Of a stretch of DNA of 64,000 bases, positions 1 through 64,000 are shown in pieces. The translations under genes were made by a program, and so were the position numbers. Position 1 is the stretch's first letter, and every line of letters begins with the position of its first letter. A model generated the notes under the pieces. That model did not search any database. It saw nothing but the letters and a program-made list of their open reading frames with translations, and was not told where the DNA came from. The DNA is from Macrocystis pyrifera (lineage: Eukaryota > Sar > Phaeophyceae > Laminariales > Laminariaceae): contig JASSKH010000038.1 of NCBI GenBank assembly GCA_031763025.1, positions 3,513,001 to 3,577,000 on the forward strand, given 5' to 3'.

Positions 1-129
1 GGGTGAACTGCATCCTACTACGTAAGAAGCGCTTGTGAGGCGGACTTGCAAAATATGACAGCTTCGAATGTGTGTACGTTTTTATTTTTCTGGTGTGGCC
101 ACTTACAGAGACAGCACCAGGGGGGGGGA
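1..129 (-). repeat. S3 poly-C retroelement, fragment at window edge
   Basis: This matches the 5' half of the S3 family seen more completely at 2970-3252 and 51080-51455 (shared motifs for the Ser/Leu-rich stretch around GACAGCTTC and the CAGAGACAGCA end). It runs off the left edge. On the minus strand it is preceded by a short poly-C (120-129). No coding function is recognised. Confidence 0.75.
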
Positions 130-245
130 CTGCAGCTCCGAAAGGGTCAATACCAAAAGAGGCCTTGCCGCGCCGCAACATGCCGGTTTCCTAGTATTTT
201 TGTTGGCGGTCTTTCATTAGCGATCGTTCGAAAGGATGGGGAGGG

Positions 246-478
246 GTGAGTATGTTCACGTCATGCATGGCCGTGTTTAGTCGTATGACCATAGACGCTC
301 CCATCCCTACAATGCCGGGACGGAACATGTCTTATTTTAACCGATCTGGGAGATAATACCTGCACCAAGCGTGAACCGCCGTGAGGTGTTCGGCGAGTCG
401 CATTAAGGGTGAGCTATATCCCTGCTGAGAACTGATTGTGAGGCGGACTTTCTTCCTTATGGGTGACAGAGTCGATTT
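246..478 (-). repeat. S3 poly-C retroelement copy, diverged
   Basis: It carries the S3 landmarks CATGCATGGCCGT, ATGCCGGGACGG, GCACCAAGCGTGAA and GGCGAGTCGCAT in the same order as the other copies. It is more diverged than the copy at 51 kb, and its poly-C tail is reduced to a few bases. Confidence 0.75.
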
Positions 479-480
479 AA

Positions 481-1698
481 CCGATTTGTTTTATGGTGTA
501 TCGAAAAGAGGGGGAGGGTGGCGGGGTGCACCGTTCGTTGACGCTCGTCAAAAACTTTTCGACGATCTCCACTAGCCGCGACGTCGATATAAACTAATGT
601 ATACTGTACAGCAAAATGTGCTGTTCATAGGAGACCGCGGTTTGACCCCTTGATCGAATCACCCCCCTTACACTAGAATTAGTGTGTAAAGGCCAAAAGA
701 GAGAGGCCTTGACGCGCCCGAAAATACCGATATCCTGCCTTATCAAACGGATGATAACACAACACTATACCGTATAACACGGGGGATAAAACAAGAATAC
801 CGAATCACCCGGGTGACAATCTATCACACCCCCTCTGTGTATCCGACAGATTTCCAAGCTGATATTCTCGACAACTTGGCGAAGGGATTGCCAACCGCCG
901 AGCGGTATCGTGTCTGTCTCTGGAAATGTCTCGACGAGATCTCCGCAAGAATAAGTCCCTCCTTTTTTGTGGTGTGTTTTGCCTCCGTTCGTTTCGGATA
1001 AAAAAAAAATGGTTCTGGAAATCGTCCCAGGGCGTGTGTTGAATTCGGCGTGTGCTCATACGGTACACAGTACTTGTATGTAAAATGTTTGTCTTCGGTA
1101 GACAAGGCCTCTGTGATAGTGATAGCTTGACTTCAGGCACGTGCTAGAATACCGGACATACCCGGTTCTCAACAGTTTTTCGAAATCACATGTGGTTCGC
1201 ATAGTTTATGTGGTATCGGGGGATGTTGTGCTGGCCCCTGGTGAAAAAAGCCTCCTTCATATCAATAATAGAAACCTCCTGTTCTCGGGATATTTCAGTC
1301 AGGGGACGAAATCGATCCATCCCCTGAATAACCGCTTTGCAATATTTTGTTTTTTTTCGCTTCGGTTCTTGCCGCCGGTTTCCACGTCAGGCCACTTCGC
1401 GGTAATACCGGCACGTTCGCTCTTCCATTTGCGGAATTTCATCATTACATTGCACAAAGCAACAATTATTCCGTCTGCCATCTGGCAAATATGTATGCAG
1501 TATATACTTCTTCCGATGATACCATTCCCATATGTGTCAAAAGAGAGTCAATCCTTTGTTAATTTTCGCGTACATCGTACCCGTTGCCCTCTTTTTTTCT
1601 TTTCTTTTTGTCTTCTTCGCTCTTTTCCCATTTCTTTTCTTTGCGCTTCTTTTCTCTGTCCCTCCTAGTGGAGTCTTCGTAATTCAGATCTGGGGCAC
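481..1698. other. No gene recognised
   Basis: The open frames here are low in complexity or lie antisense to one another. The Phe/Ser/Pro-rich frame at 1141-1668 ends in a pyrimidine tract and shows no domain. I see no repeat family shared with the rest of the window. Confidence 0.5.
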
Positions 1699-1917
1699 AT
1701 AGCGCGAAAGCGTGGGTTAGCAACCCTCGATGAAAATCGACGAGCAGTGGGAATGCTGAACCCTATCCGCGACAAAAATGAAGGCACGTACCGGGGGGGA
1801 GAAGGGACGGCACCTGTGACCACGGCTTGTCCGGAAGAAAACCGCAGAGGATAAAACCTCCTATTAATACGAGTTAAGCTGGAAAGTGAAGGTGATGATT
1901 TTAAAAACAAAAAAAAA
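1699..1917 (+). repeat. SINE S2, 5'-truncated copy with A-rich tail
   Basis: This is homologous to the body and tail of the S2 SINE at 31078-31418 and to the minus-strand copy at 18945-19090. Shared blocks include AGCGCGAAAGCGTG, GCAGTGGGAATGCTGAACCC, AATGAAGGCACGTACC and TGTGACCACGGCTTGTCC. The tRNA-like head is missing. The copy ends in a GTGATG block followed by an A-rich tail at about 1898-1917. Confidence 0.75.
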
Positions 1918-1919
1918 TA

Positions 1920-2680
1920 GCACTAGCTCTCTCCTGCCTCTACGGTCGTGCCTTGCGATTTTGTCGTGAAAGAGAACATTCCAGCCCTTTCTGCCCTCGT
2001 CGACTCGCGTCTAATTGCGCTCCAAGGAAAATCGTCGTGCTGCCCGCCCTTTCCTGGTTCCCCCCCTCGGACGCTTTCTACGATAGAGGTAACACATTTC
2101 CGCTAAATTTTTTTCTAAAGGAAAGAAAAATCGACGGAAAGCCAAAACCTTATTTCCAATAATGACGTAGTTGTATACTTGGGCCATGAGATTATTCATC
2201 GGGATGCAAGTTGATTTTTGCTGAACTCAGTTTTCGGGTCAGGTGTGGAGCTCCTTAAGGTCAAGTGAGGAGTCTCATAAAATTTAGGGTGGACCTCTAT
2301 CGTACAACGCCTCCTCGCGTTTTGGGTGTATCGGTAGGGCTTCAGGAGCTTAGGGTTCATTTATTGCGGATGGTCACGGGGGGGAAATCACGGCCACGGC
2401 ATGTACCTATGTATGAGAGAAAAGGTGTTTCGTGGCCGATTTTTTTTTCTTCTTTGTTCCCGTTTAAAGTATGACTGGTCGAACATGAGAAAAGTAGGCG
2501 TTTCGTGCCCGCAGCTCTCTCGAGAGTGACAGAGGGCGGGACCCGTCCGTGGGAGCCTGACATGAAACGTTGGCTGGGACCATATTAAATTTAACAAAAA
2601 ACATCCCATTTATGAATATGTATACGCTTTTTCCTTGCGGGGCAACTCAACTAAAACTCTGCCCCCGTCTCCGTAAATCG
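1920..2680. other. No gene recognised
   Basis: This stretch of unique-looking sequence has only short frames on both strands. I found no repeat family or RNA gene in it. Confidence 0.45.
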
Positions 2681-2681
2681 A

Positions 2682-2965
2682 TTGGTTAACGTCACATCTT
2701 TCACGCCTTACCATGAGCGCATACAAGAGGCGGTGCCGAGAAGGGCTTACTACGATGGTTTGCGAGATGGTCGGGAGGCAGTCCGACTGTGCGCCTCGAG
2801 TATTGGAGGCGCCAAGGAGGATTCGTTAGAAGGTCGGGAGAGGTTCATCCCGACGGGGACGGTGCCGGAAAGCGCGGAGAGATACGCCTGCTACCGCCCG
2901 GCGCCTGCGTATAGCAGAGGGCAACCTTTGGTCATGGCGAGAGAGGGCAGCAGCACCGTCCGCGG
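2682..2965 (+). CDS. Unrecognised open frame truncated by an S3 insertion
   Basis: About 95 codons are open, with a mixed, non-repetitive composition (Arg, Glu, Gly, Tyr), unlike the low-complexity frames around it. I recognise no family or domain. The frame runs straight into the tail of the S3 copy at 2970, so any real exon would be cut there. It could equally be chance or a remnant of a mobile element. Confidence 0.15.
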
Positions 2966-2969
2966 AGAC

Positions 2970-3252
2970 AGCGGGGGAGGTGTCCGCATGTCATGCATGG
3001 CCGTAGTCGTGTGACCCTCGCATCCCTGCAATGCCGGGACGGAGCATGTCGGGTTTTTCACCGGCCAGGCAGACATTGCTTGTTGCACCCAGCGCGAAGC
3101 GCCGCAAGGTGTTGGGCGAGTCGCATGAAGGGTGATTCGCATCCTACTACGTAAGAAGCGCTTGTGAGGCGGACTTGCAAAATATGACAGCTTCGAATGT
3201 GTGTGAGTGTTTTTTTTTCTGGTGTGGCCACTTACAGAGACAGCACCGCGTG
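2970..3252 (-). repeat. S3 poly-C retroelement copy
   Basis: This is a nearly full S3 segment with all landmarks from CATGTCATGCATGGCCGTAG to CAGAGACAGCACC. On the minus strand its 5' edge abuts poly-C (3252-3270, 19 G on the plus strand). Its 3' edge carries a short GGGGGAGG remnant of the tail at 2969. Confidence 0.8.
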
Positions 3253-3270
3253 GGGGGGGGGGGGGGGGGG

Positions 3271-4259
3271 TGGCACACTTGTTCACATCGGTCATATCAC
3301 CGATTCCCACTCAACTCTCTTGAGATCTCGAAGGGAAAACTTGACGATTTCAGTGACGACCACTGCATCATGAGGGCAGAGTAGTACAAATTAATTGTTG
3401 TCTGAGCTACGATGCATGGAAGTCGTGCGGAACTGGTGCAACATAAATCGATGCCCGGACGTCTAGGCCCTGATACTCACGCTGTGCTCGTAGACGGTTG
3501 GTAGCACTAAAATTTATCATTTGTCTCGATCGCTGTCTCGGGGGTCCCAAACGGTTCAATGATCTACGTACTCAATATCTGGCAGTACGGTGAGAGTTCC
3601 GCCCAAGTTATAAGGCTTCCTATTTTCGAAGGTGGAGGGGCATATAACGGCGAAAAAAACGCGGAGAAAGCAGCATGTAGCACGGTGCGTTCGGCCGAGG
3701 TTTCCGGTCATCTAAGGCGTGCGATGTGCTATCAGGTAGGGTGGAGGGAGCGCGGGGGGAGGGGAGGTACCATGATGAACCACACCCCGAGAAAGAAGCC
3801 TTCCTGCTTAATATTGAGCGGCGACCGTCAAGCACTCTGTTAGTTCGACCGATTTCTAGCCTAGGAGAGGGGGGGGGGGGGGGAAGTGGGGGGTGACCCC
3901 ATGAGGTCGGGGTTGGGGGCGGGAGGGCGTCGGGGGAGCAGGTGTAGGCAGAAAACAGAAGTGTTATTTATGTCGTCCTCCTGTGGAGGCGCCCTTGCTT
4001 TGATTCCCCACGCTCGGACTTCTGTCATCGGGAAACAGCGGGGGGGGGGTGGGGGTTGTGGGACTGCATATAGTTTGTGTAGGATAAAAAATGCCGGATA
4101 AACTGGAGAGGGCTTCCCGAGCAGGAAAGGTATACTTCGCCATGACAATGACTTGAGGCGAAAAAAATACCAATATTAATAATAGTGGTACCTCTGGTGG
4201 TATTACTATAGGAGACCGGTCATTTTTTGGGCGGGTCAAGGCCGTTCTTGCCCTCAATT
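3271..4259. other. No gene recognised; G-rich tracts
   Basis: This interval holds poly-G runs near 3870-3884 and 4040-4050 and a G/A-rich stretch at 3740-3770. Open frames on both strands are shadows of the G-rich sequence. No repeat family is shared with the rest of the window. Confidence 0.5.
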
Positions 4260-4760
4260 TACTATCAGTTTCAATGTAAGGGGGCGGTCAAAGTCAGGGC
4301 GTCAAAACCGCGGTGTCCTACGATGTATATAATAACATATATAAATATATATATATATTTTAGCGTCTTTTGTTTAAGGTGATTTTTGTTTGTCGACCAA
4401 GGCCCGGACTTATTTTTTTATTCAAGTTTTGGTATGGGGGGCGGCCCGTCAAGGGGTGTACAAGGAAGGGGTATAAGTCAAGCCACGGTCTCATATAGTA
4501 TCATATCAGGTATAATAGGTAGCATGGAAGTTTAAGTTTATTATAAAATTTGAAGGGGGGGCTGCCCTTCCTTCGTCGGCCAAGGCGCGGACTTTCGTAT
4601 TATTAGCTTCATCTGTGTGTGGGGGCGGGCGGTCACAGTCAAGGTGTGTCAGCTGTATGTAGTACTCGTATTAATATTACAGATTATTAATAGTATCGGT
4701 GCGTTTTCATGAAATCAACATTAATAATTACATCTTTTGACATTGTTTCGAGGGAAATCC
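4260..4760. repeat. Degenerate tandem repeat, period about 180 bp
   Basis: Landmarks such as CCAAGGCCCGGACTT (4399) and CCAAGGCGCGGACTT (4582), and the G-rich GTCAAGG blocks near 4278, 4431 and 4616, recur at about 180-bp spacing. The copies are strongly diverged, so this call is tentative. Confidence 0.4.
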
Positions 4761-4865
4761 GGTTCAGTACGAACATGTCGAGGCGAGAAGCACAACTGTG
4801 ACACAAGCACACAAAAAACGCCCGAGCCGGCGGATTTACGGCGGGACTGATGTTGCCTCGCTTTA

Positions 4866-5176
4866 TTTTTTAATTTTTGTAAAATTGTGAAATACGAAGT
4901 ACGTCAGCTGTGAGTTCGGCTGATTTAGGTAGTTGATACTCAGCTTTGCAAGCTGCGCAATAATACGTCTCGTCTATTATATTCCATTTTTAGTGAATTT
5001 GACAACTTTAAGCGTAAAAATATTATTATAAGCCGAACGCGCGTATATTCTACATGACATATAATATATAATTCCTTGTCAAAGATATACCAGGCAGCAG
5101 ATAGACAAGGCAGCGGCTCCCCTGGATGCTGCCCGGGTCAACAGGACAATTTTAAATAATCATTCTGCGCACTGAT
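4866..5176 (-). repeat. Dispersed element D, copy 1
   Basis: On the minus strand this reads like the plus-strand copies at 10387-10692 and 49053-49360: TCAGTGCGCAGAATGATT, then GACCCGGGCAGCATCCAGG, then GCAGCTTGCAAAG, then CACAGCTGACGTA. It has no coding content. Part of this sequence also occurs as long inverted arms at 10 kb, which suggests a foldback DNA element. Confidence 0.8.
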
Positions 5177-5179
5177 ATT

Positions 5180-5475
5180 TAAATTCAAAAAATAAGAATA
5201 CGCACACCAGAGAGCCCGCGGTACAAAGCCGAGAGGGTCAAATATGATGACACTCCATAAAATTCCAGATCGAAAATCCCAAAACTAGAGTTGGGAAACA
5301 CCAGCACGTATACTGCCTCGTGATCACAGCTGGACCAGCTTTTATAGCTCGGCGAGACGGTGCTGCCCGCTACTGCCAAGCACTATCTACCAAGTTTGCT
5401 TCTATACTGGTACGGCGATACCTCGCAGGCTGACCGCCGATTCGCAAGCAGCAGACAGGCATCATTCAGCATTCA
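5180..5475. other. No gene recognised
   Basis: There is short unique sequence between element D and the 774-bp inverted-repeat element. Only short frames are open. Confidence 0.4.
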
Positions 5476-6249
5476 GGCCGTTTCCTATGCGGTTCGATTT
5501 CGAGCTTCAGATTTGTATTTTTCGATCTCAAAATCGAATGTGACCCTACTTATGCAGTTAGATTATGCAAAATCCGACCGGAAATTTTTCGATTTGAGAA
5601 TCCGATGACCCAAGTCTTGGGTCGTCGGATTTTGGGCCAAAATCCGACGACCTGGGTCATCAGATTTTCAAATCGAAAAATGGTATGCTCTCTAAATTCA
5701 AGATATTATCCACGACAGCAAACAGCAGCGGAACGATCGATGAGTTGGATGGTGACACAGCTGTATAGCAACGTTGCTTCGCGCCCGGCGCGTCCCTCCG
5801 TGGCCAGACTAGAGTCGGCTGGCGCGGGCTCGGGCCTAGAGACCAAGAGAAGAGCACTCGGCACGCGCCTCTACGTGGATACGTACTCGTAGACTACACT
5901 GTGCAGCTGTACAGCAGCAGCAGCAAGTCAAGTCACAAAATCAAACACAAAATACCAAGACAGGTTGACTCTAGCGCACTCGCCACATCTCTTCGCCACC
6001 AGACTAGAGGCAGTCAGCGTGGGCTCGGACGCTTGGGTCCTACATGCAGGGCAGCGCACCCAGCGCGTCTCTTCGCGGCGCCAAACCACAAAAACAGCAG
6101 TTGGTCTCGGCGTTTGCTCGAATCTCTACACGCACAATAAATCTGATTTTTCCGCATAGGAAGGCCCTTTCGATTTGTCAAGTTCATATCTGAAAATTCC
6201 ATCGGGTCAAAATCTGAAGCTCAAAAATCGAACCGCATAGGAAACGGCC
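5476..6249. mobile_element. 774-bp element with terminal inverted repeats
   Basis: The two ends are inverted copies of each other. The first 25 bp, beginning GGCCGTTTCCTATGCGG, match exactly, and the similarity continues through a GAGCTTCAGATTT block. Inside, a near-perfect palindrome (5599-5631, 16-bp arms, one mismatch) contains GACCCAAG/CTTGGGTC. There is no transposase frame, so this would be a non-autonomous element. I see no clear target duplication and cannot assign a superfamily. It lies immediately beyond the 3' end of H2A. Confidence 0.6.
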
Positions 6250-6354
6250 ATACTTAATTTCTATACTCGTATCCAGTCGGAACGACTGGGCGAAACACGA
6301 CGAAGCAACAAAGCAAAAACCAGCATACATCGCACTTTTCTAGGTTGAGGTTGG

Positions 6355-6373
6355 TGGTGTTGAGTAAACACCA
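6355..6373 (-). promoter_or_regulatory. Candidate histone 3' stem-loop of H2A
   Basis: On the minus strand this is a perfect hairpin, TGGTGTTTACTCAACACCA: a 7-bp stem with a 5-nt loop, 89 nt after the H2A stop codon. Exactly the same 19 nt occur after H2B. The stem begins GG and ends CC, and ACC follows, as in the animal histone stem-loop, but the loop and stem composition differ. Its position and its duplication at both genes suggest an mRNA 3'-end processing signal bound by an SLBP-like protein. That role is inferred. Confidence 0.7.
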
Positions 6374-6462
6374 GGTTGATTTGTATGCGAGCCAGAGGAT
6401 CAAGAGATGACACCTCCAGCGAACACGAGAGAAGGAGCAGAGTGACACGCCGAGGGGCCTTC

Positions 6463-6837
6463 TTACTTCGTCGCGGGCTTCTTGGGGAGGAGCACCGCGT
6501 GGATGTTGGGCAGGACACCGCCCTGCGAGATGGTCACATCACCGAGGAGCTTGTTCAGCTCCTCGTCGTTGCGGACGGCAAGCTGGATGTGGCGGGGGAT
6601 GATGCGCGCCTTCTTGTTGTCGCGCGCGGCGTTGCCCGCGAGCTCGAGCACCTCGGCGGTGAGGTACTCAAGCACGGCGGCCAGGTACACAGGAGAGCCG
6701 CTGCCGACGCGGGTGGAGTACTTGCCGGCCTTGAGGAAGCGACCAATACGCCCGACAGGGAACTGAAGCCCGGCCTTAGCGGACCTCGTGGTCGACTTGG
6801 CCCCCTTTCCTCGGCCTGCCTTTCCTTTTCCGGACAT
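6463..6837 (-). CDS. H2A: Core histone H2A
   Basis: This is a 124-residue H2A, the usual length for a canonical copy. It forms the H2A-H2B dimer in the nucleosome core. The start is the ATG that gives [12 protein letters not shown]; an upstream in-frame ATG would add an unlikely leader and is rejected. Residues 22-36 ([15 protein letters not shown]) are the H2A signature, followed by the histone fold and the NDEELNKLL segment at about 90-98, whose E92 and E93 belong to the acidic patch. The C-terminus is PKKPATK with no SQ[DE] motif, so it is not an H2A.X-type variant in the usual sense. There are no introns. It is divergent from H2B across a 384-bp shared promoter, which suggests coordinated S-phase expression. 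A conserved hairpin follows the stop. Confidence 0.97.
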
Positions 6838-7221
6838 GATGAGTTTTGGGGTTGGTGAAGCTAAGAGAGAGGAGATATCTGGTGGGTGGGTGTGGACGTG
6901 TGGACGACGGGCGCGAGAGTGATAAACAGCAGCTTCGGAAACCGAGCGGCAATGGAGCAGGAGAAAGCGGAGCAACCTACAATTTTAAAATTTAATTTTT
7001 GTACAGCGCACAACTGATTGGATGATGATACAGGGAACCGTTTTGATTGATCAAAGTGTAAATGTGTTGCACGAACCGTTACAACGTTATAAAAGAACGC
7101 CACTGAAATGTATCGAGAACCGCGGTGCTCCAAACTTGCTCGATTTTCAAATTTGCTGCACCTCTTGCCATCCCCACCACCGCTCACAACTGTCTCTCAC
7201 CGTTAAACAACAACAAGCAAG
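6838..7221. promoter_or_regulatory. Bidirectional H2A/H2B promoter
   Basis: These 384 bp separate the two histone start codons. TATAAAAG at 7088-7095 is a good TATA box for H2B, about 127 bp before its ATG. An inverted CCAAT box (ATTGG, 7017-7021) lies between the genes. An AT-rich TTTTAAAATTTAATT stretch near 6983-6997 could serve H2A but is not a clean TATA. The octamer ATTTGCAT was not seen. Confidence 0.7.
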
Positions 7222-7581
7222 ATGGCCAAGACCCCCTCCAAGAAGTCCGCCAAGGCCCCCAAGAAGGCCGGTGACAAGAAGAAGAAGAACAAGAGGATGG
7301 AGTCTTACTCCTCGTACATCTACAAGGTGCTCAAGCAGGTGCACCCCGACACCGGAATCTCCAAGCGCGGGATGTCCATCATGAACTCGTTCATCAACGA
7401 CGTGTTCGAGCGCGTGGCCGGCGAGTCCGGCAAGCTGACCCGCTACAACAAGAAGGCTACCCTCTCCTCGCGCGAGGTGCAGACCGCCGTGCGCCTCATG
7501 CTCCCCGGAGAGCTGGCCAAGCACGCCGTGTCCGAGGGCACCAAGGCCGTCACCAAGTTCACCTCGTCTTACTCCGCCTAA
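7222..7581 (+). CDS. H2B: Core histone H2B
   Basis: This is a 119-residue H2B, the partner of H2A in the nucleosome. A Lys-rich tail ([15 protein letters not shown]) leads into the fold, starting at [33 protein letters not shown] and the [20 protein letters not shown] helix are the family signature. K112 in AVTKFTSS corresponds to the ubiquitinated lysine near the H2B C-terminus (K120 in human numbering). There are no introns. The coding region is strongly GC-biased at third positions (AAG, CTC, GTG), unlike the surrounding repeats, which suggests high expression. The ATG follows CAAG directly and the stop is TAA. It has a TATA box upstream and the shared hairpin 75 nt downstream. Confidence 0.98.
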
Positions 7582-7656
7582 AGCGACCCAGCAGTGAGCC
7601 TCTCGGCTTCCCTCCTTTGGCGTTGTCTTCCGACTAGCAACGCCGCAAAACCATCC

Positions 7657-7675
7657 TGGTGTTTACTCAACACCA
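7657..7675 (+). promoter_or_regulatory. Candidate histone 3' stem-loop of H2B
   Basis: The hairpin TGGTGTTTACTCAACACCA is identical to the one after H2A. It is followed by CCC AAAGC; ACCACCC resembles the ACCCA that follows the animal histone stem-loop. A purine-rich AAAGAAAA stretch begins about 10 nt later and could be the equivalent of a histone downstream element. Function is inferred from position and conservation. Confidence 0.7.
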
Positions 7676-7689
7676 CCCAAAGCACAAAG

Positions 7690-8160
7690 AAAACTTGCAG
7701 CCCAATGCCGAACCCCCTCCCTTCTGTTTTGGCTTTTCGTTTGTGAACAGGAGTCTGGACCTGATAACTTTATTCCGCTTGTCTTGTGTGGGGTGTTGCT
7801 GTGTTGCTCTGGTTCGTGCCCTAGAAGTCGTTTTTTACCCATTCAGGCGAGGGTTCGCTGCTTTCTGTATCAGACGCAACAGCAGCAGCAGCGGTACGTG
7901 ATGTACCTCCGAACGGCCGTTGGTAGATGGGTTGGCTGTTGGTGATTGCAGCTTCGAGGGTCGGCGTGTAAGGCTAGCTGTCCCGTTTATTCTTGCGTTA
8001 TTTTGACGCTGCGCTTTTTTGCTTTTTGTTTGGGTTGTGCGTGATTGTGGAGCGAGCCCAAAAAACATGTGTTGAATATAGCATGGAGACAGCCGTTAGC
8101 TTTCTTTGCAAATCGAATTTGAAAATGTTCTCGTACTCAAAAATGCTGCGTCTGTACCAA
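7690..8160. other. No gene recognised
   Basis: This is the flank downstream of H2B. Only overlapping short frames are open, and no repeat family was recognised. Confidence 0.45.
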
Positions 8161-8161
8161 T

Positions 8162-8285
8162 AATACTACCGGGGACCATAGAGTATGTAAAATAAGACCA
8201 AATATTGTTGGTAAAAAAATTGAAATGTATAGGTTTTGTATGTGATGTACGTCCTATTCACTATGGTCCTCCCTCCGTGTAATAT
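8162..8285. mobile_element. MITE A, degenerate copy
   Basis: It keeps the order of MITE A blocks: GGGGACCATAG, GACCAAATATTGTTGGTAAA, ATAGGTTTT, GTCCTATTCACTATGGTCC. The terminal inverted repeats are damaged at both ends. Confidence 0.7.
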
Positions 8286-8290
8286 TAATA

Positions 8291-8755
8291 TTAATAATCT
8301 AACTGCTGTCATCATCATGCTAACCAGGTGTGCTGTGCTATGCCGGCACCAGCTGTTATTCAAACTGGTACGTATCATAACTATAGTGCCTTGTATGGAC
8401 AGCCAGCAGTAGTGTTATAGTAGCTCTACGAGTATGTTTTCCAGGCTCCATCCTCATGTCATGGGCGTGGGTGGGTCTGAGTCGTCTCTCTCCCCGCCCC
8501 CCCGCGCTGTCCACTTGTTCCGTCCTCACGTCTTGGGCGTGGGCGGGTCTGTCGTGTCTCACACCTCCCGCCTCGCCCCGCTGGCCACCTGTCTGTCTAC
8601 AGCTCCTTATATTTATTTGCGTCTTGGCGAGCGCGCAATCGGAGTTCGAAGCAGGGGACTGACCACTTCCGCGAGATGGCGAATTATGATATCTGGTCTC
8701 CGAGACGATCCGCAACAACTACAGCAGCAGCACGTACTCCAATGCTCGCCCCAGA
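8291..8755. other. No gene recognised
   Basis: A GTCTTGGGCGTGGGYGGGTCTG block is repeated twice (near 8456 and 8528). Otherwise the sequence is unique, with no supported frame. Confidence 0.4.
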
Positions 8756-9222
8756 CTATCAGTACCAGTGAGTACCAGTTTTTTCAGCTTTGGGCACTCG
8801 CCGGTACTCGCCAGTCACAGCAGCAGCAGAAGCAATTTCGTCTTTTCTTACTCGGTACAGTTAGTACTCGCGAGTGCTCAGTCAGTGATTGCAGCTTTTT
8901 TGGTACTCGTTACAGCAGTACTCGCGAGTACTCAGTCATTTCAGCTGTTGGTACTCGTGCGACTTGCGCGTGCAGCAGCACTCAGAGTCATTTCAGCTTT
9001 TGCTACTCGTGGTGTACTCGCGAGTACTCGCTCATATCATATTTTGGTACTTGTGGTACTCTCGTGAACTCGAGTCAATTTCCGATTTTAGTACTTGTGG
9101 TACTCGCGAGTACTCGAGTCTTTTCAGTTTTTGTCATGTCAGCTTTTGGTACTCGTACCCCGTAGAACTTGCGTGTACTCGGTCATGTCCGATTTTGGTA
9201 CTCGCAGCATTCCCGCGTACTC

Positions 9223-9330
9223 ATACGGGGGTCCATAGTAAATAGGACCTACGGTACAGAGTAAAAACCTATATATTTCCCTATTTCTACTAACAATATT
9301 TGGTCCTATTTACTATGGTCCCCCGTAATA
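9223..9330. mobile_element. MITE A copy
   Basis: It has good terminal inverted repeats (ACGGGGGTCCATAG / CTATGGTCCCCCGT) around the standard AAAACCTATATATTT interior. It is inserted in the GTACTCG minisatellite. A TACCTGGTA motif lies just outside (9334-9342). Confidence 0.9.
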
Positions 9331-9452
9331 CAGTACCTGGTACGTCATTTCAGCCGTTGGTACTCGTGGTACTCACGAAAACTCAGACATTTCAACACTT
9401 GGTACTCACTCGTAAAATGTCGCGAGAACTCACCCATTTCAGCGTCTGGTAC

Positions 9453-9572
9453 TATTACGGGGGTCCATAGTAAACAGGACCAAAGATTGTTAGTAAAAAT
9501 AGGAAAATATCTAAGTTTTGTGCGAACCGTAGGTCCTATTTACTTACTCTAGGTCCCCGTAATATTAATATT
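9453..9572. mobile_element. MITE A copy
   Basis: The ends are TATTACGGGGGTCCATAG and GGTCCCCGTAATA. It is in the opposite internal orientation to the 9223 copy and contains a small insertion in its right half. Confidence 0.9.
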
Positions 9573-10023
9573 GAAACTTTCGGGTATATCATACTCAGTC
9601 ATTCGAGCTTTCGGCACCCGTTGCACTGAGTACCGACGACCGGTACTATATTATTAACAAGAGTTTTCTGACGACCTTTGAACTACCATATTCCTTTTCC
9701 TCGCAATGGGTCCTCCATCCCGACCGTCCACAAAGCTCGCTGCCGTCGTAGCTAGTCCACGAAGAAAGTGATGAAAGTGCTGCCCGCTCCACCCCGAAGA
9801 AGGTGGCTGTCGTATGTATTTTTTATACCTGGTATTATGGAAATGAAAAAAAAACACAAAGACGCCAGAGCTGCGAGACCGAGGAATTTCGTCGAAACTG
9901 ATGTTTTTGCGATGATACTGATACTGCTGTGTGCTGCCTGTGATACCAGGTACATGAAGCAGTAGTAGTAGTAGTGCCGCTTGCCTCTATAGTGCCGGTG
10001 TGCATGCGCCAGCTAACAAAATA

Positions 10024-10692
10024 CCGGCACTATTTTTTTTATAAAGTTTGAAATACGTCAGCTGTGAGTTCGACTGATCAAATAGTAGACACTCAACTTT
10101 GCAAGCTGCGTAATATGTCTTGTCTATATTCCATTTTTACCGAATTTTACAAGTATTGTGATAAACCGAACGCGCGTATTCTGATAAACCGAACTGTAGC
10201 GGCAACCAATCGGTACTAATTACTCCGCACACTACGACCGACACTGGTGAATCCCGTCTGTGCTTCCTATGCGATTCCGCAGGCATTATACTGCTGTATG
10301 TAGCGGGGCAACCAGCAATATAGAGGGACCATTACTGCCGTACAGCAGTACTCCGATCGCGCGTTACAAGCCATAATGCATGAATGCAAAGGTTTCAACA
10401 TGTTGCAACATATCAATATCCCTTGTTCGGGTTATATAGTATCAGTGCGCAGAATGATTAGTTAAAATTGTCCTGTTGACCCGGGCAGCATCCAGGGGAG
10501 CCGCTGGCCTATATCTTTGACAAGGAATCACATATAGAATACGCGCGTTCGGTTTACCACAATAATTGTAAAATTAGGTAAAAATGGAATACAGACGAGG
10601 CGTATTACGCAGCTTGCAAAGTTGAGTATCAACTATTTAATCAGTCGAACTCACAGCTGACGTATTTCAAAATTTATAAAACCATAATGCCG
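10024..10692. mobile_element. Element D with long inverted arms
   Basis: The left arm (10024-about 10190) and right arm (about 10540-10692) are inverted copies of about 150 bp, sharing TTTGAAATACGTCAGCTG, GTGAGTTCGACTGAT and ACTCAACTTTGCAAGCTGCG. The right side, from 10387, matches the dispersed copies at 4866-5176 and 49053-49360. The middle, near 10194-10350, shares TAGCGGCAACCAAYCGG with 24366-24490. No protein is encoded. This is a foldback-type or composite element, and I cannot name the superfamily. Confidence 0.65.
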
Positions 10693-11388
10693 CAACAGGG
10701 GAGAGGGGATACCGTAACAACATACTGCTGTTGTAATGCTTGATTTATGCCGGGCTGAATTGAGATTGAAACCTGTGCGCTGTATAACATTGCCGGATGT
10801 AAATCGAAATACAGTACCGGGGTAAGTAGCAACAAATAGCACTCAGTGTTCCTTTTCGTCGATTGGTGATGAAGGACATGCAGGTGTGGTGGATGTCCTT
10901 CAACGAGCGTAGCCATGAACTCTGGTCGCGCTCGCCGTGGGATTTCTTTCACACATTGGCTGCAGGACAGATCACGATCTATACGATAGCTCATCTAGAT
11001 CCTACCAGAATAAATATGCTGTTCGGGGTGCTCACGCACTCGGTGCAGGGATTCATGTGTAACGGCATTCGGGAGTTCCACACAGGAAAAATGCGTGTTT
11101 TTGTGTGGAGCATTCAACGGGTTGTGACATGTCTTGTCCGCCCCTTACGTGACTTGTGACTTCCTTTGCTTGTGTGTTCCGCGTGGATAATATATTCATA
11201 CCCTGCGGGACTTCTATACCTTCGAGTGCCCGTCTATGGACCGACTTAGGCTCGGCCCACCATATCAGTGAGTGTGTCGTGTTACGATAATGTCGTGCAA
11301 CGAGACCCACCCGTATAACACAGTATCTAGTCGTCTCATGCACAAATCCCACGCGGGAAGCTCTGATCTACAGAGTGTACTTAGAGTC
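10693..11388. other. No gene recognised
   Basis: A 98-codon plus frame at 10863-11159 has a varied composition but matches nothing I recognise and overlaps an equally long minus frame. I do not call it. Confidence 0.35.
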
Positions 11389-12060
11389 TTTGCTGCAGAT
11401 CGTGCGGACTGTATTTATTAAGGCCACGCTGGCACCCAAGCGTCCCCTGGCCCCGGGGTTTCCGATGACTCTAACCTCTAGATTTTTTATCGGATCAGGA
11501 AAAAAAACATCGCTATTTTGACGCGCTGCGTTTAATAATAGTATGCTTTGATCTTGCTGCAGATCGTGCGGGCTGTATTTATGAAGGCCACGCTGGCACC
11601 CAAGCATCCCCTGGGCCCGGGGTTTCCGGCGACTCTAATCTCTAGATGTTTTATCGGAACAGGAAAAAAAAACATCGCTATTTTGGCGTGCTGCGTTTAG
11701 TAAACTTTGATCTTGCTGCAGATCGTGCGGGCTGTATTTATTAAGGCCACGCTGGCACCCAAGCGTCCCCTGGGCCCGGGGTTTCCGGTTACTCTAATCT
11801 CTAGATGTTTTATCGGAACAGGAACATACATTGCTATTTTGACGCGCTGCGTTTAGTATACTTTGATCTTGCTGCAGATCTCGCGGGCTGTATTTATCGA
11901 GGCCACGCTGGCATCCAAGCGTCCCCTGGCCCCGGGGTTTCCGGTGACTCTAATCTCTCGATGTTTTATCGGAACAGGAAAAAAAACATCGCTATTTTGA
12001 TGCGCTGCGTTTATTAATAGTATACTTTGATCTTGCTGCAGATCGTGCTGACTGATTTAT
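11389..12060. repeat. Tandem repeat, four 156-164-bp units
   Basis: TGCTGCAGATC recurs at 11391, 11555, 11714, 11870 and 12034. Each unit contains GCCACGCTGGCACCCAAGCG, CCCCGGGGTTTCCGG and TTTTATCGGAACAGGAAAAA. The fifth unit breaks off after about 25 bp. The units are about 90% alike, so the array is fairly young. Confidence 0.92.
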
Positions 12061-12245
12061 GTATTTGTTCAAGTTGAAACAACAAAAACAGCTAGCTTGG
12101 AGATCGAGGATTTCGTCGAAGCTCTCAATGCATGTTTGCAAGCTCTCTGTGTGTCATACTATTAATGTTAATAACAGCAGTACATGGTATGTATACTTGT
12201 ATGTGTCTGAGATCTATTTTTCTCCCGAAGATTCACGTGTATACC

Positions 12246-12715
12246 GTGAACTGCTACTCTGTCCCTAAATGTAAATACCGTTTTCATTGAATATTAGCAT
12301 TGATAAAGTCCTTATTTTTAGGGACATAGATCTGTCCCTAAATATAAGGACCGTTTTGAGTGAATATTAGTATTCAAGCGATCTTTATAGTTAGGGACAG
12401 GGTCAAACGTTCCTTATATTTAGGGACAGAGAAATGTAAAGACCGTTTTGATTGAATATTAGTATTCATAAAGTTCTTATATTTAGGGACATATGTCCCT
12501 AAATATAAGGAACGTTTTGAGTGAATATTAGTATTCAAACGATCTTTATAGTTAGGGAGAGGTTCAAACGGTCCTACTATTTAGGGACAGAGCTCCGTCC
12601 CTAAATGTAAAGACCGTTTTGATTGAATATTAGTATTCATAAAGTCCTTATTTTTAGGGACAGGTTCTGTCCCTATTTAAACAGAAGGACCGTTTTGATT
12701 GAATATTGGTAGGGG
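12246..12715. repeat. Cluster of tandem MITE E palindromes
   Basis: About six units of roughly 70-90 bp follow one another. Each is a near-palindrome of the form TGTCCCTAAATATAAGGACC, a TTTTGATTGAATATTAGTATTCA centre, and the inverse of the start. The same family recurs at 12943-13205, in the 19.7-20.4 kb array and singly at 46 and 48 kb. Confidence 0.85.
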
Positions 12716-12942
12716 GATGGAACGTCGATGAGGAATAGAATATATTACACTGGTAGCTAAAATGAAATGCTATGGGGAATGGGAATTTGGAAACGACTGG
12801 CAGAGAAGTGGGTGAGGGATACTACTACTGATTTACGGAAGGATATTTGGTTTATATAGGAACGGCATCTATCTACGCTATTTTGGCAGAAGGCAAGCAT
12901 AATAATAATAATACTGGTATCCAAGCATTCGTTACATTTAGG

Positions 12943-13205
12943 TTCTGTCCCAAAATGTATGGGCCGTTTTGGTTATATATTGGTATTCAAACAGTCCTTA
13001 GATTTAGGGACAGAGCTCTGTCTCGAAACATACGGACAATTTTTGTTGAATATTAGTACACAAACGTTCCTTACATTCAGGGACATAGCTGTGTCCCTAA
13101 ATACAAGGACCTTTTGCATTGAATGTTAGTATTCAAGCGGTATTTATGTCCCTGAATATAGGGACCTTTTTCACTGAATATTAGTATTCCAACCGTATTA
13201 TATAG
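12943..13205. repeat. MITE E cluster, three diverged copies
   Basis: These copies share TGTCCCTAAAT, GGACCTTTT, TGAATATTAGTATTC and the inverse end TTAGGGACAGA with the cluster at 12.3 kb. They are separated from it by about 230 bp of other sequence. Confidence 0.8.
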
Positions 13206-13311
13206 TGAACTAGGGGTAGGGATTTGACCTGTCCGATGTGTCCCTAGATATGTACGCACTGAAACGAGGAGATCTGATCTGTGATATGTCTTTAAAAAGA
13301 TCTGCAGCATT

Positions 13312-13420
13312 GTTACGGGGGGCCGTAGTAAATAGGATCAAATATTGTTGGTAAAAATATTGAAAATATATGGGTGTTTGTCCATACCGTAGGTCGTATT
13401 ATCTATGCTCCCCCATAATA
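13312..13420. mobile_element. MITE A copy
   Basis: It starts TTACGGGGGGCC and ends CCCCCATAA. The interior has CAAATATTGTTGGTAAAAAT. Several substitutions are present, including a damaged right TIR. Confidence 0.85.
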
Positions 13421-13455
13421 GTAAGTATTTATACAATAGCGAATAGGGGGATCTG

Positions 13456-13930
13456 ATGTAGTCTGTTCCATGCATGAAAAATCTTTCATACCTCAGGCAG
13501 ATCATCGTCGATTCTCACTTGATGATCTATATCATGATCTGTCCAGTGGATACTGCTCTGTTCAGTAGATCATGATCTGTCCAGTAGATAATGATCTGTT
13601 CTGTAGATGATGATTTGCCCAGTAGATAATGATCTGTTCAGTAGGTCATGGTCTGTCCAATATATCATGACCTGTTCAGTAGATAATGATCAGTGCAGTA
13701 GATAATGATATGCTCGGTAGATAATGATCTGTCCAGTAGATCATGATCTGTTCAGTAGATAATGATCTGTCCAGTAGATCATGATCTGTTCAGTAGATAA
13801 TGATATGCTCAGTAGATCATGATGTGTCCAGTAGATCATGATCTGTTCCGTAGGTCATGATCTGTCCACCTGTCCAGTAGGTCATGATCTGTTCCGTAGA
13901 TAGACCATGATCTGTCTATTCGAGATTTGT
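13456..13930. repeat. GATC-rich minisatellite, period about 22 bp
   Basis: About 18 units of the form CCAGTAGATCATGATCTGTT follow one another, with ATAATGATCTG variants. The flanks (CAGGCAGATCATCG before, GTCTATTCGAGATTTGTG after) resemble the ends of the dispersed GATC element at 46137-46421, so this may be an expanded interior of one copy. Confidence 0.85.
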
Positions 13931-14050
13931 GAAAGCTCTTCTGAACGCGCCGGAAAGGAATGCAGCGAAAACCACTCATCGACCAGATCGCGACGAGCAT
14001 CGTCGGAGACACGGACGCAGGCGGCTACCATGCGTGACCCAAAAGCCGGT

Positions 14051-14312
14051 CGCCCCGGCGGTCTAGTGGCTTAAGCCTCGAAAACTACTAGAGGTCGAAG
14101 GCCAGGGTGTTTTTTAGCCCTTCCGTGGGTTCTTTGGTTCGAACAATATCGACTGCTGAGAGCGCATAGCGTAGGCATATATAGGAACACTTCGACGCGA
14201 CTCGGACGAGAGATGAAGGAAGTGCTGAACCCTCCTCGAGGTAAAAAAATGAAAGGCGCGTACGTATAGTGGGGAGGGAGGAGGAGGAACTGCTGTGTGA
14301 CCCTGGATCTGA
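14051..14312 (+). repeat. SINE S2, diverged copy with tRNA-like head
   Basis: The head GCCGGTCGCCCCGGCGGTCTAGT matches the head of the S2 copy at 31078, with an A-box-like TGGTCTAGTGGC motif. A degenerate B box (GGTTCGAAC) lies at 14140. The body keeps AAGTGCTGAACCCTCC and a TGTGTGACC block. The poly-A tail is not clear. Confidence 0.6.
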
Positions 14313-14654
14313 GCTATGCCCATTTATTTACACAGGAAAGAGAGAGAAAAAAAAAGGCGAAAACTATTGAATGAGGTGGAAAAAAAAGAAGAAAATAGAC
14401 GAGAAAAAAAAAAACCCAGCAGCAGCGATTTTCCAGATTATCTCGGCGGTGGTCACCAAGAAGTAAGTCGCGATTTTCAGCGACGGGTGCACTTTTGCTG
14501 CTGCGAAAAACTTGCTCTACAAGTGGCTGCTGTTACGGGAGGCCTAATGTTGTAAGCAGGACCCACGATGGAACCAAGATCCACAGGCATTCCCTACGCT
14601 AAGACACCATTTTTCGGTTTTGATTTCTACTGCATAATAATTTCCCGGAGTATA

Positions 14655-14689
<35 letters not shown>

Positions 14690-14780
14690 GGGAGGAGCTG
14701 GAGGGCAGAGGGGTGATTTGTAGATGTGGAGTACCACAGGACTATCGACGATTTAGAATTCGGAGTTTTTCAAAATCTCG
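14313..14780. other. No gene recognised; 32-nt poly-G
   Basis: This stretch is purine-rich at 14330-14430 and has an uninterrupted run of 32 G at 14657-14688. The tract fits the homopolymer tails described for the LINE and S3 families, but I see no element attached to it. Confidence 0.5.
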
Positions 14781-14960
14781 CGGGTTGGGTTGGGTCGGGT
14801 CGGGTCGGGTCGGGTCGGGTCGGATCAAGAGGTTTTTAAATCTTACGGCCCGGATCGGGTCGGGTCCGTCAAGAGGTTTTCCAATCTCACGGATTGGTTC
14901 GCGGGTCGGTTCACGGGTCAGGTCGGGTCGGGTCAGGTCGCGTCGGGTCTGATCAGGAGG
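14781..14960. repeat. (GGGTC)n minisatellite, partly degenerate
   Basis: GGGTCGGGTCGGGTC units at 14790-14820 continue in degenerate form to about 14960. GAGGTTTT-containing spacers (14829, 14873, 14957) divide it into units of about 45-85 bp. Confidence 0.85.
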
Positions 14961-15536
14961 TGTTCGAAAGTTAACAGATCGGGTCGGGCTACGACTCGCG
15001 AAAAACGGGTCACTCGCGGGTCGGGCCACCATGACCGCGAGTTGTTTTCTGCTGCTGACCCGCGGATCCGGTCCGCGGATCCGACAACTTGAAAACGAAT
15101 TCCCGCTTTCGGCCTGAGGGCCTCTCTCGCACCGATACTTGATAAAACGCGTTTCACATCAAAATCAAACGTGAAAACACAGCTAAATTTATACACGGAT
15201 GTCCGCATCCGGTCCATAGGCACAGACCACATAGCCACAGGGGTACAAAAATAAAGAACACGTACGTCGACCTACGGATCGTGCCGAATCCGCGGGTTGA
15301 GTTTGCGGGTCCAGGTATATGTCCTCGTGCGGGTTGAGATGACCTCACCGTCATACACACGTGCTTAGTGTCTGCATGTGCCTATTGTGTGATGCGTATG
15401 CAGACCTGCCGGAACAACGAGCTGTCGTATCATACCAGTGAAAAACAGGGTCACAACAAGATCAAAGCGTACATAGATCGTAGGGCAAGTAGCGTCCCAT
15501 GCCCACGAGCACACACCCCAACCCCCGCCGCTCCCC
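14961..15536. other. No gene recognised
   Basis: Relics of the GGGTC repeat extend to about 15080. Beyond that the sequence is unique, with only short frames. Confidence 0.4.
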
Positions 15537-16279
15537 CTCCCCGCCTGTACCCGCCCTGTAAGTTATCACGACTACGGCCATCCATGACAATAATGATCAC
15601 CCCCCCCCCCCCCCCCCCCCCCCCCGCCCCCCCCCTCCGTCCCGGCATTTTAGGCATGCGAGGGTTTTTGTTCATAGGACTACTGCCATGCATGATATCG
15701 AGTACACCCCCCCCCCCCCATCGCCGTCTCCAAGGGATGCGTGGTTAATGGTTAAATGACTAAAGCAAGCAACAAATTAGTACGCCCCCACCCGCCCCCT
15801 CCTCGTAACCAACCGCTCCTTGCCCCCCCTCGCCGCCTTGTAAGTATCCCCCCCTCCCATAATGTCACACGACTACGGCCAAGCATGATAATGACTACAC
15901 CCCCCGCGCCCCTCCCACGCCACCCCCACCCCGCCCTCCTTCTGCATACACCCCAACACACGTGTACTGCACGGAATACGTCTGAAAATGTGATACACAC
16001 GTCTTCCGCCAGCCATGCGTAGAAGTTCAACCTATGGTACGTATGAGAGACCGCCGACCTCGAGACAACAGGCCAAGACAGCGAGAGAAGTGACCTATAC
16101 AATTACTATTTTGTTACAGAGAGAGAGTAGCAATACCCCGCCCCCCCCAAAAAAAAAAAAAGAACAAGTCCGGCGGCTATTTTTTTTTTTTTTTTTTTTC
16201 GGGTAATTTCTTCCCCCCCTACCATATGACTACCGTCATGCTTGATAATGAGTACCCCCCCCCCCCCCCACCCCCCTAA
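15537..16279 (+). repeat. Row of 5'-truncated retroelement 3' ends, each ending in poly-C
   Basis: On the plus strand, short terminal pieces follow each other: an S3 end (about 15558-15600) with poly-C; an S3 end (15637-15710, GCCATGCATGATATCGAGTAC) with poly-C; a LINE end (15727-15785, GCAAGCAACAAATTAGTACG) with poly-C; an S3 end (15864-15900) with a C-rich tract; and another S3 end (about 16222-16256) with poly-C. Each new piece starts close after the C-rich tail of the previous one. The pieces are only 35-75 bp long. Confidence 0.8.
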
Positions 16280-16342
16280 ATATTATATGCAGGTTTGGTT
16301 GGCGTCGGTTAGCACTGCACTGTAAAACATGCCGCTCACAAT

Positions 16343-16446
16343 CACGGGGGAACATAGTAAATAGGACCTACGGTACACACAAAAAACTATATATTCACTT
16401 ATTTTTACTCACGATATTTGGTCCTATTTACTATGGTCCCCCGTAG
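16343..16446. mobile_element. MITE A copy
   Basis: It has an ACGGGGGAACATAG start, the AAAACTATATATTCACTTATT interior and the CTATGGTCCCCCGTA end. Both TIRs are intact apart from single changes. Confidence 0.9.
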
Positions 16447-16555
16447 CACCTAAGCTAGACAACCAGGCTATTCGTTTTTTTTTGTTTTGTTTGTTTTTTT
16501 TCGCGGTCGGTCACAGCTGGCGATCGAGTCGTACGCAGTTCATTTGTGCGGGGGT

Positions 16556-16942
16556 GGAGAACCTTTACTCCGCACAAGGGGGATTATCGTATCACGCAGT
16601 GGGGATATGGTGAGGCACCCACGAGGCAGTTACATAGTAAACCCATTGCTGTCTCTGGAAGTGGCCACACCAGAAAGTAAATCAATTCATCGACACTGTC
16701 ATCCATACGCTGCAAGAACATTCTCGCCTCAAAAACGGTTCTTAGTAGGACGCAGCTCACCCTTCATGCGACTCGCCCAACACCTCACGAAGCTTCGCGC
16801 TTGGTGCAAGCAATGTTTGCCTGATCGGTGAAAACCCGACGTGCTCCGTCCCGGCATTGTACTAGGGGTGCGAGAGTCTATGGCCATAGATACGACTACG
16901 GCCGTGCATAATGATGAGTTCCCCCCCCCCCCCCCCCCCCCC
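16556..16942 (+). repeat. S3 retroelement, longest plus-strand copy
   Basis: It starts further 5' than most copies: GAACCTTTACTC, GGCACCCACGAGGCAGTTAC and CCCATTGCTGTCTCTGG are shared with the 51-kb copy. It then runs through the common block to GATGAG and a 23-nt poly-C (16920-16942). Because 5' ends differ between copies, this could be the 3' part of a longer LINE. I cannot read a convincing protein from it. Confidence 0.8.
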
Positions 16943-17083
16943 CTAACCTTCAGCGGGCGTAAAGGCGCACGTATTGAGGTCAACCAAGGTACCTGATACC
17001 TCTTTGTAGTGACCATTCTAGTATAAGTATCAACAGCTAACGGTCCTTACCTTTCCGTCCAATCGGGCGATTCTTACATTTCT

Positions 17084-17425
17084 GAGAGGGTGTTACCTAC
17101 TGAGCTAAAAGGGTAAAAGAACGATCGATCACCCAGCCCAGGGTAATCCTTACAACATCCCCCCTCTCTGAATGGCGGGAACTTTGGGGCGTAGGTGCCA
17201 ATACCGCCGTACGCTTGCCTACCTGCTTCGTTTCAATACCTGGGAACCAGAGAGCTATTATGTCTTTGGGGATCGCACCGCGAGCGTTTCTATAAAAGAA
17301 ACGCATCGAAGCATTTTCGAACCCGTGTCCGGCCGAAGACGTCGAATGTGAACGTGTCACCTGCTGAGCTATAGGGGTCCATAGAATATTGATCAATAAC
17401 CCAGCCCAGGGTATCCTGGTCTTAT
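17084..17425 (-). repeat. SINE S1 (tRNA-derived)
   Basis: On the minus strand a leader containing ACCCTGGGCTGGGT leads to CCTATAGCTCAGCAGGTGAC (A-box type) and GACACGGGTTCGAAA (B-box type), then a body of about 200 bp. It finishes with a second leader, ATTACCCTGGGCTGGGTGAT, and the start of a second tRNA-like head (TTTAGCTCAGTAGG). The copy at 59797-60116 has the same order. The boxes suggest Pol III transcription. Confidence 0.85.
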
Positions 17426-17463
17426 ACCGAGGCAAACATTTTTTTTCTGCCACGAGTAGGATA

Positions 17464-17578
17464 CTATTACGGGGGTCCATAGTTAACAGGACCTATGGTA
17501 TACATAAAAACCTTTATATTTACCTATTTTTTACTGATAATATTTGGTCCTATTTACTATGTATGGACCCCCGTAATA
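17464..17578. mobile_element. MITE A copy
   Basis: Its ends TATTACGGGGGTCCATAG and ATGGACCCCCGTAATA are almost perfect. An extra GTAT in the right arm makes it slightly longer than usual. Confidence 0.92.
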
Positions 17579-18529
17579 CTGCACATACGTGGTATGAATA
17601 GTCATAGTATTACTACTGCTGTACACCGTAAAACGAGCAATTTTTTGTTTTGTTTTAGTTTCTCTCCAAAAAAAAACCACAACCAACCGCTGCATCTTTG
17701 GGGCACCGTTCGTTGCATTTTACGTTGTGACACAGGCGCTACATACGTGTATACTACACGTCGCACCATGCCCCCACACGACGCCCTAACAAAATCTCAA
17801 CGGCAGCACAGCCAGCCAGCCAAGCCTCCCGTCCCCGTGCTGCGGAAACGATCCCACTAAATCCATGTGGTTTGGTGTCAACAAAAACGTGGGGGCCCCG
17901 GGCACTGGGAGGCAAAACTGACCCTACGCTGAATCCAAGTAATTCGTTACCAAAAACGTGGGTGTGCAGTTCTATAAAAACCTATCATTTGCTGCGGAAA
18001 ATAAAAAAGAACGATGACCCTACACTATATTGGGGATGACACCTATTACTGCAGAAGCCAGTATCATCTAGTCGCTGCTGCATAACACAAGGCTACCAGG
18101 TACTCCTGTAGCAACCATAATTTAGGTATACACCCATCTCATACAAGCAGGTGTTTACAACAGTATACAAGAACAGAACGATTCTATGTTCGTTATTTTG
18201 TTGTCCTGTACGTGTTGAATCCACTCCTTGGATCTCATGCGGTAGGTACATCATGTACATTGTGTTTGTTCCCAATAGCAACACATCACCACTTGATGTT
18301 GCATGTGTTTCTTTTGGAGAAATTTTAGCAAGTAACGCAGAGTAAGAAAGTGTATGCTTAACGGGAGGAGGTATTAAGGATGATTTGTCAGTAGCCATCA
18401 TAGTCGTTACTCGATAACACTTGCGTCATCTGGTATACATTTACGCATTTCTCCAAAAGAAACAATCCAAGTAATCAAGGGGGGCATGAAGCCATTCTTT
18501 TCACTATCATCGCGTTTTAGGCCTGTTTT
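17579..18529. other. No gene recognised; one dispersed repeat fragment
   Basis: At about 17875-18030 two units of the 19.3-kb tandem family appear (ACCAAAAACGTGGGTGTGCAG, GCTGAATCCAAGTAATTCG). Elsewhere only short frames are present. Confidence 0.5.
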
Positions 18530-18944
18530 CACTGCCTACCGCATTTAGGCCACTCGGACGAGTGAGAGACTACTAACACGAACCTCACTATCATACGTAG
18601 AAGAAATACTTGAACAAAAATGTTTCGCCGGTGCAGCTTTCTAACCTTGATGGCGGTGCATGTATATCTCCGAACCAGAAAAGCTATATAGAGACTGCAA
18701 AGGAATAAACCTTACCAGATATAGGGCAGCGTATACATACGTATACGCATCAATCAGTGTCACTCGGCATTTAGGCCGCTCGGATGAGTGACACTTCGTA
18801 CATGAACCTAACACTAAAAAACATAATTTGTTGGCGCAGCGTGCCAATCCTACATGGATGGTGGTGCATATCGCCGAACCCCAAAGCATAAAAGCTACGT
18901 ATGTATATACATATATATATCGCTTTCACGTCCCAGCTTAAACA
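18530..18944. repeat. Two-copy tandem repeat, about 235 bp
   Basis: The block CGCATTTAGGCCACTCGGAC, GAGTGAGAG..., CATGGATGGTGGTGCAT, CCGAACC occurs near 18540-18675 and again near 18768-18895. The copies are about 75-80% alike by eye. Confidence 0.6.
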
Positions 18945-19090
18945 CCTTTTAATAGGAGGCTTTACCCTCAGCGATCTTCTTCTGGACAAGCCGTGGTCAC
19001 AGGTGTCGTCTCTCCCCCCCCCCCCCGGGACGTGCCTTCATTTTTATCACGCATAGGGTTCATTCAGCATTCCCACACACTGCTCGTCGT
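18945..19090 (-). repeat. SINE S2, body fragment
   Basis: Read on the minus strand it matches 1710-1865: CGACGAGCAGTG, GGGAATGCTGAA, AATGAAGGCACGT, CCTGTGACCACGGCTTGTCC, AAGCCTCCTATT. It lacks both the head and the A-rich tail. A G-run expansion of 12-14 bases sits where the other copy has GGGGGG. Confidence 0.75.
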
Positions 19091-19299
19091 TTTTCCATCG
19101 AATTTTGCTGCAAAGGAATAAACCCTACTGCAGTAGGTGTAGGGTAGAGTATAGCGGCAGGTACCGGTATATAGGCATTTCTCATCGGCCGAGTAGATCT
19201 GTCTGAGCGGCTTTAAAAAAAAAGGGCCGAATAGACGTGGCGCCACTGCTGCCGTACGAGCAGGACTCTTCTATTGACTATTCACCTTGGTTCATGCGG

Positions 19300-19725
19300 C
19301 AGAATTAATTGATATCTTGCACACGAGAAATCTGAGTAGTTTGTTCCCAAAAACGTGTGTGTGTGTGCAGCTATCAACCCTGTTTCACTGCGGCAAAATT
19401 GATTGATTCTACACACTGAAACCCGAGTATTTTGTTCCCGAAAACGTGGGTCCAGTTCTATCAACCCTGCTACTATTAATAAGGCAAAATCGATTGATCC
19501 TACACTCTAAATCCGAGTAGTTTGTTCCCTAAAACGTGGGTGAAGCAATGTCAACCCTCTTGCTACTGCGGCGAAATTGATCCCACACTAAAATCCGAGT
19601 AGTTTACTCCAAAAACGCGTGGGTGCAGTTCTATCAACCCTGTGATAATATAATACTGCGGCAGAATATATCCCACACTTAAATCCAAGTAGTTTGGTCT
19701 AAAAAATGTGGGTCCAGTTCGAAAG
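19300..19725. repeat. Tandem repeat, about 90-bp units, five copies
   Basis: Each unit reads roughly AATCCGAGTAGTTTGTTCC, AAAAACGTGGGTGCAG, TCTATCAACCCTG, TACTGCGGCAAAAT, TGATCCTACAC. Copies begin near 19325, 19420, 19510, 19590 and 19680. Fragments of the same family are at 17.9 kb. Confidence 0.88.
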
Positions 19726-19737
19726 GAGTGACCTGGT

Positions 19738-20590
19738 GTAGACCACAATCTGGCCGGAAATATAGGGACCATTTATACATAGAACATGAATATCAAGCGG
19801 TCCTTATTTTTTCGCCGAAAGTGGTATAGTGACAGTTTACTGCAGGAAGATTTATTACCCCGCACCATGTGTAAATCCAATCGCCATAGTATTACCTAAT
19901 GTTCTCGAAACCCAGGTTAATACCGTCCACCCGCCTTCGCAAGCAAGCCTCTGCTACCCTGTGGGAGTCCAATTTGGCCGAAAATATAAGGAACATTTAT
20001 ACATAAACATGAAGACCAAGCGGTTCTTATATTTACGCCGAGTGAGATAGTGACAATTTTCTGCAGCAAGATTTATTTATCCCGCACCATGAACAAGTCT
20101 AAGGAGTTTGTTCTCGGAACCCAGGTAAATACCGTTCACCTGCCTTCGCAAGCCTCTGTAAACCCTGTGGGGGTCCAACCTGGGCGGAAATATAAGGAAC
20201 GTTTGTACATAAACATCGAGACCAAGCGATCTTTGTATTTACGCCGAGAGAGTACGATCACAATTTACTGCAAGATTTATCCCTCACGACGTATAAATCC
20301 GAGGAGTTTGTTCTCGGAACCCCGGTAAATACCGTCCACCCGCCTTCGCAAGCCTCTACAAACCCTGTGGGGGTCCAAATATAAGGACCGTTTATACATA
20401 AACATCTTATTCTACGCTGAGAGTGGTATATAAGTAACAATTTATTGCAGCAAGATCTATTGTCCCGCACTACGCGGTGAGTATAAATCCAAGGAGTTCG
20501 TTCTCGGAACCCGGGTAAATGCCGCCCACCGGCCTTCGCAAGCCTCTACAAACCCTGTGGGGGTCCAGTGTGGGGGTCCAGTCCGTCCGT
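19738..20590. repeat. Tandem repeat of about 170-210 bp carrying MITE E
   Basis: Four to five units share GACAATTTACTGCAGCAAGA, AAATCCAAGGAGTTTGTTCT, CGGAACCCAGGTAAATACCG, CGCCTTCGCAAGCCTCT and ACCCTGTGGGGGTCCAA. Most contain a MITE E palindrome (GGAAATATAAGGACCGTTTA / AGCGGTCCTTATATTT), so the MITE was amplified together with the unit. Confidence 0.88.
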
Positions 20591-20689
20591 TCGCCAACGG
20601 AAAGCCAGCGCGTGATAATAAGGACGGAGAAAAAATACCCCGCGGCGGCAAAATAACAGCGTTGTATGCGCATGCAGGGAGCGCCTGCG

Positions 20690-21000
20690 TGCGTGCGGTG
20701 GGTGCGCCAAACACGCGCGAGAGATAAGAGAAAGAGAGAAGAGAGAGAGAGAGATGCATGGATAGACAGCGGACGAGAGAGGGGGAGAGCCAGACAGACA
20801 AAGGACGAGAGACGGAGAACATAGAAATACAAACAGAGAAAGATAGGACACAAGAGAGCGAGAGAGACACGAAGTGAAAAACAGAGAGCGACAAGAGAGC
20901 GACGAAACACACAAAAAAAAAAGAGAGCGAGGAAAGAGAGATCTATGTAGCGTTTCCGGTCTGGTCTCTGGGCCGTCCGTCGAAACAACGACAAAAAAAC
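20690..21000. repeat. Purine-rich (GA)n-like tract
   Basis: The plus strand is largely GAGA/AGAGCGAGA for about 250 bp. Long frames on the minus strand (Ser/Leu/Phe-rich) follow from this bias and are not called. Confidence 0.8.
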
Positions 21001-22244
21001 AAACAACAAAACGAGCATTTTGACGGCGCACTTTATCTTACCTTGGTACAAATCAAAACACGCCTTTGTTTCATGTACAGTTCCTTCATTTCTTCCGCTC
21101 CTCTCTTTTGGAAAATGTTGTCACCCGACATATGCCCCACCCTAAAATTTAACACACTAAGGGGAGCCCACCACACTCACTTAATTCACCCATCTTCATT
21201 GCATTCACGAAGCTGAAGGCCACGTAAACGTCACGAGGTATGCTCGGCTGACACCAGGGGGGATGAACGGGTTGGGTGGGAATGGTGTTGTGTGGGGGGG
21301 GGCGGGTGGGGTGGGGTGGGGTGGGGTGGGGGGGGGTTGTGGGCGTTCGCGGGATACCAAACCTCGCACACACCTTCGGCGCGGTAACGTCCTGCCTCGC
21401 GCTCCTCGAACCCTCACACACTCCCATTGACGCCTTGTTGCCTGCCTGTGTGTCCTCCTCCATAAGAGAAGCTGGGTGGGGTTAATAAATACACAAAAAC
21501 TGCTTCTCGCCGAGCAAACTCGTTTTTACACCGCTGAGCGACAAACTGAAAACGGCGGCGAAAATTCGACAGCCGGCTGCGGCAGCCGTATTATGTGGCG
21601 CCACGAGCCCCCGGCCAAGGGGATATTGATGACCGCTAAAACCCAGTCAGGCTGACCATTAAATCAGCCAAGCGTTTTAAGGACCCAACCAGCGGGGAAA
21701 AAAAAGGGAAGCCTGCTGGCCGGTCGGGTTCGGGAGCGAAAACAAGCGCGCGTCTCTCCTCCACCCCCCCCGGGACAAAGCAAGCGCCTGTCTCATTATC
21801 TCTTGCCTACCCAACCGCACATCGCGTCTCGCTTGCACACGGTACCGATTTATTTACAGCAGCACTTTCCTTTCCCGCCTGCCGGTAACGGTTCAACTTC
21901 ACGTCAGCCTTCTGCGCGCTCCCCCTCTCCAACTCCCCTGGCGCGGCGGCGGCGGCAGCAGCAGCCTCCCTCTCTCTTCTCGTTGCCTCGTTCGTCTAAA
22001 TTACACGGTACGAGCAACCGAGCTACCACTCTCCCATCGCTCCTCGGCCACTGGGTGAGCGCTGAGGCGAGGGTAACCCCCCCCCCGCCCCCCTCCCCCC
22101 GACTGTGTTCCGCCTGCCGCCCCGCTTGCGCAAACCAGGACCGGGCTGCTCACTGGCCAGCCCGGCCCGGTTTAGGCTCTCCCTCTCTCTTTCCGCCTCT
22201 CGCCGATCGGTTCCCGCCGTTGTCCAAGCGATGTTGTTTTTGTG
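21001..22244. other. No gene recognised; G-rich tract with G4 potential
   Basis: (GGGGT)n at about 21292-21340 could form G-quadruplexes. Frames at 21803-22339 are Pro/Ser/Arg-rich and overlap frames on the other strand. I see no domain. Confidence 0.5.
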
Positions 22245-22570
22245 TTCTCAACGCTAAGGAGCAAGCGGTCGAACAACCAAACCACAAGCAACAACTGAGC
22301 TGCCTGCGTTCGTTTTGTCCAAAGCGATGTACTCTATAGAAAGAGGTCGACAGCAACACCACCAACAACAACTGAGCTGCCTGCATTTGTTTTGTTCAAA
22401 GAGTTGTACTGTACACAAACAACAACTACTACTCAGTGGCCTGGGTTTTGCCTTTTGTCCAAAGCGATGTACTCTACAGAAACAAGAGGTCGACCGCAGC
22501 AACAACAACACCAACAAACTGAGCGGCCTGAGCTTGTTTTGTTTAGAGCGATGCTCTCGTTCACTTTTCC
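22245..22570. repeat. Tandem repeat, about 85-100-bp units, four copies
   Basis: Units share TTGTCCAAAGCGATGTACTC, AGAGGTCGACAGCAAC, CAACAACTGAGCTGCCTG and TTTGTTTTG. The third unit is more diverged. Open frames on both strands come from this repeat. Confidence 0.8.
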
Positions 22571-22809
22571 GATTGCAAACAAGCCAGTCTAGCCGACTTG
22601 CGGCGACTAAAAAGTCAGGCGAGAACGGAAAGAAAACAAACAACAAAACCGACAAAAGAAAAGAAAAGAAAAAAAAAAAAAACACCTTTATCTTTTATAA
22701 TAGTGAACACTTCGAACCAAGTTTTCGACCTGCTGTTGCCGACCGACCGTTCACCCCCTTCTGTCATCTCTCCCCCCGTAAATCTCTACTGGTTCCCCCC
22801 AAACTACTA

Positions 22810-22840
<31 letters not shown>

Positions 22841-23411
22841 CTGCATATGACATCTTTTGCCGTGCCACTCTACTAAAATTAAAAAGCCAAGCGCTCCCGC
22901 TTCCTCCCCCCGCCCCCCCCTTCCTCTCACGCGATGGTCGCCTGCACGTATCGTACCGAACAGTATCGTCTGTACCCCAGCACTCCTGCCGCTGCTTAAC
23001 CGGTTTGGGATTCGCTGTGACCGTAAGTATTCAATTCGTTCAAGACTACTACGAAAGGTAAGGCCAAGACTAGCTTTGAAGCAACCCAAGACAATACTTC
23101 AATCAGCGCTTACGGACGACGACAAGACACCAGTTTCGGGGGCTCCCTCAAGCAGTCAAGGTGCTACAGTCAGCGACCACCGTGTGGCAGCAGCAGCAGC
23201 CCGCAAGGTGGTAGCACACCACCCTCGGGACAGTTTTCGAAGCCGTTTTTTTTTTTTTCGACACTGATACAGCAGCGTAAACGCCGGGCGACGCATCTTA
23301 ATGAAAGATCTCCACGAGGTATTTCCATCCAAAGCCACCGTTTTTGTTGGGTGTCCCCCCCCCTCCCCTTAAGGCATGTCGTCGGAGAAACTCGGCGACG
23401 AAATTCGTGCC
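22571..23411. other. No gene recognised; 29-nt poly-C
   Basis: It contains an A-rich tract (22660-22682) and poly-C at 22813-22841. Frames are short or low complexity. Confidence 0.45.
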
Positions 23412-23508
23412 AGCAGGATTGTTATACTATCACACGGGTGATAATACACAGTGCTATCTATCCTATCACACGTGTGATTCGGTGTGTTACTTCATCACAC
23501 GTGTGATA
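23412..23508. repeat. Three ATCACACGTGTGAT palindromes
   Basis: The 14-bp perfect palindrome appears near 23464 and 23495, with a one-base variant (ATCACACGGGTGAT) near 23421. Further copies are at 41744 and, with changes, at 41588 and 42004. The role is unknown. It resembles a dimer-binding site (the core CACGTG is an E-box/G-box) or part of a dispersed repeat. Confidence 0.7.
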
Positions 23509-23681
23509 CGGGAGTCAAAAGATGTAAGACACAGTCAGGGACTACTGCAGCCACAGCTAACGAGACCTACCGTAAGTCAAAACCAAGCGTACCCTCGAAA
23601 CCAAAACCACAGTTCAACCTGAGACTACATACAGCAGTCACAGCCAAGAGTATCTACGGTCAAAGCGAAAACCATAGCAGT

Positions 23682-23746
23682 CCAAGCCAAGCCAAGCCAA
23701 GCCAAGCCAAGCCAAGCCAAGCAAAGCCAAGCCAAGCGGAGACTGC
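23682..23746. repeat. (CCAAG)n microsatellite
   Basis: About 11 near-perfect CCAAG units follow one another, with related CCAAG words scattered over the next 60 bp. Confidence 0.93.
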
Positions 23747-24309
23747 AAGTTCGAGAACAAAGCCTACTGATACGACAGCTCAAGCCAAGACAGCAGACGG
23801 TAGATAACAAACACCGCAAGACACCGGCACGAAAAACTCGCACACAGCCCTTGCGCGACGCCCCTACCCGATCCTCCTCTCACCTCTCACACACCCAAAG
23901 CACGCGGGGTTCTCACCGACACAGCAGCAACGCAAGTTTCATCTCGACACCGCGGCCATCCCCGCCGGTCCCTCTTGCCTGGGTCTGTCCGGAGCAGCGC
24001 ACACCCCCCCACCCCCCCACCACCCCCTACCGCCATTAGCAACACCCACCCCCGCTCGCCAACGATGGCCGTAAGCGGCTGAAAAAACCGCCAACCATAA
24101 AAGCCGGCCCAAAATACCATACTCGTTTTTGCTCTGTACGGCGGGGGCTGTCTCATGCGAGACCAGCTACACGACGAGTAGCATCAACCAGTTCTTTCAG
24201 AAAGGCAATCTCAACTACTTCGGTGGGAACAAGCCTTTTGGCATAGCGTGGGATAACATCGCAGCTCTAAAAAGGGGTTTGACGTACGTACGTAAGTACG
24301 TACGTACAG

Positions 24310-24490
24310 CAATGGCCCCTCTGTGGTGCCGGTATAATATGCTTGGACCAGCCCACAATACCGGCACTATATAGCGGCAACCAACCGGCACCAATTATTC
24401 CGCACGCTGCCACACTGGTTGATTCCGCCTGCGCCTAGCGGTTTCACAAGCGCTATAGCGGGAAGTCGGCACAATAGAGGGGCCGGAACT
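24310..24490. repeat. Dispersed repeat with inverted GCCGGTAT arms
   Basis: GTGCCGGTATAATATG and CAATACCGGCACTAT form a hairpin. It is followed by TAGCGGCAACCAACCGG, ATTCCGCACGCTG and GATTCCGCCTG, shared with 9985-10040 and 10194-10350. It is probably another piece of the element found at 10 kb. Confidence 0.6.
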
Positions 24491-24834
24491 ATTGTCCTCG
24501 TGTCGGGAGTTTCGAAAAATAGAAAACCGGGGTCCAGAAGCTACAGTCCCCTCCCCGCCCTTCCGAATAATATGGCCACTGAGATAGGTCGGAAACCCCT
24601 GCCTTCAGCCCTACACCAGCGTTGGCCCTGAAAGGAAAGTCACGCGCTTTCAATTTCTACATATCCGCGACCCCCAAAACTCCGACCGCCTTGCTTCAAA
24701 AAGAAGCAGCGCCATAAGTATCAGCGGCCACCGCCGCAGCAGAAGCACGAGCATCAGCAGCCGTATGAGGCACCAGCCGAAGCAACAGCCGTAGCATAGC
24801 ATATCAATATCGGCAGCAACAGCCAAAGCAGCAG

Positions 24835-25080
24835 CAGCAGCAGCAGCCACGACCACAACCACATCGGCCAATGTTTACAACCTATGCACCACAGCAGCAG
24901 CAGCAGCAGCGGCAGTCACAGCCGCACAAGCTACAAAAAAGCAGCAGCAGCATCAGCCAGTCGTTGCGAAGCCCCTAAGCATCAGCCTACTGCAACAATC
25001 GCAGCAGCAGCGTCAACCAACGCTTCGTAGCTTCATCGGCAGCAGCGGCGTCAGCCTCAACAGGACAAGCATCAGCACCA
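24835..25080. repeat. Interrupted (CAG)n tract
   Basis: CAG runs (24832-24847, 24893-24912, 24943-24957) are separated by short non-repeat stretches. Frames across the region lack a supported start, stop or domain. Confidence 0.75.
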
Positions 25081-25268
25081 GCACCCCCCCCACCTCTCTA
25101 TCTGTCTTCAAGAAGCCCCCCCCCCCGCCGTCTCTTAGTCTCGGATGGGCCTAGTAGTAGCGCGAAACGACTCTCTACGAAAAGCATAATGCACATAAAC
25201 ACATCAGGAAGAACACACAGCACACTATTAATAGTATTAATAGTACCGCAAAATGCCTCGTCTGGAAG

Positions 25269-25310
<42 letters not shown>
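25269..25310. repeat. 42-nt poly-C
   Basis: This is an uninterrupted C run. No LINE or S3 end could be recognised next to it. Confidence 0.95.
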
Positions 25311-25311
<1 letters not shown>

Positions 25312-25832
25312 CACACATCCTGTACGTAATCAAAAACCTACCAATCACGTCGAACCAATCGATTAACCAACCAATCAATCCGCCCCGGGCTGGTTGAGAA
25401 CTATCGATGAATGATTGAGAACTACCCTGTCCGCGCTTTTTTCCCTGCAATGGACCAGAAGATGAGAAAACAGGAACGGGGGTCAAGGGGTGGAGGCGGG
25501 AGGGGCGGCGGTAGTGGTTGCGTCAAGCTAAGCTAAGGCAGGTACGGTCTGGAGCATCTCTTTGCAAGGCAAGGCAAGGCAAGGCCGGGGGCATCTCTTT
25601 CTCTCTCCTCTCTCTCTTTTGCCAAATATATCAACCGAGCCCCCCCCCCCCCCCCCCCCCCCCCTCTCCGCCCCACCACCTAAACGCCGTCGAACTCATT
25701 AGCAGGCTCTGGGTCCTCGTACCCCAGGTTGGAAGAGCGTTACTACACCATATACATCTCTCTTATCGGTCTCACTCTGCATATCTCAACCGAGCGTCCT
25801 CCCGCCCCTACACAAAACGCCGACCAACTCAC

Positions 25833-25893
25833 TAGAAGGTTCTGGATCCTCGTCTCCCTCGTCGTCCTCCTCCTCCTCCTCCTCCTCTTCCTC
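25833..25893 (-). CDS. Candidate acidic exon E (partial gene)
   Basis: On the minus strand a GCGAACAG acceptor precedes 61 nt encoding eight Glu, then DDEGDEDPEPS, and GTGAGT follows as donor. The frame entering is phase 0, matching the phase-0 ends of candidate exons D and C upstream. A diverged duplicate of its 3' end lies at 25690-25735 (GAGGACCCAGAGCC). I do not recognise the protein; acidic runs are common in chromatin and nucleolar proteins. It could be a chance GAG repeat between splice-like words. Confidence 0.35.
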
Positions 25894-25894
25894 C

Positions 25895-26200
25895 TGTTCG
25901 CCGACCCCCCCCCCCTCCCCTCCCCCATCATCCTCGTCATCCTCCTCCTCTCCCCCCCCCCCTGCAGATCGCGGTGGCCATCATCAACATCATCATCATC
26001 ATCATCCTCATCATCATCGTGACCACTACCATCATCCTCCTCATCCTCATCGTCATCTTCCTCTTGGAGGTCCCCCACCACCACCACCATCACCACCACC
26101 GTCATCCTCTCCATCATCGTCATCCTCATCCCCATCATCATCACCCTCCTCCTCCAGTTCACCAGCCGCCGCCGCCGCCGCCGCCGTCGAAAGTAATGCC
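25895..26200. repeat. CTC/CAT-rich low-complexity tract
   Basis: Read on the minus strand it gives long Asp/Glu/Gly runs in shifting frames (GATGAT, GAGGAG). It may contain further small acidic exons of the gene suggested by exons A-E, but no frame is open throughout and I cannot place splice sites with confidence. Confidence 0.5.
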
Positions 26201-26272
26201 GCCCCGTTCTGCATGTTCCCGTATGCCTTCCAATTATAGGAAAGCGCAAAAAGGCGGGAGGGGGGGGGGGGG

Positions 26273-26523
26273 TGTACTCGATAGGAGAGATGTACTCGAT
26301 CTCATGCATGGCCGTAGTCGTATGACCATAGACCCTCGCATCCCTACAATGCCGGGACGGAGCATGTCGGGTTTTCACCGACGAGGCAGACATTGCTTGC
26401 ACCAAGCGCGAAGCGCCGTGAGGTGTCCGGCGAGTCGCATGAAGGGCGAGCTGCATCCTACTGAGAACCGCTTGTGAGGCGTACTTGCATATGGATGACA
26501 GCTTCAATGAGTTAGTTTAATTT

Positions 26524-26525
<2 letters not shown>
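26273..26525 (-). repeat. S3 retroelement bounded by poly-C on both sides
   Basis: This S3 copy is 5'-truncated at GGAAATTAAAC and directly abuts a 46-nt poly-C (26526-26571 as G on the plus strand). It ends with GAGTACA and its own poly-C (26261-26272). An ATCGAGTACATCTCTCCT block near the end is also present in the 51-kb copy. Confidence 0.88.
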
Positions 26526-26571
<46 letters not shown>

Positions 26572-26761
26572 CGGGTATTTTGCGGTGCGCGAGGACACTT
26601 AAGTCAGCGAAAGTGGACTAAAACAAACGGCCAGGAGCAACGGACTAGAGCTAGGAAAAATCATCAAGAAAACATGGTATACTTGATTGATCGTTGCGTC
26701 AGCAGGGCCTTGATTTTTTACGATTAATTGAGGTCTATGACTTCTATTTAGTATAGCATAC

Positions 26762-26870
26762 TATTACGGGGGTCCATAGTTAACGGGACCAAATTTTGTT
26801 AGTAAAAATAGGGAAATATATAGGTTTTAGTGTATATCACAGGTCCTGTTAACTATGGACCCCCGTAATA
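26762..26870. mobile_element. MITE A copy
   Basis: Its ends TATTACGGGGGTCCATAG and CTATGGACCCCCGTAATA are perfect over the outer 18 bp, with the GTTAAC-type inner arm. Confidence 0.95.
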
Positions 26871-27240
26871 CTGTAAACGCCATACAAATACAGTGCAATG
26901 GTTGTAGACTGCTCACTATAGAACAAACGTACAATAGTACGCACGCACTAACAAGAAGTGTATCAGGCAGGTCTGTACAACGAACAAATCGTATCGCCTT
27001 CAGTACTGCCATGCTAAAATCAGACGAAAAACATAAACACAGTAATGGTTTTAGCATGCCACACTAAACGCCATACACATGATACAAGCTTGAAAATAAA
27101 GCAATCGTATGATCACCTCCCCCCAAAATGACCAAAAATGAAATCAAGCCCGCTTTTTTGGGGTCGACTATCCCAACTTCCTAACCCAACCATACTTCAT
27201 TCAATCAATTGATCGACCAGCCCTTAAAAACCTTGCTTAC

Positions 27241-27291
27241 CTCATCATCATCATCATCGTCCTCATCGTACGGCACATCATCCTCATCTCC
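27241..27291 (-). CDS. Candidate acidic exon D (partial gene)
   Basis: These 51 nt encode GDEDDVPYDEDDDDDDE. On the minus strand TTGACACAG precedes and GTAAGCAAGG follows, both good splice sites. Entry and exit are phase 0, and the length is a multiple of three. It fits after exon C (exits in phase 0) and before exon E (enters in phase 0). The function is unknown. Confidence 0.45.
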
Positions 27292-27505
27292 CTGTGTCAA
27301 CGACCAACACGTCAAAACATGGAATGATGGGGTTTTGCGAAGAATCTGGTTGGAACCAATTTCGTTGAGTTTCTTGTATATATCGTCTCTTTCCCATACA
27401 CCGGTGTACACATCACGCAAAAGCAGTTAATAATCTCATATTCTGCGTGAAGGCTCGCGGCTTATTGTGATACATGTCCACGTTGAGCGCAGGCTCTCAA
27501 ATTCT

Positions 27506-27614
27506 ATTATTACGGGGGGCCATAGTAAATAGGACCTACGGTCAACACAAAAACCTATATATTTCCCTAGTTTTACTAACAAAATTTGGTCCTATTTACT
27601 ATGGTCCTCGGTAA
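27506..27614. mobile_element. MITE A copy
   Basis: It has TTACGGGGGGCCATAG at the left and CTATGGTCCTCGGTAAT at the right, with the standard interior between. Confidence 0.92.
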
Positions 27615-28077
27615 TATATAGGATATAGAGTAGCGTCCTCGCTGAGCACAAACTCTTGGGCGGTAAGTTCTAATATAAACATTTTTTTCAGCCTGAAATT
27701 CTCAACACATATCGTGTACAAGTACCGTACAACAAAACAGCAGAAGTCCCGACCCACGAAAAAATAGCATCATCCTTAAGGCCGTGGAAAAAAACCGACC
27801 AAAAGCGATGCCTTCAACCTATAACCAGTCTTGGGGTCTTCGGATTCACCCGCTCATGTTTTTATTTTTCGTGTGTGTTTCAATTATATTTAAGACCCAA
27901 GCAAGTCGGATTATCGCGAACAAACATCCTCTTCGGGCTACTACTCGTACGCGCGTGGCACGGTAACAGTCCAACTATTCATGGTGTTGGCAATGAACCA
28001 ACAAAAAAAGCACACACACCCCTATTGTTGTCTTATTTTATGATCGAGCGTGGCCGTCGGTGTTACCAAACACTCAC

Positions 28078-28158
28078 GTCCGAGTAGACGCCTGCGTCGT
28101 TCGCCCCCCATTGCGCCCCGTCCTCGTTCTCGTCGTAGTCGTCGTCATCTTCCTCCTC
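28078..28158 (-). CDS. Candidate acidic exon C (partial gene)
   Basis: This 81-nt exon encodes EEEDDDDYDENEDGAQWG and then ANDAGVYSD. On the minus strand ATCCCCCAG is the acceptor and GTGAGTG the donor. Phase 0 holds at both ends. The non-repetitive second half (AQWGANDAGVYSD) argues for a real coding exon rather than a trinucleotide repeat. I do not recognise the protein. It is probably part of the same minus-strand gene as exons D and E. Confidence 0.5.
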
Positions 28159-28331
28159 CTGGGGGATACCATACCATTTACCCAAGGGTTCAATACGATA
28201 CAACATACCATTCCACACACCATATACGCCATACCAAAAGCAGGTAAGAGTTGTCAGTCAAGTCAGGGCATACACGATCAGCACGCGGGATAAAATGGAC
28301 AAAAAAGCGGAAACGACAGAAAAAGGGAAAC

Positions 28332-28332
28332 G

Positions 28333-28377
<45 letters not shown>

Positions 28378-28400
28378 GAGAGAGAGAGAGAGCAACAAAA
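28332..28400. repeat. (CAGG)n followed by (AG)n
   Basis: Eleven CAGG units (28332-28376) are followed by AGAGAGAG. A poly-A tract of about 27 nt lies nearby (28513-28537). The Ala/Gly/Arg frames here are repeat artefacts. Confidence 0.93.
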
Positions 28401-28657
28401 CAGCAAACATATACACGGGGCAAACAAACAGCAGGCAGAAGAGAGAGAAAAACACAACAGGAATACATACACACACGGGGCAAAAAAACAGAAGCAGAAA
28501 TACAGACAACAGAAAAAAAAAAAAAAAAAAAAAAAAACCACCTACCAGGAACACACGGGGGGACGTGAAACAGAAACAGAAAAAATACACCAGACCAAAA
28601 AAAAAAACAAAAAAACAGGGAGTTCACGCGGGGACACAAAAACAGAAACATACCAAC

Positions 28658-28658
<1 letters not shown>

Positions 28659-28698
<40 letters not shown>
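28659..28698. repeat. 40-nt poly-C
   Basis: An uninterrupted C run follows TACCAACA. No attached retroelement end was recognised. Confidence 0.95.
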
Positions 28699-28996
28699 TA
28701 CACAGCTGAGTTTTTTTTTTCTCTTTTTTCTCTTTTTTTTTTTGTTTTCCCCAGGAGACTATCTGTCTCACCCTCCAACCGCGCACTGGCCTCTGCATAA
28801 TACGCAATCGTCTCTTTTTCTCCAGTGAACCACAAAATGGTTTGACAGAATAACATCGGACACAGCTTGCGTTGGCAGCACAAAAAAACGTCAAGCTACT
28901 TACGGTACCTTCTTCGAGACGGCTTGCGATCAACATACAAGAGCTTCAGCTACGACAAGGCGCAACGATGCCTATTCCCCTGTAAAACTCCAAACA

Positions 28997-29028
<32 letters not shown>

Positions 29029-29029
<1 letters not shown>

Positions 29030-29171
29030 GTACTCATTTGTTGCTTGCCTTAGTCATTTGACCATTGACCACGCATCCCTTTCGAGACGGAGCACCTTTC
29101 CTACTCCTAATAGAGACACCTCCAACCATTGGGCGCTCATTACGTTGTTTCCATATATTACATACCTGGTA
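29029..29171 (-). repeat. LINE 3' end, 5'-truncated, bounded by poly-C
   Basis: On the minus strand this encodes the end of the LINE protein: NIWKQRNERPMVGGVSIRSR, KGAPSRKGCVVNGQMTKASN, then K and a stop (TGA). It is followed only by GTACG and a 29-nt poly-C (29000-29028). Its 5' edge abuts another poly-C (29172-29183), and a TACCAGGTA lies exactly at this junction. The copy at 61447-61583 has the uninterrupted sequence CTATGTAATATATGG here. Confidence 0.9.
29163..29171. repeat. TACCWGGTA footprint-like motif in a LINE end
   Basis: The minus strand reads TACCAGGTATGTAATATATGG (split here as TACCAGGTA plus TGTAATATATGG). The LINE copy at 61450 has CTATGTAATATATGG. The difference is exactly CCAGGTA inserted after TA, a 5-bp core plus a TA duplication. 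Confidence 0.75.
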
Positions 29172-29861
29172 GGGGGGGGGGGGATTCAACACCAGAGACA
29201 GCTTGCAAAAAATACGACGAAAAAAACAGCTTGCAAACAACAGGAGAAAAAGCTTGAGCTACTAGCACTACAACGGTACCCTTCCTTTCCCCTGTCAACT
29301 TCTCAACTCAAAAGCCTTTTTCATTTCAACACCAGAAACAGCCTGTAGACAAGGAAAAAAAAAAACAAGTTCAGCTTACGTTATATCTCTCTCCTATTCA
29401 TAGTCGCAAATATTTTTTTTATCCGGGGTCGGATAGTAGGCTCTCCTCCCCCCTTGTCATAACGGCCCGTGCCTTCAATCTTGTCGCTAGGAGATTTCCA
29501 CCGTTTCTTCTCTATACGAGCACGTACTATTCGTAAATAAAGGCACCACGCCGTCCGAAAATATAATGATCGGTTTGGTATTCATATCAGAGTCTAGATG
29601 ATTCTTATATTAGCGGTCAGAGTGTTACCTTTATCTCCCCCCCGTACAGCGCTTCCAAGCCCGGTGAACCATCATTTACGCTCTCCTCCTCCAAGCCTGG
29701 GTCTTCGTTCATCGACAGAACAGGCGTTGCAATGGCGGGGAGGCGTTCGTTGCAAGAAATTAGCAAGCGTCTCAGTTGTACGTTGGGCCGTTCGCCTACC
29801 CGGGTATGATGCACGAAAAAACAACCAAAAAGTGGTTTTCCAACTTTCAACTCAAAACCAC

Positions 29862-30082
29862 ATCACGGGGGACCACAGCAGTAAAATAGGACCAAATATT
29901 GTTATTACGGGGGTCCGTAGTTAACGGGACCAAATTTTGTTGGTAAAAATAGGTAAATATATAGGTTTTTATGTATACCATAGGTCCTGTTAACTATGGA
30001 CCCCCGTAATAGTGAAAATAGGTAAATATATAGGTTTTTTACGTATATCATAGGTCCTATTAACTATGGACCCCCGTAATAG
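29862..30082. mobile_element. MITE A inserted inside another MITE A
   Basis: The outer copy runs 29862-29902 and continues at 30012-30082. The inner copy is 29903-30011 and complete (TTACGGGGGTCCGTAG / CTATGGACCCCCGTAA). The outer copy is split within GTTAGTRAAAAT, and TA flanks the inner copy on both sides. This defines a 2-bp TA target duplication and termini TTACGGGG/CCCCGTAA, as in Tc1/mariner-type MITEs. Confidence 0.92.
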
Positions 30083-30307
30083 CAATCAAGACCGATTAAA
30101 AACACAAAAACCTACGTATATATTCCAGTGTTTTTACGAAAGCATTTTTGGTTCTCAATACTGTGTCCCTCCGAAACTAAAGGATCGGACACGATTGAAG
30201 GCTTCGTGCAAACGTAACCCAAGCAAACTTAAAGAGATAGGAGGAAGCATAGGTGTGTACCTTTGAAAACAAAAACAATACACCACCCACACCGGCGTCC
30301 AGTACTA

Positions 30308-30398
30308 TCGCGGGAGGGTCGTAGTAAATAGGACCTACGGTACACACAAAAACCTATATATTTACCTATTTTTACCAACAATATTTGGTCCTATTTAC
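30308..30398. mobile_element. MITE A left portion, interrupted by the hAT-like element
   Basis: This is the standard MITE A sequence from GGGAGGGTCGTAG to GGTCCTATTTAC. It stops within the right TIR, where the hAT-like element begins. The last 8 bp (30391-30398, CTATTTAC) are the target duplication. Confidence 0.9.
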
Positions 30399-31852
30399 CA
30401 AGGGTGTGTTCGGTACGGTACTACCGAGGCCTACCGGCGGTAAAATACCGCCGGTATACCTGTACCGAGAGGATTCGGTACGTTCGGTCTGGAGTTCTAT
30501 ACCGTACCGACAATTTCGGTACGTTCGGTCTGGAGTTCTATACCCTACCGAACATTTCGGTACGTTCGGCACGATGTCCGTACCCTTACCGGCGGTATCG
30601 GTATGATACACCGTACCGATACCGAGAAGCTCGGTATGTTCGGTACGATGCCCATACCGGTACCGAGAATTTCGGTACGTTCGGTACCATGTCCATACCC
30701 TTACCGAGAACCTCGGTACGTTCGGTACCATGTCCATATCGTACCGGCGGTATCGGTATGACACAACGTACCGATACCGAGCTTATACCCTACCGAGAGT
30801 ACCGATCCCGGGCTAATCGGGAAGTTAGGCTCGGGACAACCCGGTGCCGGTACAGTACCGCCACACACATAGCATGGTTTGTTGTTATCGTTTGACTCGC
30901 GCGCGTAGAAAGAATGCTGAAGCTTCTTATCAATTGACAACGTTTTGATTCTGCTGTTCTCTCCTGCCTTCGATTTTCAATGGGGAGAAGCGGTGTTGCT
31001 GCCTTCGTACAATCATGATCATAATCTATAACTTTAATTTTGTCGCACTGACTGAGCCGGTCGCCCCGGTGGTCTAGTTGGTATCCGCGTAACCTTCTGT
31101 AGCAGGCAAGTTCAGGGGTTCGAATCCCAGCGACAGCGCCTTTTTTCTCATGTTATGAGTTTTTTCTCTCGTTGTCGTGTCTTGCCGGTGGATAGCGCGC
31201 AAGCGTGTGTACACAGTGGGAAAGAGGTGGCTGGAACTCTTCTCGCAATAAAAATTTCAGTCAGTACCGCAGGAGGATGGGAGTGGGGGCCTCAGGGAGA
31301 GGAGCCTTCTGTGTGACCACGGTTTAGACGTTCAGGCAAGACAAATAATACCCGGTGTGGTAAGGCGCCCATCGAACTCTGGAAATGAATGTGATGACAA
31401 AACAAAAAAAAAAAAAAACTGTCGCAGACACACACATTCTTGATGGGCAATACCATGGTACTGCTGTGGAGCGACGCTCGGTTTGACAAATACCGCTGGT
31501 ATCTGCGGTACGGTACCGGTATGGAGGTCTATACCGTACCGAGAATTTCGGTACGTTCGGTATGGAGTTCTAAATCGTACCGAGAATTTCGGTACGTTCG
31601 GTCTGGAGTTCTATACCCTACCGAAAACTTCGGTACGTTCGGCACGATGTCCGTACCCTTACCGGCGGTATCGGTATGATACACCGTACCGATACCGAGA
31701 AGCTCGGTATGTTCGGTACGATGCCCATACCGGTACCGAGAATTTCGGTACGTTCGGTACCATGTCCATACCCTTACCGAGAATTTCGGTACGTTCGGTA
31801 CCATGTCCATACCGGTACCGAGCGTACCCGTACCGTACCGAACACACCCTTG
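30399..31852. mobile_element. Non-autonomous hAT-like transposon, 1454 bp
   Basis: Perfect 23-bp terminal inverted repeats start CAAGGGTGTGTTCGGTACGG (30399-30421 and 31830-31852). A perfect 8-bp target duplication, CTATTTAC, flanks them (30391-30398, 31853-31860). It fits the nTnnnnAn consensus of hAT targets, and CAAGG fits the YARNG start of hAT ends. Inside, many TACCGA...TCGGTACGTTCGGTA subterminal motifs are packed at both ends, as expected for transposase binding. A direct repeat of about 220 bp occurs (30520-30740 and 31593-31813). There is no transposase. A complete S2 SINE is nested within. The intact ends and perfect duplication suggest recent movement. Confidence 0.93.
31078..31418 (+). 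repeat. SINE S2, full-length copy
   Basis: The tRNA-like head has an A box (TGGTCTAGTTGG) and a perfect B box (GGTTCGAATCC, about 31122). The T stem is imperfect, so it is not a working tRNA gene. The body contains AGCGCGCAAGCGTG and TGTGTGACCACGGTT, and the tail is about 15 A (31404-31418). A 7-bp TGTCGCA occurs before the head (about 31048) and after the tail (31420), probably the target duplication. It lies inside the hAT-like element. Confidence 0.88.
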
Positions 31853-31860
31853 CTATTTAC

Positions 31861-31923
31861 TATGGTTTTTTACCTATTTTTACCAGCAATATTTGGTCCT
31901 ATTTACTATGGTCCCCCGTAATA
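31861..31923. mobile_element. MITE A right portion after the hAT-like element
   Basis: After the second CTATTTAC the sequence reads TATGG, then TTTTTTACCTATTTTTACC, and a complete right end (CTATGGTCCCCCGTAATA). The right half is partly duplicated, so the host MITE was either rearranged or made of two overlapping copies. Confidence 0.8.
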
Positions 31924-32173
31924 TCAGTTAGTTCAATTCAATTCAAACATTGGACCGACACGATTTTGATAATCTAGAACCTAAGCTAGCCTGCGATCAT
32001 GAGAAAAAAGAGGGCGTTCATTGCAATGTCGAGGCCGTTCGTTGCACGAAATTGAGCAAAATATTACTACCATTCACACCTCAGGCTACACAGGATAATC
32101 AATTCCCACTTCACGGCATAAAAATTATTTTTCAGGGGCGGACTTATTTCCCGATCTGTTACGATGTGCATAG

Positions 32174-32310
32174 CTATTACGGGGGACCACAGCAGTAAAC
32201 AGGACCAAATATTGTCGGTAAAAATAGGGAAATTTAGGCTTTTTTTTTTTCAAAAATGTGGTATGCCATACCAGGTATGGTCCTATCAACCATGGCCCCC
32301 CGTAATATTA
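32174..32310. mobile_element. MITE A copy carrying a TACCAGGTA insertion
   Basis: It runs from TATTACGGGGGACCACAG to CATGGCCCCCCGTAATA. In the right arm, where other copies read CCATAGGTCC, this one has CCATACCAGGTATGGTCC (32269-32277), that is an extra CCAGGTA with one further base change. A poly-T expansion lies at 32241-32250. Confidence 0.88.
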
Positions 32311-32516
32311 CACGCTCGTGTTGACTAACGGGTGGGACCCGTGAAAAAAAATGCATGCTATATCTAAAGCAGTAGCACAGGCTTCCTTCCTTCCTGGGTT
32401 GGTTGGACCTGTGCTGCCTGCCGCGCCCCCCGCGAGAAATATTTACCAGGTACTGGTATAAAACTAGAAAACCCAACACCTGAGAGATCGAGGACGATTT
32501 GGTCGGCCCTACCGTT

Positions 32517-32740
32517 CCGGGGGACCATAGTAAACAGAACCCATGGTATTAACTTAACCCCGTTAGTACTGCAGTCCCGTTCTCGGGACAAACCACTCTA
32601 ATTTCAAGTGATTTGTCCCTAAAACGGGACTGCGGTACTAACAGGGTTAAGACAAAAACCTACCTGGTATATATTTACCTATTTTTACCCACAATATTTG
32701 GTCCTGTTTGCTATGCACCCCCCCCCCGTCATGCGCGTAT
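32517..32740. mobile_element. MITE A with nested MITE B and a footprint
   Basis: MITE A (32517 to about 32740) is interrupted by a complete MITE B (32554-32650, TTAACCCCGTTAGTACTGCAG to GTACTAACAGGGTTAA). Beyond it the MITE A interior carries an inserted CCTGGTA (TACCTGGTA, 32661-32669). Removing both gives the standard MITE A order. Confidence 0.88.
32661..32669. repeat. TACCWGGTA footprint-like motif in MITE A
   Basis: This copy reads AAAACCTACCTGGTATATAT where at least ten other copies read AAAACCTATATATTT. Deleting CCTGGTA restores the common sequence exactly. This is the cleanest filled/empty comparison in the window. Confidence 0.85.
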
Positions 32741-32847
32741 ACTATAATAAGGTTTTTTTTTCGTTTTTTCTTGTAAGGCCGGCCTCATGCAGGAAATACA
32801 GCACAGTCCGAACACCACTCCCGTTTTCGGGACCACGTGCTTAGGGA

Positions 32848-32945
32848 TTTAACCCTTTTCGTACCGCAGTCCCGTTTTGGGGACAAATCACTTGGAAATA
32901 GACTGGTTTGTCCACAAATCGGGACTGCGGCACTAAAGGGGTTAA
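32848..32945. mobile_element. MITE B copy (TTAA-flanked)
   Basis: TTAACCCTTTTCGTACCGCAG at the left and its inverse CTGCGGCACTAAAGGGGTTAA at the right surround GTCCCGTTTTGGGGACAAATC and GATTTGTCC-type inner arms. TTAA at both ends with CCC...GGG termini is the piggyBac-type pattern. No transposase is present. Confidence 0.85.
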
Positions 32946-33150
32946 TTAAGTGGTTTTGTCTCCAAAACTGCAGTTTTCCCCCTAAAAAGGCAACAGAGGA
33001 GAGAAAAACGAAAATCTGGAGCTGCAGAAATGTGACTGACCCCAGATCTGACTGGATCACGAAAGGGAGGGAGCTTTTGGCTGGAGAAGTACGGTCAAGA
33101 CATTAGATGGGATCGAGGAAAGGAGAAGGAAGAAGAAAAAAAAGCACTAG

Positions 33151-33259
33151 TTACGGGGGGCCTTAGTAAATAGGACCTACGGTACACATGAAAACCTATA
33201 TATTTCCCCATTTTTACTAACAATATTTGGTCCTATTTACTATGGTCCCCCGTAATATT
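33151..33259. mobile_element. MITE A copy
   Basis: The ends are GTTACGGGGGGCCTTAG and CTATGGTCCCCCGTAATA, with the standard interior. Confidence 0.93.
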
Positions 33260-33460
33260 ATTACACATCCTGCACAACACTTTATAACGCCTTATATCGG
33301 AAGTCAGGTTCGGTCAGGATCTGTCAGCTACCGTAGGATGATCTACGTGATCTTTTAGACGCGATAAGCATTAAAATACTTCACATGTACATCCCGCGAA
33401 AACAGATCAAACCACGCTAATTATCACCACGTAGCAACAGAGTCCCCCCCCTTCACCCCC

Positions 33461-33491
<31 letters not shown>

Positions 33492-33525
33492 AGACCGCTC
33501 TGTCCGGGAATATAATTAACATTAT

Positions 33526-33641
33526 TAAGGGGGTCCATAGGGTCCACAGTTAACGGGACCAAATTTCGTTAGTAAAAATAAGTAAATAAATAGGTTTTTA
33601 TGTGTACCATAGGTCCTATTAACTATGGATCCCCGTAATAG
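33526..33641. mobile_element. MITE A copy
   Basis: The left TIR contains a short internal duplication (GGTCCATAGGGTCCACAG). The right end CTATGGATCCCCGTAATA has one change. Confidence 0.9.
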
Positions 33642-33733
33642 ATATTCAAAATCAGAGCCCGAATGATCACTATAGTATATTCCCGGACGCAGGGAGTGGT
33701 TTGAGTTAGGTTAGGCACAGGCACCGTTTTTGA

Positions 33734-33838
33734 CCTAACCCGTTTCGTTAGAGGACCGCAGTCCCGACGGGGGACAAACCACACTAATTCCAAGTACTTT
33801 TCCCCCAGAGTGGGACTGCAGTCCTGAAAGGGTTAAGT
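33734..33838. mobile_element. MITE B copy
   Basis: CCTAACCCGTTTCGTTAG...CCGCAGTCCCG and the inverse GGGACTGCAGTCCTGAAAGGGTTAA are recognisable, with GGGACAAACCAC inside. The left TTAA is mutated to CTAA. Confidence 0.8.
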
Positions 33839-34046
33839 TTAATGAGAATATTTACCATACAACGTCGTTAATCAGGGCCTTTCGTTTCCTCGACAACCGT
33901 CCGCGGTAGCAAGGGTGATCCACGTCGAACACACACTACAGCAACTACATTCCTATATTTTTAGGAACGCCCTCTTTTCTCGAGACCATACATTTTCCGA
34001 AAAAAAAACACCCTCCTGTTGTTTGTTTTCGTTCGGTATTGGCAAA

Positions 34047-34130
34047 CCTTAACCCTTCAAGAACTGCAGAGGCCCGTCTTGAGAGCAAACCGCTCAAAAT
34101 TCCGCTAAGTTTGTCCCCAAATGTTCCCTA
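34047..34130. mobile_element. MITE B, left part only
   Basis: CTTAACCCTTCAAGAACTGCAG and the inner GCAAACCGCTC / TTTGTCCCCAAA arms are present, but the right terminus is missing. Confidence 0.65.
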
Positions 34131-34510
34131 AACCTCCTTCCGTTCTGTCTGTGAAAAAGCCGAGCGCTGGAAAACGACGGCTTCTACGGTATATATATAT
34201 ATGTATCTACGTACGTACAGCAGTAGACTTGCAAGGCAGACTAAAATTAAAAAAAAAAAAAAAAACAGAAACGAAAAAAAAGGGGTCGTATGAACATGAT
34301 AAAACATATCTATATACCCATGATACGATATGTGAGTGCCGAATTTTGAAAGAAAACAAAAAGCAAGAAATACGTTATATTCGTACGAGCATCAACAACA
34401 AAGGACGAGTTTCCTAAACGAAACACGAGCATGTACAATACGACGAAACAAAGCAATACACAAAGATAAAGAGTCCATTCCTTTCCATCACCTCCGCCTC
34501 CGCCTCCGCC

Positions 34511-34511
<1 letters not shown>

Positions 34512-34543
<32 letters not shown>
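34512..34543. repeat. 32-nt poly-C
   Basis: An uninterrupted C run follows CCTCCGCCTCCGCCT. The surrounding 100 bp are also C-rich. Confidence 0.95.
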
Positions 34544-34545
<2 letters not shown>

Positions 34546-34682
34546 TTGCCTCCCGTCCCCCCCCTCCCGCCCTAGCTCTATGCCCCCCGACCCGTGATCA
34601 GAGCCTCCCCCCCCGCCCCCCTTCCACTCCACCATCAAATACCACCACCACCACCTTCAATTATGTCAGGATATTGTGTTAA

Positions 34683-34793
34683 TATTACGGGGGTCCATAG
34701 TTAACAGGACCTATGGCATACATAAAAACCTATACATTTACCTATTTTTACTAACAAAATTTGGTCCCGTTAACTACGGACCCCCGCAATAGT
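34683..34793. mobile_element. MITE A copy
   Basis: It has ends TATTACGGGGGTCCATAG and CTACGGACCCCCGCAATA and the standard interior. Confidence 0.93.
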
Positions 34794-35143
34794 GCAAAAA
34801 CAACTCAACACGGATATTCATGAAAAAAAAAAAATCTTCGCCGTGAGATCGACGATTTTGTCGGGAGCTCATCTTATATATGATTGACGGGTATTTGGGT
34901 TTCCTACTGCTGTTTTGTATGGCGGTTAACTTGGGGACACGAAACACTCAGTACACGCAGCTTATACGCCTGTGCCGTGATGTATATGATTCACTCTGTT
35001 TTTCTAGTCTACCCGAACCTCTTACCCGGCGCTAGCCGGCCAGTACGTACTCTTACCTGCTGCAGCCTTGTCACTACTGCTGCAAGCTTCTACGAGCTGC
35101 ACCAGTGCCATCAATCACCACCACCAGCATCACACCACCTCAC

Positions 35144-35338
35144 CTTGGCCATCTTCCTCCGAGTCGTCCGAACCAAGCTCAATCTCCTGGTTGGGGTCGT
35201 CCTCATCATCGTCCTCCTCCTCGTCATCGTCATCATCATCATCGTCGTCCTCGTCCCCTGCCCCCCCAGCACCCGCCGCCTCCCCCTCCGGCCCTCGGAT
35301 AAATCGCGTGTCCGCATCTTCGTCCTCGTCGTCTTCAT
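35144..35338 (-). CDS. Candidate acidic exon B (partial gene)
   Basis: This 195-nt exon has a TTATGTTTTAG acceptor and CAAG/GTGAGG donor on the minus strand. It is open throughout: EDDEDEDADTRFIRGPEGE, then Gly/Ala, a run of Asp and Glu, and DDPNQEIELGSDDSEEDGQ. It enters and leaves in phase 1. The mix of acidic runs with ordinary sequence (DTRFIRGPEGEAA, PNQEIELGSDDSEEDGQ) looks like the acidic region of a chromatin, transcription or nucleolar protein. The family is not recognised. Its entry phase fits the exit phase of candidate exon F. Confidence 0.55.
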
Positions 35339-35491
35339 CTAAAACATAACGCCACAAAATAGGCATATTTCGGGTGGGGGAGGGGGTGGGCAGGGGTTTT
35401 TTTGGCTTCGAAAAACGCGCGATTTACGGATGTATCGCGTCCGCGCGTCACAAGTATGTAGGCATTTTTTTTTTTTTTTGGGGGGGGGGGG

Positions 35492-35700
35492 TGTATTCAT
35501 TGTCATGCATGGTCGTAGGTAGTCATATGACCTTAGACCCTCGCGCATCCCTACAATGCCGGGATGGAGGACGTCGGGCTTTTCACCGATCAGGCAGACA
35601 TTTTCTTGCACCACCAAGCGCGAGGCGCCGTGAGGTGTTTGTTGGGCGAGTCGCATGAAGGGTACCTACCTGCTAAACGGCGAGCTGCACCTCACTTTAA
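35492..35700 (-). repeat. S3 retroelement copy
   Basis: It runs from poly-G (35480-35491 on plus, the tail) through CATGCATGGTCGTAG, ATGCCGGGATGG and GGCGAGTCGCATGAAGG. It is 5'-truncated in the AAGAACAGG region. Confidence 0.85.
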
Positions 35701-37214
35701 GAACAGGGGTCATATAGGAAATCCGATCTTTATCATACGTTTCCCCAGACCTCCACCTCTGATACATCACCTACTACCGCTGTGGAAGCATAGCAGTTTA
35801 GCCACGTTCGATATGATGCCGATTAAGCAAAACAAAACTTATCGTATTCGATACGACGTATTTTAGATTCCGAACCCCTGTCCCCCCCCCCCTATCCCGA
35901 GATTTTCCCCTTACCACGGTGCGTGTCACTGCCGTCGTCGCTACTTTCTCTGCCGTCGTCGCTACTTTCTCCGCACCTCAACCGTCGTAGTCGTCACCCC
36001 CCCCCCCCCGCCCCCCCCCCCCCCCCCCCCTCCTAAAACTGCCTTTTATGTGACTCGCCGACGTTGCACACCCGTACATGTATTATTTTTACTATACTCC
36101 GACCCTTGCCCCTCCCCCCCCCCCCCTCCTTATCCTCCCGGAAACTGCCTATTTCGTGACACACGGACGTCGTACACACCTGGTCTATATATACTGCCAT
36201 GTACCTATTTGACTTTCATTCCCGGAATATCCTCATAATCCACCTTCGGTCGCGGGTCTTTTCTCACGCTCTCGGCTGCGGAGCACGCAGGGGTCTCGCG
36301 TGCACACCGCCCTGCGCAAGTGCACCCCCCGGCCGGGCTCCATGGCGCGTGCTCTCAAGCGTTCCAAGGCGATTTTTTTTGGCAACAAACAACCACGGGG
36401 GAGCTGCGCCGACCTGCTAGAGCCAAGCAGGCCCACGGAACCAACCCCCCTCGAGAAAACCCTCCGGGTCACTGCTGCGCGTGCAACCTCTGCGCCAGGC
36501 ACGTAGCACAACTATTAATAGCACCGAGCACGCAGCCTAGTCATGGCCATGTCATATCGTACACGGCATCATGGCACGTGAGTAGCCTGGCCGGGCGCGC
36601 GGGGGGTTCTCGTGGGCACCACGTCGCAAGTTTGGCGCCAGGCGGCGGGCCCCGTGGCGCACGCGCTGGGCGTTCAAACTTCATAGTCGAGAAATCTGGA
36701 AATATTAAGGCGGGGAGACGTGCCGCCCACCCACAGGCCAAGCAGGACAGCGGAAACCCCACATTGTTTTTTTTTTTTTTTTTTTTGCTCTGGTTGCTGG
36801 TGAAGGCTGCTGCTGTATCATATCTCTCCACAGCTGTAACTCTGCACGAACTGTGGCAACGACGAAGCAACAGCACTCGTACATCAAGCTCTTCCTTTCG
36901 TGACAGCCGCGGACGGTGCGTGCCTGTGTGTGTGCCGTGTCAACCAACACACCGGCGTATTCTCGGGTCCAATTAACTGCATGCTGGGGGTCAGGACGAC
37001 GATACCAACGCATCGTCCTCCTCGGGATTTCAAAGGTAACCCACCGCCCCGCCACGGTACACACAGCACTATCAGCAGCGGTACAACAGCAGCACAGCGG
37101 TAGCACCAGCGCTTCACACATTGGCCCTTCGTGAAAGCCGCGGACCTTAATATTGTGTTCGTACGTGTGTGCAGTGATCATCAGGAGATGCCTCATGTTC
37201 ACGAATACTTTCAC
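35701..37214. other. No gene confidently recognised
   Basis: This is GC-rich sequence (36250-37120) with open frames on both strands, including minus 36705-37214 and plus 36320-36976. None has a domain I recognise. Poly-C tracts lie near 35880-35893 and 35998-36030, and a 19-nt poly-T at 36768-36786. Confidence 0.4.
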
Positions 37215-37287
37215 CTAGAATTTTAACAATCAAGCGCACGCCGTCGAACCTCATTCTCTCACGCAGCAGTACCACCAGGTTAGGTAC
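37215..37287 (-). CDS. Candidate exon F (partial gene)
   Basis: On the minus strand GTGTACCAG precedes and GTGAAAG follows 73 nt encoding VPNLVVLLRERMRFDGVRL and IVKIL. The composition (Leu/Val/Arg) is that of an ordinary helical protein segment. It exits in phase 1, which joins in frame to candidate exon B (first two bases AT). The acceptor overlaps a TACCTGGTA motif (37285-37293), so the splice site could have been affected by it. The family is not recognised. Confidence 0.35.
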
Positions 37288-37499
37288 CTGGTACACTGTT
37301 GTACAACACCAGCACACGGGAGTAAACATCAACGCCTCCTTATATCTTGATGGTCTCCCTTTTCAATATGCGGCACCCCCGGGATTTGAAGCAAGCCATT
37401 TCCAAAGGGGGCACCTTGTATATAGCAATCATTACATGTGGTGTTTTTTAGAGGTACGACCCCCTGCCCTGCCCCTCTCCCCCCCCCCCTACCAGAGGT

Positions 37500-37726
37500 T
37501 AAATCAACTCGTTGAAGCTGTCATCCATACGCAAGTCCGCCTAACACCCGGTTCTTAGTGGGATGCAGCTCGTCCTTCATGCGACTCGCCGGACACCTCA
37601 CGGCACTTCGTGCTTGGTGCAAGCAATGCCTGCCTGGTCGGTGAAAACCCGACGCGCCCCGTCCCGGTATTGTAGAGATGCGAGGGTATCCTGCGACTGC
37701 GGCCCTGCAAAATACCGAGTACACCT
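37500..37726 (+). repeat. S3 retroelement copy
   Basis: Plus-strand copy from AAATCAACTCGTTGAAGCTG to ACCGAGTACACC and a C-rich tail. A poly-C (about 37478-37488) precedes its truncated 5' end. Confidence 0.88.
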
Positions 37727-37842
37727 CCCCCCGACCCCCCCCTCCCCGTGTGACAACTGCCTCTTTTGCAGGCCGTCGTCAATCTTTTCACCGCCCTCGC
37801 CGTGGCCGTAACGTTTTTTTTTCTTCTCAAGGGGAACATACA

Positions 37843-37954
37843 GTATTACGGGGGACCACAGTAAATAGGACCAAAACATTGCTAGTAAAAATAGGTAAAT
37901 ATAAAGGTTTTTATGTACACCATAGGTCCTGTTAACTATGGACCCCCGTAATAG
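37843..37954. mobile_element. MITE A copy
   Basis: The ends are TATTACGGGGGACCACAG and CTATGGACCCCCGTAATA. It is directly followed by MITE G (TAGTAATCAGAAC). Confidence 0.95.
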
Positions 37955-37955
37955 T

Positions 37956-38722
37956 AATCAGAACTAAACGTGGCGTGTGAGCAGAGGGTGATACCTGTAT
38001 TTTCTGTCCATCGTGGGTCTGATTACTACATATGCCCACCCGGAACACGTACGAGCAGTAGAATCAACTATTGTAGACCAGGTATGGGAATTTTTGGAGC
38101 CATCGTTTCATTTCTGGAGTTTTCAGCATCTCCGCGCCGAAAAATCAGAACCGTCACATGACCTTACGGGACAGAAAGGAAAAACATCATTTTTTTCGGT
38201 CTCAGTTCCTAGAGAGAGGGGGGCAAAAATCAGCAAAATCCTCTCAGCCAGCACCAAAAACATGGCGTCAACAGAGGGACACACCTGTTTGTTGCGTACA
38301 CCGTGTGTGCCGATTTACAATCAACTACCAGGTGTGTAGTGTTATGGGGGACCACAGTAAATAGGACCTACGGTACACACAAAAACCTACATATTTCCCC
38401 AATTTTAGTAACAATGCTTGGTCCTGCTTACTATGGCCCCCCGTAACGTGTAGGAGACCAACTATATTATAAACATGTATGGGATTTTTTCTAGCCTTTA
38501 TTTCATTTCTGGAGTTTTCAGCCATCCCCGACGCCCAGAAATCAGAACCGTCCATTAATATGGGACAGGGAAATCATCCAAGTTTTTGGTCTCAGTTTCT
38601 AGCGAGGGGGCAAGAGTCAGAAAAATCCTCTCAGGGAGAACCAACCACATAGGTAGGGTGTGTGAACAGAGGGGGGCATCTGTTCTTCTTTTTTAGGTTC
38701 CATCATGGGTTCTGATAACTAC
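37956..38722. repeat. MITE G-related repeat, two-copy unit of about 400 bp
   Basis: TAGTAATCAGAACYAAACGTG and the inverse GGTTCTGATTACTA mark MITE G ends. Between them a longer unit is present twice (38080-38300 and 38480-38700), sharing TTTCATTTCTGGAGTTTTCA, AAATCAGAACCGTC and TTGGTCTCAGTT. A MITE A (38341-38448) lies between the two units. Confidence 0.7.
38341..38448. mobile_element. MITE A copy
   Basis: It begins TTATGGGGGACCACAG and ends CTATGGCCCCCCGTAA, with some changes inside. Confidence 0.9.
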
Positions 38723-38867
38723 GATACCAGGTACCAGTACCACTGTCCCGGAATATAATCACCATTTGGCTTAACAATCAGTGTAAAACCGGGTGCTTAT
38801 ACTATGGGACAGGGTGGTGTCGGAATATGTACCACTCTGTCCGAAATATAGGAAACATTTCTGTGCT

Positions 38868-38976
38868 ATTACGGGGGGCCATAGTTAATAGGACCTATGG
38901 TATACACAAAAACCTATATATTCAATTATTTTTACTAACATTACTTGGTCCTATTTACTATGGACCCCCGTAATAA
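38868..38976. mobile_element. MITE A copy
   Basis: The ends are TATTACGGGGGGCCATAG and CTATGGACCCCCGTAATA. Confidence 0.93.
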
Positions 38977-39037
38977 TATTTAATACAAACCTCTCTTGTA
39001 TGTAGGGGCATACTATTAACAAATAGTGATGGGGGGA

Positions 39038-39252
39038 AGAGAGTAATCACAACCAAAATAAGGTGTCTTAACATGGAAGGAACATGGAGGGATACGCACG
39101 CGGTTTTCGGTTTCATGTGTCCACCGTGGATTCTGACTGGTGCAGTATGGCCCATACATATTACGAACAATAGTAATCATGACCAAATGTGACGTGTGTA
39201 AACGTAACGGGATCACACATGGTTTTTTAGTTCAACACGGGTTCTGATTACT
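39038..39252. repeat. MITE G, two adjacent copies
   Basis: AGTAATCACAACC..., GGATTCTGACTGG and AGTAATCATGACC..., GGTTCTGATTACTA give two short palindromic units of 85-105 bp. The second one ends directly on the TA where the next MITE A starts. Confidence 0.7.
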
Positions 39253-39361
39253 ATTACGGGGGGCCATAGTAAATAGGACCTACGGTACACACGAAAACCT
39301 ATATATTTTCCTATTTTTACTAACAATATTTGGTCCTATCAACTATGGCCCCCCGAAATAG
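39253..39361. mobile_element. MITE A copy
   Basis: It starts TATTACGGGGGGCCATAG immediately after MITE G and ends CTATGGCCCCCCGAAATA. Confidence 0.93.
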
Positions 39362-39972
39362 TATGTAATACTATACCTGGTATATTACTATGCCCCCCCC
39401 GCAATACTAATCAAGGAGGAAAACAGAAAAAAAAGGCGTTCTTCAGGTGGGATTCTCGGAAAGAGGCCAGAAAAATGCCGAGGGAGGTCATGTAAGCAAG
39501 TCTTCCTACGAATGGCTTGTCTGTCGCGAATGTCGAAACTCGCTGAGCAGGATATCTGTAACTGCCTTCGTCCAGTTGTGTGCCGCGCGTCCATGCGTTG
39601 GTGGATGGCGGGACAGTACACTGATGGAAACACGATGAAAACTGCCCACAAAAAAGCGGCAGCAGTAGGTACAATACGTACGTGATGCATAAATCAAGAA
39701 AACTGTTACACTATACGAAGAAAAGAAAAAAAAATCGAAGCTGTGAGATCGAAAATCACGAAAAACTCCTCTTTTTGCACAACCTGCACGACCTACAGTA
39801 CGTAAGGAATGTTTCCTGTCGGACGAAAAATCTGTGCTACGTACGTACACAGATCTTGCACAATATCTCACAGACGGCAGGTTAGGATCTAGATGACCTC
39901 CCGTAGACAGATAAGACAGATCATGATCTGTCCCGACTTGAGCAAATAAATGTCAACAAAAGGTCTTCTCAC

Positions 39973-40219
39973 CCTCGCCGTCATCATCTTGGCCCCCTTC
40001 GTCATCATCTTCGCCCCCCCCCCACCCTCCTCCTCCTCATCCTCCTCTTCCTCCTCCTCCTCCTCCCCCCCCCTCCCCCTCTAGCTGATCGTCGTCTTCT
40101 CCCTCCCTCCCCCCCCCATCCCCCTCGTCCTCCCCTTCCCCTGCCCCTTCCCCCTCCTCGTCATCATCCTCGTACACCGCTTCTTCCACTGGAACGGGGG
40201 GTTCCTCGTCTAGGTCCGC
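39973..40219 (-). CDS. Candidate acidic exon A (partial or broken)
   Basis: On the minus strand TTTCGCGCAG precedes sequence encoding ADLDEEPPVPVEEAVYEDDD, then EEGEGAGEGEDEGDGGG. A GTGAGAAG donor would close a 247-nt exon. The frame meets a TAG after the G-rich run; a one-base change in that run would open REGEDDDQLEGE instead. So the exon is either shorter, has a homopolymer indel, or is broken. The first 35 codons look coding. Confidence 0.4.
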
Positions 40220-40806
40220 CTGCGCGAAAGTCCCAACATTTAAAGAAAATGAGTATTACAAAATTGGAACATTGTGACAAACTCTCTAATAATACACATA
40301 CTTCGATAGTATATGCGTTTGAATATTTTGAAAAACCAAACGAAAATTTGAGCATTTACTCATGAAATTTTTTGAGCCTTTTGACAAGTAGAGGCGTCGG
40401 AAAACATTGCACCAGGTGTATTTGAACCACTCTTGAGCATTTAGAACAATCGGAAATATATACAATATCGTTGAATACAGAGGCATACCGACACGCTTTG
40501 TGGGGGTTCTCTCTTCTGTGTCTCATGCCTTATCTTGTAATGCATACCAGGTGTCTTGTACCAGGTTAGCAAGTGCCAGGTAAGCCAAAAGGCGATGAAT
40601 AACAAGCAGCTATTGAAACCGACCGAATTAGACAACGCAGGTTTGGCGTCTGCACGCTGCGTGCCGATTCGGTTGCGCGTTTTGCGCCTTCCTCGTGTCC
40701 CCAGGCAGTGCGTACCGTAGCACCGACCTACACCTCTTACCCCTCTCGCACGAAAAGTATGAAAAATCAGTACGCACGGAGCAGAGACACCTTAGAACGT
40801 CCTACG
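40220..40806. other. No gene recognised
   Basis: AT-rich, intron-like sequence with only short frames lies 5' of candidate exon A on the minus strand. Three near-matches to the TACCAGGTA motif occur at 40540-40580. Confidence 0.4.
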
Positions 40807-40918
40807 CTTACGGGGGAACGTAGCTATCAGGACCAAACATTCAGTAAAAATACTAAAAATATACAGGTTTTCTTGGATAAATAAAGGATGGGTCCTCAAT
40901 ACTACGGTTCCCCGCTTT
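40807..40918. mobile_element. MITE A, degenerate copy
   Basis: TTACGGGGGAACGTAG, GGACCAAACATT, ATATACAGGTTTT and ACGGTTCCCCG are recognisable, with many changes. Confidence 0.7.
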
Positions 40919-41079
40919 GCTGGCAAACACAGCAATCAGAACCAGACATGCTGCGCAAACATACGGGGGGTGGTTACGAACGAGCATGGCTATGGGTTTC
41001 CATCGGGGGTACATACCATGCCCCCCCCGTGACACATGCCGCTGCAGTACAACCATAGAAAAGTCGATCTACCGTAAGA

Positions 41080-41228
41080 TTCAACTCTTTCAGGGCAAAA
41101 CCGCAGTCAGTCAGTCAGTCAGTCAGTCAGTCAGTCAGTCAGTCAGTCCCGCTTTGGTGACAAACTACTTAGAACTAGAGTGGTTTGTATCCCCCACGTG
41201 ACTGACTGCAGTACTAAAAGGGTCAACC
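41080..41228. mobile_element. MITE B with an expanded (AGTC)n
   Basis: ACCGCAGTC is followed by 11 AGTC units (41104-41148) and then CCCGC, where other copies have a single GCAGTCCCG. The rest (GACAAACTACTTAG, GTGGTTTGT, CTGCAGTACTAAAAGGG) is standard. The microsatellite grew from the AGTC inside the MITE arm. Confidence 0.8.
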
Positions 41229-41499
41229 CCTTCGAAACCAACCTCCCTCCACAGCGATCAATACGATGATAAAAACAAAAAAAATGGAGTTTATTATCAG
41301 CCTTCAGTCTAGCTAGGGGCAGCGTGAGTCGAGCGGGCGGGCGCCCAGCAGCGCGCGAGCACGGTTGCAGCAGTAGCATGTAGCGCGCCCGGGCCGTACG
41401 ACGATGCCTTTCAGACTGCAACTCGGGACGACAACTTGCACCATCCCCCGAACGACTGTATCCGTCACCTTCTATCGTCACTTTTCCTCGCGATACCCG

Positions 41500-41840
41500 G
41501 CAACACCCAAGACGAACACACCAATACCCCCCCCCAGATCAACTTGCCGAGTCCAGGTTCTCTAACCCCAGCGGGGGGCGGTACCGTATCACAGATGTGA
41601 TAAGGCAACAGATCCCTCAGAACAGCTTTCCTAGCCCAGGTTCTCAAACCCCAGGGGGGGGGGGGGGGGGGCGTACTCATTTGTTGCTTGCCTTAGTCAT
41701 TTGACCATTGACCATGCATCCAGGGGGGGGGGGGGGGGTACCGTATCACACGTGTGATAAGGTAACACATCCCCTGGGACAATTTCCCGGGCCCAGCTTT
41801 TCCAAACCCCGGGGAGGGGGGGGGGGGGGGGTGGGGGGCA
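41500..41840. repeat. Tandem G-tract repeat, three units, with a LINE 3' end inserted
   Basis: Units of about 90 bp read GGTACCGTATCACACGTGTG, ATAAGGTAACACATCCC, AGCCCAGGTTCTCAAACCCC and a G tract. The first is partial (about 41530-41570), the others start near 41576 and 41738. Between units two and three lies a 48-bp LINE end (41675-41722, minus strand: GTCAAATGACTAAGGCAAGC..., GAGTACG), with G tracts on both sides. Confidence 0.8.
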
Positions 41841-42433
41841 CACGCAAATATAATGGATGGCCTTGGAAAGTATCTCGTTCGGGATATTCCCATACACCCA
41901 TCCCATCCATACACGCATGCATCGCTCGGCGCACTCGCACCTTCTCCAGTATCGAGATAAAAATCAGCTTCCAAATTCGTCCGAAGGGAGGTGTGCTATC
42001 TTTTACCACACGTGTGATACGATGCTTGAATGGAATGCAAAATACAAAATATATTCTGGAGCCCCGACAGGAGACAAAGGCGCTATTTGTGAGGATATCC
42101 CTCTCGGAGGTTTTATGCGCAAACTTTTCTGCATCTGCTGCTGTATCTTCCGCACGCGAGGCATACCGAGAAACCATTTCAACTGGAACATCTGGCTTGT
42201 CCTCTTATCACGAGAGACACGGCACGAGAATAACATAGAGAGGAGAGGAGAGAGTACATGGACCGCGTAAGTACCAGGCTCGATCAAACGCACCCATATA
42301 TATATACCTGAAAAAAAAACTCTTGGGAAAACCACAAAATCTATCCCCAAATATAAGCAACGTTTGTACATTAATACGTAATCAACACGGTCCTTGTGTT
42401 CTGGGACAGACCGGCAGAAGATGGATGGCTACC
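41841..42433. other. No gene recognised
   Basis: The region 42050-42270 has frames open on both strands, none recognisable. A MITE E relic (CCCCAAATATAAGCAACGTT / ACACGGTCCTTGTG) is near 42340-42410. Confidence 0.4.
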
Positions 42434-42547
42434 CAACCCTTTTAGAGCAAACTGCAGTCCCGTGTTGAGGGCAAAGCACTCAAATTCTAAGTAGTTCGTC
42501 CCCGAAAACGGGACGTCAGAGTGCACTCACTGCCTGTGAGGGTCAAG
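42434..42547. mobile_element. MITE B copy
   Basis: CCAACCCTTTTAGAGCAAACTGCAG and the inverse CACTGCCTGTGAGGGTCAA frame the inner GGGCAAAGCACTC / GTAGTTCGTCCCC arms. It is diverged. Confidence 0.7.
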
Positions 42548-42634
42548 TGATATATATGTATCTCCCAGACCACCTTGTTGGTATGGTACAGCGGTACGAT
42601 ATCGCCTCAGCATCCGCGGGTTGTTTGGTGAGAC

Positions 42635-43180
42635 ATGCATGCAACAACACGGGAAGAGCGGCACCGCCATCCTCTCCGTGCCCTCTCCGTGCTCCCCATC
42701 CATCTCTTCAGCCTTGACTTGAGCTGCAGGGTGCGTTCATCGGCAATCGTTGACCGGACGGACGGACGGCCGGCGCACCTTGGCTTCTTCCTTCTTGTTC
42801 TTCCTCTCCTTGTTCTTCAGGGTGCGACAATGGCTCGCCCCCCCCCAAAAGGTCGAGCCACCGTCGCATCCCGAAGAAAACGAAGAAGAAGAGGATGAGG
42901 CAAGAGGCCAAGGTTATACGCGGGCCTTTCAGAAACCGCGCCCGACGCGCCCCGCGGTTCAAGGTGAAGCGGGATGGATGTAACGCACGGAGAGGATCGC
43001 GACAACGATGGAGAGGCAGGCGGGGCTCCGAAACGTTCCCGATGATCCCGAAATACTTGCGGACGGGAGAGTCCTACCTACGCACCTATCAAAACCATAC
43101 AATATATCTACAGAGAAACAGCGCGCTTCGTTCTTACGAAGGGAAGGCAGCCCCGGTACTAATAATAGATGGTTCGTACC
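42635..43180. other. Unrecognised region with several open frames
   Basis: Plus-strand frames are Arg/Pro/Glu-rich (for example 42750-42983, with EENEEEEDEARGQG). One could be coding, with a TTCTTCAG acceptor-like word at 42819, but none matches a family I know and frames disagree between segments. Confidence 0.3.
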
Positions 43181-43194
43181 AGATACGACTCATA

Positions 43195-43304
43195 ACCCCT
43201 TTTTCGGGACTCAACTCGTTCAGGACTGCAGCCCCATTTTGGGCGACAAAACCATTCAAATTCCTAGTACTTTGTCTCCAAAACGGGACTGCAGTTTTGC
43301 CCAA
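43195..43304. mobile_element. MITE B copy, right end lost
   Basis: AACCCCTTTTTCGGGACTC, GGACTGCAGCCCC, GACAAAACCATTC and GGGACTGCAG are present. The terminal GGGTTAA is absent. Confidence 0.65.
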
Positions 43305-43439
43305 AAATGTCGATTCAAGAGGGGAAAAAATGGCTCATTTTTTTTTTTTACGGTTTACAGCAATGGGCCACCTTTGCGTGGTTGGGTGACGATACGACAA
43401 TGGTTGGTAACCGCGTTACAATGGTTGAATGCAAGGAGC

Positions 43440-43506
43440 CGTACGTACGTACGTACGTACGTACGTACGGCACGGACGCAACCTCATTCTACCCGTACGT
43501 ACGTAA
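43440..43506. repeat. (GTAC)n microsatellite
   Basis: Seven to eight CGTA/GTAC units at 43441-43469 and a short second block at 43494-43506 are self-complementary and could form a cruciform. Confidence 0.9.
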
Positions 43507-44401
43507 GTGCTGCTGGGCGCTCACGCCGCTCGCAGGCGGTCGGTACGCCAAAGTTATGTCATCGTGTTGGTTGGTCGCTATCATTTTCGAAGGGGTCGAA
43601 AAGGGGACAATCATGGGTTTTGGACGCATTAATAAAATACGACATAGATACCGGAAGCTCGTGGTGTTTTCTCTTTCAGGTACGGTTGGTTGCATGTGAG
43701 TCAGTCAAGAGAGGCAGTCGGTACACTCCCCGTATTCGGCTCGTCGCGTTTCTCGGCGTGTTTTCTGGTGAACCAACCGATTCAAACCAGGTTTATCGCT
43801 GCTTACAATAATACACTGCAAACGCTATGCGGTGCGGTATTGAATAAATTCGCGATCACTTCTCATTCGCCGAGTCTGCGCATCTGCGGGTACTTGGTGT
43901 TACCTGTTCGATATCGTATCGAAGGTTTCCATCTGTAGAAATATCGGGCTTGCGGGTGTTCTGCCATCCATCCCCTGGCATCCCCGTGTGCTTTTCGTGC
44001 TGACACTATGCATAAACGAAAGCTTCGACGCACCAAAATATCCAGATATCGAAATCGTATCGGATACGAAGTTTTTTCGTTTATTGGTGTCGTACCGAAC
44101 GTCATCCTCGTTCGATATTCAACACTCCTTCGTATGCTTGAGGGGACCCGGGGACTCCCGTTCGTAATGCGGGACAATCGGGAACGTTTCGGCACATCCA
44201 TTGGTGCTAATTGTGGCTCAGTCATCTCTTCTTGTCCTCTTGTTCGAAACCAACCACCGCCGCGATAACGTACCACGAACGACGTGTAATTTTTCCTGGT
44301 TTATGCTTGACTGTAAAGGGAAGTGATGTGACACGTAAAACAAATGCCCATCGCCGTGTCAACATAGTTCGTGAACGTATATCTGGTACCGGTATGTGCC
44401 T

Positions 44402-44632
44402 TGCATGAAATATCCTGCACCGTTCAAGAGCTTGGGTACTGAATTGGAAATCAAGGGTGGATCGGTTTCGAGGACGGGGAAAATAAACCAACGCCTGGGC
44501 GCCCGGGTAGCTCGCATGAAATATCTTGCACCGTTCAAGAGCTTGGGTACTGCTGTGCTGGAAATCAAGGGTGGATCGTCTTTGAGGGCGGGGAAAATAC
44601 ACCAACGCCTGGGAGCACCCCGGGCGAGCGCG
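44402..44632. repeat. Tandem duplication, about 118 bp
   Basis: GCATGAAATATCYTGCACCG, CAAGAGCTTGGGTACTG, GAAATCAAGGGTGGATCG and CAACGCCTGGG occur twice at a 118-bp offset. The length difference is a multiple of three and both copies stay open on the plus strand, so an exon duplication is possible. No domain is recognised. Confidence 0.85.
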
Positions 44633-45080
44633 TCTGGACACTAAAAGCGCACTCGAAAGCCTCCACACCTCCGGAGGACAGATAATCGATTTCCACTTCA
44701 CGATCCAAATCTCTCGAGGCAGATAGATCTATTCGCCATCCTGCATGACTTGCGGTCTAGTATCGTAGATCATGCTGCCGGGTGGGACCCGTCTCATTTA
44801 CCTGTTATGATTTTTTATATCTGAATGATCTACTGTAATGTAAGCACACGTTTACTTGCTTTTACCCATATGAATTTGCCACTACCTTTTTTTTCTTGCT
44901 TTTGGGGTTTCCCTGTCGCGCATTCTGCAACATACCGGTATGCAGTACCAGGCATCTCTCTCTACCGAGGTAGGATAAAGGAAACAGGACGGACACTGGG
45001 TGTACTCGTGAATCTGGGTACAAAGAACGACTTCATGTGGAGACAGCACACACGAACGTTTCCTGGATTGTACCAGTATA

Positions 45081-45190
45081 CTGTGACGGAGGTCCATAGT
45101 TAATAGGACCTATGGTATCCATAAAAACCTATATATTTACCTGTTTTTACTAACAAAATTTGGTCCTGTTAACTATGGACCCCCGTAATA
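45081..45190. mobile_element. MITE A copy
   Basis: The left end is worn (GTGACGGAGGTCCATAG); the right end CTATGGACCCCCGTAATA is intact. Confidence 0.92.
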
Positions 45191-45264
45191 CTATATATGC
45201 ATGTTCTGCACGACCTCTCACAGCGGCAGGAGAGCAACTTCTGCAGATGATGTAGACCATGATC

Positions 45265-45371
45265 TATTACGGGGGACCATAGTAAATAGGACCAATACTG
45301 TTGGTAAAAATAGTGAAATATATAGGTTTTTGTGTGTACCGTAGGTCCTATTTACTATGGTCCTCCGTACT
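45265..45371. mobile_element. MITE A copy
   Basis: Its ends TATTACGGGGGACCATAG and CTATGGTCCTCCGTA are good. It is inserted in a GATC-type repeat (CATGATC before, ATCACGATC after). Confidence 0.93.
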
Positions 45372-46136
45372 AGATCACGATCTATTTGTCCGAGGTGTAA
45401 AAGCTTCGAGCTTTAGATATGATACCTTCCCAGCGACTGACTGCTGTGCCACGAGGTTGATGCATGCATGCGCTCACGACCTCACGATGCATACCCGGCA
45501 GCGGCCATTTGCAAGGGAGAAAACTGAGCACTCCCCCCCTCTTCCCTTCAGTAAAACCGCAAAACTGCTGGCTGCGTGCTGTTGCAGTAGCGCAGTATCC
45601 CCCTCCTCCTTGCCCCCTCCAGGACAACTGCAAAACTGTTGGCTGGGTATTAGCACAGCAGTATGTGACAGCAGTACTGATTCGAGTATACTGGCATAAT
45701 ACTGGTGGACCAGTGGAACGTACAGCGGTAGATTTGAAACCTACCGGTACACAAGAGCACCACAGAACGCCATCCCATACGACGGAAACCCCGACAAAAT
45801 GGCGAGTCAGGGGGGCGATGGCTCGCGGCCCCGCAACAGATCTCGCAACCGGTATACTGGCTGAGCCAGCGAGCCAGGACCCCGGCCTGCATAGCTGGTG
45901 CTGTAACGAAGCTGGGCTTCGCTTGGCTTCATCGCTCGATCCCAAAAGCGACAGCCCAACTCTGGTGCTTGGCACACCAGTTATATCATACCGTCTGTGT
46001 GTTCTTCACATTGAACCCTTCTCTTTCATATCGAGTACCCGTCGTATACCGGTATACTGGTACTCGAACCGGAATATCTATGTACGAACCTCTACTTCAG
46101 GTATCACGCACGGATTGTATAGAACCTTAGCACACA
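45372..46136. other. No gene confidently recognised
   Basis: Long open frames exist on both strands (plus 45464-46171, minus 45382-45975), so neither can be preferred. A short internal repeat (CAAAACTGYTGGCTG) occurs at 45560 and 45632. No domain is seen. Confidence 0.35.
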
Positions 46137-46421
46137 TCGGACAGATCAGATCATCGATTCCAACTTTATGATCTAGATCTTTCCCTTGAAATGCAGATAC
46201 ATTTATTCCCGATCTGGCATGCATGATCTACTGACCGGTGTGCATGCAGCTCATGTTGCCCGGGATGGAAAACATATGCTCTACATGATCTAACGCACGT
46301 CTCTTGGGTTGGATCTGCACTGCGATCGTATACAGATCCGGTAAAGCATGTCCTATCGGTAGGTCAAGGATCTAGATGATCTATACAGATAGATCATGAT
46401 CTATTTGTCCGAAGCGTGAAA
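46137..46421. mobile_element. GATC-rich element with short inverted ends
   Basis: The left end TCGGACAGATCAGATCATCG and the inverse of the right end (TCGGACAAATAGATCATGATC) match well over about 20 bp. Related ends are at 45360-45395, 44685-44760, 39890-39945 and at the edges of the 13.5-kb minisatellite. No protein is encoded. Confidence 0.5.
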
Positions 46422-46504
46422 ATTTTATCATCCAACAGCCAAACACAACGAACAAGGCCCCCATTCAAACAAAAGCCGGGAAGACCACAAAAAAAAACAC
46501 AACG

Positions 46505-46575
46505 TGTCCTAAAATATTAGGATCGTTTTGGCATTAATATTACAGGCCAAACGGTGATTACATTTCCGGACAAAG
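46505..46575. mobile_element. MITE E, single copy
   Basis: GTCCTAAAATATTAGGATCGTTTTGG and the inverse CCAAACGGTGATTACATTTCCGGAC (given here in two-part form: CCAAACGGTGATTAC, ATTTCCGGAC) frame an ATTAATATT centre. Confidence 0.7.
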
Positions 46576-48268
46576 CGGTATTGGCTACAATACCAGAGGG
46601 CATTTATTCGTTTCGCTTGCAATAAAATCGCCCACACAGGGTGCAATGAATAAAATCTGCCCCGCGTGAGTGCGGGCAGTGCTCGCATTACGAGGCAACC
46701 CTCCGCATGGTGAGTGCATTAGCCGGATGTGCTCTTGCTCTTTGCACATGTCGGGGCCGGGGCATCACTGGTCGATTTTGAATGACATCCAAGCGATCAT
46801 TTTTGGTATTCGTTTGTTTCGTGCGGGAGCGGCTTGCCGACACTTACTATTAATATTGATAGTACTTCGTTACTTTTACGTACGTACCCGGTACCACTAC
46901 TATTGTACCTACGATAAACATGTTTTACGTAAAATATCAAAATAATGGGGAATTTTTTTCACACCCAACACACACAGGACGCCAACAGATGAATATTTTT
47001 GTGTTGCTTTTGCCTCAGCTGCACCCAACAACTGCAAAACTCCACCGACCGATCGCACGCTTGGATCCCAACAACGCACGCAACAGCCCCCGGAGGACGC
47101 CGCTCAATGCACGACTAGTGTCTGCTGCAAGCGTGGGGACTCGAGCTTATCAGCTGTGAGCAGGATCGAAAGCCCATGCAAGAAATGCCCGCGCGCCAAA
47201 AAGAAAACTCCGCGAATCTCGTGTGTTCTGCATTGGGACGGAGGGGGGGTTTGCTCACAAGCACAGCACTGCCGGTGTACGGCGGTGATCGGCACCGAGT
47301 GAGGTGGCGCCGGCTGCGCAACTGGCAGAACTACATTAGGGACAGTCGTACTGCGTGCCGCACCAGAGGTATCGTCGTCCTATCCCGGCACGTAGGCCTA
47401 AGTCGGTCGACAAAACGGGCTCGTTGCTGCTCGCAAACCCCTCCCCTTGGTAAGAAAACGACATCTGCTGCTGCTGTCCAAACTGAACTCGTACTCGTAC
47501 GTAAAAAAACACACAGAAAAAAAGACAGACGCCAGGGTCTTGCGCCTGCTAGCACCACCGCCGCACTCAATGCCGCGCCTATTGCATCCACGCCTCCTAC
47601 TGGGGACAATCGAGCGTCGGCGACAGCAGCGCAGGCTCACCATCTTCGCTGCCAGGCCCTGTTCTCGGCAGCTTCCTCCAGGGAGAAAGTTGGATTCCTC
47701 TCGTCTTGCAGGGTGGAGGATTTGTTGCCTCTTCTCCAAGCAGCAGATCACCAACAAGCACAATGCAGCGCGCGACGGCTATCTGAACAGGATTGGCGGC
47801 GCGCGGGAGGCCGGTCTCTGTGTCCTTTATCGTTGGCTGGTGTCGGTGCAGGGAAGGAGTGATGTGGAGGTGAAGCTGGAGTGGTGTGGGGGTGTAGGTT
47901 CGGGTGCCACCACCATCTCTTTCCCTCGAGGACAAGCGACATAAACAGTAATAGGCGTTTTTGATATCCGGGAGGCGGGGTGCAATTCGTGATGTGAAGT
48001 GGCCTGGTGCATGAGCATGTGAGTGCATGGAACATGGACCATCGGAGCGTACATGTGCATCCAAGGCATGCATTTTTGGCTCCAGAACTTGGATCTCTCT
48101 AGGTCCAAGAACCAGCACGGACATTGTACATGCTGGATGTCGATGGGTAGCTAGTGGTGAGTAGAAAGGAGGGTCCAAGACGAAGAACGCCCATACCCAC
48201 ACACTCCTGGTTATACTGCTTTGGGTATACAACACAAAATGTTGCTTATAGTTCCGTCCATTGGTGGG
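46576..48268. other. GC-rich region, frames open on both strands
   Basis: At 47176-47862 (plus) and 47597-48235 (minus) there are frames of 212-228 codons. Their composition is Arg/Ala/Ser-rich on one strand and His/Pro/Arg-rich on the other. I recognise no family and cannot tell whether either is an exon. No known repeat family is found between 46.6 and 48.2 kb. Confidence 0.35.
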
Positions 48269-48345
48269 ACCGATATGCCCGTAAATGTAAGAATCGTTTT
48301 TTGCTCATCATAAATACTCAAACGATTCTTACATTTCCGGACGTA
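48269..48345. mobile_element. MITE E, single copy
   Basis: CCGTAAATGTAAGAATCGTT and the inverse AACGATTCTTACATTTCCGG form near-perfect 20-bp arms around GCTCATCATAAATACTC. This is the best-preserved isolated copy. Confidence 0.85.
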
Positions 48346-49052
48346 GTGCTATTGATAGTGTACTCTTTTGCTGCTGTTGGTGCATGTGTCAGTTGTTGTT
48401 GCTGGTGTTGTACCAGCCTTTAAATAAAAAGTATGTTGTACGCACCACACTGACAGGAACTGCGGAGAACGCTGCTTCTTAGCGGTGTGTGGGTGCGCGC
48501 AGGGCGGCCGTCTTGCCCTCGCCCTGTGCCTCGTAGAATTTTATTGTTGAAAACTTGAAAACTTGGCCGCACGCGTGGCTTTCTGGACTATATACCTCTC
48601 ACCCTACTGCTCTACCTGGTACATACATGGTACCACAGACTGAGAGATGCCTTTCGTAGGTAGGTACTGCTGGGTGTGTACCACTACCGATGCTGCTGTT
48701 TTTGTTCCGAGTCAACCGGTACACGTAAGGGAATCACAGTAGCAAGATGATAAGCTGCACCCGTGTGAGAATGAATGCATGCATGTTGTTAGAGTTAGCG
48801 TTAGTTTGAGCGTCTCGAACGCGGAAGGAGCCGACCTTATACTCGTACGTACATACCAGGTAGCAGGGTATAGCTGGGTATGGATTGCTATTATCGTTAT
48901 TAATCATGCCGCCTTCCTTCATGGAACCCACTCTCGCCGCGAAAATAATCCACGTTTATGTATTCAGCGGGCACTATATTTTTGAACAGCGTAATTAGTT
49001 AGTCGTATGGTATGATGTACAGCAGCACAAGTTTACGTTGACGTACTATTTT

Positions 49053-49360
49053 GAAAGGTTTCAACATGTTGCAACATCATATCAATATCCCTTGTTCGGG
49101 TTATATAGTATCAGTGCGCAGAATGATTATTTAAAATTGTCCTGTTGACCCGGGCAGCATCCAGGGGAGCCGCTGGCCTATATCTTTGACAAGGAATCAC
49201 ATACCAGTATAGAATACGCGCTCGGTTTATCACAATACTTCCTTGTAAAATTCGGTAAAAATGGAATATAGACGAGGCGTATTATGCAGCTTGCAAAGTT
49301 GAGTATCAACTATTTAATCAGTCGAACTCACAGCTGACGTATTTCAAAATTTATAAAAAA
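49053..49360 (+). repeat. Dispersed element D, copy 3
   Basis: It is about 93% alike to 10387-10692 by eye (GGTTTCAACATGTTGCAACA through CAGCTGACGTATTTCAAAAT). One difference is a CCAGTA insertion at 49202-49209. Confidence 0.9.
49202..49209. repeat. TACCAGTA insertion in element D
   Basis: This copy reads AATCACATACCAGTATAGAA; the copy at 10524 reads AATCACATATAGAATACG. Removing CCAGTA restores the empty site exactly. It is a 4-bp-core variant of the TACCWGGTA motif. Confidence 0.75.
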
Positions 49361-49737
49361 TGTATTCCCGGCCAGCATGATATACTGAAAATAGTGTTCT
49401 TTGAGCAGCACAAGTAAAGCAGTACCACAGGTACCCACGTACTTGGAAGCATTAAATTTTGTGCTCAGCAAAGAACACCACTGACTCTACAACTGTAGTA
49501 GTACCTCTGGTAAATCCTACCCACCACCAGGTACCTGGTACATAATAGAGCCCATCCATGTATGTGTTCAACGTGGACATCACAATAAGGCAGGAGCCTT
49601 ACGTAGCCACGACAGGGGATTCTTAATCGCTGTCGCCTACTACTGCCGTACTTCACCGTGCCGTAGGTACGTCCAGGCACCCTGTATGTATGTATGTACC
49701 TGGTACCTGGTATGAGCTCCCAAGTAGGGAGTAGGTT

Positions 49738-50058
49738 TAGCAATCTGGGAGAAGGGATCTTTAGGGGTGTTTTTGACTTGAAAATTGCGTAGCGCGGTCT
49801 GCACTTCGGAATCGTCGTCTGCAATTGAGAAATTTCCTGGTTCGATGCAAGCGCGGCGCAGCCCCGCCGTTTATGGCCAGTTTTGGCCCGTTTTTGGCTG
49901 CGGTTTGGGGTCAGGGTTAGGGTTAGGGTTAGGGTTAGGGTTAGGGTTAGGGTTAGAGTTAGGGGTTGGGTTGGGTCTTCGCCCGTACCTTGATTCCAAC
50001 AGGAACCAAAATACCTGAACAGCCTACCAACCTAAAGATCCCTTCTCCCAGATTGCTA
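49738..50058. repeat. Inverted 28-bp repeats flanking a telomere-like array
   Basis: TAGCAATCTGGGAGAAGGGA... (49738-49765) and its exact inverse (50031-50058) bracket 265 bp containing the TTAGGG repeats. A further copy of one arm plus 8-10 bp of its outer flank is at 62441-62475. No protein is encoded. Confidence 0.75.
49911..49975 (+). repeat. Interstitial telomere-like (TTAGGG)n
   Basis: Seven perfect GGGTTA units are followed by GAGTTA, GGGGTT and GGGTTGGG variants. It lies inside the window and is not at an end, so it is interstitial. It suggests TTAGGG-type telomeres in this organism. Confidence 0.9.
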
Positions 50059-50389
50059 GGGGACGGTGTTAGCTACCCCTACAGCAGTGCCGCAGAGGCC
50101 GTGTGTCTTATGGAGACCAAAACGTCCTTATCATTATGTCCAGAGCGATGAGCGTGACAGTCATCGCCACTTGCTAGCCAAGTGCCTACGTTGTATATAT
50201 CTTCCCCTCTACCAACACGGTATGGCCCTGTTGGCGTGTACATATATACCTGGTATGACAGGCGACAAAGCGTGGACGGCGAGCAGAAATAAAAATGTCC
50301 CCACAGCTCAGAAGTTCGCTCAAGATGCGTACAACCAACAGGACGAGACGAGCAGAGAGGAACTTGGAGAAGAGAAGGGTAGATATAGT

Positions 50390-51021
50390 GAAGAGGGGGA
50401 GGGGGGGGGGATACAAACGCGGGGAGGGTGGGAGAGGAGGAGCGGGGTTGTGGGGGAGGGGGGTTGTGGGTAGCTGGGGAGGGCGGGAATAGAAAGGAGG
50501 GGCGGGTGGAATGGTGCAGTAGGGAAAGGGGGGGATGGGGGGAGAGGGGAGGGGTGGGGGAAAGAAGGAGGGGCAAGGTTCTTGGAGGCGGGGGGAGGGG
50601 AGCGGAGGCAATCCTACAGTAGCATGCGTCTGAGGTAGGTCGGGCTGGTGCTAGCGCAACTGTTACTATCTGTTGGATGAGAGAATCAACATGTCGCGGA
50701 CGACAAAAGGGAAGTAGCCCATGAAGTCTATGGGGATAACTCTGAAGGCGAGGTGTAGAGCTTTGTTTCGGAGGGGGGAAGTAGCAGGTACTTGATTGTG
50801 CAGCGAACGAGGCCTAGATCAGTTGTATGGAGGTCAGGTTTAGAGGACGAGATGAAAAAAAGGCGGAGCTGGCGGGAACCGATTGAAGGGGAGGGGAGGG
50901 GAGGGGAGGGGGGGGGGAGGAGGTAAGGGGGAGGAAGGGCGGTGAAGATGGTGAGCGGTCTACTCTTCGGAGACTTCAGCGCGGGGGCGGCGGGGAGGGG
51001 GGGGGGGGGGGGGGGGGGGAG
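50390..51021. repeat. G-rich low-complexity region
   Basis: The plus strand has GGGGGAGGGG-type runs for about 230 bp (50390-50620) and again at 50888-51021, with (GGGGA)n at 50890-50912. Minus frames are Pro-rich artefacts. No gene is seen. Confidence 0.75.
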
Positions 51022-51058
51022 GCGTACTCATTTGTTGCTTGCCTTAGTCATTTGACGT
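51022..51058 (-). repeat. LINE 3' end, about 37 bp, joined to S3 poly-C
   Basis: On the minus strand the S3 tail poly-C is followed by TCAAATGACTAAGGCAAGC..., AACAAATGAGTACG and the next poly-C (from about 51018 down to 51000). This is one of the shortest 5'-truncated LINE insertions in the window. Confidence 0.85.
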
Positions 51059-51079
51059 GGGCGGGGGGGGGGGGGGGGG

Positions 51080-51455
51080 TGTACTCGATAAGAGAGATGC
51101 ACTCGATCTCATGCATGGCCGTAGTCGTATGACCATAGACCCTCGCATCCCTACAATGCCGGGACGGAGCATGTCGGGTTTTCACCGACCAGGCAGACAT
51201 TGCTTGCACCAAGCGCGAAGCGCCGTGAGGTGTTGGGCGAGTCGCATGAAGGGTGAGCTGCATCCTACTAAGAACCGCTTTAGAAGCGGACTTGCGTATG
51301 GATGACAGCTTCAATGTGTTAGTTTAATTTCCGGTGTAGCCACTTCCAGAGACAGCAATGGGAGTACTATGTAACTGCCTCTTGGGTGCCGTACCTTGAA
51401 CACTACGTGATACGATCAATTCCCTTGTGCAGAGTAAAGGTTCTTTACTTCGCAC
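51080..51455 (-). repeat. S3 retroelement, longest minus-strand copy
   Basis: It is well preserved from the poly-C tail (51064-51079) to the 5' part GAACCTTTACTCTGCACAAG. The shared block with 26273-26525 is nearly identical. Inverted to the plus-strand copy at 16556-16942. Confidence 0.9.
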
Positions 51456-51896
51456 TAATGATCTAACTCCACGACCAGCTGTGGGCAACCGCCAAAAAAA
51501 AAAAAAAAAACGGTACCCTGGATGTCTAGCTCACGTAGTGAGCGGCATGATTTACAGTGTCGTTGCCAACCGACGCCAACCCAACCTATATATAATACAT
51601 AGTAGGGGGGGGGAGGGGGGGCGAAAGGAGCGCCGCTGATGGCTCTTTTGGAGTGGTGGGAGATAAAAAGCGTGTTGGGATGGGGGGGTGCCGGCAGGGG
51701 CATCGCTTTCGAAAGACGAAAGGCGTGTAATGAGAGATGAGTGCCAGCAGGGACGCTGCTGGTGACCTTCTTTCGGTCGATGGAAGGTGGAAAGTGTGCA
51801 CGGAGGAGGGGCGCGACTCCCTAAAGAGCAACATGGCATTTACCAGTAGCAGTTGCGGAGGAGCAGAGCGAGGGGGCAGCGGGCCGGGGGGGGGGG

Positions 51897-51955
51897 TACT
51901 CATGTCATGCATGGCCGAAGTCATATGACCATAGATCCTCGCATCCCTACAATGC
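51897..51955 (-). repeat. S3 retroelement, 59-bp 3' end
   Basis: CATGTCATGCATGGCCGAAG, GTCATATGACCATAGATCC and TCGCATCCCTACAATGCC are followed by unrelated sequence, with a poly-C tail (51887-51896 as G). Confidence 0.88.
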
Positions 51956-52399
51956 CAGAGAGTAGACTTACCTGCCGCTATATATATTGTACGTATTAAT
52001 AGTACTTCTGATGATGTACTAATATACAGCAACAGCAGCATTTGTGCATAAACTAGTGAGTGCATACACTACTGTACAGTACCAGGTGCTACTTAGGTTC
52101 CACAACACGCACAAGATATCGAACTATCACACAGCAACAGCAGGCCGCAACAATAGCAGCAACATCCCAACAACACCCCCTACAACTATTAATAGCAACA
52201 ACAGCAACAATAACAACAACAACAATGGTGCACGGGCAGGTTATTTCAAAGTTGAGAGGGGTTACCAACTTACGAGATACTTACGGCTAGGAGTGTAGTC
52301 TGAAACTTGTATGAATACTGTACAGTAGTAGTGTGCCAGACATGTATTGTTGCGATTTGTGCCCCCCCCGAATTACATGGGCTCCCTTTCCAATATATG
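51956..52399. other. No gene recognised; CAA/CAG-rich patch
   Basis: An interrupted (CAA)n/(CAG)n patch lies at 52130-52225. Frames across it are repeat-driven. A poly-C at about 52401-52414 marks the start of the LINE composite. Confidence 0.5.
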
Positions 52400-52429
52400 A
52401 CCCCCCCCCCCCCAAACCCTAAGCTAGGA

Positions 52430-52800
52430 TAATAGAAGGATGGGAGCAGTTGGTCAAGACCACAGCAAGTAGAGTAATAGGGAAGGAGTTGAGAGTACGC
52501 AACAGAGCAGTGAAATGGTGGGATGAGGAAGTGAAAGAGGCTATAAGAGCAAGGAGAAAGGCACACGAAAGGTAGACATCGAGTAAAACTACGACAGGGT
52601 GGGAGGAATATGCTATAGCTGGAAAGAAAGTAAAAGAGATGGTAGAGAAGAAGAAAGGGATATGGAAAGACGTAGTAGATAAAACGAATGAAAACTTTGA
52701 GGGCGGGATGAAGCAGATGTGGGTAGGGATAAAAGGGATAAAAGCAGGAGAGGCAGACCCGGGAATAGTTATTCTAAGAGCACAGAACTGTAAACTGGTT
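52430..52800 (+). pseudogene. LINE retrotransposon, 5' segment (before RT)
   Basis: This part of the LINE protein reads AVKWWDEEVKEAIRARRKAH, with a TAG where Trp is expected, then GWEEYAIAGKKVKEMVEKKK and GIWKDVVDKTNENFEGGMKQ, ending LRAQNCKLV. The WWDEEV...AI...R segment is the linker between an apurinic-type endonuclease and reverse transcriptase in APE-type LINEs. The endonuclease is missing: the copy is 5'-truncated and starts just after a poly-C (52401-52414). Coding resumes at 58979 with DSNSKGKREVLVEHYRKL; the 6.2 kb between are an insertion. Confidence 0.85.
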
Positions 52801-53100
52801 ATTACGGGGGTCCATAGTTAACAGGACCTATGGTGTACATAAAAACCTATATATTTTGCTATTTTTTCTAACAAAATTTGGTCCCGTTAACTATGGACCC
52901 CTGTTGTAATGGAAATGTTAGCAGATTCAACTGTGGAGAAGTAAAGGCAGACCCGGAATAGTTATTCTAAGAGCACAGAACTGTAAACTGGTTATTACGG
53001 GGGTCCATAGTTAACAGGACCTATGGTGTACATAAAAACCTATATATTTTGCTATTTTTTCTAACAAAATTTGGTCCCGTTAACTATGGACCCCTGTTGT
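52801..53100. mobile_element. MITE A in a 190-bp tandem duplication
   Basis: MITE A occurs at 52801-52914 and again at about 52993-53100. Each is preceded by the same LINE piece (AGAGCACAGAACTGTAAACTGG) (22 bp, of which AGAGCACAGAACTGTAAACT is diagnostic) and followed by the same gag piece (GGAAATGTTAGCAGATTC). So a segment spanning LINE, MITE and gag junctions was duplicated after they had been joined. Confidence 0.85.
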
Positions 53101-53370
53101 AATGGAAATGTTAGCAGATTCAACTGTGGAGAAGTAAATGAGGGAGAACAACTGGTTGTTCCGACTTTTCCAGTTTGAAGCTGCTGTAGCAGCGTCCATC
53201 CCAGTGCCACTGGGGCACGATTCTCCGTCAAGAATCTTCAGCAGGTCCTGCGAATGAAGACCCACCGCCATTCGAAACTTTTCCGCCCATTCGCGGTAGT
53301 TCCGTTGATCTTTGCATTGACCAACGGTTTCGAGCGTCTTTTTCAACGCAGTGTAAGGCGATTCTGTCAT
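53101..53370 (-). pseudogene. gag: Copia gag, N-terminal fragment
   Basis: It starts with ATG at 53370: MTESPYTALKKTLETVGQCK, then DQRNYREWAEKFRMAVGLH and a stretch ending NNQLFSLIYFSTVESAN. This is the beginning of a copia-type Gag (the family opens with a short leader followed by a W...F...M region). It breaks off at GCTAAC and runs into MITE A. The next part of Gag (NTTKPFQGKTGG) is not downstream but at 58683, at the far end of the element. Gag would form the particle core. Confidence 0.8.
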
Positions 53371-54727
53371 CGTCTCCCGATCCTTTTCCAGGGAACGGGG
53401 CTACGCTCAAGGCACGTAGGCTTTCCTCACACGCGTAACGCCCCGAGTACCTGAGTATCTCGACGCGCAAGGGACGGTGCAAGATCTTGTTGCTACACGG
53501 ATGTTGGCTTCTCAGGATTGCAGCCCTGGAGCTCACAACCCTTGTCCGCCGGACACTCACCAGTATCCGCCCAGACTCCTATGCTCCGGGAGACACAGGA
53601 ATAACCTACCACAGATGACTAGGCTGCGGTGTATGGCGTCGGAGGTGTCAACTCCGGCCACGTCCTGCAGTCACACGGGTCAGATGCACTGCTCAGACAG
53701 GTCGAATCCGCAACCTTACGCACGCACCACAAACCGGTACGAGAAGGTAGTCTTGGATGTAAACCCTACCTCGCGTGACGACGCACGCGCAGGAAACGTG
53801 GAGCACGTTATATTTATTTGATGAGGCTGCCACAACGGATGCACCCAGCCAAGCCAGATCCTCACCCTTACACACGCTACTGAGTCGGCACCCAGCAGCT
53901 AGAAGGTATCTTGGACAGACTACACCTCGCGATACGACACGCGCAGGTGATTTCGAGAAGTCAATTACACAGACCCAGAATACCTGAACGGTACTCTGCA
54001 CATGCGAACCAACAACCCTGCACAACTCTATTCGCCGACCTGAATCAACGCCTAGAAGTTGTACCTCCGAATGCTTTACACACAGCAGTAGCGTACCGAA
54101 TGTGCAGCCGAGAATCCAGGTGATCAGTCCGGATCCAACAGCAGACGGGTTGACTCAATGTAGACCTCCAGCAGAAAGCTCCCTCCAGCAGAAGAAACCT
54201 CCGCAGAGAAGATGTGTGTGTTCACTACACACACAACGCGAGGCTCATAACCTATTATGGATAATTGCGTTGTACCCTGGCAATGTAGACAGAGGCTGTG
54301 TCCTCGGTGTTACCCGAGATATGACACCGGGCTAGCGATGGCCCGGGGAGTAAGATACTCCCGTGCTGTAGAGAGAAGAAGACGTGATAACACGTAAACA
54401 CTGGCGCTTAGATGGCCAACACACACAGATGTACTCCACAGAGAATGCAAGAGTCCAGACGACGGCAGCTTCCAGAGATGGATAGGCAGCTAGGATACCA
54501 TCACGATCCGGATAAAGGTCACATCAGAGAGTGAGATACTCGGTCCTACGAGTAGAGACGATACGGCTGCGATACTCAGTCCTACAAGCAGGGACGATAC
54601 GGCTGCTATTCCTCCGCATAATATACGTTCCAAGCCGAAACGGTACATAGACTATGATCTACGACACAAGAGCGGTGCTACTTGAACATTGACACAAACA
54701 TGGTCATGTGCTAACATTTCCATAACA
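53371..54727 (-). other. Copia LTR plus leader region
   Basis: On the minus strand the LTR begins TGTTATGGAAATGTTAGC at 54727, right after the polypurine tract. The rest, up to the gag ATG at 53370, must contain the LTR and untranslated leader. I could not place the inner LTR end or a primer-binding site. A 36-bp motif (ATACTCRGTCCTAC...) is repeated at 54540-54605. Only one LTR is found in the window. Confidence 0.6.
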
Positions 54728-54736
54728 CTCCCCCTC
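54728..54736 (-). other. Copia polypurine tract
   Basis: GAGGGGGAG on the minus strand, directly before the TGTTATGG start of the LTR, is the typical plus-strand primer site of copia elements. Confidence 0.8.
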
Positions 54737-54906
54737 AATGTGAAGTTCGATGATAAAACCAAGAAAAACAATTTCAGTCAGTGATAAAATAGAAAACAGT
54801 CAAGAAACCATTTCCTGCAATATAGTAGTTCGATGCGTTTACTAGTACAATTTTAACAATGCTTTGTGCCTTACGTGCATACATTTATGTGCTTGAAAAA
54901 GTACTG

Positions 54907-55344
54907 CTATCGTTCCTGCACAAACCAAATTTCCATAAAACCGAATCGCTCCAGCGCGGACTTGGTGTAGTCCTCCTGGTCGATTGTAAGCGTCCTTTCG
55001 GCACGGTTGCGGGTGACCTGCAGCCCAAGTACACGCGACACATCTCCCATGTCAGTCATCTTGAACCTGTCCATGAGCTGCGCCTTGATCTTCTCGATTA
55101 CTTCGATGTTGCCACCAATCACGAGTAGATCGTCCACGTACAAGGTGAGGATGACGGTGACACCCCCATGCTGGTATATGTAGACATAAGTGTCGGACTT
55201 CAGCGGGATGAAACCGATGACCTTGAGGACGGGATCAATGGTATGGAACCAGTTCCCGGGGCTCTGAGCTAGCCCATAGAGGCTTTTCTCCAGCCTCATG
55301 ACCAGAGGGCCTCCATCCTTGTCCTTGGTCTGGTAGCCAGGTGG
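54907..55344 (-). pseudogene. pol: Copia reverse transcriptase, C-terminal part
   Basis: This continues in the same frame as the integrase-RT frame after one TAG (55345-55347). It reads PPGYQTKDKDGGPLVMRLEK, SLYGLAQSPGNW and LYVDDLLVIGG, the YVDD catalytic box of reverse transcriptase. It ends QEDYTKSALERFGFMEIWFV, then a stop. Only about 170 bp separate this from the polypurine tract, so the RNase H domain that should follow is missing. The element cannot be autonomous. Confidence 0.9.
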
Positions 55345-57324
55345 CTAAGCCTCAAATACTTCCTCTTGAATGTCGGCATACAGAAAAGCAGTTTTCACGT
55401 CCAGCTGAAATACCTCCAGATCCAGCTCCGCTGCAATTGCTAGCACCATTCGGATGCTTTGCAGACGGCAAACCGGAGCAAACGTACTGCCGCAGTCCAG
55501 GCCCGGAACCTGGTTCCAGCCTTGAGCCACAACCCGCGCTTTGTATGAGTTATCAGCTTTACGCTTCAGAACCCACCTGGAGTTGATGACTTTCTGTCCC
55601 GGAGGAACAGATGATCGCGGTACCAGCTTGTACACTCCTAGTTCGTTCAGACTGGCCATTTCTTTGTCCGCGGCAGCTCCCCAAAACTTAGCGTCTGGAA
55701 GCTTCATGGCTTCAGCATATGACTTGGGGACTCCCGGCTGCATGGTCTGTACAGCATACGCGTACTCCACGAATCTAGACATGCCGTTCTTGTGAGATAC
55801 GTCCTGGCACTCCCCTTTCGTGATGTACGCAAAGCCGAGCCGTCTCAGTTCGCTAAGTGTTCTGGCGTTAGGTTGGCTTGAGGCAGATCTGGTCACGGCC
55901 GGTGTAATGGCGCGACCTCCGCGCGACGCAGAACCACCACGTGAAGAACCACCACGCGAAGAACCACCACGCGAAGAACCTTCACGCGAAGACCCTCCAC
56001 GCGAAGAACCACCACGCGAAGAACCACCACGCGCAGAACCACCAGGCGTAGCACCAGACGGCGTAGATCCCGATGGCGAAGCGGAAGGGCTCACTCCCCC
56101 AGGCGAAGCAAGCGGGGTAGGAGCAACAGGGCTAACGCCAATATCGCGATCGGTGACATCACGGATTTGTTCCAAAAAGTCGGTCACTAACGGCTCTGCA
56201 GCGTCCAGGTTAGGAGAAGGCGAACCGATATCTTGATTAGACGTGTATTCACGCACATCCCTTACCAATTCGTCACTTTCGTCGTACGTGAACTTGCTGT
56301 TGTCGAAACCACCGACCTCCACGCGAGGCAGTGCAGAGGGCGTCTCAATGAAGACAACATTTCGACTCTCTCTGACACGTTTCGTCGCTGGATTGTAGAC
56401 CCGGTAAGACTTGCTGTCTGTGCTATATCCAACCAGGCGTCCTTCCCAAGCACGCGGCTCCAATTTCTTGGTGTGGGTCTCTACGTGTACAAACGACCTA
56501 GCCCCGATAACTCGAATGTTCCCGAGGTAAGCATCGTTGCCGTAGAGTGCCTTGTAGGGCGTACCGTTGCTCAGCGCCGCATGTGGGACCCGGTTGCTCA
56601 GGTAGACTGCAGTCAGCATCAACTCCCCCCAGAGAAAACTCGGGAGACCCGAATCAGCAAGCAAACAGCGCACGATACCAGCAAGCGTTCGACCTGCCCG
56701 CTCGTTTGCGCCGATCTGCTGAGGGGTATTGGTAGAAGCAAACTCCAACTTGACGCCGATGTTTAGACAGTACTGGCGGAACTCCTCACTCGTAAACTCC
56801 GTACCTTTGTCCCCTCTCAGGCGGACTAAACGCTCTCCGGACGGAATCACGACGGCCTTGTTGAACAGCACGAGGGAGTCGATGGTGTGTGTCTTGCTCT
56901 TGATGAGGTAAATCTCCTTCCACTTCGTCAGCTGATCAACAAACTTGGTGACGTAGGTGTAGCCGCCCAGTGCCGGAGGGTTGATCGGTCCCATGGTGTC
57001 AACAGAGACATGTTCAAACGGCCGCTGGACGTCATACGACGCTTGTTTTGGGTGGGGTTGCTGCTCACTCTTGCCGAATGGGCAGACGTCGCACGGCGTC
57101 AGGTCACCGTTGTACTCAACACCGCTGTGCGGCATCTTCCGAAGAACTTCCATGCTGTTGCGGTTGGCATGCCCCATGCGACGGTGCCACAGGTCAGCAG
57201 AAACCACCTTTAAGGCAGCACCGCTAGGCTTCACGGAGGTACCAGCACGGTTTTCGATCGCGACAGCGATGGAGCACATGATTTGTCCGGTCGTTGCGTC
57301 GACGCCTAGAGTCTTCATCGGCAC
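55345..57324 (-). pseudogene. pol: Copia integrase and reverse transcriptase, N-terminal part
   Basis: 659 codons are open. The HHCC zinc domain is H47, H52, C78, C81 (LWHRRMGHAN...CDVCPFGK). The integrase core is D109 (VSVDTMGP), D172 (RLRGDKGTEF) and E208 (IGANERAGRT), the D,D(35)E pattern. A linker with seven RGGSS-type repeats follows. The RVT_2 region then begins (MKLPDAKFWGAAADKEM; KARVVAQGWNQVPGLD; FQLDVKTAFLYADIQEEVF). The frame closes at TAG (55345-55347), where EQPPGY is expected in the family, so a CAG to TAG change is likely. Integrase inserts the cDNA; reverse transcriptase makes it. Confidence 0.95.
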
Positions 57325-57750
57325 AACGAGGTCGCCCTTTTCGAACCTCGGTTCTCCGGGTAGAACAGTGCTGCCATCCCCTCCACCATGGCCATGGAGA
57401 CGGAAAACAGGTTCGTTCCCAGCCCAGGGACGATGATTGTACGAAAGGAGAAATCCTGGTTGTTCCCACCATCATCGGTAATGGTGACGTTGACGGTGCC
57501 TGCAGCTACCTCGTACAGGGTGTGCTTTCCAGCTGCGACGATCTGGTGGGGAACCTGAAGAGGTTCATAGTCCCGCATTGAGGCTAGCAGTCCCGGGGTC
57601 AGCTCCGGATCGACGAAGTTGAATGATGCCCCGCTGTCCACCAATAGCTCAATGTAGATGCCGTCGGTACGAAGCCCACCTTCACCTGACAGGTCAGGAG
57701 TGCTCGCCATGAGCGCTCGAAAAAACCCCTTCGGGTAGACGGTAGGTCGG
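57315..57750 (-). pseudogene. pol: Copia protease region
   Basis: On the minus strand FFRALMASTPDLSGEGGLRT leads to IELLVDSGASFNFVDPEL, with the DSGA active site of an aspartic protease, and ends near IIVPGLGTNLFSVSMAMVEG. It is in a different frame from both the gag segment and the integrase frame. Copia elements normally have a single frame, so indels at about 57.7 kb and 57.32 kb have probably broken it. Confidence 0.88.
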
Positions 57751-58683
57751 TTGTGATGCCGCCTGAGCAGACGCAAGTTCCCCCGATTCAGCCCCGGATT
57801 CCGCGGTGGGAGCCCCATGAGAAAGCGTGGCCGCCGCTGGCAGGGGCACTCCCATCGCGGTGAACGAGTAGCCAAAACCGTTTTGTGTCTGCGGAGGAGG
57901 CGGAGCCACGGGTGCGCACCCGACATGAGCGAAACCAACAGCCGCCGACTGTGGTTGAGGAAGAGCGGCGGGGTGAGCGCTCCCGACATGAGCGAAACTG
58001 CACTGCCCCGGAGACTGCAGCATCGCCAGGCGTGCAGTCAGCGACTGGATCTCTCGCTGAGCCTTGCACTCGTTGTCGCTGTGGCTGGTAGTCTTGTGAT
58101 AGCTGCACCACTTTGGAGACGGGTCGCCGGCCTTCTTGCCCTTGTCCTTCCACCGCGACTTTCCCGACTTCGACCGGCTCTTCTTGGCTGGCTTAGGGCA
58201 ATCTCGCTGGAAGTGTCCGTACTCGTTGCAGTTGTGGCACCGGTCTTTGCTGGTCGCGGCCATTGCCGCACCACGGCCGGAGACTGCGGGCCCCGACGAC
58301 TTCCTCGATTGTGCGTCGATAAAGTAATTCACAGCGGTTCGCTTTATTTCCTTGACATTTGGAAACGGTTGCCGGTAATGCATGTCCCGCATGAAGCTGT
58401 AGTCCGACGAGTGAACGAGAGCGTTCAACACTACGTCCTCGAACGTCTCCTCCGGCGTGGTCTCACCCATATCTTCAAGCCGAAGTTTTAAGTCGTCCAT
58501 GGTTGCCAGGAAGTCGATGACGTTCTGACCGTGTCGGAGCTTGGCAGAGTGGAGTTGCTCCCTGAGGGCTCGCCGGGATTCTTTTGTGTTTCCGGCGAAG
58601 CGTTCCTTCAGGGCCGCCCAAGCCGCAGCTCCATTTCCCATTTCACCCCCAGTCTTCCCTTGAAAAGGTTTCGTGGTATTGTT
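57694..58683 (-). pseudogene. gag: Copia gag, central and C-terminal part
   Basis: From NTTKPFQGKTGGEMGNGAAA the segment runs through the UBN2-type Gag core (WAALKERF...REQLHSAKLRHGQNVIDFL) to the zinc knuckle CHNCNEYGHFQRDC and a second Cys/His cluster (WCSYHKTTSHSDNEC), then a Pro/Ala-rich tail. The knuckle binds element RNA. The first codons come directly after a duplicated RT piece, not after Gag residues; the missing start of Gag is at 53101-53370. Confidence 0.9.
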
Positions 58684-58978
58684 AGCACCATTCGGATGCT
58701 TTGCAGACGGCAAACCGGAGCAAACGTACTGCCGCAGTCCAGGCCCGGAACCTGGTTCCAGCCTTGAGCCACAACCCGCGCTTTGTATGAGTTATCAGCG
58801 TTACGCTTCAGAACCCACCTGGAGTTGATGACTTTCTGTCCCGGAGGAACAGATGATCGCGGTACCAGCTTGTACACTCCTAGTTCGTTCAGACTGGCCA
58901 TTTCTTTGTCCGCGGCAGCTCCCCAAAACTTAGCGTCTGGAAGCTTCATGGCTTCAGCATATGACTTGGGGACTCCCG
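58684..58978 (-). pseudogene. Duplicated copia RT fragment at the element edge
   Basis: These 295 bp repeat 55442-55736 almost perfectly (I see one difference, Lys to Asn in VLKRNADNSYKARVV). The fragment ends at ACTCCCG, where LINE sequence resumes, and joins gag at GTGCTAAC, a few bases of which also occur at the gag break at 53.1 kb. It is a recent duplication produced during rearrangement. Confidence 0.9.
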
Positions 58979-59796
58979 ATAGTAATTCGAAGGGGAAAAG
59001 GGAAGTACTAGTAGAGCATTACCGTAAGCTAGGAACACCCACAGCCAACGAACGTTCGACGCAGAATTCGAGAAGGAAATCAACGCGTGGGCAGAGGCGA
59101 ACGTAGACACATCAGAAAGGGAAGACAGTGGTTCGGGAGGGTTACAGAGAAAGTTCACAAGGGAAGAAGTAAAGAAGTGTGTAGCTAAACTTAAGAATAG
59201 AAAGGCAGCAGGGGCAGACCAAATAGTGAATAAATTTGTGAAGTACGGGGGAGAAGGAATGCTTACCATGATGATTGTGTTGTATAACTGGAAATGGAAA
59301 AACGAGTACGCACCTAGGAGGTAGAGAGAAGGAGCAGTAGTAAACTTATTCAAGAAAGGAGATAAGGCGGACCCGGGGAACTATAGAGGGATAACGCTAT
59401 ACTAGGCACAGCCCGCAGGCCAAACATTTTGTAAGATTTTGAACAATAGAATGGGAACGATGATGGAGAAGGAAGACAAAATAAGCGAAGGGCAAGCAGG
59501 GTTTAGGCCAAACCGTAGCTGCGTAGACCATGTGTACACCTTAGGTAATATTATTCAACGTAGGAAAGACGCGGGACTAACAACGTATTGTTTCAATCTA
59601 GATGTGCAGAAAGCCTACGACACAGCAGTATGGAGAAATGGATTGTGGGAAAAACTGTGGAAAATAGGAATCAGAGGAAAGATGTGGAGAATGATGAAAA
59701 ATATGACGGAATGTGTGCGAGAAGGGCTGTGATGCTGGACGGGGAAATATCGAAATATGTTGGTATTTTACAAGGAGTTGCACAGGGATGTACGTT
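58979..59796 (+). pseudogene. LINE reverse transcriptase, N-terminal half
   Basis: Segments in shifting frames read KREVLVEHYRKLGTPTANER, KNRKAAGADQIVNKFVKYGG, GAVVNLFKKGDKADPGNYRG and GQAGFRPNRSCVDHVYTLGN, then LDVQKAYDT and GILQGVAQGCT. These are the conserved RT blocks 0-4 of LINEs. Stops include TAG after YAPRR and after GITLY, and a frameshift near 59033. At QGCT the frame is split by a SINE and continues at 60117 with SPNLFKIY. Confidence 0.92.
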
Positions 59797-60116
59797 TGTT
59801 ATAAGGATCGATCTTTGACTCCCATAGCTCAGTAGATAACTCGTTCACATTTGACGTCGTCCAGGTCACGGGTTCGAACCTCACTTCGAACGTTTCTTCT
59901 ATTATAGAAAACGCTTGCGAGTGCCTAAAAAACAAAACATATCTCCCTGGTTCCCCAGGTATTGAACGAAGCGGGCGGGTCAGCGTACAGACGTATACGG
60001 TTCTGACGTCCCAAAGATCCCGCCGTTGAGAGGGGGGGAGAGTGTTGTAAAGATTACCCTGGGCTGGGTAATCGATCGGTCTTTTACCCCTATAGCTCAT
60101 TAGGTATCACGTTCAC
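59797..60116 (+). repeat. SINE S1 inserted in the LINE RT region
   Basis: The SINE has CCCATAGCTCAGTAGATAAC (A-box type) and CACGGGTTCGAACCTC (B box). Its body ends GAGAGTGTTGTAAAGATTAC, then CCTGGGCTGGGTAATCGATC and the start of a second head, CCTATAGCTCATTAGG. Removing it joins TGTACG to TTGTCACCTAAC, restoring QGCTLSPNLFKIY. ACGTT at both edges (59792-59796, 60117-60121) is a likely target duplication. Confidence 0.9.
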
Positions 60117-61583
60117 ACGTTGTCACCTAACTTATTCAAGATATATACCTGGTATATACTAATGGCCTGATAGTAGCAGTCGAGGCAGCAAGGCAGGGAG
60201 TCACGGTAGGGGAAGATACGGTGTCGGGATTGATGTTTGCGGATGACTTCGTGGGGATATCAGAAACACCCGAAGGATTGCAGGAACAAACCAGAGAAGG
60301 CGCTAGAATACACCAGGAAATGGAGGGTGACGGCGAACGTCAAGAAATGCGCAGTAGTTGTTAGTAACGAAGATAAGGTAAACCCGGTAAATTTCGGTTG
60401 GAAGTGGCGAGAAGATGAATTGCCGATCGTAGACCGGTATACATACCTTGGCGTAGAGATATCAAAATACTGCTCTTGGGATACACATATAGCAAAAGTA
60501 GTAGGAAAGGGTAAGGCACAAGCAGGCAAGATGGATGCGATCCTAACAGACTCGCACCTTGACATTAGGATTAAGAGATGTATCCTGATGAATTTGATAG
60601 TACCGAAACTAGAATATGCAGGAGAAGTATGGGAAGAGAACGCGAAACTCGTAAAACAGTTGGAAACAGTACAAACGACGGCAGCTAAAAAAAAACTAAG
60701 ATGCCCAAGTACGACTAGCAATACAGTATTAAGAGCAGAACTGGGAATGCACCCACTCAAGCCAAATAGAGGCATGAGAAAGTTGAACTGGCATTATAAA
60801 GTAAGGAACATCCCAAAAAAGAGGTTGCCAGCCATAGTTGATAGATGAGCTGCATGGGAGAAAGTAACAAAAGGGCGAGCTGGAATAAGGCGGGATGGCG
60901 TAATTGAGAAAGTTTGGAAGGATGTAGGGGGAAACTAAGAAGGGATGATGTCCGCCGAGAAGTTTTGGAGGTACAAGGCAGAAGCAGAAGACAGGATAGA
61001 AAGAAGGGAAAGGCTAGCGCTAAGAAAGAAGGTGGAATCGGAAAAACACTTAGAGATATAAGGGGGATTGAGGAAAGGAATGGGAATGAAAACGTATTTG
61101 CGTGGCCCAATGGACTTCGCGAAAACGCTGAAACTGCGTGTTCGTGTAGGAGACCTGGACCTGCCAGAAAGAAGAAAGAGGTATACCAGTAGCCGGGAGG
61201 AGGAGGAAGTAGATGCACAGATGTGCCCGTGTGGCAAAGCAATAGAGTAGAACTCACACAGTAGGAGAATGTGAAATATACAAGGAGGAACGGGATGTGT
61301 TAGAAGGGGAGATGAGGAAAATAGACGAATGTGACATGGAGGAGTTTGATACAATGAATAACAGCGAGAAAACGATCGCTATCCTAGGAGATGGATGGTG
61401 GCCACAGGCGGCCAGACAGGAAGGGGATAAGGTTAGCAAAAAGTTTCTATGTAATATATGGAAACAACGTAATGAGCGCCCAACTGTTGGAGGTGTCTCT
61501 ATTAGGAGTAGGAACGGTGCTCCGTCTCGAAAGGGATGCGTGGTCAATGGTCAAATGAGTACAGTAAGGCAAGCAACAAATGA
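60117..61583 (+). pseudogene. LINE reverse transcriptase, C-terminal half and tail domain
   Basis: SPNLFKIY is followed by a disturbed stretch with a TACCTGGTA motif (60146-60154), then VSGLMFADDFVGISETPEGL with the FADD catalytic box. The next frame reads ALEYTRKWRVTANVKKCAVV and the YLGVEISKYCSWDTHI region. A CPCGKAIE...RTHTVGEC motif is a C-terminal zinc knuckle. The end is NIWKQRNERPTVGGVSIRSR and GAPSRKGCVVNGQM, with a TGA at GCAACAAATGA just before GTACG. Several stops and frameshifts make it inactive. Confidence 0.92.
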
Positions 61584-61608
61584 GTACGCCCCCCCCCCCC
61601 CCCCCCCT
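61584..61608 (+). repeat. LINE 3' tail: GTACG plus poly-C
   Basis: The coding end TGA is followed by GTACG and about 18 C. There is no poly-A or other 3' UTR. The same tail follows the minus-strand LINE ends at 29, 41.7 and 51 kb. Confidence 0.9.
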
Positions 61609-62440
61609 GGATGTATTAACCCCCTCCATACATACATACATACATGACCCCCCCCCCCCGAATACATTAACGCCACATTCAATACTTAACAACCGCTTTT
61701 TGCATCATCACTAATGGTGTACGTACACAGACATCGCGCATACATTCCGACTAGTTCTGGTATGCATTACAAGTGAAATATGTAATGTACTTGCGCTATA
61801 TACATATATGCAGTACGTACCAGTATGATATAACCGGTACAACAAGTAGTCTGGTTACGAGTACCGCGCTGCTGCGGTGGCTTATGCCGCTATCACGTGT
61901 ACCTCTCAGGTAGTGTTTATACAGCAGTAGTAGTACCTTTCTTTGGAGCTGTGGGTGTCTTGTCGAAGTAAGTTTAGTGGACTGACCAGGACTCAGTGTC
62001 CTTTTCCAACGTTAGCACAAGACTTTGTTGCAGCCGCAGCAGTGGGCAGTATGCATCCATGTCAGAGCATGTCACAGGGGAAGTCTTCGAGATGTGACGG
62101 GTAGTAGTACTGCTGCGTACTGCCTGGTACAGCGCCGGGGTACCGCAACAAGCGATTGATCCTCTTCGGCATGTGTTTGGGACCCCGAGAAAGATATCGA
62201 CCAAACCAGTGATAACACTGTAACTTTGGCGATTTCACCCCCGTCTAGGAGGAGCAGCGCGACCGCCTGGCGGTAAGGGTAGGACCGTGTTGCGCCCCGT
62301 GCCGTACGCCTCCTGCATTTGTAAAACTCGGACAACATTTTGAATCATCCCCAATCAAGCAGTGGTGGCCGTACCTCGCTGTAATCAATCATTCGTCTCT
62401 TTTTTAAGGCCAAGTTTTCTCATATGAAGTCCCAAGAGGC
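61609..62440. other. No gene confidently recognised
   Basis: A second C-rich run (61647-61660) follows (CATA)n. A minus frame of 88 codons (62072-62338) has varied composition, including TARGATRSYPYRQAVALLLL, but I recognise no family. Confidence 0.4.
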
Positions 62441-62475
62441 AAAGATCCCTTCTCCTAGATTGCTAAACCTACTCC
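62441..62475. repeat. Single arm of the repeat flanking the telomere-like array
   Basis: AAAGATCCCTTCTCC, AGATTGCT and AAACCTACTCC match the inverse of 49727-49762. The homology extends past the 28-bp inverted repeat into its outer flank. Confidence 0.75.
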
Positions 62476-64000
62476 GAGTCACCAGACATTTCGGTACCTG
62501 GTATTCTCTATGAGGCTGAACATGTTCGCTTGAGGAGCTGTCCATCATGCCACCCAGCCTGAAAACAAAACGCGTGCCACGACGAGGGTAGCACTCCTTC
62601 TCCAAAATGTTTATGACTGTCCGTGGGACTCCTTTAACCCAATAATATCATCGGCAGAATGTCATCAGAGTGTTTTTCGTTAATATTTCGACATACACTT
62701 ACTATTCGTAGCCTGCAGGGTCGTTTTTTTCGGGCAGCACTTTTTTTTCAAGCTTTTCTCACCATCAGTTTTTGGGTGAGTTATAGAATAGAGCCGCCAT
62801 AGAATCATAAAAGCAAGATTTTCTCACAGTAAACTTCAGATAATCTTATTAATAGATGCTACCCCAACAAAGAAACACGTGGAGGAAACGAATCAAGATG
62901 AGAACAATCCCAAGGGCTCATCCCACGGTGGGTAGTAGGCCTTGCGCTGTTTTGTACCAGGTGGTCTATGGCTCAATACTTTCTGACCGGTTGAGCTCCT
63001 CCAGTGACCAACTACCGGTTAGCGTCATACTTTTACTTAAAAAGTAGTATACCAGGTACCTCTTTTGTATCACGAGTCATGATTCCAGCATACTCCACCG
63101 GTCCGCACATCTCCGTCCCAAGCAGCGCTCCATGCTACTAAGCATTTTCTAGAGGCTGCCATGCTGTACGCTTACTACGTACCGTGCTGGAAACTGTGAT
63201 CACGACAGACTGTGGGCCGCTGCTGCTGTTGCCTATTTTTGCTGGAAACGTCCCTATTTTGTTGTGTCGGTACCATGTGGATGGTAGCGTCAACCCCGTC
63301 TGCTCTCTCTCTCTCTCGTGGGCTGAGTATAAATACATCTGAAATAGGCTATTAATACCAGGCATGATACACAGCAAACACTCGTTACATCTGTGCTTCG
63401 TTCAAGAATGTGTTGAGGGAGAGAAACACTCGGGAACAACAGGGGCTCTACTGTATATAGGTACATACAGTGGCGTAGGTGTGGCGCCTACTTTTTCTCA
63501 GGTTCCTAATGTATAAAAACAAAGCTGAGTGGATACTATCACCGTGGCCCCTAATATATAGTCCCAAAACGGGGGGAGAGAGGCTTCCCAATGTATTTAT
63601 GAAGAATAATAATGTAGTATCGATGGGGACCCTACCATCAACCACACCTTTTCCACAGACGACATTTTCGATGCACGGGGTGGTTCTTGATGTACACGCA
63701 CCAAGGTGGGCGTTCCGGGAATATCATGGGCTTATTCACCATGGGCTTCCGTGATATTGATATAACAATGAGTCAGTATTCCCATAGCCTAATGTCATGG
63801 TGCCTCATAGAGGGGAGGACACAGGGATGTCGACGCTGGCCTGAGCACACGTCTTCTTGGTAAAGCTCTTCTTGTTGCTTATCTCATGGCGAGCTCAATT
63901 AGGGTACAGGAACAGAGTGAGATCGAGAGGGGATAGTTAAGTACCAGACTGTCCCCTGAAATATGCATCTTCACATATGTACCATCTACTGAGACGTTTC
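62476..64000. other. No gene recognised
   Basis: Unique-looking sequence with only short frames. TACCWGGTA motifs are at 62495-62503 and 63050-63058. A short (CT)n is at 63301-63317. Nothing else could be supported. Confidence 0.45.

What the first reader, a model, noticed from the sequence alone, without database searches (positions are those of the whole stretch)
9334..63058. TACCAGGTA/TACCTGGTA is an inserted 9-mer, about 40-fold over-represented
I located 20 exact copies of TACCWGGTA: 9334, 9826, 9944, 18094, 29163, 32269, 32444, 32661, 37285, 38725, 39374, 48613, 48854, 49532, 49697, 49704, 50247, 60146, 62495, 63050. Random expectation for the two 9-mers in 64 kb is about 0.5. Comparison with uninterrupted repeat copies shows that CCWGGTA was added at a TA: MITE A at 32661 against other MITE A copies, and the LINE end at 29163 against 61450. 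TACCAGTA at 49202 against element D at 10530 is the same with a 4-bp core. TACCGGTA also recurs outside the hAT-like element (19162, 44387, 44933, 45742, 46047). TA-core-TA with a central A/T ambiguity is what a TA-targeting transposon with ends of the type CC..GG would leave on excision, as with the TAC(A/T)GTA footprints of Tc1-type elements. No such element is seen in the window. It could instead be a very small inserted sequence or a binding site, but the filled/empty pairs favour insertion.
Basis: partly seen in the sequence, partly recalled or inferred. Interest (0 to 1): 0.88.

Follow-up and report, generated by a model that had tools for sequence, protein, structure and literature searches.

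The report
Kelp genome peppered with TACCWGGTA scars
A giant-kelp genome carries about 120,000 copies of one nine-letter palindrome that look like scars left when an unidentified jumping gene, which inserts at the letters TA, was cut out again.

Summary
All 20 copies are at the stated places (20 against 0.64 in shuffles). Genome-wide there are 121,279 sites against 2,421 for the reversed control. Assembly statistics point to Macrocystis pyrifera.

The motif is inserted. At one TA of an abundant MITE, 44,445 copies are empty. Of 79 copies with exactly a 5-bp core there, 18 are CCWGG and 2 CCSGG; most others look like local tandem duplications. Flanks of the motif give a two-sided target preference, WANNANR-TA-YNTNNTW, not seen in the other TA-core-TA motifs tested except weakly in CCAG. 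It predicted a hot TA in the MITE: 532 fills, 89 of the 100 listed being CCWGG, roughly 40-fold more per copy than at the poor site.

Best reading: excision footprints of a TA-targeting cut-and-paste transposon (Tc1/mariner/pogo-like behaviour) with ends 5'-CC(A/T)GG and a 5-nt stagger. The source was not found: no element in the fetched sample or at the MITE trap; DDE_3 gave no hit, Transposase_1 was uninformative, and 39 pogo-like DDE_1 hits could not be linked. Scar number, 5-bp core and missing source are the new points.

The parts
9334..9342 (.). TACCTGGTA scar
9826..9834 (.). TACCTGGTA scar
9944..9952 (.). TACCAGGTA scar
18094..18102 (.). TACCAGGTA scar
29163..29171 (.). TACCTGGTA at the end of LINE homology; not a clean filled/empty pair
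32269..32277 (.). TACCAGGTA scar
32444..32452 (.). TACCAGGTA scar sharing its right TA with a TACTGGTA at 32451
32655..32676 (-). MITE A copy filled at the hot TA (scar at 32661-32669); one of the 532 places
37285..37293 (.). TACCTGGTA scar
38725..38733 (.). TACCAGGTA scar sharing its right TA with a TACCAGTA at 38732
39374..39382 (.). TACCTGGTA scar
48613..48621 (.). TACCTGGTA scar
48854..48862 (.). TACCAGGTA scar
49202..49209 (.). TACCAGTA, 4-bp form of the scar, absent from the copy at 10462-10613
49532..49540 (.). TACCTGGTA scar
49697..49712 (.). double scar TACCTGGTACCTGGTA (starts 49697 and 49704)
50247..50255 (.). TACCTGGTA scar
60146..60154 (.). TACCTGGTA scar
62495..62503 (.). TACCTGGTA scar
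63050..63058 (.). TACCAGGTA scar

Best explanation
Each TACCWGGTA is the scar of one visit by a TA-targeting cut-and-paste DNA transposon that behaves like the IS630-Tc1-mariner group, pogo included. Insertion at TA duplicates TA. On excision the transposase cuts the non-transferred strand 5 nt inside each end, leaving TA plus a 3' overhang of the terminal bases CC(A/T)GG on each flank. The overhangs anneal through CC/GG around a central A:A or T:T mismatch, and host repair gives TACCAGGTA or TACCTGGTA. Less often the cut is 4 nt inside, giving TACCAGTA/TACTGGTA. Shown: insertion at TA, W centre, target preference, presence of near-match (decayed) copies. Weakly supported: common origin of the 4-bp form. 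Inferred: that a larger element came and left, the staggered cut, the mismatch repair, the superfamily.
For: 121,279 sites against 2,421 for the control. MITE site 1: empty 44,445, CCWGG 18 of 79 exact 5-bp fills. Two-sided target preference that predicted the hot MITE site: 532 fills, 89 of 100 listed CCWGG. Centre A/T in 76 sites, C/G in 5, in the 264-kb sample. TACCAGTA/TACTGGTA flanks lean the same way, and element D shows it as an insertion at TA. Double scars 4 against 0.23 expected.
Against: No element with CCWGG ends was found. Printed Tc1/mariner and pogo-like footprints are 0-4 bp, not 5. DDE_3 has no hit. At the hot site T outnumbers A 64:25 on the MITE strand (binomial p 4e-5), which random mismatch repair does not predict. 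Part of the 532 fills could be copies of an already filled MITE.
Confidence: 0.76

Rival explanations
1. Functional palindrome (protein-binding site, or an over-represented motif of the HIP1 kind) that arises by point mutation and is kept by selection or biased repair.
For: Exact palindrome, very many copies, sequence preference extends 7 bases on each side.
Against: It appears as a 7-bp insertion in MITE copies whose flanks are the same in the empty copies. Single-substitution variants are in excess (115 against 62.6), as expected if old copies decay.
Confidence: 0.04
2. Direct insertion of only CCWGGTA, with no larger element ever present: an enzyme adds a short palindrome at preferred TAs.
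For: No larger element was found anywhere examined.
Against: I know of no enzyme that does this (recalled, no call); excision footprints explain the same anatomy with known steps.
Confidence: 0.07
3. Programmed excision: the elements are still in the germ line or another life stage and are removed in the sequenced tissue, as ciliate internal eliminated sequences are.
For: Very many scars without elements.
Against: The published assembly is of a haploid gametophyte (passage). Decayed scars show that many are old and inherited. No such system is known to me in brown algae (recalled).
Confidence: 0.08
4. The fills are mostly copies of a few filled MITEs, so the target preference and counts at the MITE exaggerate the number of events.
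For: MITE A is very abundant (44,445 exact matches to one end motif); the fill rate at the hot site is high and T-biased; long flanks could not be read.
Against: Fills occur at two positions of the MITE with both centres and several flank variants; the preference matrix comes from 76 sample sites of which one is the hot-site copy at 32661; the genome holds 121,279 sites, far more than the MITE fills.
Confidence: 0.05

Closest known systems
Tc1/mariner excision footprints (Sleeping Beauty, ZB, Minos)
   Same: TA target, TA duplicated, terminal bases of the element left between two TAs, A/T ambiguity at the centre of an odd core, AT-palindromic target preference (ZB: palindromic AT repeat, PMC7913693 passage; TAC(A/T)GTA of Sleeping Beauty and the 4-nt scar of Minos recalled).
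   Different: Core of 5 bp; PMC7913693 gives 2-4 bp for Tc1/mariner and 0-3 for ZB. Extra preference at -6/-7. No element identified. Scar number far above any case I know (recalled).
pogo-like elements (Passer)
   Same: TA targeting group; footprints at the excision site; pogo-like DDE_1 transposase genes exist in this genome.
   Different: Passer footprints are 0-4 bp (PMC9976928 passage); no link between the kelp DDE_1 genes and CCWGG ends was found.
Stowaway MITE / Mariner-like excision in plants
   Same: 2-bp TSD, staggered cut inside the terminal repeat leaves TSDs plus element bases (PMC4561436 passages).
   Different: No MITE with CCWGG ends was found here; scars outnumber elements.
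Mariner-Tc1 families of Ectocarpus
   Same: TA-type elements in a brown alga, almost 12,000 copies, most of them non-autonomous (PMC12477816 passages).
   Different: The word 'excision' does not occur in that paper's main text; the ends of its elements were not available to me.

Membership tests
IS630-Tc1-mariner/pogo excision footprint | Insertion at TA with duplication of TA | tested here: met
   Empty TA against TA-core-TA at two MITE positions and in element D
IS630-Tc1-mariner/pogo excision footprint | Core of a few terminal bases, paired overhangs with a central mismatch resolved to A or T | tested here: met
   76 W-centred against 5 S-centred in the sample; 18 against 2. The overhang model itself is inferred
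IS630-Tc1-mariner/pogo excision footprint | Footprint length 2-4 bp (0-4 for Passer) | tested here: not met
   The dominant core is 5 bp; printed ranges from passages; the 4-bp form is weaker (27 against 13.8 expected)
IS630-Tc1-mariner/pogo excision footprint | AT-rich palindromic preference around TA | tested here: met
   prediction tested
IS630-Tc1-mariner/pogo excision footprint | An element with terminal inverted repeats beginning with the core and a DDE/D transposase | tested here: inconclusive
   None found; DDE_3 0 hits; Transposase_1 0 hits, but none in the controls either; DDE_1 39 hits, unlinked
Ciliate-type internal eliminated sequence | Programmed developmental excision of TA-bounded sequence | not testable with these tools
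   Would need another life stage or strain; in Paramecium excision leaves a single TA (recalled), unlike here

The most novel reading that the evidence does not exclude
A TA-targeting element in kelp is excised almost without exception, in the germ line or at a life-cycle stage, so that over 100,000 insertions survive only as 5-bp CCWGG scars: a self-erasing mobile element whose history is readable only in its footprints, with a transposase that makes an unusually long 5-nt stagger.
Probability: 0.15. Interest if true: 0.92.

Novelty: new variant of a known kind. Interest (0 to 1): 0.73.

Why it matters
Scaled from the sample, about 0.4% of all TA dinucleotides of the genome carry this one scar. 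If each scar records one insertion and excision, the set gives a target-site profile, a jump count and an age spectrum for an element not yet identified. It would also show that footprints can far outnumber the elements that made them, which matters for estimates of past transposition and of small-insertion mutation.

Tried and rejected
TA-flanked inverted repeats: a general search and a search for ends starting CCWGG (without L023) gave no element; the CCWGG pairs listed looked like chance (best 13 matched bases). L023 was left out because it holds an inverted duplication of about 2 kb (7833-9927), inside which any TA, including TA-CCTGGAGCATGCC at 8307/9453, has a mirror copy; I do not read that as an element.

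TACCAGGCTCTA in L008 and L020 lies in a longer stretch that is alike in both copies on both sides, judged by eye. A shared end, TACCTGGCAGTCCCGTTTCAT with seemingly different left flanks, looked like an element end, but the genome holds only 2 copies, in an 89%-identical duplication carrying a decayed scar. The duplicated blocks of C3 are 99.85% identical with no scar difference. An all-against-all gap scan of the fetched sequence recovered no CCWGG gap (little power). A flank-removal scan found a spanning hit for 6 of 76 sites and a clean empty for 1; of 1,045 control TANNNNNTA sites 292 had spanning hits and 22 'clean' ones, so this scan alone proves nothing. DDE_1 copies: three are over 98.6% identical over the whole 3.3 kb fetched, a fourth shares about 2.5 kb plus rearranged pieces; no ends seen. 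TACCGGTA as the same scar: rejected on flanks.

Paper searches: TACCTGGTA is in 109 papers, 20 listed, none with an alga in its title; a combined search for either string with kelp words listed 10 of 881 papers, with no occurrence of the strings in those 10; further searches on brown-algal or kelp transposons and footprints (lists only, apart from the papers named in the report). Any statement that this is not in print rests on these. Not run: strain comparison; tree of filled MITEs with long flanks.

Full report
Observation. All 20 coordinates are correct; 100 shuffles give 0.64 on average and never more than 3. The window is G000:C128:3513001-3577000 of a 537,376,219-base genome in 223 contigs, with 121,279 sites against 2,421 for the reversed pattern. 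The published giant-kelp assembly has 537 Mb, 223 contigs and 50.37% GC (PMC10498591, passages seen); my sample has 48.7% GC. I take the organism to be Macrocystis pyrifera; this rests on assembly statistics and was not tested by sequence. In a 264-kb sample (the window plus 20 stretches of 10 kb) there are 76 copies against 2.9 expected from a third-order Markov model. The sample is not random: 17 of the 20 stretches are on the window's contig, and the three on C1, C3 and C4 (11 copies) were picked where one search had listed hits.

Inserted, not ancestral. A search for exactly five bases plus TA added at that TA gives 79 places: CCTGG 11, CCAGG 7, CCCGG 2, near relatives CCTCG 2, CGAGG 1, CCAAG 1, CCTGA 1, and 54 others, most of which look like local tandem duplications (GTAAA 17; hand count, judged by eye). 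A gapped search at another position of the MITE shows CCAGG/CCTGG insertions among many AT-repeat length variants (66 places listed). In the window, element D at 49202 is a clean 6-bp insertion (CCAGTA) against 10462-10613, and 32661 has an empty relative. The LINE pair is not clean.

Target preference and a prediction. Flanks of the 76 sites (152 half-sites) depart from ordinary TA flanks at -1 (A/G), -3 (A), -6 (A) and -7 (A/T, G only 5%): chi-square 27, 16, 55 and 40 on 3 df. The motif reads the same on both strands, so the preference is two-sided: WANNANR-TA-YNTNNTW. The 4-bp form TACCAGTA/TACTGGTA (54 half-sites) leans the same way, but weakly (chi-square 7.3 at -6 and 6.2 at -7). CWG (247), CCGG (44) and CG (278) show nothing at -6/-7; CTCG/CGAG (106), CCG (194), CCCGGG (28) and TTAA (86) show moderate signals at -6 or -7, but towards G or T, not this pattern. 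Scoring the TAs of the MITE with this matrix put aaatata-TA-ggttttt at the 99.8th percentile and the first tested site at the 47th. I then searched the top site: 532 fills with exactly five bases, and 89 of the 100 listed are CCWGG (64 T, 25 A, hand count). The empty form was seen 14 times in the sample, which scales to about 28,500; the same scaling overstates the other site (61,065 against 44,445 counted). The fill rate is therefore roughly 1.7-2.3%, against 0.04% at the poor site. One of the 76 sites behind the matrix is the hot-site copy at 32661, so circularity is small. Part of the 532 may be copies of a filled MITE; I could not read long flanks to tell.

Centre and decay. The centre is A or T in 76 and C or G in 5 sample sites. 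Single-substitution variants total 115 against 62.6 expected, highest for TGCCAGGTA and TACCAGGTG. WANNANRTACCWGG not followed by T has 5,128 hits against 1,800 in the control; of the 100 listed, 36 continue CA and 21 continue N-TA, i.e. they look like decayed or one-base-longer scars (hand count). Many of those 100 are copies of a few repeats on small contigs; on C125 alone it is 17 and 7 of 36. In the sample 4 pairs of scars share a TA (0.23 expected), and 16 neighbouring pairs lie within 300 bp (8.1 expected, maximum 16 in 500 simulations); within 1,000 bp there is no clear excess (27 against 22). This is compatible with scars serving as targets and some very local jumping.

Mechanism (inference). 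With ends 5'-CC(A/T)GG, a cut 5 nt inside the non-transferred strand leaves two 3' overhangs that pair at CC/GG around a central A:A or T:T mismatch, giving CCAGG or CCTGG between two TAs. A 4-nt cut at a CCAG end gives CCAG or CTGG. The same logic gives the TAC(A/T)GTA scar of Sleeping Beauty (recalled). Printed footprints are 2-4 bp for Tc1/mariner and 0-3 for ZB (PMC7913693, passages), and 0-4 bp for the pogo-like Passer (PMC9976928, passages), so five is outside. Mariner-like transposases cut staggered inside the terminal repeat (PMC4561436, passages). The 64:25 bias at the hot site (binomial p 4e-5) is unexplained.

The source is missing. No TA-flanked inverted repeat with CCWGG ends and real terminal similarity lies in the sample without L023 (for L023 see Tried and rejected). 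At the MITE trap an intact insertion would read GGGGGNCCATACCWGGV, if the base after CCWGG is not T: 2 hits, one a decayed scar, one without MITE sequence beyond. One promising shared end was a segmental duplication. DDE_3 has no match. Transposase_1 has none, but none in the control genomes either, so it says nothing. DDE_1 has 39 matches, many without stops; one carries DDE_1 and HTH_Tnp_Tc5. Three copies are over 98.6% identical over all 3.3 kb fetched; a fourth, about 11 kb from a contig end, shares about 2.5 kb plus rearranged pieces; a fifth is 72% identical over 960 bp. Their ends were not reached, and no link to CCWGG exists. Mariner-Tc1 families are known from Ectocarpus (PMC12477816, passages). 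With no element seen beside 76 scars, elements are probably at most a few per cent of scars (rule of three, inference).

Verdict. The scar is real, inserted, TA-targeted and extremely numerous. It works like a Tc1/mariner-type excision footprint, but its length is outside the printed range and no element is identified, so I do not file it as a member of any named family.

Noticed in passing
G000, MITE A site GGGGGACCA-TA-GTAAATAGG: 708 short TA-core-TA insertions of 1-14 bp; among the 100 listed: CAG 8, CTG 7 (Tc1-type scar), TTAA 7, CG 5, CTGG 2, CCWGG 2. Several other TA-targeting elements may have left scars.
   Followed up: partly
L033, L034-L037; 39 places: Pogo-like DDE_1 transposase genes, most of the best-scoring ones without stops, on small contigs and chromosomes; three near-identical copies extend beyond the 3.3 kb fetched.
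   Followed up: partly
window 6463-7581: Open frames on opposite strands that read like histone H2A (6463-6984, minus) and H2B (7207-7581, plus), recognised by eye.
   Followed up: no
window 54907-58791, minus strand: Long open frames that read like a Copia-type retrotransposon (gag zinc knuckle, integrase, reverse transcriptase), by eye.
   Followed up: no
G000:C3:30001-50000 and 150001-170000 (L029-L032): Two blocks 99.85% identical over 19.8 kb on one small contig, perhaps a very recent or assembly-made duplication.
   Followed up: partly
264-kb sample: Other TA-bounded words far above expectation: TACCCGGGTA 14 against 0.4, TACAGCAGTA 35 against 0.9, TACGAGTA/TACTCGTA 53 against 10; repeat families were not removed.
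   Followed up: partly
MITE A hot site, 100 listed places: T outnumbers A 64 to 25 at the scar centre on the MITE strand, while the other site is 11 to 7; cause unknown.
   Followed up: no
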